Source: Nostoc sp. FACHB-973
GTDB taxonomy: Bacteria > Cyanobacteriota > Cyanobacteriia > Cyanobacteriales > Nostocaceae
Direction: 5' to 3'
NCBI RefSeq assembly: GCF_014698115.1
Contig: NZ_JACJSJ010000010.1
Coordinates: forward strand, 1-64,000
Length of the DNA: 64,000 nucleotides
The translations under genes and the position numbers were made by a program. This document shows positions 1-64,000 of this stretch, piece by piece (position 1 is the first letter of the stretch; the number at the start of each line of letters is the position of its first letter). The notes below the pieces were generated by a model. It was not told the origin of the DNA, ran no database searches, and saw nothing but the letters and a program-made list of their open reading frames with translations.

Positions 1-646
1 TTGATTTATTTGATTTATCATCCCATCCCTTTTTACAGTTATCTATGTCATTTTTGAATCTTCCTTAGTTTTTATTAGTAAATAAGATGCGTTTGCCCTG
101 ACGCACTTCCCTAGTACTCACCGCTTACTCTCTGCTTACTTTTCCCGTACTCACTGCACGCTCTACTACATCCTATCCTCGCACTTGGTGCAATCATGCT
201 AGTAAACAAGGTATGGCAAATGGGCCTATTTGAACCTAGATTTATTATCAATAATTACAATTAATTGATAATAAGTTCTATACAACTCATATTTTTATAT
301 GCTACAAAAATACAAAATTGTAGTACAAACCTAATCTAATTAATATACGCTCAACTTTAAACAAATCATTTTCAGTTGATTTTATACATTAAATTAAGTT
401 TATATACTTAGGTAAAATTTCACGATCGCACACTTGATTATTGACTGATAATCTTTTTTATAACTACAATGGCACGATTACTGCACGGCTCTCAGCATTC
501 TACAATAAATAAAATATGTATTATTTTTAACAAAAAACACAATATTCTCCTTCTCTAGTTAAGGACAGGAAATAAAGACTAGATTTTATAATGAAGTAAG
601 TATTTTTACATAGAGAATAATCTGCGATCGCATAGTTCGACCCTAA
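1..646. other. Non-coding left edge with short repeats
   Basis: I see no convincing gene here. The segment is AT-rich. It holds short direct repeats: GTACTCACCGC at 114-124 and GTACTCACTGC at 147-157, and GCTTACT at 123-129 and 134-140, exactly 11 bp (one helical turn) apart. A 25-bp segment near 203 recurs at the start of the downstream MobC-like gene. A HIP1 octamer lies at 623-630. The position upstream of the mobilization genes makes it a plausible place for oriT or operators, but no nic-site consensus was recognised. Confidence 0.4.
203..227 (+). repeat. 25-bp direct repeat shared with the MobC-like gene start
   Basis: The segment beginning TAAACAAGGTATGG recurs at 848-872 with 23 of 25 bases identical. 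The second copy covers the start codons of the MobC-like gene. The first copy has no ORF attached. It may be a leftover of a duplicated gene start, or a binding site used twice, for example for autoregulation or relaxosome assembly. The repeat itself is directly visible; the role is a guess. Confidence 0.5.
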
Positions 647-826
647 CAGCATAATGCTTGTAAAAGCGATTTCACAGCAGTTGCAGTACTATTACGAGAG
701 CCATATAGCCGCAATGTCAGTTATACCAAGGATAACGGCTATATTATCCGCAATGGTAGTGTGCGTGAGAAAAGTGGAACTTTTGGTTGTCCAACGAGTT
801 CCCTGGCACAGTACAAAAAAGCGTGA
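647..826 (+). pseudogene. Possible 3' remnant of an unknown gene
   Basis: An open frame without a start codon runs between stop codons from 647 to the TGA at 824-826. Its end reads as protein-like sequence (YTKDNGYIIRNGSVREKSG, then GCPTSS). It overlaps, in another frame, a weak upstream extension of the MobC-like gene. It could be the tail of a decayed gene. I do not recognise the family, and chance is possible. Confidence 0.2.
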
Positions 827-842
827 TACTTCCCCCAGTCCA

Positions 843-1229
843 ATGATTAAACAAGGTATGGTAAATAGGCCTGCTAAACGAACCAAATTAGTTAAGGTAT
901 ACGTCTTTGAGGAAGAAAAAAACGCCATTGAGGAGAAAGCCACCGCCACAGGACAAACGGCATCTGAGTATCTACGTTCATGTGGGTTAAGACGAGTGCT
1001 AGCAGCAAAACCACCCGCAGATGTAATAACCATCCGTGCTACGGCAGGAACCCTCAAAAGCGAACTGATGATGTTATCTCACCTTGCCAAGGAAACAAAC
1101 AACCAACAAATTATTAACCAAGTCGAAATTGCGATCGCACTCGTAGATAAAACTATTGCTGCTGCATTTAATATAGAGATCGCAGGCTCTAAACAAGACG
1201 CTGGAATCCTGTACACAACCAAGAAATAG
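843..1229 (+). CDS. MobC-like relaxosome accessory protein
   Basis: This is a protein of about 128 residues. A basic N-terminus (NRPAKRTK) leads into a ribbon-helix-helix-like segment (KVYVFEEEKNAIEEKA, then GQTASEYLRSCGLRR), followed by helices. This is the layout of MobC-family proteins, which bind near oriT and help the relaxase open the strands. The frame is open back to 654, but the N-terminal extension does not look like MobC and overlaps another frame, so ATG 843 (or 858) is preferred. The relaxase gene follows about 250 bp downstream on the same strand, the usual mobC-relaxase order. The family call rests on layout, neighbour and the RHH-like pattern. Confidence 0.65.
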   Translation: MIKQGMVNRPAKRTKLVKVYVFEEEKNAIEEKATATGQTASEYLRSCGLRRVLAAKPPADVITIRATAGTLKSELMMLSHLAKETNNQQIINQVEIAIALVDKTIAAAFNIEIAGSKQDAGILYTTKK

Positions 1230-1266
1230 AAAAATAAGCTTGTTGAGAACTTATACTAATCAATAA

Positions 1267-1292
1267 CGAAGTATTCAAATTTGAATACTTCG
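1267..1292. promoter_or_regulatory. 26-bp perfect palindrome (possible parS or operator)
   Basis: A perfect inverted repeat with 13-bp arms, CGAAGTATTCAAA and TTTGAATACTTCG, and no spacer. It lies 38 bp after the MobC-like stop and 190 bp before the relaxase. No T-run follows, so it is a poor terminator. A 25/26-identical copy sits inside the ParB-like gene at 24658-24683. Two copies in such different places argue for a site bound by a dimeric plasmid protein, ParB being the obvious candidate. Confidence 0.7.
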
Positions 1293-1482
1293 ATACAAGT
1301 GCTGATATATATAGAAAGTAGAGAAATTAAGAAGCGATAAATCTCTATTTTGTTTATTGATATTAGTTGAGATTAGGCAATAATTAAACTTTGTTCAAAT
1401 CTTTACAGTCAAGTTCTTTGCGTTTCTAAGTAGAATTGCTAGGTTGGAAAAACGTTCTTAGCTACTAAACTCTAACCTCAAC

Positions 1483-2991
1483 TTGATTCCTGTCATCTAT
1501 AAAAAACCCAACTTTCTGGACACGCTCAAATATGTGTTGGGCAAAGATGATGCTGCGATTGTCGATACTAATATGATGGGAACAAGGCCAGATGAATTTA
1601 ATCAGCAGTTTCTCAACATCAAGTACACCAACAAAGCAGTTAAACGGCAGTGCGCTCACCTCATCATCTCAATCGCACACCGCCCGAACTACCACGAGCA
1701 TTTATCGGACAGTCAGTACAGTTATGTAACACGAAAATATCTCAAAGATATGGGATACTTGCCCAAAGAAGAATCATCTGTAGCAGCTACCAGTCAGTTT
1801 GTTGCAGTACGCCACCACGATCGCAACCACGAACACCTGCATATAATCGCTTCCCGGATTCGGTTAGATGGTAGTTTAGTTAATGATTCCTATGATTATT
1901 TCAACTCCCAAGTCTCTACTAGACGCATCGCGGCGGAACTAGGATTGGAAGTAACACCGACAACAAATGAAGCTGTGGCCTCTAAGTTAGAGCAAGAGTA
2001 CGGAATAATTACACTTACCAGCCCCAACCGATCAAAAAGCATTAGAGCAGTCAACAGTAAGCACAAAACCCCAACCAGTAAGGAAATTATTCGCCAAGCA
2101 ATAGGAGAAGCCATTAAGGATAGTCCCACCGTCTCTACGTTCATTGAACGCCTGGAGGAAAACAACATTGGAGTATTGCCTAAGATACAGGGGGAAGAAC
2201 TACTAGGCTTTACCTACATTCATAATGATGTAAAAATTGCAGGTTATCAAGTATACAAACCTTATAGCTGGAACAAACTGCGGTCTGAATATGGAATCAT
2301 GTACGACCCAGATAAAGATAAAGAAGTAATTCAACAAGCTAAAGCCAAAGCAATTGCTCGCATAAATAGCATAATTTTAAGTAATAATGATTACTTAAAT
2401 AATGATAAACCTACTAGCAGCAGTACAAGTGATAGTAATGGTGACACTGACAGTAACTCCAAAACACTTGTTAGTACATATACACTAAACAGTAATTATC
2501 CAAGTGAGATTCCAGTAATACAATCCAAATTAGAAGATAACCCCACATTGGAAACTAATAAGACCAAGAAAAAAGTTCAACCACATCCAAAGAAACAGCA
2601 CCCACAACAGGATATTTCAGAACAAAACGGTTTATCCACTGCTAAACAATTCCTGGAAGAGCAATCTTCCCCTATTCCTCCTTCTCTTAACCTTCTGCCT
2701 TCTAATCTCAAACATTTGCCTTCTATAATCACTGACTATATGCTTGTTACCAATAACTTCCGTATCAAAGGACGGGAGTTGAGCGCCAGCTTAGATAACA
2801 ATACTCTGAGTGTTTGCCGTTATGGGGATAATACCCCTATGATGCAAACCTGCTACAGTCAGGGAAACTGGTACGAAGAGATACCAACTCGATTAACAAG
2901 AAACGAAATTGAGCAGATTGAAAGTCTGCGTTTCTTTACCCAACAACCATTAATCAATCAACAGCAATCGCAAAAAGGTATTGAGCAATAG
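1483..2991 (+). CDS. Relaxase/mobilization nuclease (PF03432 type)
   Basis: This 502-residue protein would nick oriT and carry the transferred strand covalently on a tyrosine. The N-terminus MIPVIYKKPNF is the classic MIPxI start of this family, which supports the rare TTG start at 1483. Other visible motifs are YVLGKDDA, NMMG, a region matching the HxxLS-type motif around AHLIISIAHRP, and the metal-binding histidine motif HHDRNHEHLHIIASRI at about residues 110-125. The nuclease domain spans about residues 1-170. A middle helical part follows, then a low-complexity Ser/Thr/Asn-rich linker (about 310-400) and a C-terminal domain of unknown role. The MobC-like gene upstream completes a mobilization pair. 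No helicase or primase domain is fused. Confidence 0.9.
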   Translation: MIPVIYKKPNFLDTLKYVLGKDDAAIVDTNMMGTRPDEFNQQFLNIKYTNKAVKRQCAHLIISIAHRPNYHEHLSDSQYSYVTRKYLKDMGYLPKEESSVAATSQFVAVRHHDRNHEHLHIIASRIRLDGSLVNDSYDYFNSQVSTRRIAAELGLEVTPTTNEAVASKLEQEYGIITLTSPNRSKSIRAVNSKHKTPTSKEIIRQAIGEAIKDSPTVSTFIERLEENNIGVLPKIQGEELLGFTYIHNDVKIAGYQVYKPYSWNKLRSEYGIMYDPDKDKEVIQQAKAKAIARINSIILSNNDYLNNDKPTSSSTSDSNGDTDSNSKTLVSTYTLNSNYPSEIPVIQSKLEDNPTLETNKTKKKVQPHPKKQHPQQDISEQNGLSTAKQFLEEQSSPIPPSLNLLPSNLKHLPSIITDYMLVTNNFRIKGRELSASLDNNTLSVCRYGDNTPMMQTCYSQGNWYEEIPTRLTRNEIEQIESLRFFTQQPLINQQQSQKGIEQ

Positions 2992-3325
2992 TAAATCTGT
3001 AGATAAAGAGAATTTAATCTACTCAGAATTAGGGGTAGGACTGGCTAAGACACTGTTGGCAAAGTTGTCACCAAGTGCAAACTAAACAGTTTAGGTTTTA
3101 AAAATTTCGTCTAGCAATCCAGGTTCTTTGTCAAGCTAGATGTGAATTTGGGACAGCTATTTATGAATTTGTGGGGGATAAAAAATTGTTTTGTCTATTG
3201 GTGTCTAACAATCAAAAGTACAATTTTTTGCGTTTATATTTATTAGAGGTAAATTAAGCCGTAAAATGTAGAAATTCGCTAACTTCAAGGCGGGTACATT
3301 CAACAGATAAGCTATCTGGGTTGAT
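2992..3325. other. Intergenic region, nothing recognised
   Basis: 334 bp between the relaxase and the convergent small genes. It is AT-rich, and I see no ORF, strong hairpin or repeat family in it. Confidence 0.4.
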
Positions 3326-3508
3326 TCAGTGAAAGTCTAGATTCTTTTTCTCATAAGTTTTTAGCCTACCTACTGTGCTTTCGGCTAATTCCTTGGTTTT
3401 AAATAAGCAAGCTTCTTCTATTTCAAAAGTCCATTCAGTATTTGATACGTAATAGTAATTTAAATCTAGAAAATGGCCAAATACTACCCAGACATCTTTT
3501 TTAGGCAT
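3326..3508 (-). CDS. Small hypothetical protein, 60 aa
   Basis: Not recognised. The sequence is protein-like: MPKKDVWVVFGHFLDLNYYY, then an acidic middle, with a C-terminal KTKELAESTVGRLKTYEKKN helix. It starts 5 bp after the stop of the upstream minus-strand gene, so the two probably form one transcript. There is no membrane segment or cysteine cluster. An orphan regulator or small accessory protein is possible, but nothing specific can be claimed. Confidence 0.5.
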   Translation of the reverse strand: MPKKDVWVVFGHFLDLNYYYVSNTEWTFEIEEACLFKTKELAESTVGRLKTYEKKNLDFH

Positions 3509-3513
3509 AACTT

Positions 3514-3858
3514 TTATTTTTTTTGTCTATTTTCGATTTTATTTTTTTCATAATCGTAAGTAAATTCAGGTATTTTACTAGAGGATTCAATAAAATAATT
3601 CAAGTAACTTTTAACAATTTTAATATCTTCCTCTAGTCGATTTTTAGTAGATTTTATTCGGGATAGGGCAATGTACAAATAAGTATCGATTGAATCTTTA
3701 TCAGTTCCTTCTGCAAATTCTTCTTTTAAATCTTCTAAATTTTCAATTGAAAAATCTAAGTGGCTAATATGACTGCCAAAATCATCTAAATAGCAAGAAA
3801 CCCTAGCTACAGCTTCTTTAATATCAGATGCTATTGTTTCATCTATGCACATAATCAA
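3514..3858 (-). CDS. Hypothetical helical protein, 114 aa
   Basis: Not recognised. It is predominantly helical and charged (ENLEDLKEEFAEGTDKDSID, RIKSTKNRLEEDIKIVKSYL), consistent with a small coiled-coil or helical-bundle protein. No signal peptide or metal motif is visible. ATG at 3858 or 3852 is possible. It is transcribed with the 60-aa gene just downstream. The pair could be a small accessory unit, but the sequence does not show a toxin-antitoxin family. Confidence 0.5.
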   Translation of the reverse strand: MIMCIDETIASDIKEAVARVSCYLDDFGSHISHLDFSIENLEDLKEEFAEGTDKDSIDTYLYIALSRIKSTKNRLEEDIKIVKSYLNYFIESSSKIPEFTYDYEKNKIENRQKK

Positions 3859-4132
3859 AAGTTAGATTTTGTTTCAAAATTAGTTAGCTAATTCTAGAAT
3901 TTTACTTTCTTGTGACATAACTCTTGTTTTGTCATAAATGTTGAAAGTAATATAACAATTTTACATTGTTTTGCATTTTTGCAGTTCTATAATGTCTGCT
4001 AAAATATAATTTTGACAACATAACTCTCACAATAAAGACAGTTGCCCAGGCGATAAATTACCCTTACGTCGTGCATGAAAACTGAGGTGACAAACCTACA
4101 CAATACACATAAGTTTGTCCGACAATTATCTT

Positions 4133-4462
4133 ATGACACAAAATTTTAGAAATTATATGGATATACTCGATGAGCTTTATATACTTGATGAAAATAAACA
4201 GCCTATTAAGCCCGAAAGTCTTGAGCAATGGTCTAATTGGCGGAAAAATGAGAACAATGTACAAGTAGCTTTAGATACTTTTTCGTGGGGAAGGGTATCT
4301 ACCATCTTTTTAGGGAAGGATTATTCTAATTTTCCGAATCAAGAACCACAGCTTTTTGAAACTATGGTTTTTGGAGGCGAATACAATGGTAAATTCTGGA
4401 GATATTCAACTTGGGAACAAGCAGTTGCCGGACATCAAGAAGTTTGTATGATAGCTATTTGA
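4133..4462 (+). CDS. Hypothetical protein, phage/plasmid type, 109 aa
   Basis: A small soluble protein with the pattern VALDTFSWGRVSTIFLGKD, then PQLFETMVFGGEYNG and STWEQAVAGHQEV. This WGRVST-FLG-LFETMVFGG-GH layout is typical of short, uncharacterised proteins common in phages and plasmids; I know no function for them. The frame extends to a TTG at 4115, but ATG 4133 gives a more natural start. It stands alone on the plus strand between minus-strand genes. Confidence 0.6.
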   Translation: MTQNFRNYMDILDELYILDENKQPIKPESLEQWSNWRKNENNVQVALDTFSWGRVSTIFLGKDYSNFPNQEPQLFETMVFGGEYNGKFWRYSTWEQAVAGHQEVCMIAI

Positions 4463-4750
4463 GCCTATTGGTGAGAAAAATCTAAACTTATAAGAATAAT
4501 CCTAAACTAAAAAAAATACAATTGTAAAATTGGTGGCAAGTCAGCAATAATTTTCTCTTAATATGGGAAGAATTCAGCACTCATAAGCCAAGAGCCACAA
4601 TACAGAATTACCTCAATATAATTAATAGTTTGATTTGTCAACTTACACTTATTTTTTCTAACTATTTTGACGAATGTATTCTGACATAATTTCTAATCTT
4701 ATTTTTAGAGAAGAGTAATTTTATTCATTTTATTCGCTCGATTGCCAACT

Positions 4751-5113
4751 TCAACCAATTCGTTCGGCTTTTGATACAGGAGGTTCTAAAAAATCGAATC
4801 CGCTTTCAACAAGCCACTGTTTAGAAATAGCATCAGGACGATTAACAATAAAGCTGCAAGCGTCGTCTAATTCTTCAAACACTCTGTTACAAATAGTTGG
4901 GTGCTGATAATCTCCTACTCCCACCATCCAAACCTCTTGCCCATAATTAGACAAGTAAATCCTGACTACGTTTTCTGGATAACAATGCCAATTTTTGGGA
5001 TCGGAAACTACAGATATTGTATCTGTCGGGAAGGGAAGCTCACGATTAATTCTTCCGTCAGGAAACTCAGCACTGTACTTGGCTATATATTCTTGGGTTT
5101 TTAGTTTAACCAT
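4751..5113 (-). CDS. Hypothetical protein, 120 aa
   Basis: Not recognised. Soluble and mixed alpha/beta by eye (TISVVSDPKNWHCYPENVVR, EVWMVGVGDYQHP, FEELDDACSFIV). No membrane segment or known catalytic motif was seen. It lies 28 bp downstream of another small minus-strand gene and may share its promoter. It could be a plasmid-specific accessory protein. Confidence 0.5.
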   Translation of the reverse strand: MVKLKTQEYIAKYSAEFPDGRINRELPFPTDTISVVSDPKNWHCYPENVVRIYLSNYGQEVWMVGVGDYQHPTICNRVFEELDDACSFIVNRPDAISKQWLVESGFDFLEPPVSKAERIG

Positions 5114-5141
5114 ATTTATTAGCTAAAACACTCAAATGTTT

Positions 5142-5336
5142 TTATAAATCACAGCGCAACAGCTTAATCTTGAAATACCCTCGTTTAAGTTTCTCACTTC
5201 CCCTGACTTCATAAAATTTATCTGGTTTTTGGACAATTTCAACCAGTCCCTGCGCTTCCATCTTCTCAAACAATGACTGCCAAGACGCAATATCTTGCTC
5301 AGGCGCAAAAATTCTAACATCGTTTATCTCGCCCAT
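5142..5336 (-). CDS. Small hypothetical protein, 64 aa
   Basis: Protein-like sequence beginning MGEINDVRIFAPEQDIASW and ending in a basic stretch (KLKRGYFKIKLLRCDL). The reading MEAQGLVEIVQKPDKFYEVR suggests a small winged-helix-like or beta-hairpin fold, but this is weak. The 40-bp palindromic element starts 8 bp upstream of its start codon and lies between it and the divergent gene at 5397, so both may be regulated from that site. An overlapping frame ending at 5132 looks like a shadow. Confidence 0.5.
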   Translation of the reverse strand: MGEINDVRIFAPEQDIASWQSLFEKMEAQGLVEIVQKPDKFYEVRGSEKLKRGYFKIKLLRCDL

Positions 5337-5344
5337 AAGCCTCT

Positions 5345-5384
5345 TTGTTCTAGCTATATAAAATTATAAAAGTAACTAGAACAA
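5345..5384. promoter_or_regulatory. 40-bp palindromic element, copy 1
   Basis: Arms TTGTTCTAGCTA and TAACTAGAACAA flank a 16-bp A/T spacer; the arms are inverted repeats with one mismatch. A second element of the same total length and spacer length, in opposite orientation, lies at 6655-6694. Copy 1 sits in the 60-bp gap between divergent genes (5336 minus, 5397 plus). That position fits an operator covering both promoters; a recombination or replication-protein site is the alternative. Confidence 0.65.
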
Positions 5385-5396
5385 AAACGATAACCC

Positions 5397-6074
5397 ATGC
5401 CTAAGAAAAAATGTGGACTTGGATTTGACTGTGCCAGTATGATGCTGCACCCAGGTATAGACCCTGGCGACTGCTTAAATTACAAAACTTGTGGGAGTGC
5501 GATTGAACTAACCCCTGATGAAGAACTCGAACTTGTTCGTATCCGGGAAGAACAAATGCGCCAGTATCAAGAACAAATTCGCCTGACTCGTCGTTCTGCC
5601 GCCATTATGATGCTGATGAGGCGCGGTTGCCCACAGTCACCAGAATCATTAGGTATTGTCTCCGCAGTCGAGGCGATCGCCACTACATTAGATAATATTC
5701 GTACTGGACTTACTAACTTCGACGGACAGTACATTGCACCACCTAGTTGCGAACTCCACATCTACAATGTTAAACGCCCCAGTGGTACGTACTCATACTA
5801 TAAACTGACCGCCGAAAACGCAATATTTGCACCTTCAGAGAAAGAACAACAAGTACGGGTAATTCACCTCAGCCATCATAATGATGCGCGGTATATAGAA
5901 GCACAACTTGGTATCGAACGGCGAAACAAGTTAACCCAGGTGCGAACACTGCTTCAGAACGCAAGCGCATTGCTTGAGGAAGCAACACGTCTACTCGAAC
6001 AAACTACAGATATGAACAGTCCAAATGCTACAGTTGAAGTTTTCAACATCGATGAAATTATATCCATCGACTAA
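5397..6074 (+). CDS. Hypothetical protein with N-terminal Cys cluster, 225 aa
   Basis: The N-terminal 35 residues contain four cysteines (CGLGFDC, then GDCLNYKTC) that could bind zinc. An acidic helix follows (TPDEELELVRIREEQMRQYQ), then a middle domain that includes YIAPPSCELHIYNVKRPSG, and a C-terminal helical region (RTLLQNASALLEEATRLLEQ). No enzyme family is recognised. It starts 12 bp after the 40-bp palindromic element. A DNA- or protein-binding role is possible because of the Cys cluster, but this is inference. Confidence 0.6.
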   Translation: MPKKKCGLGFDCASMMLHPGIDPGDCLNYKTCGSAIELTPDEELELVRIREEQMRQYQEQIRLTRRSAAIMMLMRRGCPQSPESLGIVSAVEAIATTLDNIRTGLTNFDGQYIAPPSCELHIYNVKRPSGTYSYYKLTAENAIFAPSEKEQQVRVIHLSHHNDARYIEAQLGIERRNKLTQVRTLLQNASALLEEATRLLEQTTDMNSPNATVEVFNIDEIISID

Positions 6075-6245
6075 TAAAACCAGCAAAATGGGAAAATTTA
6101 CTTCATTACTGCCACAAAATATAAATCCTGAAATACAGGATTATGTGTAAAGCTGCTTTATCTACCAGTGCGACGTGACGATTACAATCAAATCGCTCTG
6201 ACAGGTATGCCAACAGGCTAAAAACCGACTAGGGAGAAGTGACAA

Positions 6246-6602
6246 ATGACTATAAGTTTTAGAGAATGGCTCAAACAATTTAAAAATCAAGATATACCTT
6301 TTGGTGATTTATGGAGTGATGCCACATCGACTAAAAAAGGAAGATTTCAAGATAATATTTCAGACTCTTGGCAGGGTGAAACTATAGAAAGTTTGATAGA
6401 GTTTATGGTTAAAAATGAAGCATCATATCAATCTTATAGTGTTCTTAATGAAGCTAATGAGGCGTATCATAATTATTTGGGTTTAGAACCTATAGAAACA
6501 TCTAAATTAGAAGAATTAGAGAACCAATTTAAAGCTAAATATTACGCAGAACGTCTACAGCACTATACAAGATTATGTATTTTATATAAAAAGCATACTT
6601 GA
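6246..6602 (+). CDS. YozE/SAM-like small protein, 118 aa
   Basis: The N-terminus SFREWLKQFKNQDIPFGDLW resembles the YozE SAM-like fold (SFxxWL...P.GDL), a small four-helix domain of unknown function found in firmicutes and mobile elements. A second helical part follows (ESLIEFMVKNEASYQSY, and KLEELENQFKAKYYAERLQ). It lies downstream of the Cys-cluster gene on the same strand, and both are bracketed by the two 40-bp palindromic elements. The fold call is by pattern only. Confidence 0.5.
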   Translation: MTISFREWLKQFKNQDIPFGDLWSDATSTKKGRFQDNISDSWQGETIESLIEFMVKNEASYQSYSVLNEANEAYHNYLGLEPIETSKLEELENQFKAKYYAERLQHYTRLCILYKKHT

Positions 6603-7105
6603 ATCTAATTTTACTCAGTATATTAAGAAGTCAAGCTTTTAGGCAGTTTTATTTTTGTTCTAGTTACTTTAAATAAAAATAATAGCTAGAACAAAGTACA
6701 CACTCAATATTGAAAAACTACAGGAGAGTAAAAAATTAGGAAGGCATAAAATTATCAAGGTGGTGCCACACTAATTTAGCTTTCTGTCCCAAACTGCAAA
6801 TATAACCACAATGGCAAACATGAAGAATATTACTACTGATTCAGCGTTAAGCAAGAAGTAATCAAAAAGTTTGTATATTTTTTTCTAATTAAATTTTAAG
6901 ACTACGCATAATTATGTCTTTAGGAACTATTTTTTCAGTAATAATTGTATTTTAATGTATAAAAAATGATAGTCATTTGTTAATAAAAATTAGAAAATTG
7001 TTTAATAAATTATCAGTATAGAGAAAGTAAAATTAAACTCTACGGGTATTTTAGTGCCAAAAAGTAAAAATTTATCTTTAATTTTATAAGTTTAATTGTT
7101 CATAT
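6603..7105. other. AT-rich leader region before the giant gene
   Basis: About 500 bp without an ORF. It contains the second 40-bp palindromic element at 6655-6694. The remainder is very AT-rich and probably holds the promoter of the 7.8-kb gene at 7106, though I cannot single out one -35/-10 pair. No obvious Shine-Dalgarno precedes ATG 7106. Confidence 0.4.
6655..6694. promoter_or_regulatory. 40-bp palindromic element, copy 2 (inverted)
   Basis: Arms TTGTTCTAGTTA and TAGCTAGAACAA with a 16-bp A/T spacer. The single arm asymmetry (GTTA versus GCTA) is reversed relative to the copy at 5345, so the two elements are inverted with respect to each other. They bracket the genes at 5397-6602. This copy lies upstream of the giant gene at 7106. 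Confidence 0.65.
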
Positions 7106-10100
7106 ATGACAATTCAAGCTAAACATTTTGACACTAGATTAAATCAATGGATTCATACAGATGGTAATACCAATAATCCAAATTCACTGTTAAAGGAAGA
7201 ACTTAATAATACACTATTAGAACATTTCTTTCCTGGGGTAAACTTTTCGTTCGGGCATATGGACGAAAAGTCTAATGTGGAACAATTAATTAATCATCCT
7301 GAAGGTCATAAATTATTATTATCATCAAAAACTCGGTTATTATATGGCCCCGAAGAATGTCTAGATACAATTAAACAATTATGCCCTGATAACAAAGATA
7401 GAGGTGCTTACGGGTCTATCTTTCTTGGTTCATGTAGAAATGCTGTCAATAAAGAGTTAAACATCTTAATAGTTGATGATAATAATGGTGAAAATGGCGG
7501 CATTATCAGTAATGACCAAGTATATCGGTTAACAGGAGACTGTTACGGACAAATATCAAAAGACTTGTATCACGAATTAACCAAGCATCAAAAAGGTGAT
7601 AAATATCGAGTAATTCAGCACCGCTTCGGTTGGACTGATCGAGACGGAGATGACAATAAATACCGTTTTGGTAAAGGTACATTACGCCCTGCTAACCTTG
7701 AGCAAATCCTCAATTATCAAGACCCCAATAACTCAACTAAAATTGATCTAATTCTTCCCTTATCTGCGTTCAAGGGAACTGATAAAGATAATCCTAATGG
7801 CCCGACTAAGCCTCAAATTCAACCTGGATTGTACCGACAAAATATCTGGCTAGGTGAAAAATCACAATCTGAACTCGGTAAGACAGCCATCTCGCAGTTA
7901 CTCGCTTCATTCCCTAACGGACTGAAAGACTTTACCGAACAGCTAGAACTTGAAGCCAAAAAGCTTAAAGAAGCACAGGATGACCCTCGGCGACTTGCAC
8001 AACTTTACTGCGAAAAGTACGAGAAGCGGAAAGCCTTTCTTGAAGAACAAGCAAGCACACTAGAAGAACAAGCAGCAGAAGATCCAACATTTGCAGAAGA
8101 GTTAGAAACTTTGCGCTCACGCATTGCTACTGACTCGTTTATTTACAAACTCATCAAAGCTGACCTGCAAGGAGAGGGGCAACTTCTCGAAACTGAGAAA
8201 GTACAGCGCGAACTCGCCCGGTTCGTCCAAAACGAGTGGAAAGAAATCGCCATCGGCAAGACGTTAACGTTTGAGCGAGCAATGGTCATTCCCTCCAAAG
8301 ACCTGCGAAATGAGGAAATTTCCATACCGCATTATCAAGACGGCGAAGAAGTTCTCAACTTCCGCTCCCCTTTCCTCAACTCAAATGGTCTGTGCGTCTC
8401 AACTAACAAAATTGTAGAAGATATCCTTGGGCCTGATGGTCAACCTCTCGCTGGTGCGATCGCTGTCTCGGACGAAACAAGCGATCGCATTTACAACCGC
8501 CTCAATGAGCAAATTAAATCTATCCTGTCAGAAGCTCAAGGAAAAAATATCCACTTAGAAGGTATTGAAAATTACTTAGACCAAAATATTAGTAAGCTGG
8601 AAACTCAAGATAAAATCGAGTTTACTAACAAATTTAATCAGTATATTTTAGAACTAAAATCAGCTGGTTATGAATTAGAGATTCTCCCTCAAGAGTCTGA
8701 ACAAGAGCGTCAAGCACGCGACTACGATGGTGATTGTATCGGCTTCGAGCGGACAACTAAGTATCCCAACCTCACCACCGAAGCAAAGGAGCGCAACCTT
8801 CCGGAAAACGCCTACGCTCCAACTGTCAAACTTAAAAAACAATCTTTTTACCAAGAAGATGGCAGTCAGCCAGAATTTGAGGAAATCGCCATCCACATGA
8901 GCGATGGCATTAGTGTGGGTGTTATCAACAATCACCTTACCTCAATTGAGGCGTTAGAATCAGAAATTACGATTCTAAAAAACTTTAGTAGTGAAAAAGA
9001 CTCAACTGAGTACGTACAGCAGGTAGCCAAACACTACGAAGATTTATTCAAAACAGAAGCCTGGGCAAAATCCAAGGGTATTGAAGGGAAGGAGATTCCG
9101 ACCAAGTATCGCAGTTACATGGAAGAGTTCATCAAAACTGTTGGGCAAGAACCCTTAAACCAAGCCAATGCAATAGTGGCGATGAACATTAATACCCAAA
9201 TGTACCGTGAAATGATTGCCGAGGCAGCATTTCAAAATCAAATTGCAGTTGACCTTTTCAAGAGTGCCAAAAAACCTGAAATTGAAATTATTCGCAACAA
9301 CAGTCGGATTCTTCACCGTGAAGTCAACTATATTAAGGATAAGAAAAAAGATGTCTATATTGACAATACAATTCAACCAACGGGATATTCACCTGTTGAG
9401 TTATTAATTGCTCAAACCAATCATTATTTTGAAAAAGCTCGCCTAGAATCGCGTGAAATCGTTCAATTTCAAGCTTTATTTAAAGGGGTTGAATTTTCTT
9501 ACGAACAGCGATTAAGAGCTACCCTCATCAAAAAAGAATTCGACAAATCATTCAATCGAGCAAGTGAGCTATCTAAACAAAAAGAAACTGAAAAAGGTTC
9601 ATCTGTAAATATTACCCTTGCTAATGGTCATCAAGTAAGTATAACTAATCTTCTACAGTATGATAATGAATTTATCTGGAAAGCTAACACAATTACGATA
9701 AAAGTATCAGAAATACCCGAAGATAAACGCAATAATAACCGCCCGCATAAATATTTAGTTTATGCTCAAATTAACGATGAAACTAAGAATGGTAAACCCC
9801 ATTTTAGAAAATTAGGAACGCTGGCGAGGGAGCAAGAAAATAAACTCGAAGAAATAGGAATTACACTTGGACAAGAAGTAAAATCTAACAAAATATCATT
9901 CCAGCCTGAACTAAGCGAAGGTCAAATTAAACTTCTTTACCAAAAAGCTTACCAGATAGCAGAGGACTTTTATAATTCGATTCCAGAAGACCAAAAGCTA
10001 ACAATGGCAGCTGCCACCTGGGCGGTATCAACTACTCGTGAGACTGGTAATGATAAAAGTAGCGATCGCCATAATAAAGTTTCTAATTTCGCCTTTGCTA

Positions 10101-13100
10101 CCTTTCCTCAAGAGATTATTAGTCAGTTAGATACACTCAAGTTTACCGAGTTTAGTATCACTGGATTTGACCGGGATAGTGAATTTCTTAATGAAAAGCA
10201 ACCTCAGAGTATTCGATTTAATCTAGCTGAAGATGGAAAAAGTGTAATTGAAATCCAGAATCAAGAGGGTAATTACGAATCATTCGGAAATATTGAACAA
10301 AGTAACGCCCGGCTACCAATTGGTACTATTGCTACTGGCAGCGTTGAAAAAGGTGAAGTATACACCATCTCTGTTACAACCAAAGTACCTGGACTACCAG
10401 AACTCACTTTCAAAGTAGGCGAAGTTAATAAGTTTGGAAATTCCCAAAGGTTTAATAATGAACCTGTAATGTTAACAATCGAAAAGGTTGACCTGATTCG
10501 GGAAGACTACACTATTTATCTTCAAAATAGTAACAAACCTGAAAAACTAGGCAATATTGATAAAGAATCAATCAAAGAAGGCATTACCCAAGGCTGGCTA
10601 GCAGAAAAGCCTGGTAATGGGCAACATTTACAGCTTAAAATTCAAACTATCATCACTGGACAAAATGCCTATGCCATAGCAGAAACATCTCAGAAAAATC
10701 TGTTACGAATTAATATTACGAATCCAAAATACAAGAAACAGGAAATTAACAACCAAGTATTTCAAGAAACTTTGGTTAGGGCATTTGATAAAAAGCACGT
10801 TTATATTGCTAAAATTGGCGACCAATCACTCGGTATTATTGGTCAGCATAATGAACGTCTTGAAGCTGATTTAAATAAAGGAAATATACAAAAACAGTGG
10901 CAAAGGAAAGAAACTAGCACTGTACAAAAATTAATTGATACGGGTATTATTCGCCCAAACCAACAACGAACCACTATCCCTGTACAGATTACCAGTAATG
11001 AAAGTACCTGTAAAATAATTATTAATCCAGAAACAGTACAATATCCCGACAAATGGGTTAAACGCAGTCAGCTTATAAGTAATGAAAAGCCTGTCAGAGA
11101 CGAGCAGCAGGATAAACGCAACCAAATACTCGGTAAAATTAACGAACGCCCTACAATCATGTTCCAAGATAAAGAACAAAAATTAGTAGGGCTTTTAGGA
11201 TTAGCAGTTGATGAAAATATAGCTGAAAAAACTAAAAAGTATCTCGAAAAAGTAGGAGTATCATACGAACAGCTTCCTAGATCACAAGCTCTATTAGAAG
11301 CTAAAAAAGGAATGACTGTATTCGTACTTGATGAAACTACTATCAGCAGCGAATTAAGACAAACTTTTATTAACCGTGCTGGTGGTAATATCAAAAGTGC
11401 AGATACACCGTCACAACCCACTCCAATCATTCCCCAACAAACTGTATATTTTTATAATCCAAATCAACAATATACTTCTCCCGATGGAACGCAGGTAGAA
11501 ACTAAAGAAGCTTTTGGATTAGTAGTTCCTGCACAAGACGCGATCGCTGTAGCCACTTGGTTAGAATCAAAGTCTACTGAAAACGATTATTTTATTGAGA
11601 GTAACACAGCTACATTTATTTTTAATAAAAATGAAATTAGTGAGGAAATAAATGAAGAATTCAATAGTTTACTTGGAGAAGCTATTAATATTGGTGAAGT
11701 TGATGGTTTTGACCGCTATGAACAGCTTAGTGCAGAGTTAAATCAAAAAGTTGCAACTGAAGGTAGTCTTTTAAAATTAAACCAAATTCCAGAAACTAGT
11801 GAGTACCAAAAAGCTTTACAAGCACTTCCTAACCGTCCAAAAGAACTCAATCAAGAAGATTCTCCAGTACCAATTGTTCCTGCTAAAGCTTTATCAGAAA
11901 AGAATATAACTAATATTCAATTGAATACTAACGCCACAGTTGCAGGAATTTCACAAGTCTGTCAAAACACGGTTGAGATACAACTAGTAAAAAATACACA
12001 ATCAGAAGCTAAGAATCAACCAATATTACTACCCAACTCGCGTCAAGCCGATCCAACTAAAGCTATCGAAATATTGGGTAATGTAAGCGAGGAAAAAGTA
12101 GAACAGCTGCGATCGCATCTTGAAACCCACCTCAAACCTATACTTGAAAATGACAAATCCAACTATGCACCACTGAGACAAGTCGCCTGGGTCGGTGCAA
12201 AATGGGATTTGAAGGATAAAGACTTCAAGCCAGGAGTACAAGACGACTCTTTGATGGAACTTGTCAAACAAGTCTATCCTGATGCTGAGATTGTGCTGGT
12301 AACTTATTCCGAGAACCCCGGTGCTGGGATTAACTATCACCGCGATGACTCCTACGCCGCAACGGAGGCCCGCAGCATTAATATCGGAAATTCTGACTGG
12401 GGCTATCGTGCTGCTAAGGAACGAATGGCATGGACTAGGGAGGAGAATCAGGACGCACCATACCAAGAGTTTAAACTTGAGTCGGGTACAGTAACCCGCT
12501 TTAACTGCAAAAACGAACACGCTGCACTGAATACTGAGGCTGGCAGATGGTCTATCAACATCTGGTCAATTAAAAATGATTTGGGCAGAGAAAGCAGCGT
12601 TCGCCAAAAATTTGAGAACTTCCTCACCTCAAACCAACCTCCGCGTGCGGTAGTCCAAAGCAACAACGACCTCACCATCAGAGCTAACGAGTGGACACCA
12701 GGGGGAGAAATTAAAGTAGAGCGCAGTTATACCAGCCTCAGAGAAGTCACCCAAAACATACTCTCAAACTCTTCAGACCAATCAACTGTCGAAGAAATTA
12801 TCGCCATTGGCAATTCCACTGCGGCACGCGCTGCTAATCCTCAGATTCCAGACAACCCAACTATATCTGGCAAATCAGTTCCAATGGTTTATTCGCTGCA
12901 TCTGCACGGCGGAGCTGCCGCAGTACCAGTTGATACAACCATTGATGCTATGCGCGGACACGGTAGGATACACACTACCAGAGGTGTAGACTACCAAAAA
13001 ACTTATGGTATCAATGAGGGAGATATTGCGATCGCCCAAGGTAAAAACGGCGAGCAAGTTGCTTTTCGGGTAGGTAAGCAATACAAAATTACTACCCAAA

Positions 13101-14860
13101 TGATTCAAGACCCAACTTACCAGCAAGCCTGGGCGAGATGGGAGAAGCATTCACCAAAAGAACTTACCCAAACTCAAGCGAGTAAGAGTCAGGTATATGG
13201 CTTATTCATGGAGCCACTAGGAGATTATGTCAATGGCAAAATTGTTCCATTCCCAACCATCCAAAAACAACCTGCAACTCCAGTAAATATCAGCCCCGAC
13301 TCCAAAGATGGGCTGGGAGTAGCACTCAGCCTTGCCACTGCACTCGCCAAAGAACAAGGCAAGCTGCAAAACGATTACCAAGTTTCAGTCAAAAATAATC
13401 CAGAAGCCCCTGCCGGGCAGTATGGAGTAGAAACCCATGTCCAAAAACCTCAAGGGGTAGCATACGCATCCGCCGAACACGCATTTAATCACCAAAAGCA
13501 GTTGCATCCATCAGTTGATGAATACCAGCTAATGGTAGAAGTGCTTCAGGCTAAACTCGAACAACACCCCCGGCTAACTGAGGCGATCGCCAAACGTGGG
13601 GGAGCCGATTGGTTAGAGAACTGTACAAGCATTACTAATGCCCAGGATAAACAGTGGCAGGGTAAGGGTAAAGAATCCGCATTTATTCAAGCCCTTAGCG
13701 AAGCGTATATATATGTAGTTGCAAAAACACAACAAACTACAGTACAAACCCAGCACGACAAGTCCCAACAGACTGCTCTGCGGCCCACAAATCCACTCTC
13801 CCAACTCGAACCTATAAACGCCGCCGTCGCTGAACACATGAAAAAAGACATTGCGATGGCCCAAATAGCTACCCAGTTTATCGGTAAATCAGATGCACCC
13901 CCCGGTACACCTTCAAGCACACGAAATTACGAACAAGCATGGGGAGAACGCGCTAACACAGGAAATTACTCAAAAGAAGACATGATTATGGTGTCCGGAT
14001 CTGGCCCGTGGCGTGGAGTAACAAGCGAGCAAATTGCTCAAACATTTGAAAATCACTATAAACCCTTACTTGATAAGGCAATAGCAGTGAAAAGCTCTTT
14101 TCTAGTCGGAAATGCACAAGGAACTGACCAATTAGTTCAAAATTATCTTCAAGAAAAAGGGTACAAAGTAGAACAAACTTCCCAAGGATACGCAGTATTT
14201 AATCCTGTAGAAAACACCAAAGTTAGTAGCGATATTATTTCTACCAATACACAAGTATCAGATAACTTATTAATTGCTAAAGACAAGAACATTTTTTCAT
14301 CACAACAAAGCCAACAACCAAATATTGACCAAGCACTCGCATCACCTGCTCAACCCAAAATGCAGCAGGTTGGAGCGATGGATAGTATTATCGAGCGGAT
14401 GAAAGCTAATACGGTGCAAAATCTCCAAGACTGGTATATGGCGGCTGAAAAACTCGGTAAATCAGACACATATCTCAATAGAATTCAGGAGGTAACTAAT
14501 TTATACATTAAAAAAAATATTAGTCTTGAGAATGCTTTTAAGGCAATGGAACAAGACATTAAAGAATTAGAAAAAGTTAATAAGATGACCAGTCTTGCTC
14601 AACGTGTAGTTAAGACAATTGGGCAAGAAGATACTAATGGCATTATGTCAGTCCAAACAGAAAAATATCAAATTGCTACTCAAACTCAAAACCAAACTTA
14701 TTTAGTTAAAGATAAAAAGGATAATATCTTGTTATATGTCAAACAAGGAAAAACTCAAGTAAGTAACATTAGTGATGAAACATTACAAGATTTTCAAGTT
14801 ATGAGCGATCGCATCAATAATGCACTCAAAGATGTCAAAAAAGATTTAGTAGAAAGGTAA
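7106..14860 (+). CDS. Giant polyvalent protein with RNA-polymerase-like core, AlkB-like, NADAR-like and SLOG-like segments
   Basis: A 2584-residue protein. Residues about 420-720 carry FRSPFLNSNG (R420), the catalytic-type motif DYDGD (539-543), SVGVINNHL (603-611) and IAVDLFKSAKK (D716, K719). Their order matches the two-barrel RNA polymerase fold of QDE-1-type RdRps and relatives (RNP...DxDGD...LGxIxN...AVDxxK), with a helical insert before DYDGD. Residues about 1700-1830 show an AlkB-like Fe(II)/2-oxoglutarate dioxygenase pattern: H1745xD1747, H1805, R1814. About 2075-2210 resemble NADAR (AEHAF...WLENCT...QWQGKGKESAF). About 2290-2370 resemble a SLOG Rossmann domain (FLVGNAQGTDQLVQNYL). 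Such mosaics are known as polyvalent proteins of conjugative elements and phages, thought to enter the recipient with the DNA and counter host defences. Domain calls are by motif; the polymerase call is the most surprising and the best supported. Confidence 0.8.
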   Translation: MTIQAKHFDTRLNQWIHTDGNTNNPNSLLKEELNNTLLEHFFPGVNFSFGHMDEKSNVEQLINHPEGHKLLLSSKTRLLYGPEECLDTIKQLCPDNKDRGAYGSIFLGSCRNAVNKELNILIVDDNNGENGGIISNDQVYRLTGDCYGQISKDLYHELTKHQKGDKYRVIQHRFGWTDRDGDDNKYRFGKGTLRPANLEQILNYQDPNNSTKIDLILPLSAFKGTDKDNPNGPTKPQIQPGLYRQNIWLGEKSQSELGKTAISQLLASFPNGLKDFTEQLELEAKKLKEAQDDPRRLAQLYCEKYEKRKAFLEEQASTLEEQAAEDPTFAEELETLRSRIATDSFIYKLIKADLQGEGQLLETEKVQRELARFVQNEWKEIAIGKTLTFERAMVIPSKDLRNEEISIPHYQDGEEVLNFRSPFLNSNGLCVSTNKIVEDILGPDGQPLAGAIAVSDETSDRIYNRLNEQIKSILSEAQGKNIHLEGIENYLDQNISKLETQDKIEFTNKFNQYILELKSAGYELEILPQESEQERQARDYDGDCIGFERTTKYPNLTTEAKERNLPENAYAPTVKLKKQSFYQEDGSQPEFEEIAIHMSDGISVGVINNHLTSIEALESEITILKNFSSEKDSTEYVQQVAKHYEDLFKTEAWAKSKGIEGKEIPTKYRSYMEEFIKTVGQEPLNQANAIVAMNINTQMYREMIAEAAFQNQIAVDLFKSAKKPEIEIIRNNSRILHREVNYIKDKKKDVYIDNTIQPTGYSPVELLIAQTNHYFEKARLESREIVQFQALFKGVEFSYEQRLRATLIKKEFDKSFNRASELSKQKETEKGSSVNITLANGHQVSITNLLQYDNEFIWKANTITIKVSEIPEDKRNNNRPHKYLVYAQINDETKNGKPHFRKLGTLAREQENKLEEIGITLGQEVKSNKISFQPELSEGQIKLLYQKAYQIAEDFYNSIPEDQKLTMAAATWAVSTTRETGNDKSSDRHNKVSNFAFATFPQEIISQLDTLKFTEFSITGFDRDSEFLNEKQPQSIRFNLAEDGKSVIEIQNQEGNYESFGNIEQSNARLPIGTIATGSVEKGEVYTISVTTKVPGLPELTFKVGEVNKFGNSQRFNNEPVMLTIEKVDLIREDYTIYLQNSNKPEKLGNIDKESIKEGITQGWLAEKPGNGQHLQLKIQTIITGQNAYAIAETSQKNLLRINITNPKYKKQEINNQVFQETLVRAFDKKHVYIAKIGDQSLGIIGQHNERLEADLNKGNIQKQWQRKETSTVQKLIDTGIIRPNQQRTTIPVQITSNESTCKIIINPETVQYPDKWVKRSQLISNEKPVRDEQQDKRNQILGKINERPTIMFQDKEQKLVGLLGLAVDENIAEKTKKYLEKVGVSYEQLPRSQALLEAKKGMTVFVLDETTISSELRQTFINRAGGNIKSADTPSQPTPIIPQQTVYFYNPNQQYTSPDGTQVETKEAFGLVVPAQDAIAVATWLESKSTENDYFIESNTATFIFNKNEISEEINEEFNSLLGEAINIGEVDGFDRYEQLSAELNQKVATEGSLLKLNQIPETSEYQKALQALPNRPKELNQEDSPVPIVPAKALSEKNITNIQLNTNATVAGISQVCQNTVEIQLVKNTQSEAKNQPILLPNSRQADPTKAIEILGNVSEEKVEQLRSHLETHLKPILENDKSNYAPLRQVAWVGAKWDLKDKDFKPGVQDDSLMELVKQVYPDAEIVLVTYSENPGAGINYHRDDSYAATEARSINIGNSDWGYRAAKERMAWTREENQDAPYQEFKLESGTVTRFNCKNEHAALNTEAGRWSINIWSIKNDLGRESSVRQKFENFLTSNQPPRAVVQSNNDLTIRANEWTPGGEIKVERSYTSLREVTQNILSNSSDQSTVEEIIAIGNSTAARAANPQIPDNPTISGKSVPMVYSLHLHGGAAAVPVDTTIDAMRGHGRIHTTRGVDYQKTYGINEGDIAIAQGKNGEQVAFRVGKQYKITTQMIQDPTYQQAWARWEKHSPKELTQTQASKSQVYGLFMEPLGDYVNGKIVPFPTIQKQPATPVNISPDSKDGLGVALSLATALAKEQGKLQNDYQVSVKNNPEAPAGQYGVETHVQKPQGVAYASAEHAFNHQKQLHPSVDEYQLMVEVLQAKLEQHPRLTEAIAKRGGADWLENCTSITNAQDKQWQGKGKESAFIQALSEAYIYVVAKTQQTTVQTQHDKSQQTALRPTNPLSQLEPINAAVAEHMKKDIAMAQIATQFIGKSDAPPGTPSSTRNYEQAWGERANTGNYSKEDMIMVSGSGPWRGVTSEQIAQTFENHYKPLLDKAIAVKSSFLVGNAQGTDQLVQNYLQEKGYKVEQTSQGYAVFNPVENTKVSSDIISTNTQVSDNLLIAKDKNIFSSQQSQQPNIDQALASPAQPKMQQVGAMDSIIERMKANTVQNLQDWYMAAEKLGKSDTYLNRIQEVTNLYIKKNISLENAFKAMEQDIKELEKVNKMTSLAQRVVKTIGQEDTNGIMSVQTEKYQIATQTQNQTYLVKDKKDNILLYVKQGKTQVSNISDETLQDFQVMSDRINNALKDVKKDLVER

Positions 14861-14861
14861 T

Positions 14862-15638
14862 TTGACTATGAAAGAACTAATCGAGTTTCCAGTAGAAGGT
14901 TTAACTCCAGCAATGCAAGCTTGCCTCCTCAGAGAATTAATCGCACAGCTTAATATACCTGATGAGAAATTTGAAGAATATGCAAAAAATCCTCCAACTG
15001 CTGAGGAACGACAAGAGGCTGTGTTAAATTTAAATTCAGAAATGAATAGAATCAGTGAAATAGCGGAAGAAGAAGCCAAGTTAAGCTCGACAAAAATTGA
15101 ACCTATCAATTTTGTTAATCCAGTTAGTCCAGAGTCATCTTTACAACCCGAAGTAAGCCAGTCTAAAGACAATACAATTGAACCAGAAGTTCTAAAAAAC
15201 TTTACAGATAAAAATGACGATAATAATGGCGACCTAGTAGAAGAATGTCAACACGATAAAGTACAATCTATTATCGCTAATTTCCAAATTCAAAAATTTG
15301 TTATCCCTGTAATTTTAGACCGCTTAAATATATTTGGAAAACCAGACAAAGAGACAGGAAGTATCATTTATAAAGGTGAGGCATATACTGCAAGCCTAAA
15401 ATCACAAGAAGATTTACAAACTCTTAGCCTTGATAGAAATTCGCCTGATTCAGAAGCAAGCCAAGAAGCACTCCTAGCATCTCGTAATAATAGCTCAGAA
15501 AATTACTCTATTATCATCAATAACCTTACCCATAATGAATTTGAACGGTTTAAGGCTCTGTTCGATGAGCAACAAGCACGCTGCGAACAGAACCAACAAG
15601 AATTCAAAAACCAGGATGCTGTTAAAGAGATAGATTAA
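14862..15638 (+). CDS. Hypothetical acidic protein, 258 aa, partner of the giant protein
   Basis: It starts 1 bp after the stop of the giant gene, with AAAGG upstream as a plausible ribosome site, so the two are almost certainly co-transcribed. The protein is acidic and helical. Its N-terminus reads PVEGLTPAMQACLLRELIAQ, followed by low-complexity stretches. The C-terminal part includes DRLNIFGKPDKETGSIIYKG and a helical tail. No family is recognised. Coupling suggests it works with or regulates the giant protein, for example as chaperone or transfer partner; this is inference. Confidence 0.6.
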   Translation: MTMKELIEFPVEGLTPAMQACLLRELIAQLNIPDEKFEEYAKNPPTAEERQEAVLNLNSEMNRISEIAEEEAKLSSTKIEPINFVNPVSPESSLQPEVSQSKDNTIEPEVLKNFTDKNDDNNGDLVEECQHDKVQSIIANFQIQKFVIPVILDRLNIFGKPDKETGSIIYKGEAYTASLKSQEDLQTLSLDRNSPDSEASQEALLASRNNSSENYSIIINNLTHNEFERFKALFDEQQARCEQNQQEFKNQDAVKEID

Positions 15639-15884
15639 TTAAATCAACCCAAAGCACACACCATACGAAAAAGCTATAAACCCCAAAATTAGCTTGTTAT
15701 TAAAACTCAAGGGAGTTTTGGGGCAAATAACAACCGCAACAGAAAAATAGTAAAAAGACGCAGTAAAGTCAAACAAACTCGTCGGGTTCATAGGTAATCT
15801 ACCTAACCCGACCAAACATAGCATTCCTATTAAAGACCAAACAACAATATTTTCTATCCATCCTAAAAGCTTATTGAAATTCAT
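15639..15884 (-). CDS. Small membrane protein, 81 aa
   Basis: Two to three hydrophobic segments: IVVWSLIGMLCLVGLG, FYYFSVAVVICP and LILGFIAFSYGVCFGLI. It lies convergent to the 258-aa gene, with the two stops abutting. No family is recognised. It may be an inner-membrane accessory protein, and a small toxin is not excluded. Confidence 0.45.
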   Translation of the reverse strand: MNFNKLLGWIENIVVWSLIGMLCLVGLGRLPMNPTSLFDFTASFYYFSVAVVICPKTPLSFNNKLILGFIAFSYGVCFGLI

Positions 15885-16140
15885 AAAAAATCGTTTATTA
15901 CTCCCTAAATTTGATAAATACTATTAAAACTAAAACCGCTCAATAAAATTGCCTAGTAAATAGATTGCTTAATGAAAACTACACAAACTACCCCATCACT
16001 TTGTAAATTTTTTAAAAAAAATAATAAAGTTTTTAAATAAGCTGATTAATTTATAGTAACTGTAAAGATTAAGAAACAGTAAAAAGTACGTGCTATAAGT
16101 ATTACTATCAGGGACAATACTAAACCAAACAGTATGTAAT

Positions 16141-16929
16141 ATGAAACCTATTAATGTTGTCATCATTGAAAATGAGAACATATCTAGGTTTGGTGCGGCG
16201 ACAATATTATCTGAAACTGGTAAAATCCAGGTATGTGGCCTTGCTAAAACTGGAAAGGAAGGAATAGAAACTGTTGACCAACAAAAGCCAGATATCGTGG
16301 TGATAAATATTGATTTACCTGATATCAATGGCACTGATGTCATAAGTCTAATTAAATGCAAACACACGTCAATTAAAATAGTGGTTATGACTGCAAATAG
16401 CAGCCGAGATACCATTAACGCAGCAATTAGTAATGGCGCAGACTGCTACTACTGTAAAAATAATGCCAGAGAAGAAGTAGGAGAAAGATTCATTGAAGCA
16501 GTAATGGCTGCATACAATAATGAATCATGGATTGACCCAACTATTAATCGCATTTTGATTGATAATCTTAGGTCAAATGACACAGCCGATAAAAATTCAC
16601 TAGATTTATTAAGTGATTTCTCTAATAAAGAAATTACAGTTCTCAAATTAGCAGCTGGTGGCATGAAAAATAATGAAATTGCTAATGTCATGTATGTTTC
16701 CGAAGGTACAGTCAGGTCATATTTACATAATTCATTTATCAAGTTAGGAGTCAAAGATAGATTAAACGCTATCCGGGAAGCTATCCGCCTGGGAATCCTT
16801 AGCTTTGCAGACATGAAAATCGAAGAAGAAGTTACCCAAGCAACCCATACAAGAGTCAAAACCAACCAAAATAGTCAAAAGGATACAGCTAAAACGAGTA
16901 ATAAGGGATACAAAGGCTGGGTTGCCTAG
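16141..16929 (+). CDS. NarL/LuxR-type response regulator with degenerate receiver
   Basis: A 262-residue protein. The N-terminal receiver domain (1-120) is followed by a LuxR-type HTH (about 163-230: NKEITVLKLAAGGMKNNEIA, then SEGTVRSYLHNSFIKLGV). In the receiver the usual acidic pair is E10-N11, and the phosphoacceptor position is Asn56 (DIVVINIDLPDINGTDV, where relatives have Asp), while the conserved lysine (YCK) is kept. It therefore probably cannot be phosphorylated in the normal way and may act as a constitutive or ligand-controlled regulator. A charged tail of about 35 residues follows. No histidine kinase is nearby. It is convergent with the next gene (4 bp apart). It may control the plasmid's transfer genes. 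Confidence 0.85.
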   Translation: MKPINVVIIENENISRFGAATILSETGKIQVCGLAKTGKEGIETVDQQKPDIVVINIDLPDINGTDVISLIKCKHTSIKIVVMTANSSRDTINAAISNGADCYYCKNNAREEVGERFIEAVMAAYNNESWIDPTINRILIDNLRSNDTADKNSLDLLSDFSNKEITVLKLAAGGMKNNEIANVMYVSEGTVRSYLHNSFIKLGVKDRLNAIREAIRLGILSFADMKIEEEVTQATHTRVKTNQNSQKDTAKTSNKGYKGWVA

Positions 16930-16933
16930 AAAA

Positions 16934-17554
16934 TTAATCAACTGCAATTATGCAGCCGCCTGAATACTTCTTCTGCTGGCGGCAAGTTTTAATAATGGCA
17001 GCGTTTCTAACATAAATACTACGCGCTACTTTACCTTCATTGGATTTAGCCCAATCCAGAAGCTTTTTATCTTCAGGTTGTAAAATAGCAGTTCCAGAAG
17101 CCGCCTGCTGAAAAGTTACACTTCCAGCAATAGTTTTGTATGTAAAAACACCAATTACAGATCCCAAAGCCAGTACAAAACCCAACACTCCCGCTACTTG
17201 TGCCAATCGCAAATTACTTACACCCAAGAAAGGCAACGCCCCGCCAGCTTGCTTAGTCATATTAATTAAATCCTTAGCGGCTTGGGCGATCGCACTTTTT
17301 TGTTGCTGTATTGCCACCTTAGAAGCACTATTTAACTTATCGTCCACCATGTCAGTCCAACCCACCACAAGCGAGTCAAGCCTACCAGGTAGTTGCTGCA
17401 ACGCAAATTGGGTTGTACCTAGTTCCGCGTATAGGTTAAACAAGGGGTCATCAGGTCGAACACCTAATTTAAGTATCCAATCAGTGACCTCTGCTTTCTT
17501 TTCTTCAGAATATTCTGCAATTACTTTTTCAACAACTTTTGCAATATTGGTCAT
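16934..17554 (-). CDS. Single-pass membrane protein, 206 aa
   Basis: A soluble N-terminal half with helices (KVVEKVIAEYSEEKKAEVTD; QQQKSAIAQAAKDLINMTKQ) is followed by one membrane segment at about 118-142 (AQVAGVLGFVLALGSVIGVF). The C-terminal domain has EDKKLLDWAKSNEGKVARS and two cysteines (KTCRQQ, GGCIIAVD). The protein is of a kind common on cyanobacterial plasmids, but I know no function. It lies 52 bp downstream of two MinD/ParA-like ATPase genes on the same strand and may be a membrane partner for them. Confidence 0.6.
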   Translation of the reverse strand: MTNIAKVVEKVIAEYSEEKKAEVTDWILKLGVRPDDPLFNLYAELGTTQFALQQLPGRLDSLVVGWTDMVDDKLNSASKVAIQQQKSAIAQAAKDLINMTKQAGGALPFLGVSNLRLAQVAGVLGFVLALGSVIGVFTYKTIAGSVTFQQAASGTAILQPEDKKLLDWAKSNEGKVARSIYVRNAAIIKTCRQQKKYSGGCIIAVD

Positions 17555-17606
17555 AGGTGGTTTAAACAGTTAATTTAAAACCTCACTGTTAATTTTGGTA
17601 AAGTAC

Positions 17607-18413
17607 TTACCATTCTTCAGATTCAATATCTTCATTTACATCAAAATTGGAAGGATTTTGTTGATTTGTACCTACAGAAGCTTGTTCTGTACAGTTCTTA
17701 CTTAGCCCTAAATAATTCAAAGCAATCTCATTAGAAAGAATAGAATTATTAAAATTCTCTATCCAGTTGAATACTATCGAACGCTGAATAGTATTAAGAG
17801 GGGAGTTAGTTTCAATAAGTTGAGCATAGGGTAAACCAGTATCCTCAAGCAACTGGTAAAAGTCGTTATGCAACCCGCCCAAAACTAGCTCCAAGCCATT
17901 TAATTTTTTAATATCAGCTTGGAATCTACTACCTTCATAGTATCGAAATTGCTTGCCAAAGTAATAATTTTTGATAACAACATAGTCAACTTGACTACCA
18001 AAATGGTTGTATAAATCCTCAAGATAATCTTCAACACAGTCTTTACGATGTGATATCGGGTGCAAGAAAGTAACACGATATCCGAGATGGTTAAGATTTT
18101 CTATCAGTGAAACATCTTTATCAAAAAGCTTGAACTCTTGATGATTTTGACCTGGCATATCTGTCAAAACTACATCAATATTTGGAAACATTTCTAAGTC
18201 CAGTAATAATTTATCCGAATCGCCTCTAGACAATCCCAAATGGTTTATTTCAAAACCTTTTGATTTATACATCGATAGCTTGTTACGATAACCGTGGTAG
18301 AAAACACGCGCATTGCATTTACTTTTCAAGTACAATTCCAGCAATAGCCTAGAAACTGTGGACTTACCCACACGAGCATCACCCGATGTAATTACAAAAC
18401 GCTTTCCAAACAT
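17607..18413 (-). CDS. MinD/ParA-like ATPase with altered P-loop
   Basis: About 268 residues. A P-loop near the N-terminus reads SGDARVGKST: the GKS/T part is intact, but the signature lysine of the deviant Walker A motif (KGG) is replaced by Ala-Arg. A Walker B-like strand follows (DVVLTDMPG), then DYVVIKNYYFG. These match the neighbouring ATPase (TLLDLPAQ, DYIVVKNLFHG), so the two are diverged paralogs. Loss of the signature lysine suggests changed dimerisation or ATP hydrolysis. It is co-oriented 22 bp downstream of the paralog. Possible roles are partition, positioning of the transfer apparatus, or regulation of the first ATPase. Confidence 0.75.
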   Translation of the reverse strand: MFGKRFVITSGDARVGKSTVSRLLLELYLKSKCNARVFYHGYRNKLSMYKSKGFEINHLGLSRGDSDKLLLDLEMFPNIDVVLTDMPGQNHQEFKLFDKDVSLIENLNHLGYRVTFLHPISHRKDCVEDYLEDLYNHFGSQVDYVVIKNYYFGKQFRYYEGSRFQADIKKLNGLELVLGGLHNDFYQLLEDTGLPYAQLIETNSPLNTIQRSIVFNWIENFNNSILSNEIALNYLGLSKNCTEQASVGTNQQNPSNFDVNEDIESEEW

Positions 18414-18435
18414 AAAAACCAAGCAACCTATTCAA

Positions 18436-19344
18436 TTAAGCAGCTATATCTTCAGATGGTAAATTTGTATCTTGGTTTTTAGCTTTTTCTTTTTCTTCGT
18501 TTTCTCTAAGCTCTTTAGATTTTTCCACAACTGCTGGGTAGTAACGGTCATCTGGTTGTATATCAAAACCCAATAAATTAAATGCTGGCTTAATTTGCGC
18601 TTCAAACTCAGCAAGCCAAGATTTAATTCTTGACTTAATTACAATATTTGTTTCTTTATGAGTCTGACCTTCATTAAAGGTTAAAGCATGGCGGTCAAGA
18701 AAGTCATAAGACTTGTAGAATAAATCTGGCATTACAAGTTCTATTAGACCTTCTGCAAGCATATTCTGACGTAGGGAAGAGTCATTATATCGCTCAAACT
18801 TTTCTTCTTCACCATGAAACAGATTTTTGACAACAATATAATCTACTTGGTCTTTACAAAGTTCACGAAGTTTTTCTAAAACATTTATAGAATCAAGAAC
18901 TCTACTAATCACTGAAACCATTGTAACTCGACAATTAATTTCAGTTTTCAGAACTTCAAAAAATGCAAGCTCTTTGACATAACTTTCAAAGAAACCTCCA
19001 GATTGTGCAGGTAAGTCTAATAATGTGATAGGACAATCACTCTCATCTAGATTAATTAATAAATCGTCAGCACCACCTCTATGAAAAATATCAATATAAC
19101 GTATTATAGGGCGGTAATCTTTTTGAAAATATCTTTCTATCTGAGGATTCCTTAAGTCAGCTTCATAAGCAACACAGGGTAAATTTTTATTAATGTAAAG
19201 TTGAAATATTGCTCGTGCAAAGGTACTTTTACCCACGCCACCTTTATCACCTGTTATAATTATCAGTCGCTTTTGAGGCTTACTATTAGTATTGGAGGAA
19301 GTATTGTTTGACATGGCTGGTTGTTCTTTATTTTTTCTGATCAT
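18436..19344 (-). CDS. ParA/MinD-like ATPase
   Basis: A 302-residue protein with a canonical deviant Walker A, TGDKGGVGKSTFARAIFQLY (about residues 31-50). A switch region follows (VAYEADLRNPQIERYF) and a Walker B-like strand, ITLLDLPAQSGG. It belongs to the SIMIBI class used in plasmid partition and positioning. The ATG at 19344 is followed by an in-frame ATG ten codons later; neither has a strong ribosome site. The ParB-like gene is not adjacent (23.9-25.1 kb), so whether this is the partition ATPase or a transfer-apparatus one is open. A similar protein with a changed P-loop follows. Confidence 0.8.
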   Translation of the reverse strand: MIRKNKEQPAMSNNTSSNTNSKPQKRLIIITGDKGGVGKSTFARAIFQLYINKNLPCVAYEADLRNPQIERYFQKDYRPIIRYIDIFHRGGADDLLINLDESDCPITLLDLPAQSGGFFESYVKELAFFEVLKTEINCRVTMVSVISRVLDSINVLEKLRELCKDQVDYIVVKNLFHGEEEKFERYNDSSLRQNMLAEGLIELVMPDLFYKSYDFLDRHALTFNEGQTHKETNIVIKSRIKSWLAEFEAQIKPAFNLLGFDIQPDDRYYPAVVEKSKELRENEEKEKAKNQDTNLPSEDIAA

Positions 19345-19664
19345 AATATTATTTACAAAGTGACTAAGCTTTGTTGTGTTAGGTTAATGTCAATCTAAAT
19401 TTTTAAATTTGTAAACACAAAATCAATAAATTAAATTAATAAAATAAAACAAAGAAATTGGCAACTATATCGCTCAATAAAATTTTCCTAATTTATTTTG
19501 AATAAACTACTTTGATTATGTAACCTCTCGCTCAAAAAGCCAAGCAACAAAATTCCACATTAAACCAACATTTGTTGATATGTAAATTAGTCATAAATTT
19601 TATGTCGTTTAAAATAACTTGACTTTTAAAAAAGGCATTATGATATTTTGATCTGAAATAATCT
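19345..19664. other. AT-rich intergenic region with divergent promoters
   Basis: 320 bp between the divergent ParA-like and Rpn-family genes. A 14-base stretch, CGCTCAATAAAATT, is shared with the gap at about 15937, upstream of the response regulator. Otherwise I see only A/T-rich sequence. Confidence 0.35.
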
Positions 19665-20606
19665 ATGAGTGAAGTACGAGCTGATTATGATGGTGCTTGG
19701 AAGGAAGGTGTAGAACAATATTTTGAAGCGTTTCTTGCATTTTTCTTTCCAGAGATTCAAGCAGAAATTGACTGGGAGAGAGGCTATGAATTCCTTGAAA
19801 AAGAACTTCAGCAGTTGGTGAGAGAATCTGAAATTGGTAAACAATTCGTCGATAAGCTAATCAAAGTTTGGCTAAAAGATGGAAAGGAAACTTGGTTGCT
19901 GATTCACCTGGAAATCCAAAGTCAAGTAGATACCAACTTCCCTAAACGGATGTTTTCTTACCACTACAGAATCTTTGACCGTTATAACCAAGAAGTTGTT
20001 AGCTTGGCAATTCTAGGAGATAATCAAGCCAATTGGCGACCGCAAGAATATAGTTATGGTCGTTGGGGGTGTCGTTTGAGTCTTCAGTTTCCCATTGTCA
20101 AGCTACTGGACTATGAATCTCGTTGGTCAGAATTAGAACAAAGTGATAGTCCTTTTGTTGTACTGGTGATGGCGCACCTGCGGACACAAGCCACAACTCA
20201 AGATTTAGCAGGCCGATTGCAATGGAAGTTGAGCTTAATTAAACGAATGTATGAGTTAGGCTATAGTAGAGATAAAATCCAGCAAATCTTCCGGTTGCTA
20301 GATAGATTAATGACTCTACCACCGGAGTTAGACTTAAATTTTCAAGCCGAATTAGAGCGTTTTGAGGCTGAACAGCAAATGACATACATGACAAGCATAG
20401 AACGCATAGGTATAGCAAAAGCTACCCAGAAATATATTGCTCAAATCCTAACAATTCGATTTAAAGATGTTCCTACTGAATTAGTAGAAAAACTAAATGA
20501 ATTATATGACATTGAGTTATTGAATCAATTGTTAGAAAAAGCCGTAACTACAAGTTCAATATCTGAGTTTGGGCAACAATTAAGTCAAGAAAATACAAAT
20601 ACATAG
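19665..20606 (+). CDS. Rpn-family PD-(D/E)XK nuclease/transposase-like protein with DUF4351
   Basis: A 313-residue protein. The N-terminus YDGAWKEGVEQYFEAFLAFF, the middle LLIHLEIQSQVDTNFPKRMF and RIFDRYNQ...SLAILGD are hallmarks of the Rpn (recombination-promoting nuclease) family. The E-x-Q part of the nuclease core lies in HLEIQSQ at about residue 84. The C-terminal ILTIRFKDVPTELVEKLNEL is the DUF4351 domain found in many cyanobacterial copies. Family members are DNA endonucleases, often mobile or multicopy in cyanobacteria, and some act in defence or recombination. It stands alone on the plus strand. Length is normal and there are no frameshifts. Confidence 0.85.
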   Translation: MSEVRADYDGAWKEGVEQYFEAFLAFFFPEIQAEIDWERGYEFLEKELQQLVRESEIGKQFVDKLIKVWLKDGKETWLLIHLEIQSQVDTNFPKRMFSYHYRIFDRYNQEVVSLAILGDNQANWRPQEYSYGRWGCRLSLQFPIVKLLDYESRWSELEQSDSPFVVLVMAHLRTQATTQDLAGRLQWKLSLIKRMYELGYSRDKIQQIFRLLDRLMTLPPELDLNFQAELERFEAEQQMTYMTSIERIGIAKATQKYIAQILTIRFKDVPTELVEKLNELYDIELLNQLLEKAVTTSSISEFGQQLSQENTNT

Positions 20607-20674
20607 TTTTAAAGTTACACGGAACGCTGTCCGTATAGTCATAAATTTTAACTACCTGCTAACTTTGTTTGCTT

Positions 20675-20992
20675 TCAAATACAAATTAATTCTCCAATCA
20701 AATCCGCTGCTCGTTCTCCATATTTTTGTTGAATAGCGTCCCTGTACGGCAAGCAATCTTCACTTAAAAAGTCGCGGATAAATAGAGAAAAATTAAATCC
20801 TCTTTTCGAGTCCACATATTCTGCTAATTGAATATTAAACAACGATTTAAATTCATCCTCTCTTTGTTTGAGTGCTGAATATTTAGTTAAATTGTTGGCT
20901 TGGAAGATTGGTTCAACTGCTTGATTAAACAGTTTTTCCATTAAGATATTTTTCATATTTTCTTCTATATTTTTGTACCAAATTTTACTCAC
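20675..20992 (-). CDS. Hypothetical protein, 105 aa
   Basis: Not recognised. It is helical, with YSALKQREDEFKSLFNIQLA, then a region DSKRGFNFSLFIRDFLSEDC and a C-terminal helix (RAADLIGELICI). It lies downstream of the primase-like replication gene in the opposite order of distance, 87 bp from its stop, on the same strand. It may be a plasmid accessory gene read in the same transcript. Confidence 0.45.
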   Translation of the reverse strand: MSKIWYKNIEENMKNILMEKLFNQAVEPIFQANNLTKYSALKQREDEFKSLFNIQLAEYVDSKRGFNFSLFIRDFLSEDCLPYRDAIQQKYGERAADLIGELICI

Positions 20993-21078
20993 AATTATAA
21001 TAACTTCTGTAAAGCTGAATCACCTCTTTTTGTACAGTTAAAATCTAAAATACCGAACATCTTACCGCCTGATATCCC

Positions 21079-23358
21079 TCATCTTTTCCAAAATTTTTCG
21101 CTTTCCAACTCCAAGGAAAACGGTAGACACCCAGGATTGGCAGTCGCCCACTCCTTAGCTTCTGCAATTAGAGTTTCGTTACCCGAATCGAGGTAGAATT
21201 GCATTTTGGCACGTTGCTCTAAGCGATCGCGTTCCTGAGTGCTGAGAATATGTCCCGTGATTACGCAGTATTGACGCACCTTAGCCCTAGCTTGGGTTAA
21301 AGCCATTAGCCGTAGTTTTGTCACTCGCTTGAGTTCCTCAATGCGGTAGGAAACATCAGCAGTCTCGTCACCAACAGATGCAGTCTGCACCCCGTTATTG
21401 GCACTTTGGAGTGATGATTCTGCTGTCACTCTAGCGGCTGTTGAATTACCCTCGGATGCACTTTGCCGCCCATTGTTGGCAATTTCCTGTGGTGGTTCTG
21501 GCGCAACCGCAGCAGGTATCGAAACTACACCCTGCCCATTATCTTCTGTGTTAGATAAGTTTTGATTATCAACTTTTGACGACGTGCGGGAGCTACAGAG
21601 GTATATAAAATCCTGATGAAAACTAAATTCATTTGGTTGTAAAATATTAGTATGAACTGAATTCTCTAATTGATTACTGGTTTTATTTAAATTAATTTCA
21701 GCAGTATTAGAAGAATTTATGAATTCAACATTTTCCACAGACTTGATGACAGCTGAGTGTTCCTGAGAAACGTCAGGTTGTTCAACTACCTCTGCTGACT
21801 CCAGCCCTTGGGGGGCTGTAGCAGCAGGAGGTAAACACCTACAAAAAACCTTCATATAAAAAGAATGAACGTAATTACTTATTCCACAAGGATTTTGAGT
21901 ATCGTGTTTTACAAATGAGCTTTGAAATTCGTAAAATTGCCCGTTCTCGCTTGATTGATAAGGGTTTAAGCTATTTTCTGCCCAAGGGTCTAAAATGTAA
22001 CGTGTGGGATGCCACAAATGTAAGTGCTTTTGTAGTGTCTCTTGGGAAATAGTTTTGTTAAAGCGGCGTTTATACTCAGCACGTATAGCTTTTGCCCGTT
22101 CAGTAGCCCCTGCTGGTAATCCACTACCCCACTCTATTGCTGTTACTACTATCTGGATGCGTCGTTGGGCTTGTTGACTACGTTCCCAGTTCTGTTGGTG
22201 GCGACGGTCAAATGAAATTACGTTATCTTTGGGTTGATCGATCCTGCTAACACCTGCTATGGCTTCTGCAAATGTGTTGGCGAATGTACCCAAGAGCCGT
22301 TCGGGATAACTAACGTATGCACTGTACCATTTATTACGAATGGTGCATTCTACCCAATGCCGTACTCTAGCTTCGATTTCATGTTGGTGTCGGCAATATT
22401 GCTTATAGCCAGGGGCGTTAATTGCGGTGGAGAGGCAAAATTCGACTAATTTATCGCCTCTTAAGTCTAGAAAGACGATTCCGTAGCCTGCAAAGATTTG
22501 TAGGAGGGTGTTTGTTTGTCCTTGTCCCGTCCAACCGATCGCAATTGTTTCTTCCCAGTTGGCACGCCACTGTGCAGCATCAGCAGACTCTTGCTTACGA
22601 TATCTCTCCTGTGCAATTTGTTTTTTGGCCTTGTTTGCTACCCGTTTGAGTTTGGTTAAATCTTGCCGACTGGCCGCGCGATCGCAATAGTCAAGGAAGA
22701 TAGAAACTGAGTCGCTAATTGGTTGTAGATCATCATCAAGTAAAAATGACCCACTACCCGGTTGTATGGGACAACGGATGGCTTTGTAGTTGGTTATTTG
22801 TTTGGCACTATATGGTTTAGTATTGGGGAAGATTTCTAGGTGTCCTTGACGCAGGATAAAGCCTGCATTTCTCAAGGTAATTTCTAAGGCGCAGGCTAAA
22901 GCAAAGGTAGGTAGGGGAGATGCAAAGTTTAAAATCAAGTGATAACCACCACTAAAGCTGGACTGGAGAATGACGATATCGACTATGCCAATTTCCTCTA
23001 GTGCGGCTTTGATGCGATTTATAGATTCAATGTTATGGTAGTCGCCACCAAAGTCTAAATCGATTGTGCCGTAACGGGTTATGTTGTCAAAACGCAGACC
23101 TACTAATTTTGACTTATCTTGGTGCAGCTTCCACAGTTGTGAGGGTTGCAGGTAATGGTCGATAGTACGCCATGCTGGTTTTGCACCTTCTACTAAAGAA
23201 GGGGCAACTATCGCCCCAAATGGATGCCAAAAACGCTCTACGTAGCGTTTACCCAAAGATTCTGCGGGTAGGTGGGGTTTGATTTTCTTTTTTGCAGGCT
23301 GTGAAAGACTTAATTGGGGCCTGTTATCAACATCTGCCCCGAAATCTTCTTGGAACAT
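21079..23358 (-). CDS. Plasmid replication protein with archaeo-eukaryotic primase-like domain
   Basis: A 759-residue protein. The N-terminal domain (about 60-215) shows AEP-superfamily motifs: motif I TIDLDF (D100, D102), motif II SSFSGGYHLILNF (SxGxH, H140), and motif III-like HLEIFPN followed by TNYKAIRCPIQPGSGS (R195). Plasmid and phage proteins of this class prime, and often initiate, replication. A helical region around 250-450 contains a helix-turn-helix-like RRFNKTISQETLQKHLHLW. The part at about 490-690 is low-complexity and probably flexible. Upstream lies a candidate origin with short repeats, and ParB follows beyond it. No helicase domain is fused. A conflict-system primase is a less likely alternative because the context is replication and partition. 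Confidence 0.75.
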   Translation of the reverse strand: MFQEDFGADVDNRPQLSLSQPAKKKIKPHLPAESLGKRYVERFWHPFGAIVAPSLVEGAKPAWRTIDHYLQPSQLWKLHQDKSKLVGLRFDNITRYGTIDLDFGGDYHNIESINRIKAALEEIGIVDIVILQSSFSGGYHLILNFASPLPTFALACALEITLRNAGFILRQGHLEIFPNTKPYSAKQITNYKAIRCPIQPGSGSFLLDDDLQPISDSVSIFLDYCDRAASRQDLTKLKRVANKAKKQIAQERYRKQESADAAQWRANWEETIAIGWTGQGQTNTLLQIFAGYGIVFLDLRGDKLVEFCLSTAINAPGYKQYCRHQHEIEARVRHWVECTIRNKWYSAYVSYPERLLGTFANTFAEAIAGVSRIDQPKDNVISFDRRHQQNWERSQQAQRRIQIVVTAIEWGSGLPAGATERAKAIRAEYKRRFNKTISQETLQKHLHLWHPTRYILDPWAENSLNPYQSSENGQFYEFQSSFVKHDTQNPCGISNYVHSFYMKVFCRCLPPAATAPQGLESAEVVEQPDVSQEHSAVIKSVENVEFINSSNTAEINLNKTSNQLENSVHTNILQPNEFSFHQDFIYLCSSRTSSKVDNQNLSNTEDNGQGVVSIPAAVAPEPPQEIANNGRQSASEGNSTAARVTAESSLQSANNGVQTASVGDETADVSYRIEELKRVTKLRLMALTQARAKVRQYCVITGHILSTQERDRLEQRAKMQFYLDSGNETLIAEAKEWATANPGCLPFSLELESEKFWKR

Positions 23359-23368
23359 GAGTGACTGT

Positions 23369-23391
23369 CCTGATGGTTTTAGTGCATCAGG
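23369..23391 (-). promoter_or_regulatory. Hairpin just upstream of the replication gene start
   Basis: Perfect 7-bp arms CCTGATG and CATCAGG with a 9-base loop end 10 bp before the ATG of the primase-like gene. No Shine-Dalgarno is seen between hairpin and ATG. In the mRNA it could limit ribosome access, or the DNA could be an operator for copy-number control. Confidence 0.45.
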
Positions 23392-23450
23392 TAGCCTCGC
23401 TGTTGGTCAAAATGTGTTAGCCTAAATTTGAAATTTTTATTTTGATTAAG

Positions 23451-23495
23451 AAGCGGTTGGTTATCCGCTTGTTGGAGGCGACTGGTAATCGTCTC
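23451..23495. repeat. Twin hairpins with related loops
   Basis: Hairpin 1 (23451-23470) has arms AAGCGG/CCGCTT and loop TTGGTTAT. Hairpin 2 (23475-23495) has arms GAGGCGA/TCGTCTC (one G-T wobble) and loop CTGGTAA. The two are 4 bp apart with similar TGGTWA loops and unlike stems, which suggests a conserved structure rather than chance. They lie in the candidate origin. Confidence 0.4.
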
Positions 23496-23526
23496 ATGGT
23501 TGAAAGCAAACAGAGGTTACACTTGT

Positions 23527-23558
23527 TTAGGCTTAGACATACGTAGGCTTAGGCTAAG
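23527..23558. repeat. Iteron-like TAGGCTTAG repeats
   Basis: TTAGGCTTAG at 23527-23536, TAGGCTTAG at 23544-23552 and TTAGGCTAAG at 23549-23558. The second and third overlap; the first two are about 17 bp apart. An inverted copy TTAGCCTAA lies about 110 bp away. This is the size and spacing of initiator-binding repeats, about 170-200 bp from the replication gene start. Confidence 0.45.
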
Positions 23559-23916
23559 ATTTAGTCCAACACGCTTCACCAACAACAATGCGGCTACCCA
23601 ACTTTTTTTTGAGAGCTATTTAAATAGGTCAGTTCTAGCGAAGTTGTGACTAAATCTAGAAAATAGTTTTGGAATAAGAATGCAAAGCTAGTAACACCTA
23701 AAAGTGTCACCAAAAATTGACAGAGGTTAGTACAATGGGTGAAGATGAAATTACACTCCACCAACGAATTTAAAGACAAAAAACAGTCAAATATATCCAT
23801 ACGAGTTCAGCACCCAAAATATGAACTCGTACTGCAATCAGTATTGAGATGCTAATCTATTAGGTAACGTTAAATTGTGGGATAAATTCTCTGCTAGATT
23901 AACTGCTCACAGCTAC

Positions 23917-25101
23917 CTATGCAGCACGAATATTATCCTTTTTTCTATTTGTAGACACTTCCATTGCTTGCATTTGGTTCTTATAATCCTCCCAAGTTTT
24001 TTCAAATACGTCAGACTCATACATCCGCAATAAAACCTCCTCTTTATCAGTTAAATTTGGTAGTTTTAACAATTCAGCTAAAGATACCTGAACTGGAAAA
24101 ACATCCCTAAACTTTTCCATTAAGTGAAGTATTCTTGCTCTCTGTTCAGCAGATGGTTCATCTTGCAACTCTGCATCAATCTGTCGCGGACGTAGATTCA
24201 CAATTTCTAGGTTCATATTTACTAAATTCCTCAATCCAAAGACAACAAATTCATTAGTTATACCAATAACACGCCCCACGATTTCCAACTCTGTCCGCAG
24301 TCTTTCCTTAAATTGATATACTTGACCAACTTGGAAACGCCGAAACGGATTGCGATCGCCATTCCGCATCCAAGCGATACCATCACTTATACTACCTATC
24401 TCGTCTGCTTCAATCAGGTCTATAACCTGGTCACAGATATCTTGATTGCAAACAAACTTGTATGCCGCATCAATACTTCGGTTAAATTCCGCCTCCAGTG
24501 CAACAACTGCCTTATATTTTTGCAAATTACGTAATTGAGAAATATATTCAAATACTTTCTTACCCTTGTGATAACTGCCAACACTTATCCTTAGATTCTC
24601 TGAAACCTCCTGAATCACAGGTTTACCCTTATTTAATTGAGTTTTATTCTCATCTATCGAAGTGTTCAAATTTGAATACTTCGTTTCATTCAAACGACGG
24701 GCACTTTCCCGTTGTCTTTCTTTCGCTTGGGGACGAAGTACGCTCTCCCAGTACTGCCCTTCGTGAAATTTCTGGTAATGAGTCTTCCCGCCTTCCCGGT
24801 GGAGATTAAAATCAAGCACTAATTTCAAATCTTCTTCAGGCGAACTAGACTCGACAAATTCTACTTTCACAGCAGAAATTCCCAACTGGCGAGCTATCTG
24901 CAATCGGCACTTACCTGCCAAGACCACATTTACACCAGTACGTGCAGTTACCTTCAAAGATTCCAGAATCCCTTTTTCCGAGATACTTTTTTCCAAAGCT
25001 GGACGATTCTCATTTTCACCATAGATTTCTATCAGCTTCGGATGAACAACTAACTCCGCAGGAGAAATATATACAATTGCCGGACTATGCACCTGAGACA
25101 T
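23917..25101 (-). CDS. ParB/Spo0J-like DNA-binding partition protein
   Basis: About 394 residues from ATG 25101, preceded by GGAG at good spacing. The frame is open further upstream, but that extension is hydrophobic and unlike the family. The ParB/sulfiredoxin-type domain is visible: PAELVVHPKLIEIYG, ALEKSISEKGILESLKV, VVLAGKCRLQIARQLG and NLHREGGKTH. A middle HTH region follows (LRISVGSYHKGKKVFEYI), and a C-terminal part for dimerisation is presumed. ParB binds parS and, with ParA, segregates the plasmid. The gene contains a 26-bp near-palindrome, a candidate parS. No ParA gene is adjacent; the nearest ParA-like genes are about 5 kb away. Confidence 0.8.
   Translation of the reverse strand: MSQVHSPAIVYISPAELVVHPKLIEIYGENENRPALEKSISEKGILESLKVTARTGVNVVLAGKCRLQIARQLGISAVKVEFVESSSPEEDLKLVLDFNLHREGGKTHYQKFHEGQYWESVLRPQAKERQRESARRLNETKYSNLNTSIDENKTQLNKGKPVIQEVSENLRISVGSYHKGKKVFEYISQLRNLQKYKAVVALEAEFNRSIDAAYKFVCNQDICDQVIDLIEADEIGSISDGIAWMRNGDRNPFRRFQVGQVYQFKERLRTELEIVGRVIGITNEFVVFGLRNLVNMNLEIVNLRPRQIDAELQDEPSAEQRARILHLMEKFRDVFPVQVSLAELLKLPNLTDKEEVLLRMYESDVFEKTWEDYKNQMQAMEVSTNRKKDNIRAA
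24658..24683. promoter_or_regulatory. 26-bp near-palindrome inside the ParB-like gene (candidate parS)
   Basis: Arms CGAAGTGTTCAAA and TTTGAATACTTCG. This differs by a single base (G for A) from the perfect palindrome at 1267-1292. Chromosomal parS sites often lie in or near parB, so this is a natural parS candidate. It sits within the coding sequence at about codons 139-148. Confidence 0.65.
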
Positions 25102-25398
25102 ATTGATACTCCGGGTCACAAATTGCCTAAAAAAGATAAGTTCAATTTTGAAAAGCTTAAGCAGAAAGTAGAAAAACTCAAGCAGCAGGACTGATGGCAC
25201 TTTCTCCAGTGGATGAAAGTGCTATTATTAGAAAATAATTAATTTTTGTAAATAATGAACAATTAATTATCAAATAATCTCCCGAAGAGAATTTTCGCAG
25301 TAGAAAACTATTATTATGAACCCATTTAAAACCAATTTCATTGAAGAGATATTTTTTGGTGTTATTTTTGGGAAAAATACATCTACCGAAAGAAAGAT

Positions 25399-25428
25399 TT
25401 GTAAAACTGGCTAAACTCATGATATGAT
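25399..25428 (+). promoter_or_regulatory. Sigma-70-type promoter for a small RNA or leader
   Basis: TTGTAA (25399-25404), an 18-bp spacer and TATGAT (25423-25428). This is the clearest promoter-like pair in the region. It points to a transcript start near 25435 and a short RNA that ends in the terminator at 25501-25537. Confidence 0.5.
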
Positions 25429-25434
25429 GTCTCT

Positions 25435-25537
25435 AGTTAATTAAATTGACAAAACAATGTTCCGCCTTGTTTTACTAACAAGTAGGCTTGTTTTCTCCTC
25501 AAAGCCCTGGTGCAAACAGGGCTTTGGGTGGGTTTTT
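25435..25537 (+). ncRNA. Candidate structured small RNA of about 100 nt
   Basis: The segment is bounded by a promoter-like pair at 25399-25428 and a strong intrinsic terminator. Inside it CTTGTT...AACAAG can form a 6-bp hairpin. There is no meaningful ORF. It lies between the ParB-like gene (opposite strand) and an HTH gene at 25622. It could be a trans-acting plasmid control RNA, or a terminated leader (attenuator) of the HTH gene. There is no antisense overlap with the coding parts of parB. Confidence 0.4.
25501..25537 (+). terminator. Intrinsic terminator
   Basis: A perfect 9-bp stem AAAGCCCTG/CAGGGCTTT with a 7-base loop is followed by GGGTGGGTTTTT. No plus-strand gene ends upstream, so the terminated transcript must be a short RNA or a leader. 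Confidence 0.75.
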
Positions 25538-25621
25538 AGAAAAAATGAACGCTACAAAAAGAGTATATCAGGCTTCATTCCATTTGGCAAAATTGTACAG
25601 TAAAGAGGGGTAAATTTTTAG

Positions 25622-26074
25622 ATGCCTCATCTTCAAATATTAAATTCTCTTGAAAAACAAGCACTAGAACACATAGCGGCAACGAGCAGCGATGAAGTTA
25701 GCAAAAGAGCGAAAATTCTGCTGGGGCTAAACGAAGGCAAAAAATATGTAGCTTTAGCCCAAGAGATTGGTGTAACCGAAAACTCAATAGCAAAGTGGAA
25801 GAAAAGATGGACATCAAGTACCATCTTGTCAGAAACCCAGGAGTCGGCGATCGCAAAAGCTAATGAAGTATTGGGTGTCAACGTAGGCAGACCTAAGAAG
25901 TGCAAAAGTACAGAGGCAAGCAAAATTGTCGAAATTAGCGAATGGAGCAAGAACCGAAAACCTAGTCGCTCCAAGCACCACTACCATATGCAGGTAGCAG
26001 AAGAAGCCGCTAGGAGAGGTTTACCAACACTATCGCCAAGAAGTATAGGACGCATTTTAGAAGCTCAACCTTAA
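25622..26074 (+). CDS. IS630-type HTH protein, probably a transposase N-terminal remnant, 150 aa
   Basis: The homeodomain-like HTH typical of IS630 transposase N-termini is clear: SKRAKILLGLNEGKKYVALA, then TENSIAKWKKRW. A second basic DNA-binding part follows (GRPKKCK, RKPSRSKHHYHMQVAEEAAR, LSPRSIGRILEAQP). The protein stops where a full transposase would enter its DDE catalytic domain, and no continuation is visible downstream. It is either a truncated insertion-sequence remnant or a domesticated DNA-binding protein. The intact frame and upstream terminator leave both open. No terminal inverted repeats were found. Confidence 0.6.
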   Translation: MPHLQILNSLEKQALEHIAATSSDEVSKRAKILLGLNEGKKYVALAQEIGVTENSIAKWKKRWTSSTILSETQESAIAKANEVLGVNVGRPKKCKSTEASKIVEISEWSKNRKPSRSKHHYHMQVAEEAARRGLPTLSPRSIGRILEAQP

Positions 26075-26165
26075 TAGAAAGAGTCATCAAGCAAGTATTA
26101 TCCTATCCCAAGGGAATAGTTTTGCAATCCCAGTTTTTACCGAGGCTTTTCACCAAATTTTAATT

Positions 26166-26651
26166 CTAAGCAAGCATTTCCACACACTCGACCACTTGAG
26201 CAGAGGTCACTTGTTGCGCGATCAGAAAGTCAACGAGTCCATCAAGTTTTTTACGGTTGTAGACGGTAGAATAGCGTTGGATTCGGCGTTCTTTGCAGAA
26301 CTGTCGCAGCTTCCGCGCACCTAAATCCAAAAGCTTCTTCCTTTCTTCCTTAACGTCTACCAGCACAAGCTGTCTAGCTTCATCCGCAACCCCAGTTTCA
26401 ATAATGGAAGATTCTGGTTTGGATAATTCTTCCCGAACAGAAACAGCATCAACACCAGTCAAATCCCCCTGAGTTTCCAAAACTGACAACTCTTCAGAAA
26501 TCACCCCAGTACTATTAGTAACTGGAAGTGATACTGATTGAGCAGGGACAAATACCACATACAAGATTGGGAAGACCATCAAAAACAACTCGATTGGAAA
26601 CAAAACATCGTTAACAGATTGCACAAAAGGCGATATTGCAAAAGCAGACAT
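26166..26651 (-). CDS. Membrane-anchored protein with SAP/Rho-N-like C-terminus, 161 aa
   Basis: The N-terminal membrane segment at about 15-40 (VLFPIELFLMVFPILYVVFV) is followed by an acidic, low-complexity linker. The C-terminal domain (about 108-150: KKLLDLGARKLRQFCKERRI, then YNRKKLDGLVDFLI) resembles the SAP/Rho N-terminal helix-extended-helix nucleic-acid-binding motif. A nucleic-acid-binding domain tethered to the membrane could anchor the plasmid or the transfer complex. GGAGG precedes ATG 26651 at good spacing. The leader contains two hairpins. Confidence 0.6.
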   Translation of the reverse strand: MSAFAISPFVQSVNDVLFPIELFLMVFPILYVVFVPAQSVSLPVTNSTGVISEELSVLETQGDLTGVDAVSVREELSKPESSIIETGVADEARQLVLVDVKEERKKLLDLGARKLRQFCKERRIQRYSTVYNRKKLDGLVDFLIAQQVTSAQVVECVEMLA

Positions 26652-26730
26652 AGTGTGATTCCTCCATGAATTACTGATGGGCGGTGTTTAGCGGCTTACC
26701 ACCCAGTAGCGGGGGAAACCCCCGTACTGA
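26652..26730 (-). promoter_or_regulatory. Structured 5' leader with two consecutive hairpins
   Basis: On the minus-strand RNA the first hairpin (26704-26729) has CAGTA plus CGGGGG pairing with CCCCCG plus TACTG, with one bulged C and a TTT loop. The second (26679-26704) pairs GGGTGGT with ACCGCCC through one G-U wobble that works only on this strand. The GGAGG ribosome site (26661-26665) follows at once. It could be a regulatory leader, or the first hairpin could be a stabiliser or terminator-like element. Confidence 0.45.
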
Positions 26731-26929
26731 GTGAAAGCTTTTATACGTATCCCAACTGATAGCAGGAGGAAGGAGGGTAAATTGCCTTTTTAAGCAATTA
26801 GATGAAGTAAGTTTTCCAAAATTTGCAGTTGTTAAATTGGAGAAATTACAAGTTCAAGATACAGAAATTGCAAAAATGCGAAATGCGGTTTTTCTAACTT
26901 ACACCCACAGCTTTTAGAAACTTCCTTAT

Positions 26930-28195
26930 TTATCTCAATACTCCAGATTTTTTACTCTTAAGGTAGTTAACGTAGCTAACCAAGTTGTAGTTATATCTGA
27001 GTTCTTGAGGAACGAAAGTTGAGTAAGGATGCAGTGATACACCATCACGGCGAAAGCGATGACAGGGCGCATATATATCAAAAAAGATAGATATTTCATC
27101 ACCATCAACTTCGATTTGAGCTATGCCCTTAAGTTCCTTTGCAAACTCTAAAACTCGTCCTGATGCTACGTAGTCAAAGACCACTACATTTCGAGTACGG
27201 AAATACTGGATGTAAGAAAGAAGTTTTGCTTCCATACCAAGCTCAAGCAGTCTGTCAGAATGTTTAAGCAAGATACCGGAATAGGAAAAAGAAAACCTAC
27301 GGTTAGCGTATTCATCCCACAAGATAAGATTGCCGTAAAATTTGTAAATATTCGCTTGATTGGACGATATTTCTTTATTTAAATTTTCGACAACAGCATC
27401 ATCTTCAAATGGAAACAATGCCTTACGTTCATCCCATTGCTTATCTGGGCAGCAACTATTTTCAAACCATCCATATGGATGAATCCCACAAACAATATTA
27501 TTGGCTCCATGCAGTAACTTACACCCAGCACATACTTGTAAATAGCAAGAACTAAATTCTTCGCTATTAACTGCATTAATATAGCATCGGTGTATATCTA
27601 AATGCTCCTCTAAAGCTTCACAAGGTAAAGGTTTATATGAGGAGAATGTTTGTCCAATTAATCTGTCTAGATCTGTTTCATCATAGATTACTGCCAAGTC
27701 GTCAATTTGGTGAGAACTTAATTCTTGGTAGAGTACGAATTTCCGATATGGTTCTTCCTCAAATCTAGAAACAACCAAGCACTTTGAATCAGTATGTCTC
27801 TCAAAATTCATCACCGTGTAAGTGTAAATCAAAGGCAGACAATCAGAATTTTCAAAGCTCTCAGTTTTTGTAAGTACAAGCGGTTTTATGTCAGCTATTT
27901 TTGCAGTTTCTCTACTCGAATTAGTTCCCTCCGATTCTTCAACAATGCTTAAGAAAGCACCGCCCAAGGAAGCAAAAATAATTCCGGTAAAGCCCAATAC
28001 AATAGCACCAGTGCCAATATAGGCAATTTGTTCAGAGCGTTCTTCCTCAACTATTGGGAATCCGCCCCTAGCTAAGTACAATAAGCCCAAACCAGAAAAA
28101 GTTGCTACAGTGCCTAAAGCAATAGCAGTCAAAGACACCATTCCAAAAGCAGCATTAAGGTTTCTCAAGCAACTAAACGCAAACTTCTTCAACAT
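26930..28195 (-). CDS. Membrane protein with Cys/His motif, 421 aa
   Basis: Two membrane segments lie near the N-terminus (LTAIALGTVATFSGLGLLYL; YIGTGAIVLGFTGIIFASLG), with a large C-terminal soluble part. Around residues 208-250 a CxxCKxxHG...VCGIHPYGW...CCPD motif may bind metal. I recall similar C..C...HG...HP.G patterns in other cyanobacterial plasmid proteins but know no function. The rest has alternating strands (VVVFDYVASGRVLEFAKELK; IAQIEVDGDEISIFFDIYAP). It lies at the distal end of the transfer-type cluster and may belong to its envelope part. Confidence 0.55.
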   Translation of the reverse strand: MLKKFAFSCLRNLNAAFGMVSLTAIALGTVATFSGLGLLYLARGGFPIVEEERSEQIAYIGTGAIVLGFTGIIFASLGGAFLSIVEESEGTNSSRETAKIADIKPLVLTKTESFENSDCLPLIYTYTVMNFERHTDSKCLVVSRFEEEPYRKFVLYQELSSHQIDDLAVIYDETDLDRLIGQTFSSYKPLPCEALEEHLDIHRCYINAVNSEEFSSCYLQVCAGCKLLHGANNIVCGIHPYGWFENSCCPDKQWDERKALFPFEDDAVVENLNKEISSNQANIYKFYGNLILWDEYANRRFSFSYSGILLKHSDRLLELGMEAKLLSYIQYFRTRNVVVFDYVASGRVLEFAKELKGIAQIEVDGDEISIFFDIYAPCHRFRRDGVSLHPYSTFVPQELRYNYNLVSYVNYLKSKKSGVLR

Positions 28196-28371
28196 AATTC
28201 ATCCCTCCAAAATGCAGGTCACAAGGTTTTTAATTACTCTCGCCCCGGCACAAATTGGGATTTGCTGAGAACTATGCTACTAACCTACCCCTTACTCTAT
28301 TAACAATTCCAAAACTATTTAATAGATTCGTAATAGTTAATTTTCAGTCTCAGTAATAGTTTCATTCCCAA

Positions 28372-28439
28372 TGGTGATAGCAAGAGTCGAACTTGCTTTG
28401 TTGCTTAAAACAACAATCTAACCGAACTGGAATATCACC
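28372..28439 (-). tRNA. tRNA-like gene, anticodon UUA (possible ochre suppressor or pseudo-tRNA)
   Basis: The minus strand gives a 7-bp acceptor stem (GGTGATA/TATCACC), an anticodon stem TTGTTG/CAACAA around the 7-base loop TTTTAAG, and a perfect T-arm (GCAAG, TTCGACT, CTTGC) with consensus TTCGA. The discriminator base is A and no CCA is encoded. The D-arm (TTCCAGTTCGGTTAGA) keeps the GG of the loop but cannot form a good stem, and the linker and variable regions are short. Total length is about 68 nt. Read normally the anticodon is UUA, which would decode the stop codon UAA. It is either an unusual suppressor-type tRNA, a degenerate tRNA, or a tRNA-like decoy. Confidence 0.4.
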
Positions 28440-28466
28440 AAATAACAATATCTAGAAATCCCATAT

Positions 28467-28946
28467 CTACTTTCCAAAAGTCCAAGTATTAGTTTCGTTT
28501 AATTCCAATTCTTCAAAACAGTTAACAAAATTGGGAAAGTGAAAAAATCTTAACGGCATTCGAGATATTAATAGTAAAGAAAAATTTTCTAGTTTAGCTA
28601 ACTGTTGTAATCTCAATAAATCATTGCTAAAACTATCGCTCACAAAGTGCAACCTATCAAAATTATCAATCACAAGTAGTCTATTTAATCCATCAGATAA
28701 TTCGCTTATTATATTTTGCCAATCCTGCTGGTAGTACAAATCACAACTCATAGGAATAACATCAAATAGATGAGCCACACTAAAAGGATATTCAAGATTG
28801 AGATAGACAGATTCTAAAGTAATATCTTTAAGTAAACAGTTTTTAACAGTAAAAGTCTTGCCTATATCCTGTTTACCCCATAAATTAACATTCTTGCCTG
28901 CATTTAGTTTACCAATCAACCAAGTATATTCTTTATAACGTAACAT
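28467..28946 (-). CDS. Small P-loop ATPase-like protein, 159 aa
   Basis: A Walker A-like sequence near residue 24 reads WGKQDIGKTFTVKNCLL. A Walker B-like strand follows (NRLLVIDNFDRLHF), then a sensor-like LLLISRMPLRFF. This is the pattern of a minimal AAA/STAND-type NTPase. There is no additional domain. It is the last gene of a minus-strand run with the RusA-like and FtsK-like genes (21-bp gap). It may be a helper ATPase of the transfer system; a truncated larger ATPase is possible. Confidence 0.6.
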   Translation of the reverse strand: MLRYKEYTWLIGKLNAGKNVNLWGKQDIGKTFTVKNCLLKDITLESVYLNLEYPFSVAHLFDVIPMSCDLYYQQDWQNIISELSDGLNRLLVIDNFDRLHFVSDSFSNDLLRLQQLAKLENFSLLLISRMPLRFFHFPNFVNCFEELELNETNTWTFGK

Positions 28947-28967
28947 TACTATTATCCTTTATATAAA

Positions 28968-29438
28968 CTACAATTGGCTTGAGATTAAATGTGTGATTTT
29001 TTGATTGTGTCTTTCTAAACTTTTTTTGGAAAATTGGTTAGATATAATAAAATTATCTAATAAAAAATCAGGTGATTGTGAAAGTCTTAACAGCACACCA
29101 TCATCACCACTACTGCGATGATAGTAATGAACAACGGGTGATTGGATAACTGTCAGGTTATCGTTACGAATTGCTCGCCCTGTAACTAGCCCATCCATGA
29201 TAAATTTAGCGGCAGCAGCTACATTATCACTATCTCGTGCAAAATTTTTGAGATACCAATGGAACTCAATCCACACTGTACTATCCAAACAAAATTTACA
29301 TTCTCTAACAAATTCACCAATTAAGTTTGTCCAGTACTTCTTAAGTTCAGCACTTGCTTGCCAACTTGACCGTGCCTGGTTAATAATTTCGTTCATACAA
29401 GGGGGTAAAGGCATGGTTAGTTCAAATATCATCTTCAC
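28968..29438 (-). CDS. RusA-like Holliday-junction resolvase
   Basis: A 156-residue protein matching the RusA family: PLPPCMNEII near the N-terminus, RDSDN with D69 and D71, FIMDGLVTGRAIRNDN with D93. These align with the catalytic Asp residues (D70, D72, D91) known for E. coli RusA. RusA enzymes cut four-way junctions; on plasmids and phages they resolve recombination or replication intermediates. It overlaps the end of the FtsK-like gene by 17 bp, so they are translationally coupled. Length is slightly above the family norm (about 120), with a C-terminal helical extension. Confidence 0.75.
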   Translation of the reverse strand: MKMIFELTMPLPPCMNEIINQARSSWQASAELKKYWTNLIGEFVRECKFCLDSTVWIEFHWYLKNFARDSDNVAAAAKFIMDGLVTGRAIRNDNLTVIQSPVVHYYHRSSGDDGVLLRLSQSPDFLLDNFIISNQFSKKSLERHNQKITHLISSQL

Positions 29439-31602
29439 CGCAACCTTTAAAGTTATTTAAAAATTCTTCGACAACGTTTCTAAATTTCTTGTATGACCTA
29501 CCATCTTGACGGGATAAATTGAATACTGCTTTGACAATTTCATCAAGTTGATAGCCCTTTTGATGCAAATTCAAAATAGAATTTCTTGCTTCTTCGTCAA
29601 GCTGCACCTTAAAACTAAAACTGCCCTCAAAATCAGTCTTAGACTGCTTAGTTTTAGTAGCAGTAGTAGCTTTAGATTTACCATTATCATTACTACTACT
29701 CTCGCCATACAGACTAGCGACAAATTCATCAAACTCTAACCCAGATTTCCATGCTGTATAAGGATCGTTCTGGTTTTTTGCTTCCAAGAGTAATTGCTGG
29801 AAGTATTCAGGGTCTTCATCGTCAGCAACATATAAAGCTTGGAGTCGTAAAACTTCAGTCGTCTTGTACAAAAAATCACCGTATCCCAGCAAATAAACTG
29901 CACGCTTATCTTTATCGTCCCCAAGGATAATACAACTATCTTCAGGACGGGTTGTAACAAAGGCTGTCTTCGCTGGAAAGTTTGAGCGAATCAACGGGTC
30001 TATCACGTTTTTGTCAGGCCGCTGGGTATATAACAATACATGAATCCCTGCACCACCCGCTTTTGCAAGCAACTTCATCAGCGCAGTCTCAATGCGATCA
30101 CAATAATTATCATCGGAAAGTAGGTCAAAACACTCGTCAATTAGACAAATCACTCGTGGCATAACACAATTAGGTGCGAACCGTGAGTTGTACTGTGCGA
30201 TCGTTTCAATGCTGCTGTGGCGCTCAAATTCCTGGTAGCGCAATTCCATTTCTTCGACTAAGTAATCAAGCAAGTTAGCGGTAGACTCTGCATCACGCGC
30301 AACTGGGGCTACAAGATGGGGAAGCCCATCAAATTTACCAAAGGTCACACGTTTAACATCTGAAAGTGCCAATCGCACAACAGAAGGGGGATATCGTCGC
30401 ACTAAGTATAAGATTGCGGCTTTCTCAAACTGCGATTTTCCACCCCGCGTCCGCCCACCACCCAGGATATGAGTCACGTTATCGCTATAAAGGGGAATTT
30501 CGACATAAGTGCCATCAACATCAACACCACCGGGGATAGACACCGAATAAATGTCAGGTTCGCCGTCAAAAGTAAAGTAATCACGGAAATAAGCAAATTG
30601 TCTGTCTAACCTGGGTATGTCAAATACTACTCCCCCAGGCACTACACTCACCATTGGCGCAACTTTTAAGCCTAATTCTTCACCAAGCTGCTGTACTAAG
30701 TCATTACCGATGTCTTCTACTTTTTTATAACTAACACCCCGTCCCAGTTTTACCCTAATACGGTTAAAAGTAGGGCCATTTTTGGCATCAACATACTTAG
30801 CATTAATATTAAAATCTTCTAAAGTATCAACTAATAGTTTTCCTGCTTGCCCCATAGTTAAAACATTTGAGCTAACAATCTCATTATTAGCAATTTCCCT
30901 ATCCAAATATTTAGGTTCTTTTAAAAGAATTGAGCCATTACTTGTCACTTTTAAATCTAATGGTTTACCTGTGGCACGCGCAACAAGCACTGCCGTTCGA
31001 CAGCAATAGTTTTTAATAAAGTTATCTCTCGATTTATTTGCTAAATCAGTAAAACAACCAGTTCCTTTATTGCTCAAAAATAAATTATAAAGATTCTCCT
31101 GAACTACTTTATAACCAATCTGCTTGAGATAAATATTTTTGATGGATTCTATATATTCAAATAAAGATTCTATTGGCGAGATGCTAACTATCTCAATCAT
31201 TTTTTGATACACGTTATTTTGCTCCCACTGTGATGGCATTCGATTGAGATGGATATATTCAAGTGCATAACGTACAAACTCGTACTGATTTAAAGTACAA
31301 TGTTCTGCACATATTGATAATATTTCATCATCGTTTGTACCTGCAATTACTGATTCATATATTACCTGAAATAAAAATTCTAAATTAAATTCAACAACTG
31401 GACGTGATAATTTTGTTCTAAAGTCAATCTGCTTTAAAACAGTTTCAGCATAAGAAACCATTGCGTCCGGTAAAGCTTCCCGTACATTCTCTATAATCTC
31501 TTCATTGTTTAAACCATCTTGTTTGGCCTGTATAATTGCAGTCCAAAGCTGTTGTTTTTGAAATTCAGGATTAGTATTAATGTCATTGTATGGTAGTAAC
31601 AT
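29422..31602 (-). CDS. FtsK/SpoIIIE-type DNA translocase (conjugative coupling ATPase)
   Basis: A 726-residue protein. The N-terminal 220 residues are helical with no obvious membrane segment. The middle (about 230-340) contains NAKYVDAKNGPTFNRIRVKL, the FtsK alpha/beta lead-in. The ATPase core has GGGRTRGGKS (about 383-392), with Arg and Gly in place of the common TGSGKS, and Walker B VICLIDECFDLL (about 487), followed by LLYTQRPDKNVI. The C-terminus (about 660-720) resembles a winged helix, as in FtsK gamma domains. It probably pumps plasmid DNA to the secretion channel, as TraD/TcpA-like couplers do. The peptidoglycan enzymes beside it support a transfer role. Confidence 0.85.
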   Translation of the reverse strand: MLLPYNDINTNPEFQKQQLWTAIIQAKQDGLNNEEIIENVREALPDAMVSYAETVLKQIDFRTKLSRPVVEFNLEFLFQVIYESVIAGTNDDEILSICAEHCTLNQYEFVRYALEYIHLNRMPSQWEQNNVYQKMIEIVSISPIESLFEYIESIKNIYLKQIGYKVVQENLYNLFLSNKGTGCFTDLANKSRDNFIKNYCCRTAVLVARATGKPLDLKVTSNGSILLKEPKYLDREIANNEIVSSNVLTMGQAGKLLVDTLEDFNINAKYVDAKNGPTFNRIRVKLGRGVSYKKVEDIGNDLVQQLGEELGLKVAPMVSVVPGGVVFDIPRLDRQFAYFRDYFTFDGEPDIYSVSIPGGVDVDGTYVEIPLYSDNVTHILGGGRTRGGKSQFEKAAILYLVRRYPPSVVRLALSDVKRVTFGKFDGLPHLVAPVARDAESTANLLDYLVEEMELRYQEFERHSSIETIAQYNSRFAPNCVMPRVICLIDECFDLLSDDNYCDRIETALMKLLAKAGGAGIHVLLYTQRPDKNVIDPLIRSNFPAKTAFVTTRPEDSCIILGDDKDKRAVYLLGYGDFLYKTTEVLRLQALYVADDEDPEYFQQLLLEAKNQNDPYTAWKSGLEFDEFVASLYGESSSNDNGKSKATTATKTKQSKTDFEGSFSFKVQLDEEARNSILNLHQKGYQLDEIVKAVFNLSRQDGRSYKKFRNVVEEFLNNFKGCGEDDI

Positions 31603-31611
31603 TACTAAATT

Positions 31612-32451
31612 TCACTTTCTAGAAATTTCAAACTTTTGTAATTGCTGCTGATAGTGAGTTCTTAATTGAGCAATTGATTTAGGATTTTGATTGTACGAAT
31701 TGCAAATAAGACTGGCCCATACCCTACCTACTCTGCATATAGCAGTATCAAACCTTCCTGCTTCAACATCATTTAAGGCATTATTACGACGAATATATTC
31801 AATTGCCATCTTGTCCTGAGAAGCTGGACTAAAATCTTTTAAGTTTAACTTTGGCTGAAGGTCATACCAACTTATATCCAACATTTGATAAGCACCAGCC
31901 GCAGTCGAACAAACATTTTTACTATTAATAGGAGCGCACTGTTTCTTTAACGGGTGTGTAGAAAAATCATTAAAAGTTCCGTTAAATACTAACTTGCGAT
32001 AACTTTCTGGCTCACTGGTTCCTGTTTCTGCCCAACGAATTGTTGCTAAAAAAGCACTCAAACGTGGTGAATAAGGATGTAGTGAGTAATCACTTGTACT
32101 AACTCTTCTGTTTAAACTATTTGACGACAATGAATAAACACCAGTACTTTGAGAAATTGAGAAATAAATGCCTAAAGTAATTAAGGAAGCAGTTGACAAA
32201 TGAATGGGTTGAAAACGGGATATAAATTGATGACGAGGACTGAAAACCAACCCTACTAAACCACCAACAATAAACCCAAATTTCCAACTATCAACTGCCT
32301 TACCGAAACTACGAACTTGACAGACAGTATCCGCACCCTTGGATACCAATCCACATGGCAGTGAAGCTACTCCATAGGAAAATGCAACAGAGCAGGCTGC
32401 ACCAACCACACCTGATATAAAAATCGGTACAATTTGCATTGCTCTTGCCAA
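31612..32451 (-). CDS. GH104-like lysozyme/lytic transglycosylase with membrane anchor
   Basis: About 280 residues. Three hydrophobic segments occur in the first 105 residues. The catalytic domain (about 130-275) shows the lambda-endolysin/GH104 pattern: FLATIRWAETGTSEPESYRK with the likely catalytic Glu near residue 143, then AAGAYQMLDISWYDL, LKDFSPASQDKMAIEYIRR and RVWASL. It would open peptidoglycan locally for the transfer channel, the VirB1 role. The next gene upstream is an M23 peptidase, also a wall enzyme. The downstream FtsK-like ATPase starts 9 bp after its stop. Confidence 0.85.
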   Translation of the reverse strand: MARAMQIVPIFISGVVGAACSVAFSYGVASLPCGLVSKGADTVCQVRSFGKAVDSWKFGFIVGGLVGLVFSPRHQFISRFQPIHLSTASLITLGIYFSISQSTGVYSLSSNSLNRRVSTSDYSLHPYSPRLSAFLATIRWAETGTSEPESYRKLVFNGTFNDFSTHPLKKQCAPINSKNVCSTAAGAYQMLDISWYDLQPKLNLKDFSPASQDKMAIEYIRRNNALNDVEAGRFDTAICRVGRVWASLICNSYNQNPKSIAQLRTHYQQQLQKFEISRK

Positions 32452-32465
32452 TAGCTAAATAACTT

Positions 32466-33116
32466 TCAACGGTTTGCTAAATATTCGTGTAAATAAGGGC
32501 GGGGGTTCTGCGCTACACCATCAACTTGAACTTCAAAATGTAAATGCGGCCCCGTCGAAAACCCCGTACTACCTACTGCTGCAATCATCTGCCCACGAAC
32601 AACTTGTTGTCCCTGCCGTACATACAGCTGACTGGCATGACCGTAGAGAGTAGATAAACTTCCCTGATGCTGAATAACAACTGCTTTGCCGTAACCATCC
32701 TTGTCACCCGCAAAAACTACTCGGCCAGCATCAACCGCATAAATTGGCGTACCCTTGGCTGCACCAAAATCAATTCCCCTGTGAAACTTGCGATCGCCTG
32801 TAATGGGGTGTGTCCGCCAACCAAATTCACTAGTTACAGGAGTACCAGCCGCAGTAGGAAAGGCAATTCGACCGTTATTTAACACCCTATTACTAACAAC
32901 AGTTCTAGGTAGTATTAAATTCTGGAGAGATTTAACTAACAATTGGGATTCAATCCATCCAGAAACCTGGGGAATGACCATAGCTGCAATTACAACTGAG
33001 GTGGCGATCGCATATCTCCAACTTTCACTCGAATTAGTATCGGCTGTCTCATCCAAACTAGTTACAGTCGAATTACTAACCTCCTTTTTACCGTCAGTTT
33101 CAAAGATTATTCGCAT
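32466..33116 (-). CDS. M23 (LytM-type) metallopeptidase, membrane-anchored
   Basis: About 216 residues from ATG 33116, placed right after the stop of the preceding gene. The frame is open to 33164 but that part overlaps the other gene. One membrane segment lies at about 35-55 (YAIATSVVIAAMVIP). The M23 domain starts at about 95: SEFGWRTHPITGDRKFHRGI with zinc ligands H112 and D116, then TLYGHA and GPHLHFEV with H191 and H193. The catalytic set is complete, so it should cleave peptide bonds in peptidoglycan. Together with the GH104-like enzyme it supports an envelope-spanning transfer apparatus. Confidence 0.9.
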   Translation of the reverse strand: MRIIFETDGKKEVSNSTVTSLDETADTNSSESWRYAIATSVVIAAMVIPQVSGWIESQLLVKSLQNLILPRTVVSNRVLNNGRIAFPTAAGTPVTSEFGWRTHPITGDRKFHRGIDFGAAKGTPIYAVDAGRVVFAGDKDGYGKAVVIQHQGSLSTLYGHASQLYVRQGQQVVRGQMIAAVGSTGFSTGPHLHFEVQVDGVAQNPRPYLHEYLANR

Positions 33117-33120
33117 TGTT

Positions 33121-33462
33121 TCAACGCCTTTTTGCATTAGCAGGAGAAACCTGCCAACAACCAATCTTTGCAGTACTTAATAATTCCTCAAAATCATTCT
33201 GAGCTACACGGCAATCAGGAGAATTTAGGCCATCTCCGGATGTTGCAGATTCCTTAACTTTAGGGGAATAGCGAGTAGAGACAGGATTAGAAGATATATT
33301 CACGCTAGGTGCAGCCGTAGAAACACCAGTCGGCGATAAAAATTGAAGCTTTTGTGCCAATGCCACAGCATTACGCCAGTTATAAAACTGCAAATATCCT
33401 GGTTGCAAGATATCTGCAATCCACACCAGCAGTACGAACCAAAAAATTGCCTTTACCCACAT
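33121..33462 (-). CDS. Small secreted or membrane protein, 113 aa
   Basis: An N-terminal hydrophobic segment (IFWFVLLVWIADIL) is followed by a Ser/Pro-rich linker and a C-terminal segment with two cysteines (DCRVAQ...IGCWQV) that could form a disulfide. No family is recognised. The ATG overlaps the stop of the upstream gene (TAATG), so it is translationally coupled. A periplasmic accessory protein of the transfer apparatus is likely from context. Confidence 0.6.
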   Translation of the reverse strand: MWVKAIFWFVLLVWIADILQPGYLQFYNWRNAVALAQKLQFLSPTGVSTAAPSVNISSNPVSTRYSPKVKESATSGDGLNSPDCRVAQNDFEELLSTAKIGCWQVSPANAKRR

Positions 33463-33950
33463 TATTCCAATTGTTTAACCACAGGCAGGGCAAAAGAAGG
33501 AACTTCCTTGGGTACAACTTCAATCTTCTTCCCAGATGCATATCCTGGCCCGGTGTAACTGCCATTAAGGAGAAAATTTAACAGCATTATTAACAACCAC
33601 ACTCCCACAGCAGCGACACCCACAGGAGATTTAATTACATCAGATAAAAAATATACTGGATACCAGCCAAATCTCCAGGGATTTTGTGGATGCAACCTAT
33701 GTGCTTTCCAAGTCTCAATGTAGGGAATTTCTATCTGAGGAACTCTCGGCTTATAGGCAGTAGGTGCATTGATATACCTAACTTCTACGGGTTGAGTATC
33801 ATAAGTGGTCATAGGAGAAACGCCAGGTTGCTGATTTACTATTCCTCCTTGCTGTACCTGCTGCAACATATTTTGCAACCGATTGGCAGGCACAATTGCT
33901 CCACCTTCAGAATAATCAACATCAAAATTACGGCGTTGATTTCTACTCAT
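33462..33950 (-). CDS. Single-pass membrane protein, 162 aa
   Basis: The N-terminal basic and Gln-rich part has MSRNQRRNFDVDYSEGGAIV and NMLQQVQQGGIVNQQ. A tyrosine- and proline-rich middle follows, with one membrane segment near 118-140 (VAAVGVWLLIMLLNFLLNG) and a short tail. No family is recognised. It is part of the tightly packed minus-strand cluster and overlaps the next gene by one base. A structural subunit of the transfer apparatus is plausible. Confidence 0.6.
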   Translation of the reverse strand: MSRNQRRNFDVDYSEGGAIVPANRLQNMLQQVQQGGIVNQQPGVSPMTTYDTQPVEVRYINAPTAYKPRVPQIEIPYIETWKAHRLHPQNPWRFGWYPVYFLSDVIKSPVGVAAVGVWLLIMLLNFLLNGSYTGPGYASGKKIEVVPKEVPSFALPVVKQLE

Positions 33951-33972
33951 AATATGACCTCAAATTAACTAA

Positions 33973-34539
33973 CTAGCTGGCGGGTTTATTATTTATTTGG
34001 GAGTTAGTATCTTCCCAAAAATCTTCATCTTGAAGTTGGGCGTAAAACTCTTCTGGAGATAACATTCCAGGTTGATTTTGTACTCCATCTTCAAGAAACT
34101 CACTACTATCTACTCGCCCTAATCCAGAAACAGTAGAACGAGGAGAAAATTGAACGACATTTTTAGCAGAAAACTCGTTATTGAATCTCATCCCAGGAGG
34201 CGAAGCTGGGTGGATTAAAGAAGGCTGAATCTCAGTATTAGGAACACCAACATGAAGTTGTTGATTGCCAGAATTTCCTAAGTTATCAGACACTGCATCT
34301 GTTTCTTCAACTGCATTGTTATAGTCAGAAATTCCCCAACTCAAGAAACAAGTAAACCCAGCCAGAAATATAACTGCACTCATCCAATGCACTCCTGAAT
34401 TGGGAGATGGCATCATCTCAACCGTTGTCCGAGTTGAACCTTCCAGGGTAGTACGAATAGGGGTACGTTTGACTGCCGCTACAACATTGAGCGAACACAA
34501 AGCTATGCAAATTATCGCAGCAGCAAACTTGACATACAT
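33973..34539 (-). CDS. Membrane protein with signal-like N-terminus, 188 aa
   Basis: A signal-peptide-like start (KFAAAIICIALCSLNVVAAV) is followed by a second hydrophobic stretch (WMSAVIFLAGFTCFLSWGIS) at about 55-75. The remainder is low-complexity and soluble. No family is recognised. Two hydrophobic segments this close recall small inner-membrane subunits of transfer systems, but similarity to VirB2/3 cannot be claimed. Confidence 0.6.
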   Translation of the reverse strand: MYVKFAAAIICIALCSLNVVAAVKRTPIRTTLEGSTRTTVEMMPSPNSGVHWMSAVIFLAGFTCFLSWGISDYNNAVEETDAVSDNLGNSGNQQLHVGVPNTEIQPSLIHPASPPGMRFNNEFSAKNVVQFSPRSTVSGLGRVDSSEFLEDGVQNQPGMLSPEEFYAQLQDEDFWEDTNSQINNKPAS

Positions 34540-34543
34540 GACA

Positions 34544-35386
34544 TCACTCCCCTGATTTATTAACAGGCTTTCTATTAGAAACTGGATTAGGTAATTGCTT
34601 CTTCATTTGTTGGAGATATATTCGCCTTTCCTCCTCCTTCTGGCGTATTTTCTCGCGGATATCTGCCACCTGTGCCATCTGCTCTACTGGATCTAAATAC
34701 CCCCGCGCCCGTAATAACTGCGCCTGTGCAAGCGAGTATGGTTCTTGAGCATTCCTAATCTGAATTAGCATTTGATTCAGATCGACCGATGGTTGAGATT
34801 CCAAATTCTGGGCGTAATCAATCGCCTCTAATTTACCCAAGATCAACACAGCAGCAGCCCCGGTTGGTATCTTCTCCTCAACTTTCGTACCATCGGTTTT
34901 GCGGTATCCCCAGTAAAAACTATTATTTCCAGAAGCCGCTTCTAGCAAAACATCCAGCGAGTTGAATTTAACTATCTCCAGTGCCGGCATATAGTGCAGG
35001 CGGTAAAACCCAGATTTCTCATTAGCCTGCATTCTGGATATTTCACCCCGCAATTGCTGTCCCCACAATGCCGCCGCCAACTGTCGCCAGCCTGTAAGAG
35101 TAGGCGCACCCTCTACTGAGGAGTAACTGGACAGATGGTCTATATTGTAGTCAGTACGGGAAAGCTTTTCTAAGTACACTTCTCGAATTTGGGCAACTTG
35201 CGCCTTTACTTGCTGTACCTCCGATATCTGATTACCTGGAATTTGTTGCTTCCATCCAACCATTAATGCAACTGCCCCTATAACAGACAGCGCACTAACA
35301 GTCGAACAAACCGTCCACAAGGTAACATTTACCTTTTGTCTTCTTCGATTTGGTTGTTTATTTCGCACAGGTGTAGGAGTAAACAT
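34544..35386 (-). CDS. Single-pass membrane protein with large periplasmic part, 280 aa
   Basis: A basic N-terminus (RNKQPNRRRQK) is followed by one membrane segment at about 25-46 (TVCSTVSALSVIGAVALMVG). The remaining 230 residues are likely extracytoplasmic. They include GWRQLAAALWGQQLRGEISR, a central mixed region, and a C-terminal helical stretch (VADIREKIRQKEEERRIYLQ). No family is recognised. N-in topology with a periplasmic domain is like VirB8/VirB10 subunits, but no family signature is visible. It lies 4 bp upstream of the next gene. Confidence 0.6.
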   Translation of the reverse strand: MFTPTPVRNKQPNRRRQKVNVTLWTVCSTVSALSVIGAVALMVGWKQQIPGNQISEVQQVKAQVAQIREVYLEKLSRTDYNIDHLSSYSSVEGAPTLTGWRQLAAALWGQQLRGEISRMQANEKSGFYRLHYMPALEIVKFNSLDVLLEAASGNNSFYWGYRKTDGTKVEEKIPTGAAAVLILGKLEAIDYAQNLESQPSVDLNQMLIQIRNAQEPYSLAQAQLLRARGYLDPVEQMAQVADIREKIRQKEEERRIYLQQMKKQLPNPVSNRKPVNKSGE

Positions 35387-35396
35387 AATTTACCCC

Positions 35397-35615
35397 TCAC
35401 GTATTATCAACAACCAACTGCAACTGAGGACGCTTGTTTAACTCGCGTGCGATCGCAATTCCTGCACCACCCACAACTATCCCAGTTAGTAATAACAGAG
35501 GATGCAAGGCAAGCGTGGCCCCCACTCCCAATAGCTGTCCTACCATCCCAGAAACACCCAAGTTCATTAACAAACCACCTGCTGTGTTAACCAAAAAGTC
35601 AAATGCTGCACTCAT
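35397..35615 (-). CDS. Small two-helix membrane protein, 72 aa
   Basis: The preferred ATG at 35615 follows directly after the stop of the upstream gene. An in-frame ATG at 35636 would overlap it. Two hydrophobic segments are separated by a short polar turn (LVNTAGGLLMNLGVSGMVGQ; LHPLLLLTGIVVGGAGIAIA). This size and topology resemble VirB2-type pilins or holin-like proteins. Pilin is a reasonable guess from context only. Confidence 0.5.
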   Translation of the reverse strand: MSAAFDFLVNTAGGLLMNLGVSGMVGQLLGVGATLALHPLLLLTGIVVGGAGIAIARELNKRPQLQLVVDNT

Positions 35616-35617
35616 AC

Positions 35618-35866
35618 TTACTCCCTGGTAAACCAAATAACTACTAGTGCCAGAATTAAACCAACTAATTCACCTATGCCTACACCCACCAAAATTGGCT
35701 GGATGCTGTAAATCTCCTGTTTATCCTGCGTTGGGGGAATCGCTACCCATGTCCCAACCACAGTACCAGCTACTACCGAAAGTAAATTTATACCAACTGC
35801 TTGGGTAGATGTTTTTCTCAAATTAAGTAAACTTTCATCCCGTATTCGATAGCAGATGGGTAGCAT
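35618..35866 (-). CDS. Small membrane protein, 82 aa
   Basis: Two hydrophobic segments: VGINLLSVVAGTVVGTWVAI and LVGVGIGELVGLILALVVIW, with a polar loop between them. It is paired with the similar 72-aa membrane protein just downstream. Such pairs occur in transfer-apparatus operons. The family is unknown. Confidence 0.5.
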   Translation of the reverse strand: MLPICYRIRDESLLNLRKTSTQAVGINLLSVVAGTVVGTWVAIPPTQDKQEIYSIQPILVGVGIGELVGLILALVVIWFTRE

Positions 35867-35874
35867 CTGGCTAA

Positions 35875-36504
35875 CTATTTCTTCGGAGATTGCCCGGTTT
35901 TCGGCTGCGAGGACTTCAACTGTCTGGGCTGTGGTGTCGATGTACCGACCAACAGAGGATGAATCTCTTCCCCCCAGTTCACTTTGCCGAAAAAATCGTT
36001 ATCGATGCGCGAATTGATTCGCTCTTGCGCCTGGTCGTAACCAGCCGCAACGGAAGTATTACCTTCAGCCAGCGAACTACTGCCATGAAAAACAAATTCT
36101 TCTAGAGCAAGTGTGGAAGATTCAAGCACCACTTTATGGCGTAATTCTCCTAACTGAATTCCTCTGTCTGCATCCCGGTACAGTATTCCTACAAAACTAT
36201 CGGGGGAAGCTTGTTCTGGATCTACGCCAAATCGTTGTTTAATATACTCGCGCTTGTCGAACTTATGTTCGCCTACTTCTGATTTGCGATCGCGCATTGC
36301 AATCAAGTGCTGGGCAGCTTCTTCCAGGGACATACCTTCACGAGAAGCTATCTCTTTAAGTTGAACTAATTGCTGTTCGATTGTTTCGTCAAGCGTATCA
36401 TTTGGCTGTAAAGCTAAATCTAACAACCGACAGCAGGTACGTACTACATCAGGCGACACCTGCAAAGTCTCTGCCACTTTGTTGATATGCTTCATTGCGC
36501 TCAA
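35875..36504 (-). CDS. Hypothetical soluble protein, possible regulator, 209 aa
   Basis: The N-terminus HINKVAETLQVSPDVVRTCC resembles a helix-turn-helix segment. Helices follow (DETIEQQLVQLKEIASREGM, then LEEAAQHLIAMRD), then a region with GILYRDADRGIQLGELRHKV and a basic C-terminus. It overlaps the end of the upstream HTH gene by about 50 bp and uses ATG 36504 or 36495. It is likely a regulatory or assembly factor of the cluster. No named family is recognised. Confidence 0.5.
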   Translation of the reverse strand: MSAMKHINKVAETLQVSPDVVRTCCRLLDLALQPNDTLDETIEQQLVQLKEIASREGMSLEEAAQHLIAMRDRKSEVGEHKFDKREYIKQRFGVDPEQASPDSFVGILYRDADRGIQLGELRHKVVLESSTLALEEFVFHGSSSLAEGNTSVAAGYDQAQERINSRIDNDFFGKVNWGEEIHPLLVGTSTPQPRQLKSSQPKTGQSPKK

Positions 36505-36862
36505 TTCTCCTAATTACTGATTGCACAATTGGGTTGTTTTTTTCTTCATCAGATATATGCTTGGTCAAAAAGTTATAAAGGGTTAAGCCATTAACTTTTT
36601 GTAAATAAGCATCTAAGCCACCAGCAGGAATTACTTGCTGTAAATATTCCTTATACGTCAACCGCCGAATTTTTGTAGCAACGTAGAAAACATCAGCAAT
36701 CTCAACTGTTGCTGCATCAAAATATCCTCCCCGCTTTCGCGGTTTTACTATACCGGCATAGGGATACCACTTTTGTAAAGCAGAGATTGAAATCCCGTAT
36801 CTTTCGGCAAGTGTTTTTTGGGTGTAGATAACGTTTTCACATATCATCAAACTCAATTCCAA
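36449..36862 (-). CDS. HTH (MerR-like) regulator, 137 aa
   Basis: An HTH-type start is followed by a MerR-like wing: TQKTLAERYGISISALQKWY, PYAGIVKPRKRGGYFDAATV. A helical C-terminal half follows. It is the first gene of the 36.9-28.5 kb minus-strand cluster and so a good candidate for its regulator. Two 12-bp repeats about 100-130 bp upstream (36961-36994) could be its operator. No effector-binding domain is recognised. Confidence 0.6.
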   Translation of the reverse strand: MELSLMICENVIYTQKTLAERYGISISALQKWYPYAGIVKPRKRGGYFDAATVEIADVFYVATKIRRLTYKEYLQQVIPAGGLDAYLQKVNGLTLYNFLTKHISDEEKNNPIVQSVIRRIERNEAYQQSGRDFAGVA

Positions 36863-37238
36863 CTGAAAGACAACATCAATGAGAAGCGAATTAAACTAGC
36901 ACATTACTAAACTGTTTATAAATTAGAAAATAATTTACAAAATATGCCAGTTTAGTACAGCTATAGCTCAACTCAAATACATCTATAGTTCAACCTATCT
37001 CCGAATAAACTGCACAATAGCCAAGTTACATACTGCCTGTTGATAATGCAAGCACGTTTGTATATATGAGTAAAAAAATCTAGGAAATGAATGTTTAGGT
37101 AAAAAGTTCTGTTATAGAAATATATATCGTTTATTTTTGATTAATGTAGACCTTTCCATATCAGACTTTGTACCCATACGAGCATGGTTTGGAGATCGCT
37201 AGTCAAGTTTGACTGTTACCACAAAAGCTAAACAAACT
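36863..37238. other. Promoter region of the transfer-type cluster and 3' end of the defence unit
   Basis: 376 bp without a gene. It contains paired 12-bp repeats at 36961-36994 and a short dyad AGTCAA/TTGACT at 37201-37214 just after the last defence gene. No strong T-tailed terminator was found, so read-through from the defence unit into the transfer cluster is possible. Confidence 0.4.
36961..36994 (-). promoter_or_regulatory. Two 12-bp direct repeats (candidate operator)
   Basis: CTATAGCTCAAC at 36961-36972 and CTATAGTTCAAC at 36983-36994 differ at one base and are 22 bp apart, two turns of the helix. They lie about 100-130 bp upstream of the HTH gene, a position suited to autoregulation. 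Confidence 0.4.
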
Positions 37239-39395
37239 CTATTTTTGTAAAGGTATGGCTTTTATTACTGGAATAAGACAACTTGATTGTCCATAGTAAG
37301 TAAGCGTAACGCAACGTTTAGCGCGAGTAGCAGCTACATGGATTAAAGAACGCTCTGAATTAATTAGTGAATTATATGCTGCTTTATCAGCAGTATTAGA
37401 TAATGCAGACTTTAACGGTAAAATACCATCATTGATACTGGCTAACACCACATAGTCAAATTGCAAACCCTTTACTCGGTGCATTGTTGCAATGCGAACA
37501 CCTTGTTCAGACAAATTATCAGGCTGAGTACGTTTAATTTCTCGCACTTTGACATTAAGATTTTCAAGAGCAGAAGCATATTGTTTTACCAAAGAATTAG
37601 TGCGAACCACAATACAAACATTGCTTAAAGGAGTACCACTACTTTCTAGCTGCTGAAGATACGTGCTGATGAAATTCATTTCATCCTCGAAACTAGAAAA
37701 TCCTTTAACTACAGGTTGATCTCCATGAAGTAAAGAACGGTATCCTTTAAGGTCATCTTGTTCCCCGTCTAAGTCATCGAAAGTAATGCCATCCAGCACC
37801 ATTGTTGCCCACTTGCGGGTTTCATCGGTTGTACGGTAGTTAATTCTTAATTTATGGGAGCGACCGCGAATATCAATACCGCAGCGACTAAGAACAACTT
37901 TTCGACCATAAATGCGTTGGTGAGGGTCGCCAACTATAAAAATATCATTGCCGTCATTTTTCGGTGGAACTATTGCCCTAATTAGTGAGAAAACTGCATC
38001 GCTCATATCTTGAGCTTCATCTACGATTACAGCCTTGAAAGGTAAAGTTTCTCCTGGTTTATTTTGTAATAAACTACAAGCGTCACGCATTGCATCTTCA
38101 GCTTCTTTCCAACCTTTTTGTTGGAGTAATGAACGATATTCTTCAAAAACAACCCAAATAGCAGCTCGCTCGGCTCGATTGAGTCTTGTACCGCGTCCAG
38201 TTCGGGTAACTGTTAGGTATTGCTTGAGGTTTGTTATTTTATTAGCTTGAATTACCTCACGCCATTCATCCTGATAAAAAGCAAGTGTTAACGATGGAGA
38301 TTCAGGTTTGCATTCGTAAGCTTTTTCCCAAAGTTCTGCTACTTGGTCATCGTAGACAATTTTAGTAGTAACACCTTCACTTTTTAAAAATGATGTTACC
38401 CAGGCATCAATATTCTCAACTCGTATGCGACGCATGGTTTCAGGAGAGCAAATCTTACGTAAGTTAGCTTCGATATCAACTGCAAGGTTACGGGTAAAGG
38501 TTGTAAATAAAATGCGATCGCCTGAATTTGTAAATCGATTTTCTGCCAGCCATTTAGCACGGTGCATTGCAACTACTGTTTTCCCTGTTCCTGCACCACC
38601 TAATACTCGTACTGGCCCTTTCCAGTCGCGTTCAACCAAACGTCTTTGGCTGGGGTGGAGAAATACGCGCCATTTTTCTAAAGGTGCAGCTAGAATTTCT
38701 AACAATTCTGTTTCATTTTCAACAACTCGGAAGCGGCGTTTACTGTCGTCTTTTTCTAAAGCTGCATCAATATTATCTGTGTCGATAGTCTGTTCGCGGT
38801 TTTTATCTTGTGCTGTGAGAGTTTCTTCGATAGAGTATCCAGCACCCAACATTAGTAAAGCATCAGCCGCTTCTTCGGGCAACTTAGACACTAATTGATC
38901 GATATCTTCGTCAGTTACAACTGCACGAACTGCACCTAATAATTCATCGGGAATGCCAAGCCGCAATAAATATTTATCTGGTATGCTATCAAATCGACCA
39001 GGAATTTGTGGTATTCTACGGCTAGAAATTTCTGCTTCAATTGCGCTTGCTTCCTCAATATCTATAATTTGTAATGCACCTGATTCTGGGTTAATTTTAC
39101 AAACTCGGCGTTGTGCCCAGCTATAAGCATCATCATGGTTATCAACCCATAAAAGAATATAAGTATTACCCTTATCAGGTTTAAAAACAATAGCTCTATA
39201 TGACAAGTCAATGCGAACAGATTTTAGTCGAGAGTCTCTGCCGTTAATTGACTCATAATTAATACCAGAACTGGTTGGATCTTTCTTAAATTTTTCAACA
39301 AATACATTTACTTTACCTTGAATTTGCCGAGGTATCCTACTAAAAGCATCGAGAAAATCTGCGGATATTGCTAATTTTGGTTGATGGTTTAACAT
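37239..39395 (-). CDS. UvrD-type SF1 helicase with RelE/ParE-like N-terminus
   Basis: A 718-residue protein. Residues about 1-105 look like a RelE/ParE toxin fold (LAISADFLDAFSRIPRQIQG, then SYRAIVFKPDKGNTYILLWV). A helical linker follows, then a UvrD/Rep helicase core: Walker A VLGGAGTGKTVVA (266-273), DEAQD (459-463), DPHQRIYGR, motif V TMHRVKGLQFDYVVLA and motif VI ATRAKRC. RelE-UvrD fusions of this kind occur elsewhere in bacteria. It is the last gene of the SNF2-methylase-YprA unit, 35 bp after the YprA-type gene. It may unwind or process DNA after nuclease action; whether the RelE-like part cuts RNA or only binds is unknown. Confidence 0.85.
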   Translation of the reverse strand: MLNHQPKLAISADFLDAFSRIPRQIQGKVNVFVEKFKKDPTSSGINYESINGRDSRLKSVRIDLSYRAIVFKPDKGNTYILLWVDNHDDAYSWAQRRVCKINPESGALQIIDIEEASAIEAEISSRRIPQIPGRFDSIPDKYLLRLGIPDELLGAVRAVVTDEDIDQLVSKLPEEAADALLMLGAGYSIEETLTAQDKNREQTIDTDNIDAALEKDDSKRRFRVVENETELLEILAAPLEKWRVFLHPSQRRLVERDWKGPVRVLGGAGTGKTVVAMHRAKWLAENRFTNSGDRILFTTFTRNLAVDIEANLRKICSPETMRRIRVENIDAWVTSFLKSEGVTTKIVYDDQVAELWEKAYECKPESPSLTLAFYQDEWREVIQANKITNLKQYLTVTRTGRGTRLNRAERAAIWVVFEEYRSLLQQKGWKEAEDAMRDACSLLQNKPGETLPFKAVIVDEAQDMSDAVFSLIRAIVPPKNDGNDIFIVGDPHQRIYGRKVVLSRCGIDIRGRSHKLRINYRTTDETRKWATMVLDGITFDDLDGEQDDLKGYRSLLHGDQPVVKGFSSFEDEMNFISTYLQQLESSGTPLSNVCIVVRTNSLVKQYASALENLNVKVREIKRTQPDNLSEQGVRIATMHRVKGLQFDYVVLASINDGILPLKSALSNTADKAAYNSLINSERSLIHVAATRAKRCVTLTYYGQSSCLIPVIKAIPLQK

Positions 39396-39430
39396 ATAAT
39401 TACTTCCTTGGATAATCTCCTATCGCATTA

Positions 39431-42400
39431 TTAATTAATATATTGGCTATAAAAAGCTTCTGGATCAGCCATAACTTCACTAATAGTGGCTACCTGCCAT
39501 CCTGCTGCTTTAAATAGCATTAAAGTATTATCTGCTGCTATCAAAACAGCACATTTACGTTTTGTCCAAGCTAACTCAGCCTCAGCAATTACAACTTCAT
39601 TACTATCCATTAACTCATAACCAACTTCTGGTAAATCCCAGTTATGTTCTTGCATATAATGCAACAAGTCTAATGTTGTCTCATCAAAAACTAGTTCCTC
39701 TAGTTTTTGCCAAGCTGCTACATTATGTTTAACCGTCGGTTGAGATTGAGCCTGGTTTGCTTTAGGAGGTACTAATGCAGAATTTAAACCATTGTCATTA
39801 CCTTGAGCCGTCACAACATAACTATGGTCAAGAAATTGTAATATATTGAAATAACGTAGAACTCCTATCCACGATTTTTGCAATTCTTTTTCATTTTCTA
39901 TTGCTTTATCATCTAAATAAATAGTGATAAACGAGCCAGCACTATCTAGAGTTGAATGACGTTTACCATCTACTGAGATGTAAATTTCGACTAAGTTTTT
40001 ATCACCATTTATTGCCTCAGAAACTAAACCTAATATTTTTCCAGTTTCTATGGGTTTAAATGCATCTACAACTGAAGAGTTGGTTTTCTTTAATACTGCA
40101 TTAACCCAAGATAGACGAGCATCCTGCTGGCTGAAACGAGCATTATCAAATTGAGCAGTAGTTCTCATCAGAGCAAAATTTTTCCATAAATCTCTATCTG
40201 GATTAACCAGGAAATTAACCAGCCAAATAAAACTGTTTTTTTGAGCAATCAGTCGTAATTCTCCGCATTTATATTTTTCATAAAATGTACCTTCTTTAGC
40301 CTTAAATTGCTGACTAGCACCCAGTTCTAAAAGGTCAACATAAACATCATTTTGCTTGTTTGAGAACTGCGATTCTACATCAGTCCAAGTTAAAGACCAA
40401 ACGTGATACTGGTTGCTCTTAGCAATTGCCATACGTTGAAGAAAATCTTCAGCAATGCGGTGAGCATGGTATTGCCAACCATCGGTAAATATGACTATCG
40501 GTTTAATTGCTGTTGTATTTTTAGCAGGATAAAAAACAAAATCTGCTCTGCTATTAACTTCAATTCCTTCGTTTCTGCCAAGTTCTACCTGTGGTTCAAC
40601 GTTCCAATCTTGATTAGCAATTCTAATAAAATAACCAGCTTTACCATTAACTATTTCTTTACGAACGATTGTTGGTTCGTTATTATGGCGGTAGCGTCTT
40701 AGTGCTTCAATAAAACGTAATTCAAGAATACTATCAAATAAAGCATTAAGCTTAACTTGAGAAAGTCCTCCTTGAGTTTCAGTTAATTGCAGACGACGGT
40801 TAACAATCATATTAAGTAAATCAATCGCTGTCTTGCGGCTGGTTTGATCTCGGTCAAAACTATTACGATAACCGTACAAGCAGTTATAACAGCCATCATT
40901 GCAATCGCAAGCACGTAAAATAACTAATGCTTGTTCAAACACAGAGAAAAAGTTATTTGGATCTCGTAGTAATTCGCGTAGATATCCCGTTCCACCGGGA
41001 ATAGTGTCGTATAAAAATAGAAAAGGTTTGCGTAGCAAGCTAGGTGTATTTTCTTGCGGTTCGTGACTAATAAGGGTTCTGAGGTGGTCTACTTTACCCT
41101 TAAAGTATTGTTTTAACCCTAGTTGCAAGGCTGCAATAAATGAATGTAATTTTTTATCAGAAGTTAAAGTATCTACAGGTAGCAATATCCTGATTGCTTC
41201 CGATTCAAATTGTCTAAACAAGTACAAGATATCAGTAAAATCATTTTCATTGCTATTTTCACGTCTAGAACAAGTCAAGGCGTGTTCTGGTTTTTCTGGA
41301 TCAGTTTGAACTTTACCGCAATGGCGACAAATTTGAAAACCAGGACGGGGACGGTTAATTCCAGCAACTTCAAAATTTTCAGATTGGGAATTACCCTCTC
41401 CAAAATTGACTTCTCGAAAGGTGACTCGTGAAATAAATTCAAAACCAAAGGGAAATTCATCATCTTTAATTACAAAAGTCTTTTCCCGTGCTTCTGGTTC
41501 AAAATCTACCAGCATTTGTTGAGTGAAAAAGGCTGGTTGGCGCTCATCTTTGTCATCACCAATACGGCTTTCTCTGGCGTTGGTAGTTGCTATAACTTGG
41601 CGTAAGCGAATCATTTTGCGCTTACGTCCTGCATCTGACCACATTCTGTCCCCACAGCGTGGACAAGCAGGTTCTTTAGCTGCATCTAAAATAGTTAGAG
41701 CAGCATAGGAACAGTTTCTACACAAGCGCCACTCTTCAATTTGGGAAATATTTAAGTCGATTTGGTCAATTTTGACGCGGTTTCCCTCGGCATAAAATAC
41801 ACCAGAAGGAGCAAGTTCCCGCAAGGCGATCGCACCAGGACGTTCGTACTCAAAGGTAAAGGTTTCGTATTTGCCAGATGCACCATCTCCTTTGATATTC
41901 TTTTGTCGCCAAATAATTGACTTGAGCATTACACCTGGTTCGGGGAAAGCATAATTAGGTAGCAACCCTTCATCAGTAAAGAAGTTAAGGGTATTTTTAT
42001 CGCTGATATTTTTCACTAACTCCATCAACCCCCCTCGTTCGCGGTGGAGTTCCGCTAGTTCTTCTTCGTGATTTTGACTCTTAGCAGCTTTTTCCTTATC
42101 TTTAATACGTCGCCGTAAGGTATCACTTTGGTTTTTTAAGCGTCGGCGTTCTTCCACTACTTCCTGCAAGCGGTTGACAATACGCCAACGCAATCCCCCT
42201 TCATCGTTTTCGCCTTTCTCAATAAATATTCTTAATTGTTCGGCGCTGCGGCTGGATATTTGATTTTGGAAGAGTTCGAGAAAATCTTGCAGTAGTTCTA
42301 ACTGTTGATTTTCAATAAAATTTAGCCATGTATAAGGAAAGCGAGTTAAATCACGTTGCTGGACGCTATCTAAAACAGTGCCAAATCGTTCGGGTAGTTG

Positions 42401-45400
42401 GTCTGGGGTGATACCTTGGGATACCCAACGGTCGAGACAGTAAGCAGTGAGTTGGCGTTGTAAAATCGCTGAAGCATCGAGGTACGAACCGGGAGTATCT
42501 ACCCCACCTGCAATCATTAACATGGGGTCAGCCCAGAAATATAAATCGTGGGGAGTACCGTTAGCGATCGCGGCGATAAAAGCATTCCCATCTCGACGAC
42601 CTGCACGACCAATACGCTGTTGGTAATTTGCTTGGGCTGGAGGAACGGAACACAATAAAACAGAAGAAAGCGTACCAATATCAATCCCCATTTCCAGCGT
42701 TGAAGTAGCAGACAGAAGATTGGGGTCGTAACGGTGGCGACCTGTGATAAAGCGATTTTCTAATTCTTCGCGGACATCCCTTTCTAATAATCCGGTGTGT
42801 TCTCTGGCAAATATCCGCCACACTCGACCTTTAGAATATAAGTGGCGGTAAAAATCGCGGGTTTTTCGTTCCGATGGTTGATATTTACCCGTACACTTCG
42901 GACGCATACAAGGTGTATCTGTCCATAACGTCAATTCTTGTGGAGAAGCGGTAATGCTGTGTCCGCATTTATCGCATTCAAGGTGATGTGCTGTAATATC
43001 CAAATACAATGCTGTTTGTTCGATACCCCAGACTTTTGCGCCGTTACGTGTTTCCCTGACTCCAAAAATCTCATGAGCCACCAGTTGATTTAAAACTAGG
43101 TTGTAAAGGTTTTCTACCTGGGCGACAATCAGTGGAGTGTAGCTAGAAAACAATTTAAAAGCCCAATTTTCACACCAAGTTACTTTTCCTGATGGTCGAA
43201 CTAAGGCTTCAAAACGAGGAAAATTACCATTTTGGACAAAGTAAACGGGTGCAAGTGAGGATGGGCCAAATCCAGGCATAAATAAGGGTTGCTGCAACCG
43301 GAAGGTTTGACCACCACTTTCAATATAATTTTCTGTTACTGAATGCAAAATACCACCCTGTAGCCGCAGATGGTAAATTAACCCCAACAGAAAACGGTGC
43401 AGGGTTTGCTGATCGAGATTTTCTAGTCCACCAATTTCGTTGCGAATTCGTTCGAGTAAGTTTAAGCAGGCAGAGGTGAGTAAATTACTATCAAGGTAAA
43501 CTGCACAGGTGTCAGTGCGTTCTAATGAAGCACCCAAATTTGTCCGCAAGCCAATTTCTGCAACTACTTCCCAATCAAGTCGTTTATTAATCAGGTCAAC
43601 AAGGCTGGGTTTTGCTGTTCCTGCTTGTTGTAATTCTTCCCATTCCCGCAGCCATTCCAAATCTGAAGGCATAAAGGTGGCAATATAATCGCCATCGCCA
43701 CCAATTTCATTACGCCAATATTGAGAAAAGTCAGCCCGAATATCCGCTAAATTCCATCCTTTGGCTTTATTATCAAGATGCTGGCGTAAAGCACTTCTTA
43801 AGGTTGTGCGGAAGGTACGAGTTTCAAAAAAGCCTGCACGGTGCGCTGCATCTTGTACGGAGTCAGAAAAAGTAATTAGTTTGCGATCGTCATTGTAAGC
43901 TGATGAGAATAATGTACCAATTGCGGCACTAGCTAAACTCGCAGCGCGAGAACCAAGAATTGCTAAACCATCTTTACTACCGCAGAAGGGGCAATCATGG
44001 TTAGAAATACGCCGGGGATTGCCATTTTTAGTTTTTATCGTGCGAACGATCGCATCTTGGTCTGGTTCAATAACTGAAATAAATTCTTCGCTGGCGCACT
44101 TAGAACAACGATGAGCATCTGTGCGGTTAAGGGTTAGACATTCTTTGCAAAGCTTCCAAGATAACCAACCTCTATCATTATCTGGATTGCGATGGGGGAA
44201 AATGTAGGTAATTAATGGGTCGTTTGCGAAGTACGCTTTATAAAAGTCCCGTAGGTCACAAGCTATTTTATGGTTTGTTACTTGTTGCCTTAATCCTCCC
44301 CATCCCGTACTACCGCAGTCTCGACAGTGTATCACTGGCAGAACACGCTCTTTTTCTTCTGATGCTTGGTCATCAGCAAATACTAATTCGGGTTGCTTCT
44401 CTACAGTTCCCACCATGCGGCGCAGTTCTCGCAGCCAGAATTGCAGACGAATATTCACCCAAGGGACAAGTGCAGTGTGCAATTGGCGGCGGGCGATCGC
44501 ACACAAGGCAATTAAACTATCAAATAAAGCAGCTTGATAAATTGGGTCATCGCTATCTGGTAAGCGCATTTTCCGGCTGAGTTTTTGCCAAAGTTCAGGT
44601 AGGGCGATCGCTCCTTGGTCTAAAACTTTGAGTAAGTTGTGGACTATGGGCAGAGATTTCAAGCGATCGCCTAATTCAACTCGCCACTCATTATTATTAA
44701 ATTCTTCGGTAATTGCTGCTTCAAACCATAGCTGATGTTGAGCGCAGATATATTCCTCGATAGTTTGGTAGTTGGCAGCTTTGAGAATTTCTAATTTATC
44801 GGGTTCGGGAATGGGGAGAGGATTAATGTAAGCATCAAAGAGAAATTCTCCACAAGTTAGCCTATCTTCTTCAACTAGAGCATTTTGGTCGAAGGGTTCG
44901 TCAAAAACAGTAGTTGCATAATTCAACATATCCCCTTTATTACCACTACCACCCAAGGTAGCAGAAGTCCCGACACAAGCTAAATGACGTTCGGGAGTTT
45001 GCAATCTAGCTTTGAGACGGCGGATTAAACAAGCCAAATCTGTTCCTTGTGCGCCATCAAAGGTGTGAATTTCATCAACTACCAAATAACGCAGAGTTTC
45101 TGGTACATTTCCTGCCCATAATGGTTGGTCGCCAGGACGGATCAGCAGGTAGTCGAGCATTTTGTAGTTAGTCAACAAAATGTCTGGGGGGCATTGGCGC
45201 AGAATATTTTTGTCAGTGATGATATGGTCTTCACCCATCATTGCTTTTGGATCTCGTTCCGACTCGCCCACAAATAACCCAGCAGTTACCTTACCTTTTA
45301 ATTTTGAGTTGTGCCAGATGAGACTTGCTAACCGCTTTGCTTGGTCGGTAGCAAGGGCGTTCATGGGGTAAATTAGCAGTGCTTTAATACCCGGTTCGCC

Positions 45401-45757
45401 TTCGTGCTGGTAGCAGTGATTGAGGATGGGTAACAAAAAACACTCTGTTTTTCCTGAACCCGTTCCTGTAGCGACAAGGGTTGATTGATAGTAAGGTGCT
45501 TTTAATCGAGCGAATGCTTGTTCCTGATGGCGGTGTGGGGGAAATGCCATTGGCACGTCGGGGAAATAGTCTGCACCTGTAGAACCGGGGCGGAATGGCA
45601 AACCCACAGACAGGTAAGGGCCTTTAAATACAACTTCCGGTGTTGCTAAAAAGCGTTGCATCAGCCCTTCAAATCCAGGGGACGCAGGGCGAAATTCGGT
45701 TTTGAGGAAATCTTCAATGCTGGCGCGAACTTCTGAGGCGACTACTGACGGGATCAT
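39431..45757 (-). CDS. YprA/DrmA-type helicase fused to DUF1998 and a Vsr-like nuclease (DISARM-related)
   Basis: A 2108-residue protein. The helicase has Walker A ATGTGSGKTE (about 96-104), DEIH (228-231), SAT (265-267), and motif VI QQRIGRAGRR (1046-1055) with TLEMGIDIG before it. Three zinc-ribbon-like cysteine sets lie around 478, 537 and 589. The DUF1998 signature LYDTIPGGTGYL...CDCNDGCYNCL is at about 1582-1626, as in DrmB and YprA. A PD-(D/E)XK/Vsr-like nuclease follows at about 1670-1800: SRADFVFYP, then IVIFTDGWQYHAH and VWSLTW. DrmA, DrmB and a nuclease are thus joined in one chain, perhaps substituting for DISARM's DrmC. The last 300 residues are unassigned. It overlaps the methylase stop by 4 bp. 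Confidence 0.85.
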   Translation of the reverse strand: MIPSVVASEVRASIEDFLKTEFRPASPGFEGLMQRFLATPEVVFKGPYLSVGLPFRPGSTGADYFPDVPMAFPPHRHQEQAFARLKAPYYQSTLVATGTGSGKTECFLLPILNHCYQHEGEPGIKALLIYPMNALATDQAKRLASLIWHNSKLKGKVTAGLFVGESERDPKAMMGEDHIITDKNILRQCPPDILLTNYKMLDYLLIRPGDQPLWAGNVPETLRYLVVDEIHTFDGAQGTDLACLIRRLKARLQTPERHLACVGTSATLGGSGNKGDMLNYATTVFDEPFDQNALVEEDRLTCGEFLFDAYINPLPIPEPDKLEILKAANYQTIEEYICAQHQLWFEAAITEEFNNNEWRVELGDRLKSLPIVHNLLKVLDQGAIALPELWQKLSRKMRLPDSDDPIYQAALFDSLIALCAIARRQLHTALVPWVNIRLQFWLRELRRMVGTVEKQPELVFADDQASEEKERVLPVIHCRDCGSTGWGGLRQQVTNHKIACDLRDFYKAYFANDPLITYIFPHRNPDNDRGWLSWKLCKECLTLNRTDAHRCSKCASEEFISVIEPDQDAIVRTIKTKNGNPRRISNHDCPFCGSKDGLAILGSRAASLASAAIGTLFSSAYNDDRKLITFSDSVQDAAHRAGFFETRTFRTTLRSALRQHLDNKAKGWNLADIRADFSQYWRNEIGGDGDYIATFMPSDLEWLREWEELQQAGTAKPSLVDLINKRLDWEVVAEIGLRTNLGASLERTDTCAVYLDSNLLTSACLNLLERIRNEIGGLENLDQQTLHRFLLGLIYHLRLQGGILHSVTENYIESGGQTFRLQQPLFMPGFGPSSLAPVYFVQNGNFPRFEALVRPSGKVTWCENWAFKLFSSYTPLIVAQVENLYNLVLNQLVAHEIFGVRETRNGAKVWGIEQTALYLDITAHHLECDKCGHSITASPQELTLWTDTPCMRPKCTGKYQPSERKTRDFYRHLYSKGRVWRIFAREHTGLLERDVREELENRFITGRHRYDPNLLSATSTLEMGIDIGTLSSVLLCSVPPAQANYQQRIGRAGRRDGNAFIAAIANGTPHDLYFWADPMLMIAGGVDTPGSYLDASAILQRQLTAYCLDRWVSQGITPDQLPERFGTVLDSVQQRDLTRFPYTWLNFIENQQLELLQDFLELFQNQISSRSAEQLRIFIEKGENDEGGLRWRIVNRLQEVVEERRRLKNQSDTLRRRIKDKEKAAKSQNHEEELAELHRERGGLMELVKNISDKNTLNFFTDEGLLPNYAFPEPGVMLKSIIWRQKNIKGDGASGKYETFTFEYERPGAIALRELAPSGVFYAEGNRVKIDQIDLNISQIEEWRLCRNCSYAALTILDAAKEPACPRCGDRMWSDAGRKRKMIRLRQVIATTNARESRIGDDKDERQPAFFTQQMLVDFEPEAREKTFVIKDDEFPFGFEFISRVTFREVNFGEGNSQSENFEVAGINRPRPGFQICRHCGKVQTDPEKPEHALTCSRRENSNENDFTDILYLFRQFESEAIRILLPVDTLTSDKKLHSFIAALQLGLKQYFKGKVDHLRTLISHEPQENTPSLLRKPFLFLYDTIPGGTGYLRELLRDPNNFFSVFEQALVILRACDCNDGCYNCLYGYRNSFDRDQTSRKTAIDLLNMIVNRRLQLTETQGGLSQVKLNALFDSILELRFIEALRRYRHNNEPTIVRKEIVNGKAGYFIRIANQDWNVEPQVELGRNEGIEVNSRADFVFYPAKNTTAIKPIVIFTDGWQYHAHRIAEDFLQRMAIAKSNQYHVWSLTWTDVESQFSNKQNDVYVDLLELGASQQFKAKEGTFYEKYKCGELRLIAQKNSFIWLVNFLVNPDRDLWKNFALMRTTAQFDNARFSQQDARLSWVNAVLKKTNSSVVDAFKPIETGKILGLVSEAINGDKNLVEIYISVDGKRHSTLDSAGSFITIYLDDKAIENEKELQKSWIGVLRYFNILQFLDHSYVVTAQGNDNGLNSALVPPKANQAQSQPTVKHNVAAWQKLEELVFDETTLDLLHYMQEHNWDLPEVGYELMDSNEVVIAEAELAWTKRKCAVLIAADNTLMLFKAAGWQVATISEVMADPEAFYSQYIN

Positions 45758-48700
45758 GGCTCAATCTCCTGTTCGGCAAAGCGTTTTTCAAAAGCTTCCC
45801 AGGCGGTATGATAGTCTTCTTCTCGGTCGCAACGGTCGAAGGGGGCTTCATAGATGATGGTGCGTTCTATGGGGCCACCTGGCATGGTGTCATCTATAAT
45901 GGTGCGTTCGACTGTACCTGTTTTCATGTCTTTAATGTCTTCCCATCCCTGTTCGCCTTTTTTACCTTTGCGAGGGAAGCCAACACCTACAAGTCCTTTG
46001 CTAATGGTAAAGACAATGCGCCCGTTTTGGTCGTACCAAGTGTCTTTTTCGTATTGGCGCATAACAGGGAATTGGACGCGGTAAATTGTGATTAGTTCGT
46101 CTAGGGTTAGCCCTAATGCCATTGCTACAAGTACGTCAATCTCTACTAGGGCTTGACGGCGTTCATAGTCGGTGCGGAGGGCAACATTTCGTTGCCATTG
46201 GGGGGTGAGGTTTTTGAAGAATTTATTGTTGAGGCGAGAGTCCGTTTTTGTCCAGGTATCTTGATTAAATGCTAGAGTGTAGCAACTTTTCCATAGTTCA
46301 GCATAGTGAGTTGTAAGCGAGGTTAGATATAAACCTCTGAATTTCAATAATTTTCCAAAGAAACTATTTTTATCTATAACTGGAAGTTGTTGAGCAAGGT
46401 CATGATGAAAATTAGACTTTCCAGTAGTTTTAACAAAAAGATCAAATAAAATAGAACACCAACTGGCCATTAAAGTAACCATTATGTCAAGTTCTTTAAA
46501 AGCAATACTAAGGATACTATCTATATGTGCAATCTTGGGGGCTATAATTGATGCTTGAAGAGTTCTTTCACCAAAAAGACTTAGTAATCTACTTACATTT
46601 AAACGATAATAATCAGTGATAAGTCGTGGCGTTTGAAATTTATCATCTATCCAGCTAACTTTAGGGATTTTTTTTATATATTCATTTAATTCACAATTTG
46701 GAGTATAGTTGGTACGAGGTAGATATGTGTCAGGTAAAAGAGTTAAATCAAGAACATCATAGTGTGCTTTTTCTGTACATTTAGTCCTTGGTGTTTTATA
46801 CAAAGGTTGGGCTACATAAAAATGAGGGCCTGAAAGTATTAATTCTTCAGGAGTTGTAGGAAAAGCTGTTTCCCGCTTCATAGTTCCATCTTTTTGTGCA
46901 TTCGCTTCATGCCACATTTCAAGAGAAAAATATTGTCCTTCAAAGTCACTCAGACGCTTGGGTTGTTCTGCTAACTTTTTAAGCACGTTAATTAATTGTT
47001 GAGAATGTAAAGCCGGTAAACGAGCTTCTAGTGGAGGTGTTCCTTCGGGGTCGTAAAGAATAGCAAATAATTTTAATATATTTTTATTTACATTAATAAT
47101 TCTCTTACTATGTCCTTCAAAATTCCATTGATTATTATCTGTTTTAATACCACCTACTTGTCCTTCTCCATTATGTTCATAACAAGCATCTATAGTCTTA
47201 GTTGCAAAAAGATTAGCAATACTTACAAAATTTACTTTTTCTAGGGAAGCATAAATATTTATACTATATTTTACTCTGTGCCCTATTGGAAATAGAATAA
47301 GTTGATTTTGAAACTGAAAATGTGCTCTTAGTCTTTGATATAAAGTACACCTAAGTTTACCTCCTTTAGGATCATCGTATATACCTTCGGGATGTAAAAA
47401 TGATTGAACACCCTGTTTATTAGACATCATCCAGCTTTGAGGAAGAAAGCATTTGAAAAGATTAGATTGAGTACCTTTTAGTAATGAATAATTTTGATAG
47501 GCATTAAGAAAATTTTGTACTGCTTCAAATGTTGCAGATTCATATAAATAAGCTGATTTTAAATTTGGTATTCTTTCAAAAGTATTTTCTCGTAGTTTAC
47601 TCAAGCTACTAGCTGAGAATTTCCGTAACTCAAATAAGGGTTCAAAATCTCCCATTACACCACCTTCATCCCACTCCACCTTAATCCAAGGAGGATTACC
47701 TAAAAATAAATCAAAACCGCCATTATTTGCAAAAATATCTGCGAACTCCAACTCCCAATGAAAAAAATGCTTTTCTTCTGCAATCTCAGAAATTAATCCT
47801 AACCTAGGGAAACGTTCTGCCAACTTTGCAACATTTACAAACTTATAATCATCAACAAACTTTTGTACTTCATTTTCGATTGCAGTTTCAGGAAATAATG
47901 GTAACTCTGGTTCAGCTTCAAACGTCATTTCCGTTTCACCCAAAATTACCGCCAATTCCATAAAATACTCATACCTTGACGGTAATAAATCAGCCTTTTC
48001 AATTTGCCAAAACCACAGCGCACACCAATAGTCCATGACAAATTTCAACCGTCGGTAAGAGCTAGAATTGCCCACACCTTCAGATAATTTCTCTTGTGCT
48101 AAAATTTTATCTTTGATTTCCAAACTGCTACTTTGATGTGCATCTTCTTCATAACCGAAAATACTCAACGGATCAGTAGTGCGTTGTCGCATCATCCGCA
48201 ATTCATCAGTGTGACGTTGCCAAAGTTCATCTATGCGTTGAGATAATGTTACTAAACGGTCAACATCAAAATCATCATAAGTTGCTTTACAAAAGTCCTT
48301 ACGCCAATTATTAATAGTTTCAATTTTGTTTGGTGCTAGAGACTTGATAACTTTATCTGTGTAATTCGCCATTCCTGGATCGGGTAACAAAAAGTGAAAT
48401 ACAACCCCATCAGGTAACTTATCCCCTACCATCACCCGTTGGGGTTCATGGTCAAACCAATATGGTTGTTTCTTCTTCCGAGGAATTAACGTAGTGCTGT
48501 ACACCTGACGACGCGCCCCAATGAGTGAATTACCGCAGTGCAGTTGAATCCCAAACCAAGGTACAAAAGCTTTTCTATTTTCCGGTTTGTAAATACAGTT
48601 CAACCACAGGGACACCTCTGCTAACTCTACAGCAACCGGGTTTAAGTCAATCCCAAATACGTTGCGGTCAGCCAAAAACATTTTGACTTTCTGCTTTTCC

Positions 48701-50589
48701 TGTAAATATTCGTCGTGGGGAATGCGTTTATTTAACTCGTCTTGTTTTAACTCCAGATATTTCTCTGCTAACTGGTTAACAGCTTCATTCAAAAATGCTG
48801 CACTCCCCATCGCTGGTTCGCAAATTTTTAACTTGAGAATATCATCTGCTGTTTTATCCTTAAGCAATTCCTTTAACGAATACTTAACCAAACAGCGCGT
48901 TAACGACTCCGGCGTATAATAAGAAGCTGAATTTTGGCGATCCCTTCCCGCTAATCGATAAATAAAACTACCTTTGGGGTACATTTTTGGCGTACCGTCA
49001 GCATTAAATACCTGTTCCGCCTTTGTGTAATTTTCTAAATCTTCTAACTTGACGAAGTAAGCAACATCCAATTCGTCATAGTTGTTTTTTCCGCGTTTGG
49101 GAGTTTCTTCTTCTACTTCTTCCTCATCATCATCGCCAGCAGAGGTTTTTGTTGTTTTTTCTGCACGCTGCACTTCATATAAATCAGCCTCAGCAAAAAA
49201 TCCCCGGAAGCACAGTAAAGATTCATACACAGCACCCAACTGGTTAATTCCCAATTGTGCATAAGAAATACGTCCCCGACGCTTACCTTTACCCTCCCGC
49301 GATAGCGACATTAATTCAATCACTTCTCGCAATACGCTATTACGAAACTTGACCCGATTCAGTAACTTAGTGCGTTCTGGGTCAAATAAATGACTTTTTA
49401 GTGGTGCAAGTTCAAAAGTGTTATCATAAATCTTCTCTTCAGGTAAATACAGAGTTCCCACATTACTTGGTGCATACCCTTGCCAAATTATTTCAAATAG
49501 TTTGGTCAGAGAAGTATTAATAAAATAACCGTTTTTATCTTCTTCTGTCCGCAATTCTACTTGCTCTAGTTCCCGCAGCGATTCTAAACTGTAACCTTCC
49601 CGATAAATTTCAGCATTCATCGGTGCATAACCCAAATCTCGCCGTGCTTCAATGTAAAAAAGGAACAGCAAGCGGTACATATAACGCAGACATTCAATTG
49701 ATAATTGTCCCTCGTCTAATTGTCCAGAAAATACCCCTGTTTTTAGCTTATTTCTTACATACCAAACTGCTTCATTACCCAAAATTTCAATTGACTTTCT
49801 GAGGGCATATTTCAAATCATCAGAAACAGAAAAAGCATGACGGTGAGAATTTTCATCTAATTCATCAAGTAAAGCTGTACCCTCACTAGGGCAGGTATGT
49901 TCTTTATGCAATAATGTTGCAGTTGCTAATAAAGTATCTGATTCCTTACGTGATAGAATTTCTGATAAATCAAACCGCAACAAGCGTGATGCGTTCCATT
50001 TGAAACGATCAATCAGAATAATTTGATGAACGCTAACAAGCAATAACCACCGGGGCGGCTCATCTTGAGAAAAAATATAATCAGAAATAATATCTTCTAT
50101 CGTCAGATCAGACGAAATTAATTCTGCATTTATATCATCATTATCTTCTTCAGTAAGTTGTGCTTTATTTAGACTTAAATCTAAAATATCAATAACTTCA
50201 TCACCTTCTGGTAAAGCTTCTATAATCCAAAGTAGTGGCACTCCATTAGTTTTTTTTATTTCACATAATACGGGGAGTATTTGCCCCTCATCGAGAATAC
50301 GCTGAGTCGGTTTAATCTGATAGCCTAAAACGCCAAAAAAATCAGACAACCATTGCTGTTGAAGAATTATGCGTTCTGCAATATCTTTTTCTTTATTAAA
50401 ATTATTTATCAATCTAAAATAAGTTGCAGCTAAACTTCCCAATAATTCAGGGGGAGATTTTGTTTCATTTTCAGCCGCAGCTTCTCGCCAGCGTTGAGCA
50501 ACTCCCTTAATATCATCATTGAGGATAGCATCCAGGTAGTGATTTGAGTAAAACTCATTTTCATTAGTAATTCCTGTTAGTTTACTCAT
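45754..50589 (-). CDS. Eco57I-type N6-adenine DNA methyltransferase (DrmMI-like)
   Basis: A 1611-residue protein. SAM-binding motif I LKICEPAMGSAAFLNEAV lies near residue 591, followed by DRNVFGIDLNPVAVELAEVS. The catalytic motif IV is LFLGNPPW near residue 966, the NPPY/F/W type of N6-adenine methylases. The large N-terminus (about 1-560) and C-terminal specificity-like region match DrmMI or Eco57I-type enzymes. In DISARM the methylase marks host DNA as self. The ATG overlaps the SNF2 gene's stop by 4 bp, and its own stop overlaps the next start, so all three are coupled. Length is at the upper end of the family. Confidence 0.9.
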   Translation of the reverse strand: MSKLTGITNENEFYSNHYLDAILNDDIKGVAQRWREAAAENETKSPPELLGSLAATYFRLINNFNKEKDIAERIILQQQWLSDFFGVLGYQIKPTQRILDEGQILPVLCEIKKTNGVPLLWIIEALPEGDEVIDILDLSLNKAQLTEEDNDDINAELISSDLTIEDIISDYIFSQDEPPRWLLLVSVHQIILIDRFKWNASRLLRFDLSEILSRKESDTLLATATLLHKEHTCPSEGTALLDELDENSHRHAFSVSDDLKYALRKSIEILGNEAVWYVRNKLKTGVFSGQLDEGQLSIECLRYMYRLLFLFYIEARRDLGYAPMNAEIYREGYSLESLRELEQVELRTEEDKNGYFINTSLTKLFEIIWQGYAPSNVGTLYLPEEKIYDNTFELAPLKSHLFDPERTKLLNRVKFRNSVLREVIELMSLSREGKGKRRGRISYAQLGINQLGAVYESLLCFRGFFAEADLYEVQRAEKTTKTSAGDDDEEEVEEETPKRGKNNYDELDVAYFVKLEDLENYTKAEQVFNADGTPKMYPKGSFIYRLAGRDRQNSASYYTPESLTRCLVKYSLKELLKDKTADDILKLKICEPAMGSAAFLNEAVNQLAEKYLELKQDELNKRIPHDEYLQEKQKVKMFLADRNVFGIDLNPVAVELAEVSLWLNCIYKPENRKAFVPWFGIQLHCGNSLIGARRQVYSTTLIPRKKKQPYWFDHEPQRVMVGDKLPDGVVFHFLLPDPGMANYTDKVIKSLAPNKIETINNWRKDFCKATYDDFDVDRLVTLSQRIDELWQRHTDELRMMRQRTTDPLSIFGYEEDAHQSSSLEIKDKILAQEKLSEGVGNSSSYRRLKFVMDYWCALWFWQIEKADLLPSRYEYFMELAVILGETEMTFEAEPELPLFPETAIENEVQKFVDDYKFVNVAKLAERFPRLGLISEIAEEKHFFHWELEFADIFANNGGFDLFLGNPPWIKVEWDEGGVMGDFEPLFELRKFSASSLSKLRENTFERIPNLKSAYLYESATFEAVQNFLNAYQNYSLLKGTQSNLFKCFLPQSWMMSNKQGVQSFLHPEGIYDDPKGGKLRCTLYQRLRAHFQFQNQLILFPIGHRVKYSINIYASLEKVNFVSIANLFATKTIDACYEHNGEGQVGGIKTDNNQWNFEGHSKRIINVNKNILKLFAILYDPEGTPPLEARLPALHSQQLINVLKKLAEQPKRLSDFEGQYFSLEMWHEANAQKDGTMKRETAFPTTPEELILSGPHFYVAQPLYKTPRTKCTEKAHYDVLDLTLLPDTYLPRTNYTPNCELNEYIKKIPKVSWIDDKFQTPRLITDYYRLNVSRLLSLFGERTLQASIIAPKIAHIDSILSIAFKELDIMVTLMASWCSILFDLFVKTTGKSNFHHDLAQQLPVIDKNSFFGKLLKFRGLYLTSLTTHYAELWKSCYTLAFNQDTWTKTDSRLNNKFFKNLTPQWQRNVALRTDYERRQALVEIDVLVAMALGLTLDELITIYRVQFPVMRQYEKDTWYDQNGRIVFTISKGLVGVGFPRKGKKGEQGWEDIKDMKTGTVERTIIDDTMPGGPIERTIIYEAPFDRCDREEDYHTAWEAFEKRFAEQEIEP

Positions 50590-53453
50590 ACCTTAGCTCC
50601 CTGTAAAACTGCAATGATTTTGATATATGGAGCAGGTTCGGTAGTCATGCTATCCTCTACCCAACGCCAATAATTATTAAAAATTTGCTCAATTCTTCGT
50701 TCTGCTTTTGATTTTTTTTCTTCTTTTAAAGGAGTACCGTCTGCATAGCGCAATGTTAGTTGCTCATAATGTTGACCTTTGAGTTTATTTAAACGATTCA
50801 ATTGTTCCTGTAGTTGAACATTAATTGAATCCTCAAAATTCTTCCGTGCTTCTAGCATTTTCTTTTGCGCTTCTACAACTGCTATCTCACGTAAATTCAA
50901 AAGTTTTTCATCAGTAGGTAACATTTGATTGGGAATCGGCTCCTGCCCCAATCCAGTAAGCTGTAGCGTTTTCTCAAAGTCTTCTATATGCTTAAACTTT
51001 TGATTTTGAAACACTACACTTACCCACTTATTGACTAGAGGTTGACCACGACGGTTAGGAATTATACCTGACATGACAAATATAACCTCATTGGCTTGTA
51101 ACTGAGGTAAAACAATGACAGGTGCTTGATGCCTACCGAAAAGTGTTATCCCACGGTCATTTAACCAATCTATTACCGGATGCAGTTCCCAAAGATACTG
51201 AATCGAGGGCCAGCGTTCCTCAGATTTTCGTGATTCCTCTAGTTCGCGCATCACTTTATTGCGATCGCCAGACAAACGCAATGCTTGATTTGATGCAGGT
51301 TGAATTTCTCTTGGTAAACGCTCAAAGCGCGATCGCAATTCATTGGGCATTGTTAACTCGATTAACAACTCTTCCTCCAAACTACGCAGCTGCAAAGGAT
51401 TTTCCTCATTAACTGCCTTCAATGCCTCTAACGTGTAATGATAGTCATCGGGAAATAAACTTGGCATTTTCCGCATAGCAACTTGTGCTTGGGGTTCCTC
51501 ACTCACTTCTGGGTCATCGCTAAGTAAATCAGCAAACCAGTTATCCTCATCCTCTGTCTGCTCACCTGGTTGCAGGCGTGCGTCAAAAGTTTCTGCCGTT
51601 TCTCCCTGCTCAATTGCTTCGATAGCTGCGGCTGTCACCTCTACTTCCTTATCGGCATCAAACACTCCCATAAAAACAGAAGGGTCGCCAATATTTTTAA
51701 TTGCTTGGTCGTCTTTCCTCACCAACACGCTAACAATGCGCTCTGCTTCATCAACTTTTTCGTTAGATGAACGAGTCAATAAATAGCGAATCTGTGGTTG
51801 TTGTTCCTGCCCGTAACGGTCAACCCGCCCATTACGCTGCTGTAAAGCCATTAACGACCAAGGAATATCAAAGTGTATGAGACGGTGTGAAAAATAATGT
51901 AAATTAATCCCTTCCGATGCCACATCTGTAGCTACCAACAGCCGGAGTTGAGATTTCTCATTACCAAATTCTTCGATAATTTTCATCAAATCAACATCTG
52001 GCATTCCCCCATCAAGGGTAGCGATCGCTTCTTCTGTTAGCTTCAAGTCGCGCTTTAAATTCTCCTTCAGAAAGCGCATCGTTTCCAAACGTTCCGTGAA
52101 AATTACAATCCGGTCTTTTGGGTCTTTACCATTCCAAGCAAAGCCTCCATCTTCGGCTGTAATAATTAGTTTTAGTAGTTTTTGATATTTTGAGAAATTT
52201 TGATCGTTGATGGTTACTAAAGCGGCTGCTAAAGCTTTCAATTCATCAATATCAGCACTAAAACGCCGATCATCGGTTTTTTCTACCCGATTGATGCGAT
52301 TGCATACTGTCTCCAAACAAGCCATAGGGCTGGACAGCATAGCCTTTAACAAAGTAGTTTTAAACAACTTACCTGTAGAAGCTTTCGCGTCAATCCCAGC
52401 TAATTTTAAGTTATCGAGAATTTCAAACGCTTTTTCTTCTTGGGGAGAAGCATTAGCTTCTACCGCTAAAACCTGTCGTTCTGGGAATTTTTTGAGAAGT
52501 TGCGCTACAACATCTTTTTTAAACCGCCGGACGTACAAATCTCGAATATCTTCCTTAGTGTAGTTCGACTCATTGGCGATCGCCGTTGGGTCGAGCATAT
52601 TCATCAAACTAGCAAAGCTTTCGGCACGTCCATCATGGGGTGTGGCTGATAGCATAATTAAACTATCGGAACGGCTTGCTAAACGGTCAGCCAACTTAGA
52701 ACGTAACGAAGCACTGCTACCACGTCCCCGACGAGCAACGTTATGTGCTTCATCAATGACTATTACATCCCATTCAGCTTGCTCGATGTAGGTGCGGTAT
52801 TCTCTGTCTTGTTTAAGGGTATCAACTGAGACAATAGCTTTATCGTAATAGTGGAAAGGATTATGATTGGTGGGAATACGAGAGCGAATACGTTGGATAC
52901 CTACAGAATCAAGGCGTACTAAGGGAATAGTAAAACGTACCCAAAATTCTTTCTGGAACTGAGTCAGCATACTTTTGGTTGTTACAACCAAAATACGTTT
53001 TGCCCTTCCCCGACGCATCAACTCAGCAACCAAAATTCCTGCTTCCAGAGTTTTCCCCAAGCCAACAGCATCTGCAATTAACAAACGCTGCCGCGGCATA
53101 GAAAGAGCTTTGAGCGTTGGGTCTAGTTGGTAAGGCAGCACATCCATTGCCGCTTCATGACCAATGTAAAGATTAGTATCAGTGGGAGCAGTTTGCCGCA
53201 GATGAGCTTCGAGAAAAAGCAGCGAATTCCTATAGCCAGGAGTATTATCGGATACTAAATTAGTATTTTTCGGGTCTAAAACTGCTAGGTCTTCCTCAAG
53301 TTCTCTAACAAACCTTGCCGTGCGACCTTTGATAAAATCACTTACACCCACAACTTCTATTACCACAGAACCATTGGGTGTTCTTGAAGTTGATTTTACA
53401 AGCCATTCAGCATCTCTAGCAACAATCCGCGCACCAGGGGCAAGCGTTTCCAT
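50586..53453 (-). CDS. SNF2-family helicase (DrmD-like)
   Basis: A 955-residue protein. Visible motifs: Walker A LIADAVGLGKTLEAGILV (about 125-142), DEAH at 234-237, SATP at 269-272, and in the C-terminal lobe LLVATDVASEGINLHYFSHR followed by QQRNGRVDRYGQ. This is the RapA/SNF2 type found as DrmD in class 1 DISARM. It is the first gene of the second defence unit. The C-terminal part (about 620-955) is acidic, then helical. It probably remodels or tracks along duplex DNA to help recognise unmodified invader DNA. Overlaps with the methylase (4 bp) and the downstream order match class 1 DISARM. Confidence 0.85.
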   Translation of the reverse strand: METLAPGARIVARDAEWLVKSTSRTPNGSVVIEVVGVSDFIKGRTARFVRELEEDLAVLDPKNTNLVSDNTPGYRNSLLFLEAHLRQTAPTDTNLYIGHEAAMDVLPYQLDPTLKALSMPRQRLLIADAVGLGKTLEAGILVAELMRRGRAKRILVVTTKSMLTQFQKEFWVRFTIPLVRLDSVGIQRIRSRIPTNHNPFHYYDKAIVSVDTLKQDREYRTYIEQAEWDVIVIDEAHNVARRGRGSSASLRSKLADRLASRSDSLIMLSATPHDGRAESFASLMNMLDPTAIANESNYTKEDIRDLYVRRFKKDVVAQLLKKFPERQVLAVEANASPQEEKAFEILDNLKLAGIDAKASTGKLFKTTLLKAMLSSPMACLETVCNRINRVEKTDDRRFSADIDELKALAAALVTINDQNFSKYQKLLKLIITAEDGGFAWNGKDPKDRIVIFTERLETMRFLKENLKRDLKLTEEAIATLDGGMPDVDLMKIIEEFGNEKSQLRLLVATDVASEGINLHYFSHRLIHFDIPWSLMALQQRNGRVDRYGQEQQPQIRYLLTRSSNEKVDEAERIVSVLVRKDDQAIKNIGDPSVFMGVFDADKEVEVTAAAIEAIEQGETAETFDARLQPGEQTEDEDNWFADLLSDDPEVSEEPQAQVAMRKMPSLFPDDYHYTLEALKAVNEENPLQLRSLEEELLIELTMPNELRSRFERLPREIQPASNQALRLSGDRNKVMRELEESRKSEERWPSIQYLWELHPVIDWLNDRGITLFGRHQAPVIVLPQLQANEVIFVMSGIIPNRRGQPLVNKWVSVVFQNQKFKHIEDFEKTLQLTGLGQEPIPNQMLPTDEKLLNLREIAVVEAQKKMLEARKNFEDSINVQLQEQLNRLNKLKGQHYEQLTLRYADGTPLKEEKKSKAERRIEQIFNNYWRWVEDSMTTEPAPYIKIIAVLQGAKV

Positions 53454-53919
53454 ATCAGCCTAGTCTTTTTAACCTAAACGTGGAAGTGATTGTACATCAC
53501 AGTCCAATGCTTCTTGCTCTGCTTGCTATCCTGAATAAGAAATTTCCAGAAGGGCAAATTTCTTTGGTGCATAAGATTGAGAGAAGTATTGATTAAGTAA
53601 TATTATAGGCGTAACCGTTAAAGATACTACAAAAACTGTACGCAATACTTTATAACTAGAAAATCTGTAATTTTTCGTAGCACAAGATTTACAAATCTAC
53701 GTGAAATACAACCAATGATCTGAGAACCTTCAGCAAGCAGGTAATGTGATCTTGCGGCTTTCATTTTGGGGAATACTAACAACGTAAAGCAAAACGGTTG
53801 CATCCACTTTTGGAAGAAACATAATTATTTAGTGCCAGAAACTCAACTATATGGGTTGTCTAAAAAATCTATCTGCCAAAACCAGATGCTCCCAGCACAA
53901 CTTCCAAGGTGTAGCGAAA
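53454..53919. other. Promoter region between defence units
   Basis: About 470 bp. It carries the dyad at 53486-53500 near the SNF2 gene and an 8-bp inverted repeat AGAAATTT/AAATTTCT at 53538-53563 with a 10-bp spacer. Both could be regulator sites for the second defence unit. The right part precedes the plus-strand gene at 53920. Confidence 0.4.
53486..53500 (-). promoter_or_regulatory. Dyad 33 bp upstream of the SNF2 gene
   Basis: GTGAT and ATCAC flank five bases. On the minus strand TACAAT overlaps the dyad and could be a -10 element. A repressor bound there would block the defence unit's promoter. No -35 was identified with confidence. Confidence 0.35.
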
Positions 53920-54558
53920 ATGCCTTACTCTTTAGACAGTTGGAAACAGCGTATTGCATCACGTTCTGATTTAACCGGACATCTCATACATTTGACTAGA
54001 GAAGCAAATACAAATGGTAAAGAATTTAGCTCTCTTGAGGTTTTGATGAAAATTCTTTTAGAAGAGTGCCTCAACGGTAGTTCAACAAAATCAGGGTTTA
54101 TATGTGGAAATAGAAAAGCTGTTTGCTTCCAAGATACACCACTATATCAATTAGCACAAAATATTTATTCAGACCAAGAGTATCGAAAGCAAAATCCTAA
54201 TGCCAAGCTACGTTATGTAGGGATAGGGTTAATGTTTCCAAAAACATATATATATAATAATGGTGGGAGACCTGTAATTTATGATAATACCGAAGATGCC
54301 AAAGCTTATCTACCTTATAAAGAATGGTGGCGAATTGTTAAATTGGAACTTAGTGATGAGACTAATATTATCGATTGGACTCATGAGCGAGAATGGCGTT
54401 TACCAGATAATTTTAATTTTCAGTTAGAAGAAGCCATTGTGGTTTTACCTAATACAAATACATACAAAAATTTTATTACCCTATGTCGTTCAATAAATCA
54501 AGTTGACATTTTGACAAAAATTAAAGGGATAGTTACGCTAAATGCCGTATTTTTTTAG
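53920..54558 (+). CDS. Hypothetical protein (DUF2971/ART-like pattern), 212 aa
   Basis: It begins LDSWKQRIASRSDLTGHLIH and continues with SLEVLMKILLEE, GFICGNRKAVCFQDTPLYQL, RYVGIGLMFPK, PVIYDN, and finally IDWTHEREWRLP. The pattern of a conserved Cys-Phe-x-D/E-x-P and a terminal EREWR recalls DUF2971-type and ADP-ribosyltransferase-like folds often seen in defence islands. This is a guess. ATG 53920 is preferred over 53851 because AAGGTG lies just upstream. It is the only plus-strand gene between the two minus-strand defence units and may be an accessory toxin or effector. Confidence 0.55.
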   Translation: MPYSLDSWKQRIASRSDLTGHLIHLTREANTNGKEFSSLEVLMKILLEECLNGSSTKSGFICGNRKAVCFQDTPLYQLAQNIYSDQEYRKQNPNAKLRYVGIGLMFPKTYIYNNGGRPVIYDNTEDAKAYLPYKEWWRIVKLELSDETNIIDWTHEREWRLPDNFNFQLEEAIVVLPNTNTYKNFITLCRSINQVDILTKIKGIVTLNAVFF

Positions 54559-54625
54559 TTTTATTCATCGCATATTTTAGATGGCTATTTATTACACCAA
54601 TGAAAAAGTCATCAACATTAATAAA

Positions 54626-56800
54626 CTAACTAATTCCAAAATTACTATTACGGCATCTATTACATCTTAATAACGTTTCACCCTGCCCAGTACAAGCTCC
54701 ACAGTGAGGGCAAATGATGCGAATCCTTCCCGACTCTGGTGTTTCATCAGAACTGCACAACGCCGAAAGTAAGTCACGCCCTAGCAGTTGCTCTCTAGCC
54801 ATCGCTTTCACAGCATAGGAACATTTACTTTCTGTTTTAGTTTGCCGCTTCATCTTAATAGGTTCTAGCTTTGCTGTCTTACCACCACAATTCTTACAGG
54901 TTCGCCAACTCCATTTGGCTTGACAGTTAGGACAATCACCCTCATTTTCCTTAAACTGCAAACACACATTACTCAGGTCATAACTGCACACTGGACAATA
55001 TGAAGGATGGATGCCATAAACCAAATCGACTCCCAAGGTATGAAAGCGAAATAATCTCTGGAAACGTTCAAGAGTGCTTAAATCAAGTGGACTAGCTGGC
55101 ATCATACCAACGCTACGAACAAAAGCATTACCATCAAAAGTGGAAACAAAGCGTTTATAATCATCCGGACTCATAAAGTTTTCGCCGATATTCAGCATTT
55201 TTTGAATTAAGTCTGGCGTAACATCTTCACTTATTTCTCTATCTCTTGGATCTGTGGGATGTACTAAGACAACAAAAGTCTGCACTTGGTTGTTGCGATT
55301 TTGACGCTTGGAAGTATTTCCAATTGATGAACCTTGGGACAAACCTGCATCATAGAGAGTGTCCAAAGTCTTCTTAATTTCATCTTGATCGCCAAAAAAC
55401 GCTCGCGCTAATGGAATCAGTACCAGTCTAATGCGGGTTGGATGAGAAAACTTATGAGTATTAGTGTTAACTATCTCCCAGATCAACTCAACATTTATTT
55501 TGAAATTATCTGATTCGGGAGGCTGCACAACTGCTGTCCATGCTTCCCACTGGAGTGCTTGTTGAAAATTTAATTCTTCTGGAAAATTCTCTGGCTTCAC
55601 TTTTGCAGTTTCAAACCCAATCCAGTGCAAAGCCAAAAGTACACAGCCATGAATGTAATTAGCGTAATCTGATAACAAATCTCGCTCTTTTTCTATATTC
55701 TGCTGGTCGGGATTGCTAAAAAATCTGTCCAGCATCTCCCACAACTGGCGTAAACGCCGATAGTCTGCATCCATTTGCAAAATGTTAGTTGGTTTTAAAG
55801 GAGATATCACATCTGGTTTGCTAGATAAACTCTTATAAAGTACTGAGTCTAAACAGCTACTGGTGTCAGAATATAGGCGGCTAATTTGATCTTTTAGTGC
55901 TTGTGCTTGCTCGTATTGCTGCAAATAGTCTTGTACGGTATCTAAATTTTGCCAAAGTGCTTTCAATCGCTCTTCCCGAAAGCGATTATATTGGTATTCT
56001 GTAAATAAGTTTTCATGCAGAGTTTGTGTTTGGTAGTAGGCGCGGTCTATTTCCCGGAGTCTTTGTTCCATCCAGCGCAGCAACCTTCGCACTAGAGTAG
56101 CAACCACGCGATTTTCATAGAGGTCAAGGGTTTCTTCTGGCACTTCGCTTCTAATTTGTGCCGGAGTAATGCGCGTTGCAGTGCGAGATTGCCATAATTC
56201 TGGTCGAGATGCTAAATGCTCAATTGCATCAGGCGGAATACGTCTTGCTCTGTCTATGGGCATAACTCGACGCTCTACTATTAAACTGCGTCGGGGTTTG
56301 CCACATACTCTCAGTAAAGATGGTAAAACTTCTGCGATCGCCTCATCTAGTTCCCTGACATTTTTGTTGCTAAGGGAATCACGAATAGTACCAGGAGAGA
56401 AAAACGGCAACTTTAGTAATTGCTCTGTTGATATAGTTGGTTCTAGCCCTTTTGCTTGGTCGGCGAACAGTGCCAAAGCCACTTGCATTGTCTCATCTAA
56501 TTGTGTTCGCAATGGCACTTCAAATTTATACCGCCCAATACTTCCAGAACCTGTACAGGCGATACGTACCGAACAGCACCCAAAAGTATCAACTGTTATG
56601 GGTAAATTACAGCTTGTTTCATTTGTACGGATGTAAGTATTATCGTTATTATCATTGAGCGTAATTTCAGTTTCGCCATCAGCAGGGGTGAAATTAATCT
56701 GTATACGGTAGTCATCTATACTCTCTAAACGGCGGCGTTCTCCCGATTGCAATGGTTCTAGGTTGCCTGTCCAACGATTGAGTAAAAAAAGATGTGCCAT
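54626..56800 (-). CDS. DUF2357 (McrC-side) protein with C-terminal zinc ribbons
   Basis: A 724-residue protein. The middle has the DUF2357 signature DLYENRVVATLVRRLLRW (near residue 225), typical of proteins that pair with McrB-like NTPases. The C-terminus (about 600-724) has several zinc-ribbon-like CxxC pairs (CPVC, CPNC, CKNC, CPHC, CNRC). I see no clear PD-(D/E)XK motif such as McrC carries; it may be degenerate, or cutting may fall to another subunit. It starts 3 bp after the McrB-like gene, so the two should form one complex. The protein probably links McrB's NTPase motor to target DNA or RNA. Confidence 0.75.
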   Translation of the reverse strand: MAHLFLLNRWTGNLEPLQSGERRRLESIDDYRIQINFTPADGETEITLNDNNDNTYIRTNETSCNLPITVDTFGCCSVRIACTGSGSIGRYKFEVPLRTQLDETMQVALALFADQAKGLEPTISTEQLLKLPFFSPGTIRDSLSNKNVRELDEAIAEVLPSLLRVCGKPRRSLIVERRVMPIDRARRIPPDAIEHLASRPELWQSRTATRITPAQIRSEVPEETLDLYENRVVATLVRRLLRWMEQRLREIDRAYYQTQTLHENLFTEYQYNRFREERLKALWQNLDTVQDYLQQYEQAQALKDQISRLYSDTSSCLDSVLYKSLSSKPDVISPLKPTNILQMDADYRRLRQLWEMLDRFFSNPDQQNIEKERDLLSDYANYIHGCVLLALHWIGFETAKVKPENFPEELNFQQALQWEAWTAVVQPPESDNFKINVELIWEIVNTNTHKFSHPTRIRLVLIPLARAFFGDQDEIKKTLDTLYDAGLSQGSSIGNTSKRQNRNNQVQTFVVLVHPTDPRDREISEDVTPDLIQKMLNIGENFMSPDDYKRFVSTFDGNAFVRSVGMMPASPLDLSTLERFQRLFRFHTLGVDLVYGIHPSYCPVCSYDLSNVCLQFKENEGDCPNCQAKWSWRTCKNCGGKTAKLEPIKMKRQTKTESKCSYAVKAMAREQLLGRDLLSALCSSDETPESGRIRIICPHCGACTGQGETLLRCNRCRNSNFGIS

Positions 56801-56803
56801 AAT

Positions 56804-59194
56804 CTACCGTTTAAATTTGTTAATCTCACGTTCCAAAAGTTTTAAGGAAATCGCAGCACTTCCTAGTCGCGGGTTATCAGTAAAACTTACCTCAATAATG
56901 TCTCGTACTTCCTGTAAACCAGAACGGACATTTGGATCAGTACGGTTTTGTACCTGCCAAAGCAGCTTTCTGGCGATAAAGTGGTCTAAACCTTCCCCAA
57001 GTTTCCCACCCGTCGCAGTGTATATGGGGAGGAAGATAGAAAGTTGGTCTAACAGGCGTTGTCCGTACCCTACTTGAAAGTACTCATGCAATGCCAAACC
57101 AATAGTTCCAAGACAATTCTGTACAACGTCTTGGTCTTTTTGGCTGAAATTGGCGATCGCCTTTTGTACAGCTTGGCGAAAATCTGATATTTTTAGATTT
57201 GCTGGTTGTGTGGTATCAAAACTTTCTGGTTCAAAAGGTTCATCTATTTGCAAAACTTGAGCGCGATCGTAAACTTTACGGGTAATCTCATATGTAGATT
57301 CGTCCGTATTTGCGGTGCCAACAAACCAGACATTATCAGGGATTGGTAGCTGGACTGCACCGTTTTTCAATCTAATTCCTTTGGGAAGTTGACCTCCAGT
57401 AGGGTCGTGGTTTAGTAGTTCAATTTCTCTATCTTCTGGACGACCTTCCATAATTGAAAGTAAATCAGCGAAATAGTATTCCACCCGTGACAGGTTCATT
57501 TCATCCAAAACTATGAAATAAGGATAATTGCGGTAACGATTTGTGCCTGCTTCGTAGATTGCCCTAGAAAACTGAGACTCATTAAAAACGCGGAAGAAAG
57601 AGTTATAAGAACCGAGCAAATCAACTTTATCTCGCCAACTAGATTGAACTTCAATTCGGGCAAATTTACCACCAATTGCATAAGCAAAATATTCTGGCAG
57701 ACTAGTTTTACCAGTGCCACTCTGACCTTGAATAATAATTAGTCTAGAAGCTGCCATTGAGGCAATAAAAGCCTGAATTGTATGTTTATCATAATAATGA
57801 GCGAAATTTGAGGTTTTAGCTTCTCCCATTTCTAACTCTTGACGGCTTGGTAAACTACCCATCCAAGCACGACTTCTAGCAGCCAATTCATTTAGATCAT
57901 TAACGGCAACACCATCAGGTTTGTTAATAATATTTTCATTTTCTCTATCCATAGAAGCAAAATTACCAAACGCTTGTATTTGACTGGTTTGCAATTGACC
58001 AAGCATCCGTTTAAGTTCTTCTATTTGTTCACTCAAATACTGATTTAATAACTTTAGAGTATCTCTCTCTTTGCGAAGCTGTTCTGTCTCCATCCTTTCC
58101 GAATGATGCTGGCGGCGGATACGCTCTAAGTCATCAATCCTCGCTTGTAAATCACGATACTTAGCTTCAAAATCAATTGCAGCTTCGGCACGTCTGCGAA
58201 GTTCTGCTAACTCTATTTCTGATGGATATTCCTCAAATAATTTTTCATATTCTCTAATCTTATTCTCTAGCAGTTTGTTATCTGCTAAAACTTTCGCTGG
58301 TGAACCTGATATATTTAAGAGCATATTTTTATTGCTCTCTAATTCTCCCCTCAGCCGATGATTTTGCTCTTGAACTAATTGAATTTGGTGTTCAATAGAT
58401 TCCTTTTCTTTTATCAACCTATTAATTGCTTCTTCTGAACAAGCATTTTCACGTTGGCTTAATTCTTGTTCCTTCTGTTGGAGTTTTTTCTTTTGCAAAG
58501 CTAACCAATTGCTTTCATCTTCTAAGTCTTCTTCTCGGCGTTCAATTTGCTTAATTTGTCTTGACAGCTTGTTATCTTCTTCCTCAAGATACCTTTCTTT
58601 ATCGTCAAGTACCTTACGGAAATTTATCAATTCTTCTTCTTTCGTCTGGATTTCCTTAATTGTTTCCTCTCTTGCTCTTTGCCTATGTTCGTTGGCTAGA
58701 GTTTCTGCCTGTTCAATAATTCTATCTGCTTGATTTTGAACATCAATCTTTAATTTTTGAGCTTCTTTAATAATTTTTTCAGCTTCCGTTTGTGCGGCAC
58801 TCAATTTTTTATCAACTTCCTTTTGTGCTGCCTCTATAATTTGTTGACGTTCTGCTATAATTTCCTGTTCTTTTTCTGTTAACCATTCCTTACGAGCCTT
58901 AGCTTCTAAATCTTTAAAGCCATTAATAGCTTGCACTTTCTGTTGGGCTAATTCCTGTTCTCTTATGGCAATCTCCGCTTCTTTGGCTGCGGTTATTTCT
59001 TTTTGTTTCTCTAACTGAAATTCTAGTTCATTGATTTTATCTTGGAGTTTATGAATATCCTGGGACTGTGCATTAACTGTTGACACATTTTGAGGAGTCA
59101 CTGCAACAGCAGCAAGATTTTGAGTATTAGTTTGAGGAGTACTTGGTTGCTGACGGTTTTGATTTGTATTTATATTTCTAGTTTTTCTACCCAT
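56804..59194 (-). CDS. Coiled-coil McrB-like AAA+ NTPase
   Basis: A 796-residue protein. A Gln/Asn-rich start is followed by a long coiled coil (about 45-410; for example KEITAAKEAEIAIREQELAQ). The AAA+ domain has Walker A GQSGTGKTS (about 488-496), the McrB-type Walker B DEMNLSRVEYYFADLL (about 563-578) and NTDESTYEITRKVYDRA (about 622-638). This resembles McrB, the GTP-driven motor of type IV restriction, here with a large coiled-coil arm as in coiled-coil nuclease tandem (CoCoNuT-like) systems. The downstream DUF2357 gene is its expected partner. The upstream gene ends next to its start, so all are co-transcribed. Confidence 0.85.
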   Translation of the reverse strand: MGRKTRNINTNQNRQQPSTPQTNTQNLAAVAVTPQNVSTVNAQSQDIHKLQDKINELEFQLEKQKEITAAKEAEIAIREQELAQQKVQAINGFKDLEAKARKEWLTEKEQEIIAERQQIIEAAQKEVDKKLSAAQTEAEKIIKEAQKLKIDVQNQADRIIEQAETLANEHRQRAREETIKEIQTKEEELINFRKVLDDKERYLEEEDNKLSRQIKQIERREEDLEDESNWLALQKKKLQQKEQELSQRENACSEEAINRLIKEKESIEHQIQLVQEQNHRLRGELESNKNMLLNISGSPAKVLADNKLLENKIREYEKLFEEYPSEIELAELRRRAEAAIDFEAKYRDLQARIDDLERIRRQHHSERMETEQLRKERDTLKLLNQYLSEQIEELKRMLGQLQTSQIQAFGNFASMDRENENIINKPDGVAVNDLNELAARSRAWMGSLPSRQELEMGEAKTSNFAHYYDKHTIQAFIASMAASRLIIIQGQSGTGKTSLPEYFAYAIGGKFARIEVQSSWRDKVDLLGSYNSFFRVFNESQFSRAIYEAGTNRYRNYPYFIVLDEMNLSRVEYYFADLLSIMEGRPEDREIELLNHDPTGGQLPKGIRLKNGAVQLPIPDNVWFVGTANTDESTYEITRKVYDRAQVLQIDEPFEPESFDTTQPANLKISDFRQAVQKAIANFSQKDQDVVQNCLGTIGLALHEYFQVGYGQRLLDQLSIFLPIYTATGGKLGEGLDHFIARKLLWQVQNRTDPNVRSGLQEVRDIIEVSFTDNPRLGSAAISLKLLEREINKFKR

Positions 59195-60811
59195 TTATAC
59201 CTCCTTTGAGAATTGGCTATTTGTTAATCGCCATGCTTCAATAACTAAACGTACAATTTGATATGTTTTTGTTACTAAATCCTCAACGACAATGCTTGGT
59301 TCCTTATGACTTATACCAGCATGAGCACCAATTGTGTTGCGGATATGGGCAATTTTTTCTATGTCTGCTAAAAAATCTAAATGTTTTTTAAGTAAATATT
59401 CTAAAATACAACGATGTAAGCTGTTACGCCGACTTGCTGATAGTAAAAATGTCCCAACATAGGGTCGTAAAGAGTCTTTACCACCATCAAGAACATTACG
59501 GATTGCTCCTAACTTTGTAAATAAAATCCGCTCTGGTATTTCGCTTCCACCGCAGGCAACAACTGTATCTTTTAAACATTGTTGCAATGTATCCCTACTT
59601 TTATATGGTTCCCAAATATTTGTAGGAATTGTATCTAGTTGCAGTAAAGTAAACATTAACTGCTCTAAAACCCTTTGCGATCGCGTAATACTTGTGTCCG
59701 TCTCATCGAAACCACGTTCTAGAAGGATACGCGATTGTTCTAAGCGTTCCAATTCTTGCCAAACTTGCTGCCAAATTTTGTCAGGCACAGAGCCGACTTC
59801 AAATATTATTTTGTCGTAGGCTTCCCTTGCTAAACCGATCGGCTCAATTTCTCTGGGTTGCTTGCGTTTCCAAGCTTCACGACTCTTGGACTGCAAATGC
59901 TCTACAATTTTCTTACCTTCTTCACACTGGGATGAGGCAAAGTTCAATAGGCGTACCCAACGAAAACCATCTGGAAGGCCAAAAGGACAGCGTAGAGAAA
60001 ATTGACCATCGGATGTTCCCTCAATAATGCAGGAAACTAGCAAATAAAACTGTTGCGGTCGTTTACTTAACAGACGCACACCAAAATTTTCTGTTTGCTC
60101 TACCTTTGCGTTATTGCTTTGCGTCAAAATATCTGCTTTGCTGATTTCAGTAAAACCATAGGCATCAGAAACAGCATTATCAGCCTGAATTAGCTTTAAC
60201 AGGCGACGTTGAGTTTTGATTGCCGATGTTACATCAGCAGCGTTGGGTGTAGGTAGTGTTTGCCGTATCCACGGAAGTTGAAAAGCTTGGGAGACATCTG
60301 AACGACTAGAGTCAGCATAGCGTAGGCTTTTAGTGTAAAACCAACTTAGAAGTTCACCGGCTGTTGCGTCCTGAAAAATCCAGCCATATTCTGTTTTCTC
60401 TTCATCCTCTTTTCCATCTTGCTGAAGAATTTTCTCTCCTTTATCAGTCAAGCGAGCTTTTCTGTCAATATAGCCCTGATTTTCTAGCTGTAACATGACG
60501 TTAAACAGAAAATCTTTGTGCTGTCCTAACATTTGTGCTTGATCCTGGTGGCGCGTTACCCCAGCATGGGCTAGCCGTAGTGAAGTTAGCTGCAAAAAGT
60601 CTAATTTGCGCTCTGATACTTGTGGCGCAGCGATTCTCCAACCATAAACAGGCCATAATATGTTTTGCTGTTGGTCAGTGAGCGCCTGCTGTTGGGCAAA
60701 CAAAAGAATATTTATAGGTTTTGCATCTGATACTTGATTGCTTGGTGACAGTATCAGTTCGTCAGGTAAAGGTTCATCATCAAACAGCAATTCATCATCA
60801 AAATCAGACAT
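59195..60811 (-). CDS. Unknown defence-operon protein with C-terminal HEPN-like motif
   Basis: About 538 residues from ATG 60811 (which overlaps the upstream gene's end by 8 bp). It has a very acidic N-terminus (SDFDDELLFDDEPLPDELIL). The middle is mixed and not recognised. The C-terminal helical domain contains HIRNTIGAHAG: R491-N-x4-H497, the RxxxxxH form of the HEPN RNase motif. If real, it would make this the RNA-cutting effector of the array. The upstream gene is a UPF1-like helicase and the downstream one McrB-like. Alternatively the helical C-terminus is only structural. Confidence 0.55.
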   Translation of the reverse strand: MSDFDDELLFDDEPLPDELILSPSNQVSDAKPINILLFAQQQALTDQQQNILWPVYGWRIAAPQVSERKLDFLQLTSLRLAHAGVTRHQDQAQMLGQHKDFLFNVMLQLENQGYIDRKARLTDKGEKILQQDGKEDEEKTEYGWIFQDATAGELLSWFYTKSLRYADSSRSDVSQAFQLPWIRQTLPTPNAADVTSAIKTQRRLLKLIQADNAVSDAYGFTEISKADILTQSNNAKVEQTENFGVRLLSKRPQQFYLLVSCIIEGTSDGQFSLRCPFGLPDGFRWVRLLNFASSQCEEGKKIVEHLQSKSREAWKRKQPREIEPIGLAREAYDKIIFEVGSVPDKIWQQVWQELERLEQSRILLERGFDETDTSITRSQRVLEQLMFTLLQLDTIPTNIWEPYKSRDTLQQCLKDTVVACGGSEIPERILFTKLGAIRNVLDGGKDSLRPYVGTFLLSASRRNSLHRCILEYLLKKHLDFLADIEKIAHIRNTIGAHAGISHKEPSIVVEDLVTKTYQIVRLVIEAWRLTNSQFSKEV

Positions 60812-63800
60812 CTGCATAGCCCTGCTCACTTCGACACAAATCAACAAAAGCTTTTAAGCTGCTAGAGTAAGGTGTGCCATCAGGACGCAAAGACGCAACA
60901 CAAGCAGAGTCTCCTACTCCAATTAGTACGCAACGGGCGCGGCTAAATGCAACACATAGCCGATTTGGGAGTGCTGTGAAACCAAGACGCTTTTCAATAG
61001 ATTCCTCCTGATTACTGCGAACGGTAGAAAGGTAAACTACATCATATTCCCGTCCTTGGAAAGCATCGACCGTTCCCACCCGCACCCGGCGCTGTAAATG
61101 TTCTGGCAAGCCGTGGCGAAGGTCTGCGATCGCTTCTTTGATAGCTTCTTCCTGGGCTGAGTAAAATGCAATCACCCCAACCATTCCCGTTGGTTTACTT
61201 GGGTCGAAATTAGGGTATTTTTCCGCTATGGAGGGAAGTACACGACGCAGTTCGCACATAATCCGGTCAACTTCCGCAGCACGCTGCCAGCTACGATTGC
61301 CAGCACGAGTTTCACCCCCAATATTTTTAGGCACATCTAACCAAGCAATGGGTTTTAGATTATACTGACCTGTATAATTCGGTCGTGATTCTGGCTTGAC
61401 AAAACTAGAATTAAGGGGGCTTTCAGAATAAAAGCGATCGCTGACAAACTGCCCAATCGTCGGGTGCATTCGGAACTGATCCGTTAGCTGGGCAGTCCGC
61501 TCAATACCATCGATAGCGGTTTGTTTGGGCAGTGATTCCCAAAGTCTTTCAAATAAACTTTTACCATATATATCCTTTAGCTTTTCATCCCCCTCCTTAG
61601 CCAAACTCTGCTCAATTTCCCTTTCTAAAACGTGAGGAAGTTGTTTGTGGTCGCCAACGAGAATAATCCGCCGTCCCTTCACCATTGGTATTAATAAATC
61701 AAGGGGATTTGCCCTGGCGGCTTCATCCACCACAACTAAGTTAAAAGTCCGGTTAGCCATTCCCAAATACTTTGAGTCTGCTTGCCCGCAACTGGTAGCT
61801 TGAATTGGTGAATATTTTCCAATCACTTCTCTGACATGGGCTGGATCTTCTTCTAAATAACGGACAAATAACTCCAGTGCTTCTTGCTGTCCTTCTACAC
61901 TTTGGTCGCGGGCTAATTCAACTTCCTCGATCGCAGCTAGCAGACATTGCTCAATTTCTCGATCGGATACATCTTGTTCGGTAATCGGGGCGGCAAAGGG
62001 AATCTCCAGTAGTTGTTGGCGAATGCCAATACAAGCGTTTTGCAAAGAGATCCAGGGTTCCCGATAAGCTGTATTTTCTTCTGTCCAAGCAGCAGCAACT
62101 TCCACAGCTTCAATAATATCGGGTGAAAGATTATCAAGATAAGGCTCCAAAAAGCGTCTTAATCTCCGAGCCTGTCGAGTGCCATCATCTTTAAAATTTT
62201 CTTCTGCTGTACACTGCTGATTTAATCTGCGTTCTAGTTCCTCCCTATCTTCCGCATCTTCAATCACTGGCTTGGGCTGAGTCTGAACTGTGGGAACAGT
62301 AGCCGCAAGACGGTCTAATTCGGCTATTCGCTGGGCCGATAAAAACTGTTCTGCCGCATTGCGAAAAGCTAAAATAATTTCACGAGTTCCTTCCCTTCCT
62401 CCTGCTGAAGTGCGCCAATGGGAGAGGCTACCTTTGAGTTGGTCGATGAGGGTGCGAGTTGCTTTATGTTCGTTCTTTAAGTGCGATCGCACAACCTTAA
62501 TAACTTGATCGCCCCACGCTTGAATTACCTCGGCTCCTCGATCTTCACCTTTTTTGCCTCCAAGCCGATCAACAGGAAGTCCTGAAAGACTCATGCCTGC
62601 GATCGCATTATCCACTGCCTCATGCTGCAAACTCGTGACCAAAACTGTTTCTAACCCATCATTCGTATTACGCCCTTCATTAAGCATGGTCAGTAATGCC
62701 TGAATCACCCTTGTCTTCCCTGTTCCTGGCGGCCCCTGAATGACAGCAATATCTGGTGTAGACAGTGCAATGCGTAACGCCTTTTCCTGATCTGGCGTTG
62801 GCCCGGTTTCGCCAAACATCTTGCGTGCTGGTTTTGTAATTATCTTTTTTTGGCGAGGAATTGCCCTCTCAAAGGTTTTAGCCTCAAAAATCAAGCCTAA
62901 ATAAGGCAAGCCAGCGCGTGCAGATTCCAAGGTCTTGAGCGCATTATCACGTTTTTTGAGTTTAGACTCATCCAAAGCCATAGAGGGAGAAATTATTCCA
63001 TTACTGGGTGGCTCGTTATCGCTTTCCCAAACAACTGTGAGGTGCTTATTTTTCTGGTCATAATCCACTGCTAATCCTTCTGGTTTACCTGCATCACTTT
63101 GTATTATTACTGGCAGTCCATCACCAGAAATATGCTCAACCCAAGGCTTAAGGTTGGCTGATGCTTCTAAGTTAAAAATTAGTAAAGTTTTACTACTATC
63201 ATCAGATTTTAGTTTTGGTCTCCCTTGATAGCGTAAAGGTGGCAAAGATCCAAAACGCTCTTCTAAAATTCTTCCTTCTTCTGAGTTGTAATGCTTCCAA
63301 CTGGCAATCCAACTATTATTTTCTCTAACAGCTTTGTCAAGAGCTGCAATTGCTGCCGAATATATAGTACTAGCGGCTGTTTTGTCGCAGAACTCTAAAG
63401 ATTGGCGCATTAAATATATAGGGCGGCGATCAAGATTTTGCCCACGATGCTTAACAATTCGTTTTGCTAGCAATTGTTGCTTATCATCAGTAAATGTCAA
63501 ATCAAGAGCGAGATCAGCCCCAACCACAGTAAATCCCCGTTGCAAATCTGGCTCATTAGCACCGGAAGTAACAAACCAATAGCCAAATTTATCAAGCAAA
63601 AACTCCCGCTCCAAACAGCGTTTCGCATCTTTAAACGTCTTTACTTTAGACCACTGGCGCATCACAACTGTCTCGATAAATTCGTCAGTCAGCGCCACTT
63701 GCAACTGTACGGGAATTTCAGCCTCTGGGAAAGTAAAAGCTTGTCCTTTAATTTCAACTTCCTGGGCTGCTGCTTTCATAATGCAACCAAGTATGCTGAC

Positions 63801-64000
63801 TTGCCCTGATTGCAATTCCCACATTAATACTTTGGCATTAGCAGAGTTTGGCTTAAGTTCGATTACCAAATCGGAATCATTACTGTTGGGAGCTTCAAAG
63901 CCAAGAATACCTTCATCAATTCCTTGTAATTCAACTATTTTATCTTCCCAATCTGACTGTGCCGCACCTCTTTGCAGCAAAAAACGTCCGCTTACCTCTT
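60804..64000 (-). CDS. UPF1/DNA2-like SF1 helicase (5' end outside window)
   Basis: More than 1058 residues are visible. The frame stays open through the window edge; the first possible TTG at 63980 is not a convincing start, so the gene is partial. Motifs: Walker A VIQGPPGTGKTRVI (about residue 415 from 63980), LVVVDEAARANPLD, GDHKQLPHV, TVDAFQGREYDVVYLS and NRLCVAFSRARC. This is the SF1 class that moves 5'-3' on DNA or RNA. The stretch at about 550-750 is helical and split from the core. It is the first visible gene of the first defence unit, which continues into the HEPN-motif gene. Confidence 0.85.
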   Translation of the reverse strand, partial: EVSGRFLLQRGAAQSDWEDKIVELQGIDEGILGFEAPNSNDSDLVIELKPNSANAKVLMWELQSGQVSILGCIMKAAAQEVEIKGQAFTFPEAEIPVQLQVALTDEFIETVVMRQWSKVKTFKDAKRCLEREFLLDKFGYWFVTSGANEPDLQRGFTVVGADLALDLTFTDDKQQLLAKRIVKHRGQNLDRRPIYLMRQSLEFCDKTAASTIYSAAIAALDKAVRENNSWIASWKHYNSEEGRILEERFGSLPPLRYQGRPKLKSDDSSKTLLIFNLEASANLKPWVEHISGDGLPVIIQSDAGKPEGLAVDYDQKNKHLTVVWESDNEPPSNGIISPSMALDESKLKKRDNALKTLESARAGLPYLGLIFEAKTFERAIPRQKKIITKPARKMFGETGPTPDQEKALRIALSTPDIAVIQGPPGTGKTRVIQALLTMLNEGRNTNDGLETVLVTSLQHEAVDNAIAGMSLSGLPVDRLGGKKGEDRGAEVIQAWGDQVIKVVRSHLKNEHKATRTLIDQLKGSLSHWRTSAGGREGTREIILAFRNAAEQFLSAQRIAELDRLAATVPTVQTQPKPVIEDAEDREELERRLNQQCTAEENFKDDGTRQARRLRRFLEPYLDNLSPDIIEAVEVAAAWTEENTAYREPWISLQNACIGIRQQLLEIPFAAPITEQDVSDREIEQCLLAAIEEVELARDQSVEGQQEALELFVRYLEEDPAHVREVIGKYSPIQATSCGQADSKYLGMANRTFNLVVVDEAARANPLDLLIPMVKGRRIILVGDHKQLPHVLEREIEQSLAKEGDEKLKDIYGKSLFERLWESLPKQTAIDGIERTAQLTDQFRMHPTIGQFVSDRFYSESPLNSSFVKPESRPNYTGQYNLKPIAWLDVPKNIGGETRAGNRSWQRAAEVDRIMCELRRVLPSIAEKYPNFDPSKPTGMVGVIAFYSAQEEAIKEAIADLRHGLPEHLQRRVRVGTVDAFQGREYDVVYLSTVRSNQEESIEKRLGFTALPNRLCVAFSRARCVLIGVGDSACVASLRPDGTPYSSSLKAFVDLCRSEQGYADV

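Follow-up and report, generated by a model that had tools for sequence, protein, structure and literature searches.

A 64,000-nt stretch of Nostoc sp. FACHB-973 DNA (contig NZ_JACJSJ010000010.1, positions 1 to 64,000; hereafter the window) carries two long minus-strand gene units side by side, which raises the question of whether they form one defense system or two. An earlier sequence-only reading had proposed a single hybrid, with a class-1-DISARM-like core joined to a McrB/DUF2357 module. Here, we report that the contig carries ARMADA and CoCoNuT, both recently described types of anti-phage system, in tandem; the best explanation, proposed mechanisms included, is very probably that of two complete, separable systems (ARMADA Type II and Type II CoCoNuT). 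Two published system types explain the array, and the claimed new hybrid is removed; the new point is a probably exchanged segment of ArmB. All eight minus-strand ORFs that had been called were open in an ORF check of the window; the gene call for the UPF1-like helicase held, with its start at 64028 (1,074 aa) and not at the window's end.

The genes from 53453 to 37239 are identified by sequence as an ARMADA Type II operon, not DISARM, with the following features.

37205..53712, minus strand: ARMADA Type II cassette, the block in common with the Aulosira NIES-50 plasmid (blastn, 93.4%)
50586..53453, minus strand: ArmA, SNF2/RapA (BrxHII/DrmD-like) helicase, 955 aa (domain profiles, PADLOC, residues)
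45754..50589, minus strand: ArmB, PglX/DrmMI-like N6-adenine methyltransferase, 1,611 aa (domain profiles, PADLOC, residues)
39431..45757, minus strand: ArmC, YprA-type helicase with fused MZB/DUF1998, 2,108 aa (profiles, PADLOC, tree, residues)
40148..40690, minus strand: predicted nuclease region of ArmC, which the preprint types as Vsr (motifs R-x-D, D-G-x3-H, and D-x3-R conserved)
37239..39395, minus strand: ArmD, 718 aa, GajB-like helicase (UvrD) carrying a RelE-like domain at its N-terminus (profiles, PADLOC, residues)
39066..39395, minus strand: RelE-like domain of ArmD (AlphaFold2 model and Foldseek)

Overlaps of 4 nt join ArmA to ArmB and ArmB to ArmC, and 35 nt separate ArmC from ArmD. 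The gene order is that given for ARMADA Type II (BrxHII-like helicase, PglX-like methyltransferase, YprA helicase, GajB-like helicase) in the sections of the 2025 preprint used here (PMC12458937), and the sequence-only reading had rightly guessed at a newly proposed YprA system. The families it assigned were borne out by profile matches (UvrD, DEAD plus MZB/DUF1998, Eco57I/N6-MTase, and SNF2). PADLOC scores were 347 bits for DrmD (ArmA), 378 for DruE (ArmC), and 181 for DrmMI (ArmB), with a Type IIG enzyme as the best model for ArmB (976 bits); since no ARMADA label was among the PADLOC (2023) matches listed, this patchwork (DrmD, DruE, Type IIG, GajB) was not used as a classification. The same sections describe mutations at eight residues of the Escherichia coli NCTC 12900 system, tested in E. 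coli, and all eight mutated residues are identical here (aligned via the E. coli plasmid copy): ArmA K134 and D234 (published K136 and D236), ArmB N965 of NPPW and G595 (N971 and G605), ArmC K103 and D228 (K110 and D234), and ArmD K272 and D459 (K266 and D454). The four genes, their order, the RelE-GajB fusion, and the YprA clade are likewise shared with that system, whereas the window copy is cyanobacterial, is 40 to 53% identical in protein to the E. coli plasmid copy, has another allele of the ArmB block, and adjoins a CoCoNuT instead of Druantia III/Zorya II.

The RelE-like domain proposed earlier was confirmed by fold. An AlphaFold2 model of ArmD residues 1 to 240 (pLDDT, 81.6) had Thermus thermophilus RelE as its top Foldseek row (E, 2.7e-4), and 17 of the best 20 rows were titled RelE, RelJK, YoeB, or YafQ; the other three were a pneumococcal toxin-antitoxin complex, a Helicobacter pylori toxin, and an H. 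pylori hypothetical protein. ArmD is required for ARMADA in E. coli, according to the preprint sections used (PMC12458937). Phage protection that does not involve abortive infection is a trait described for ARMADA Type II. The putative nuclease region of ArmC has 11 invariant columns in 7 homologues, and its R-x-D, DG, and H columns are kept in 7/7 and 11/11 homologues, with a weak fold model; a predicted nuclease region thus stands where DrmC would be expected, as had been supposed.

That this operon might be a form of class-1 DISARM in which one gene encodes both DrmA and DrmB is suggested by the fit of DrmD and DrmMI profiles to ArmA and ArmB, a DrmD-like SNF2 helicase and a DrmMI-like methylase being common to both. 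The fusion itself is real: helicase and MZB/DUF1998 lie in one 2,108-aa protein (MZB at ArmC residues 1542 to 1627, 56.4 bits against a cut-off of 24.2), where DISARM class 1 has separate DrmA and DrmB genes. In a YprA tree with rows labelled by their own gene context, the window helicase fell within ARMADA II (11/11 rows in one clade, 97/99; recovered in 94% of 200 bootstrap trees), apart from the three DISARM rows, so the phylogeny overturned the DISARM-like core. A long-branch paralogue in the first tree was dropped before the final tree; there, long branches of DISARM and paralogue meet, and the ARMADA II grouping is independent of that join. A quick tree with two added Pseudanabaena rows gave the grouping 100% SH-aLRT. 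A Pfam scan of 32 distinct proteins, from the larger ORFs in the window and in the stretch upstream of it, gave no PLD match and so no DrmC nuclease gene. With DruE as the best PADLOC match of the helicase and a RelE-UvrD gene in the operon, a DISARM variant is scarcely conceivable.

Within the ARMADA cassette, one segment of ArmB stands out.

46317..47726, minus strand: hypervariable ArmB block, residues about 955 to 1424, a candidate target-recognition domain (cassette comparison, edges +/- about 300 nt)

This block of about 1.4 kb, from the NPPW motif onward, differs in all four cyanobacterial copies of a near-identical cassette; its DNA identity is mostly 56 to 72%, against 79 to 100% in the coding flanks. 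The same region varies in eight enterobacterial copies, for which six E. coli chromosomes were chosen for differing coverage or identity, so that the diverged share is no population estimate. Divergence by itself is no proof of exchange, and a relaxed or fast-evolving sequence would also vary; the block begins at about NPPW, and the PglX recognition domain begins about 150 residues past NPPY in the excerpts of PMC11341690 used here. Against mere relaxation stand the conserved coding DNA on either side and the occurrence of discrete alleles. Among six allele probes, whose genome sets may overlap, the CS5L probe found 17 genomes, each with an identity of 99% or higher, and none else at megablast sensitivity. 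In one genome, the match to another allele (99.8%) covered 857 of 1,173 nt and then stopped. Finally, in 155 of 1,830 ArmB pairs, similarity in the block exceeded that in residues 1 to 900 by more than 5 points (ORFs of 1,400 to 1,900 aa with both methylase motifs, 45 kept from 94 loci scanned; among 54 close pairs, two are one record in duplicate). We consider relaxed sequence unlikely.

By analogy with PglX, the block may instead be read as an exchanged target-recognition domain, and this ArmB segment probably decides which DNA sequence ARMADA recognizes. PglX is likewise an N6-adenine methyltransferase whose recognition domain past NPPY/NPPW sets target specificity, according to those excerpts (PMC11341690); ArmB differs in length (1,611 versus 1,225 residues) and in the offset of the domain, and shows domain replacement where phase variation of pglX is mentioned for BREX. 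It is likely, on this analogy, that ARMADA works by sequence-specific modification and restriction and owes its specificity to an ArmB domain swapped as a cassette, with the rest of the operon nearly identical, on cyanobacterial plasmids and in enterobacteria. The main text of the ARMADA preprint, in the sections used, makes no mention of this variable block (PMC12458937). In the Nostoc host, we infer that ArmB would read a short DNA sequence through the exchangeable domain and N6-methylate that sequence in the DNA of the host; entering DNA that lacks the methylation would be engaged by ArmB and the motors ArmA (SNF2) and ArmC (YprA) and cut by the predicted C-terminal nuclease of ArmC. If true, this would answer how ARMADA separates self from non-self, and each allele of ArmB should have one methylation motif of its own. 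Strains differing in the block alone should then differ in methylation motif and phage range, and the choice of foreign DNA by a system described in 2025 becomes directly testable.

The second unit, from 64028 to 54626, is assigned by sequence to Type II CoCoNuT; upstream of CnuH, and in the same direction, lie genes for a kinase and a VWA protein.

60804..64000, minus strand: CnuH, UPF1-like SF1 helicase, 1,074 aa, ATG start at contig position 64028 beyond the window (profile)
59195..60847, minus strand: CnuE, wHTH-type N-terminal part (below cut-off) and one HEPN motif (Rx5H), 550 aa
56804..59194, minus strand: CnuB, 796 aa, McrB-like GTPase with a coiled coil and an NxD motif at N629-T-D631-E632 (profile; alignment of 7)
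54626..56800, minus strand: CnuC, DUF2357 (McrC N-terminal) with C-terminal zinc ribbons, 724 aa (profile; alignment of 7)

CnuH and CnuE overlap, CnuE and CnuB abut, and CnuB and CnuC are 3 nt apart. Profile matches (DUF2357, AAA_5, and UPF1-type AAA_11/AAA_12) again agreed with the families named before. The N, D, and E of the CnuB motif are invariant in 7/7 aligned proteins, and this NxD motif rules out canonical McrBC. CnuB residues 82 to 309 matched the solved chain 4cgk (E, 3.8e-5), which we take to be a coiled-coil protein. The HEPN motif (Rx4-5H) is present in 7/8 aligned CnuE, two of them from the window and NIES-25; the only two solved chains matched by CnuE were a HEPN toxin and a same-length chain that is a nucleotidyltransferase by name (E, 0.083). 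CnuC has DUF2357 and CPxC-type motifs; CnuC of Type II is described as also bearing an inactivated PD-(D/E)xK domain.

The CnuH-CnuE-CnuB-CnuC order, upstream kinase and VWA genes, NxD GTPase with coiled coil, single HEPN motif, and DUF2357 with zinc ribbons are those of CoCoNuT Type II (eLife 2024, PMC11090510). The TerY-P triad (VWA, PP2C, and kinase-ZnR), frequent and not counted as core by the CoCoNuT authors, is incomplete: VWA and kinase are separated by an 8-nt gap with no room for the PP2C present in five relatives. The window's CnuB, CnuC, and CnuE are only 18 to 28% identical to aligned relatives, NIES-25 excepted. The cyanobacterial CoCoNuT Type III-C (PLD-type CnuE, separate Hsp70-like CnuD) does not fit, since the proteins of the operon matched neither PLD nor Hsp70. 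CnuH and CnuE matched Mokosh profiles (320 bits versus MkoA and 26 bits versus MkoB, PADLOC), but the window adds the McrB/McrC-like CnuB and CnuC; Mokosh is another system with a related helicase family. CnuB-CnuC (McrBC-like) and the UPF1-like CnuH would respond to abnormal nucleic acid, which is probably RNA, by triggering the HEPN RNase CnuE.

Could the two operons nonetheless act as a single machine? They are adjacent and codirectional in the window and on the NIES-25 plasmid, and a diverged ARMADA-type set lies right behind the CoCoNuT of Pseudanabaena ABRG5-3. However, within the stretches compared, each half occurs without the other, the pattern that the sequence-only reading had named as contrary to its hybrid. 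Among 386 genomes of the phylum, ArmB was found in 11, CnuB in 3, and both solely in the window's own genome, with at most two candidates per genome scored and cut-offs that would miss sets diverged like that of ABRG5-3. Upstream sequence of 9 kb or longer was available for 38 ArmA loci, and none of them had a Cnu gene; these loci came from the best 80 of 579 relatives in a scan of genome contigs and are therefore near relatives, not a random sample. ARMADA stands without CoCoNuT in the stretches shown of Aulosira, Pseudanabaena 7367, and the E. coli plasmid; the block shared with Aulosira NIES-50 (query, contig positions 1 to 100000) ends just beyond the operon on both sides, at 53712 on the CoCoNuT side. 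Six of eight CoCoNuT lineages lack ARMADA-type genes within 5.3 to 10 kb downstream, and ARMADA II by itself protects E. coli, according to the preprint sections used (PMC12458937). An obligate single system is refuted, and one hybrid machine of any kind is highly improbable.

The two separable systems may still cooperate, ARMADA as first-line DNA restriction and CoCoNuT as a later RNA-cutting back-up, which we regard as possible but short of an even chance. Echeloned defense has been proposed where a CoCoNuT shares a superoperon with a DNA restriction system (PMC11090510); ARMADA-type operons can now be added to the restriction systems known in tandem with CoCoNuTs. ARMADA II synergizes with Druantia III in E. 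coli, by the preprint sections used (PMC12458937). ARMADA-type genes directly follow CoCoNuT on the same strand in two of eight lineages, the window and Pseudanabaena ABRG5-3, which leaves room for cooperation and speaks in part for the sequence-only reading, though not for an obligate system. The ABRG5-3 plasmid has CoCoNuT II and then a same-strand SNF2 gene (DrmD, 381 bits), DrmMI-like methylase, ParE/RelE-UvrD, and YprA-MZB; it differs from the window in its A-B-D-C order, a VapBC insert, and PP2C in the CoCoNuT. Its ARMADA-type proteins are only 22 to 32% identical to the window's over aligned parts, so the two joins are probably independent, and its YprA row has no firmly supported grouping with any ARMADA type. 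Against cooperation, the tandem is absent in the other six lineages and upstream of the 38 ArmA loci, no shared regulator was identified, and defense genes cluster anyway.

The host contig is of Nostoc type and looks like a conjugative plasmid. Between the two units lies one gene of opposite direction, also present in Nostoc linckia NIES-25.

53851..54558, plus strand: divergent 235-aa gene, DUF2971/AbiGi-like (AbiGi match below cut-off)

Values of dN/dS against NIES-25 were 0.06 to 0.31, indicating purifying selection.

Eight long open reading frames on the minus strand, in two units, occupy positions 37239-64000 of the window, as shown by an ORF reading of the stretch, and Pfam and PADLOC bore out the domain calls that the sequence-only reading had made for the array proteins. 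The first unit is an ARMADA Type II system and the second, standing in tandem with it, is a Type II CoCoNuT; both are known kinds. The last array gene, CnuH, runs past the window end, and a Pfam scan placed two further genes upstream of it.

Features of the locus (contig coordinates)
37239-53453, minus strand, ARMADA operon: ArmA (SNF2 helicase), ArmB (methylase), ArmC (YprA), ArmD (RelE-UvrD)
53851-54558, plus strand, gene dividing the two units; DUF2971/AbiGi-like, with kin at 43-45% on Vibrio and Paenibacillus plasmids
54626-64028, minus strand, CoCoNuT operon: CnuH (UPF1-like helicase), CnuE (HEPN), CnuB (McrB-like), CnuC (DUF2357)
64025-65431, same direction as CnuH, Ser/Thr kinase gene
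65440-66102, same direction as CnuH, VWA gene

The order given for ARMADA Type II in the available text of PMC12458937 (SNF2 helicase, PglX-like methylase, YprA helicase with fused DUF1998, and RelE-GajB helicase) is that of the window. A tree was built from 21 YprA-family proteins, among them four rows of Type I and three of DISARM. The window protein grouped with ten other Type II rows (support 97/99), and the Type I and DISARM rows were separate. All eight residues mutated in that study of E. coli are identical in the window proteins (mapping bridged via the E. coli plasmid copy L010, whose residues agree at the published numbers). The N-terminal part of ArmD was modeled with a pLDDT of 81.6, and 17 of the 20 best Foldseek rows were titled RelE, RelJK, YoeB, or YafQ. 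The ArmC nuclease is predicted, from columns conserved among homologues and from the same preprint; our own structure model of the region was weak. Against NIES-25, dN/dS was 0.06 to 0.12 for ArmA, ArmC, and ArmD, 0.29 for ArmB, and 0.16 to 0.31 for the CoCoNuT, kinase, and VWA genes.

The second unit matches CoCoNuT Type II as described in the available text of PMC11090510. CnuB has an N-x-D-E motif invariant in 7/7 aligned proteins, CnuE has Rx4-5H (7 of 8 aligned proteins; the Deinococcus protein is the exception), and CnuC has DUF2357 and zinc ribbons. The order VWA-PP2C-kinase-CnuH-CnuE-CnuB-CnuC was found on plasmids of Pseudanabaena ABRG5-3, Deinococcus AJ005, Polaromonas, and Rhodoferax and in genome G368; compared genome G119 has the kinase and all four Cnu genes, its stretch ending upstream of these. 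The window and NIES-25 are without PP2C (VWA-kinase gaps of 8 and 15 nt), and an IMG/VR contig (L154) likewise has no space for it; a TerY-P unit without the phosphatase, VWA directly adjoining kinase, occurs in two CoCoNuT lineages (L005 5431-5440, own contig; L154 1988-4170).

A single hybrid system, with a class-1-DISARM-like core joined to a McrB/DUF2357 module, had been proposed from the sequence; this does not hold, because the operons occur apart. A 42-kb stretch of Aulosira NIES-50 shares only 37205-53712 with the window (matches of at least 150 nt), and its ARMADA operon has different flanking genes. Among 386 genomes of the phylum, ArmB (E ≤ 1e-60) was found in 11 and CnuB (E ≤ 1e-30) in 3, both together only in the FACHB-973 genome. 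Upstream sequence of 9 kb or more was available for 38 of the best 80 ArmA loci; in none of these did that stretch match a Cnu, VWA, or kinase gene, and in 2 it had Druantia III (DruE with DruH), a partner reported in PMC12458937 (available text). Counting against separation, ARMADA-type genes lie directly downstream of CoCoNuT in 2 of 8 lineages (window/NIES-25, counted as one, and Pseudanabaena ABRG5-3); the other 6 had none in the 5.3 to 10 kb downstream (E 1e-8). Since either operon is found without the other, we infer from these comparisons that the two are separable, and the two lineages suggest that the tandem probably arose at least twice. The tandem fits the account in PMC11090510 of CoCoNuTs forming superoperons with DNA restriction systems, and cooperation of the two operons is possible; no description of the ARMADA II and CoCoNuT II pairing was found in the available text of PMC12458937 or PMC11090510.

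Second tandem
L163 10532-40302, Pseudanabaena ABRG5-3 plasmid: CoCoNuT II, then a diverged ARMADA-type set

There, an SNF2 gene (DrmD, 381 bits) begins 92 nt past CnuC on the same strand, followed by VapBC, a DrmMI-like methylase (282 bits), ParE/RelE-UvrD, and YprA-MZB (DruE, 428 bits). The ARMADA-type proteins are 22 to 32% identical to the window's over aligned parts, and the YprA row had no firmly supported grouping with any ARMADA type. The set was typed neither I nor II. The plasmid also carries a DruE-like gene on the opposite strand (4294-10542) and, upstream, a fragment with MZB only (40537-41259).

Four cyanobacterial copies (window, NIES-25, NIES-50, and Nostoc XA010, the last covered to ArmC residue ~1710) were compared in 300-nt blocks. 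Coding DNA was 79 to 100% identical in every comparable block except ~46317-47726, ArmB residues 955-1424, where 29 of 30 cells (5 blocks × 6 pairs) were 56 to 72% identical and one 82%. Against NIES-25, dS was 0.42 for armB and 0.06 to 0.10 for the other three ARMADA genes. In the 28 pairs formed by eight copies from enterobacteria, six of them chromosomes chosen for being different, ArmA and ArmB residues 1-713 were 96 to 100% identical; the five blocks of ArmB 1113-1420 fell below 80% in 26 pairs for three blocks and in 21 and 24 for the other two, and at 780-913 two or three pairs were slightly below 80%. Among 61 ArmB proteins, 54 pairs shared 85% identity or more across residues 1-900, and 44 of these pairs had less than 75% in the block. 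A match to the initial 3.9 kb of armB occurred in 518 of 5,426 E. coli genomes (498 at ≥80% coverage). Six allele probes from residues 1050-1440, counted at ≥80% coverage, matched 2, 11, 41, 17, 9, and 1 E. coli genomes, at most 81 in total against 518 with armB, which suggests that the majority of copies have different or mosaic alleles.

By analogy with BREX PglX, whose target-recognition domain (TRD) lies in the C-terminal domain beyond NPPY and sets specificity (PMC11341690, available text), the ArmB block would be an exchanged recognition domain. The PglX TRD begins ~150 residues past NPPY, whereas the ArmB block begins at about NPPW. This reading of ARMADA specificity is new and testable. 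In the main text of PMC12458937, as available, "TRD," "methylation," and "swap" are absent, and the sole "target recognition" refers to zinc modules. The word "armada" was not found in the available text of the BREX survey PMC12839542; in the literature listings for PMC12904381 and PMC13192584 it probably means the ARMADA system.

Other ARMADA arrangements were seen. A 185-amino-acid ORF, MoxR/RavA-ATPase-like by eye, lies between armB and armC in NIES-25 (L007 18395-18952) and is absent from the window and Aulosira. Permuted orders stand against the "strict gene order" of Type II (PMC12458937, available text): ArmC-ArmD-ArmA-ArmB in Cylindrospermopsis curvispora (L031 6102-22775) and, in two MAGs of Pseudomonadales (L097, L099), ArmD placed before ArmA on its upstream side. 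Druantia III adjoins ARMADA II on a Klebsiella plasmid (L037 5095-31218), and a helicase and DUF1998 pair stands immediately ahead of ARMADA II on a Tsukamurella plasmid (L036 10056-30932). Four IMG/VR contigs (L132-L135) carry ArmD homologues; ArmC is alongside in L132 and absent within 10 kb upstream in L133 and L134, and the L135 stretch ends early.

The 64-kb window opens a contig of 142,464 bases in the FACHB-973 genome (9.52 Mb, 263 contigs). This contig, likely a plasmid, encodes a MobA/VirD2-type relaxase and an FtsK-type gene, and its 27431-69987 matches plasmid AP018224 (Nostoc linckia NIES-25; typed conjugative in PLSDB) at 94 to 97%. A 2584-amino-acid ORF at 7106-14860 had zero Pfam matches over the cut-off. 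Elsewhere in the genome, contig C87 (L003) encodes a DUF1998 protein that resembles DISARM DrmB, so a DISARM may be present as well. A CBASS-like set (ThiF/JAB protein and SMODS nucleotidyltransferase; contig 72070-75409, L005 12070-15409) sits 6 kb upstream of the VWA gene, followed by CHAT-TPR proteins (L006 2576-8847).
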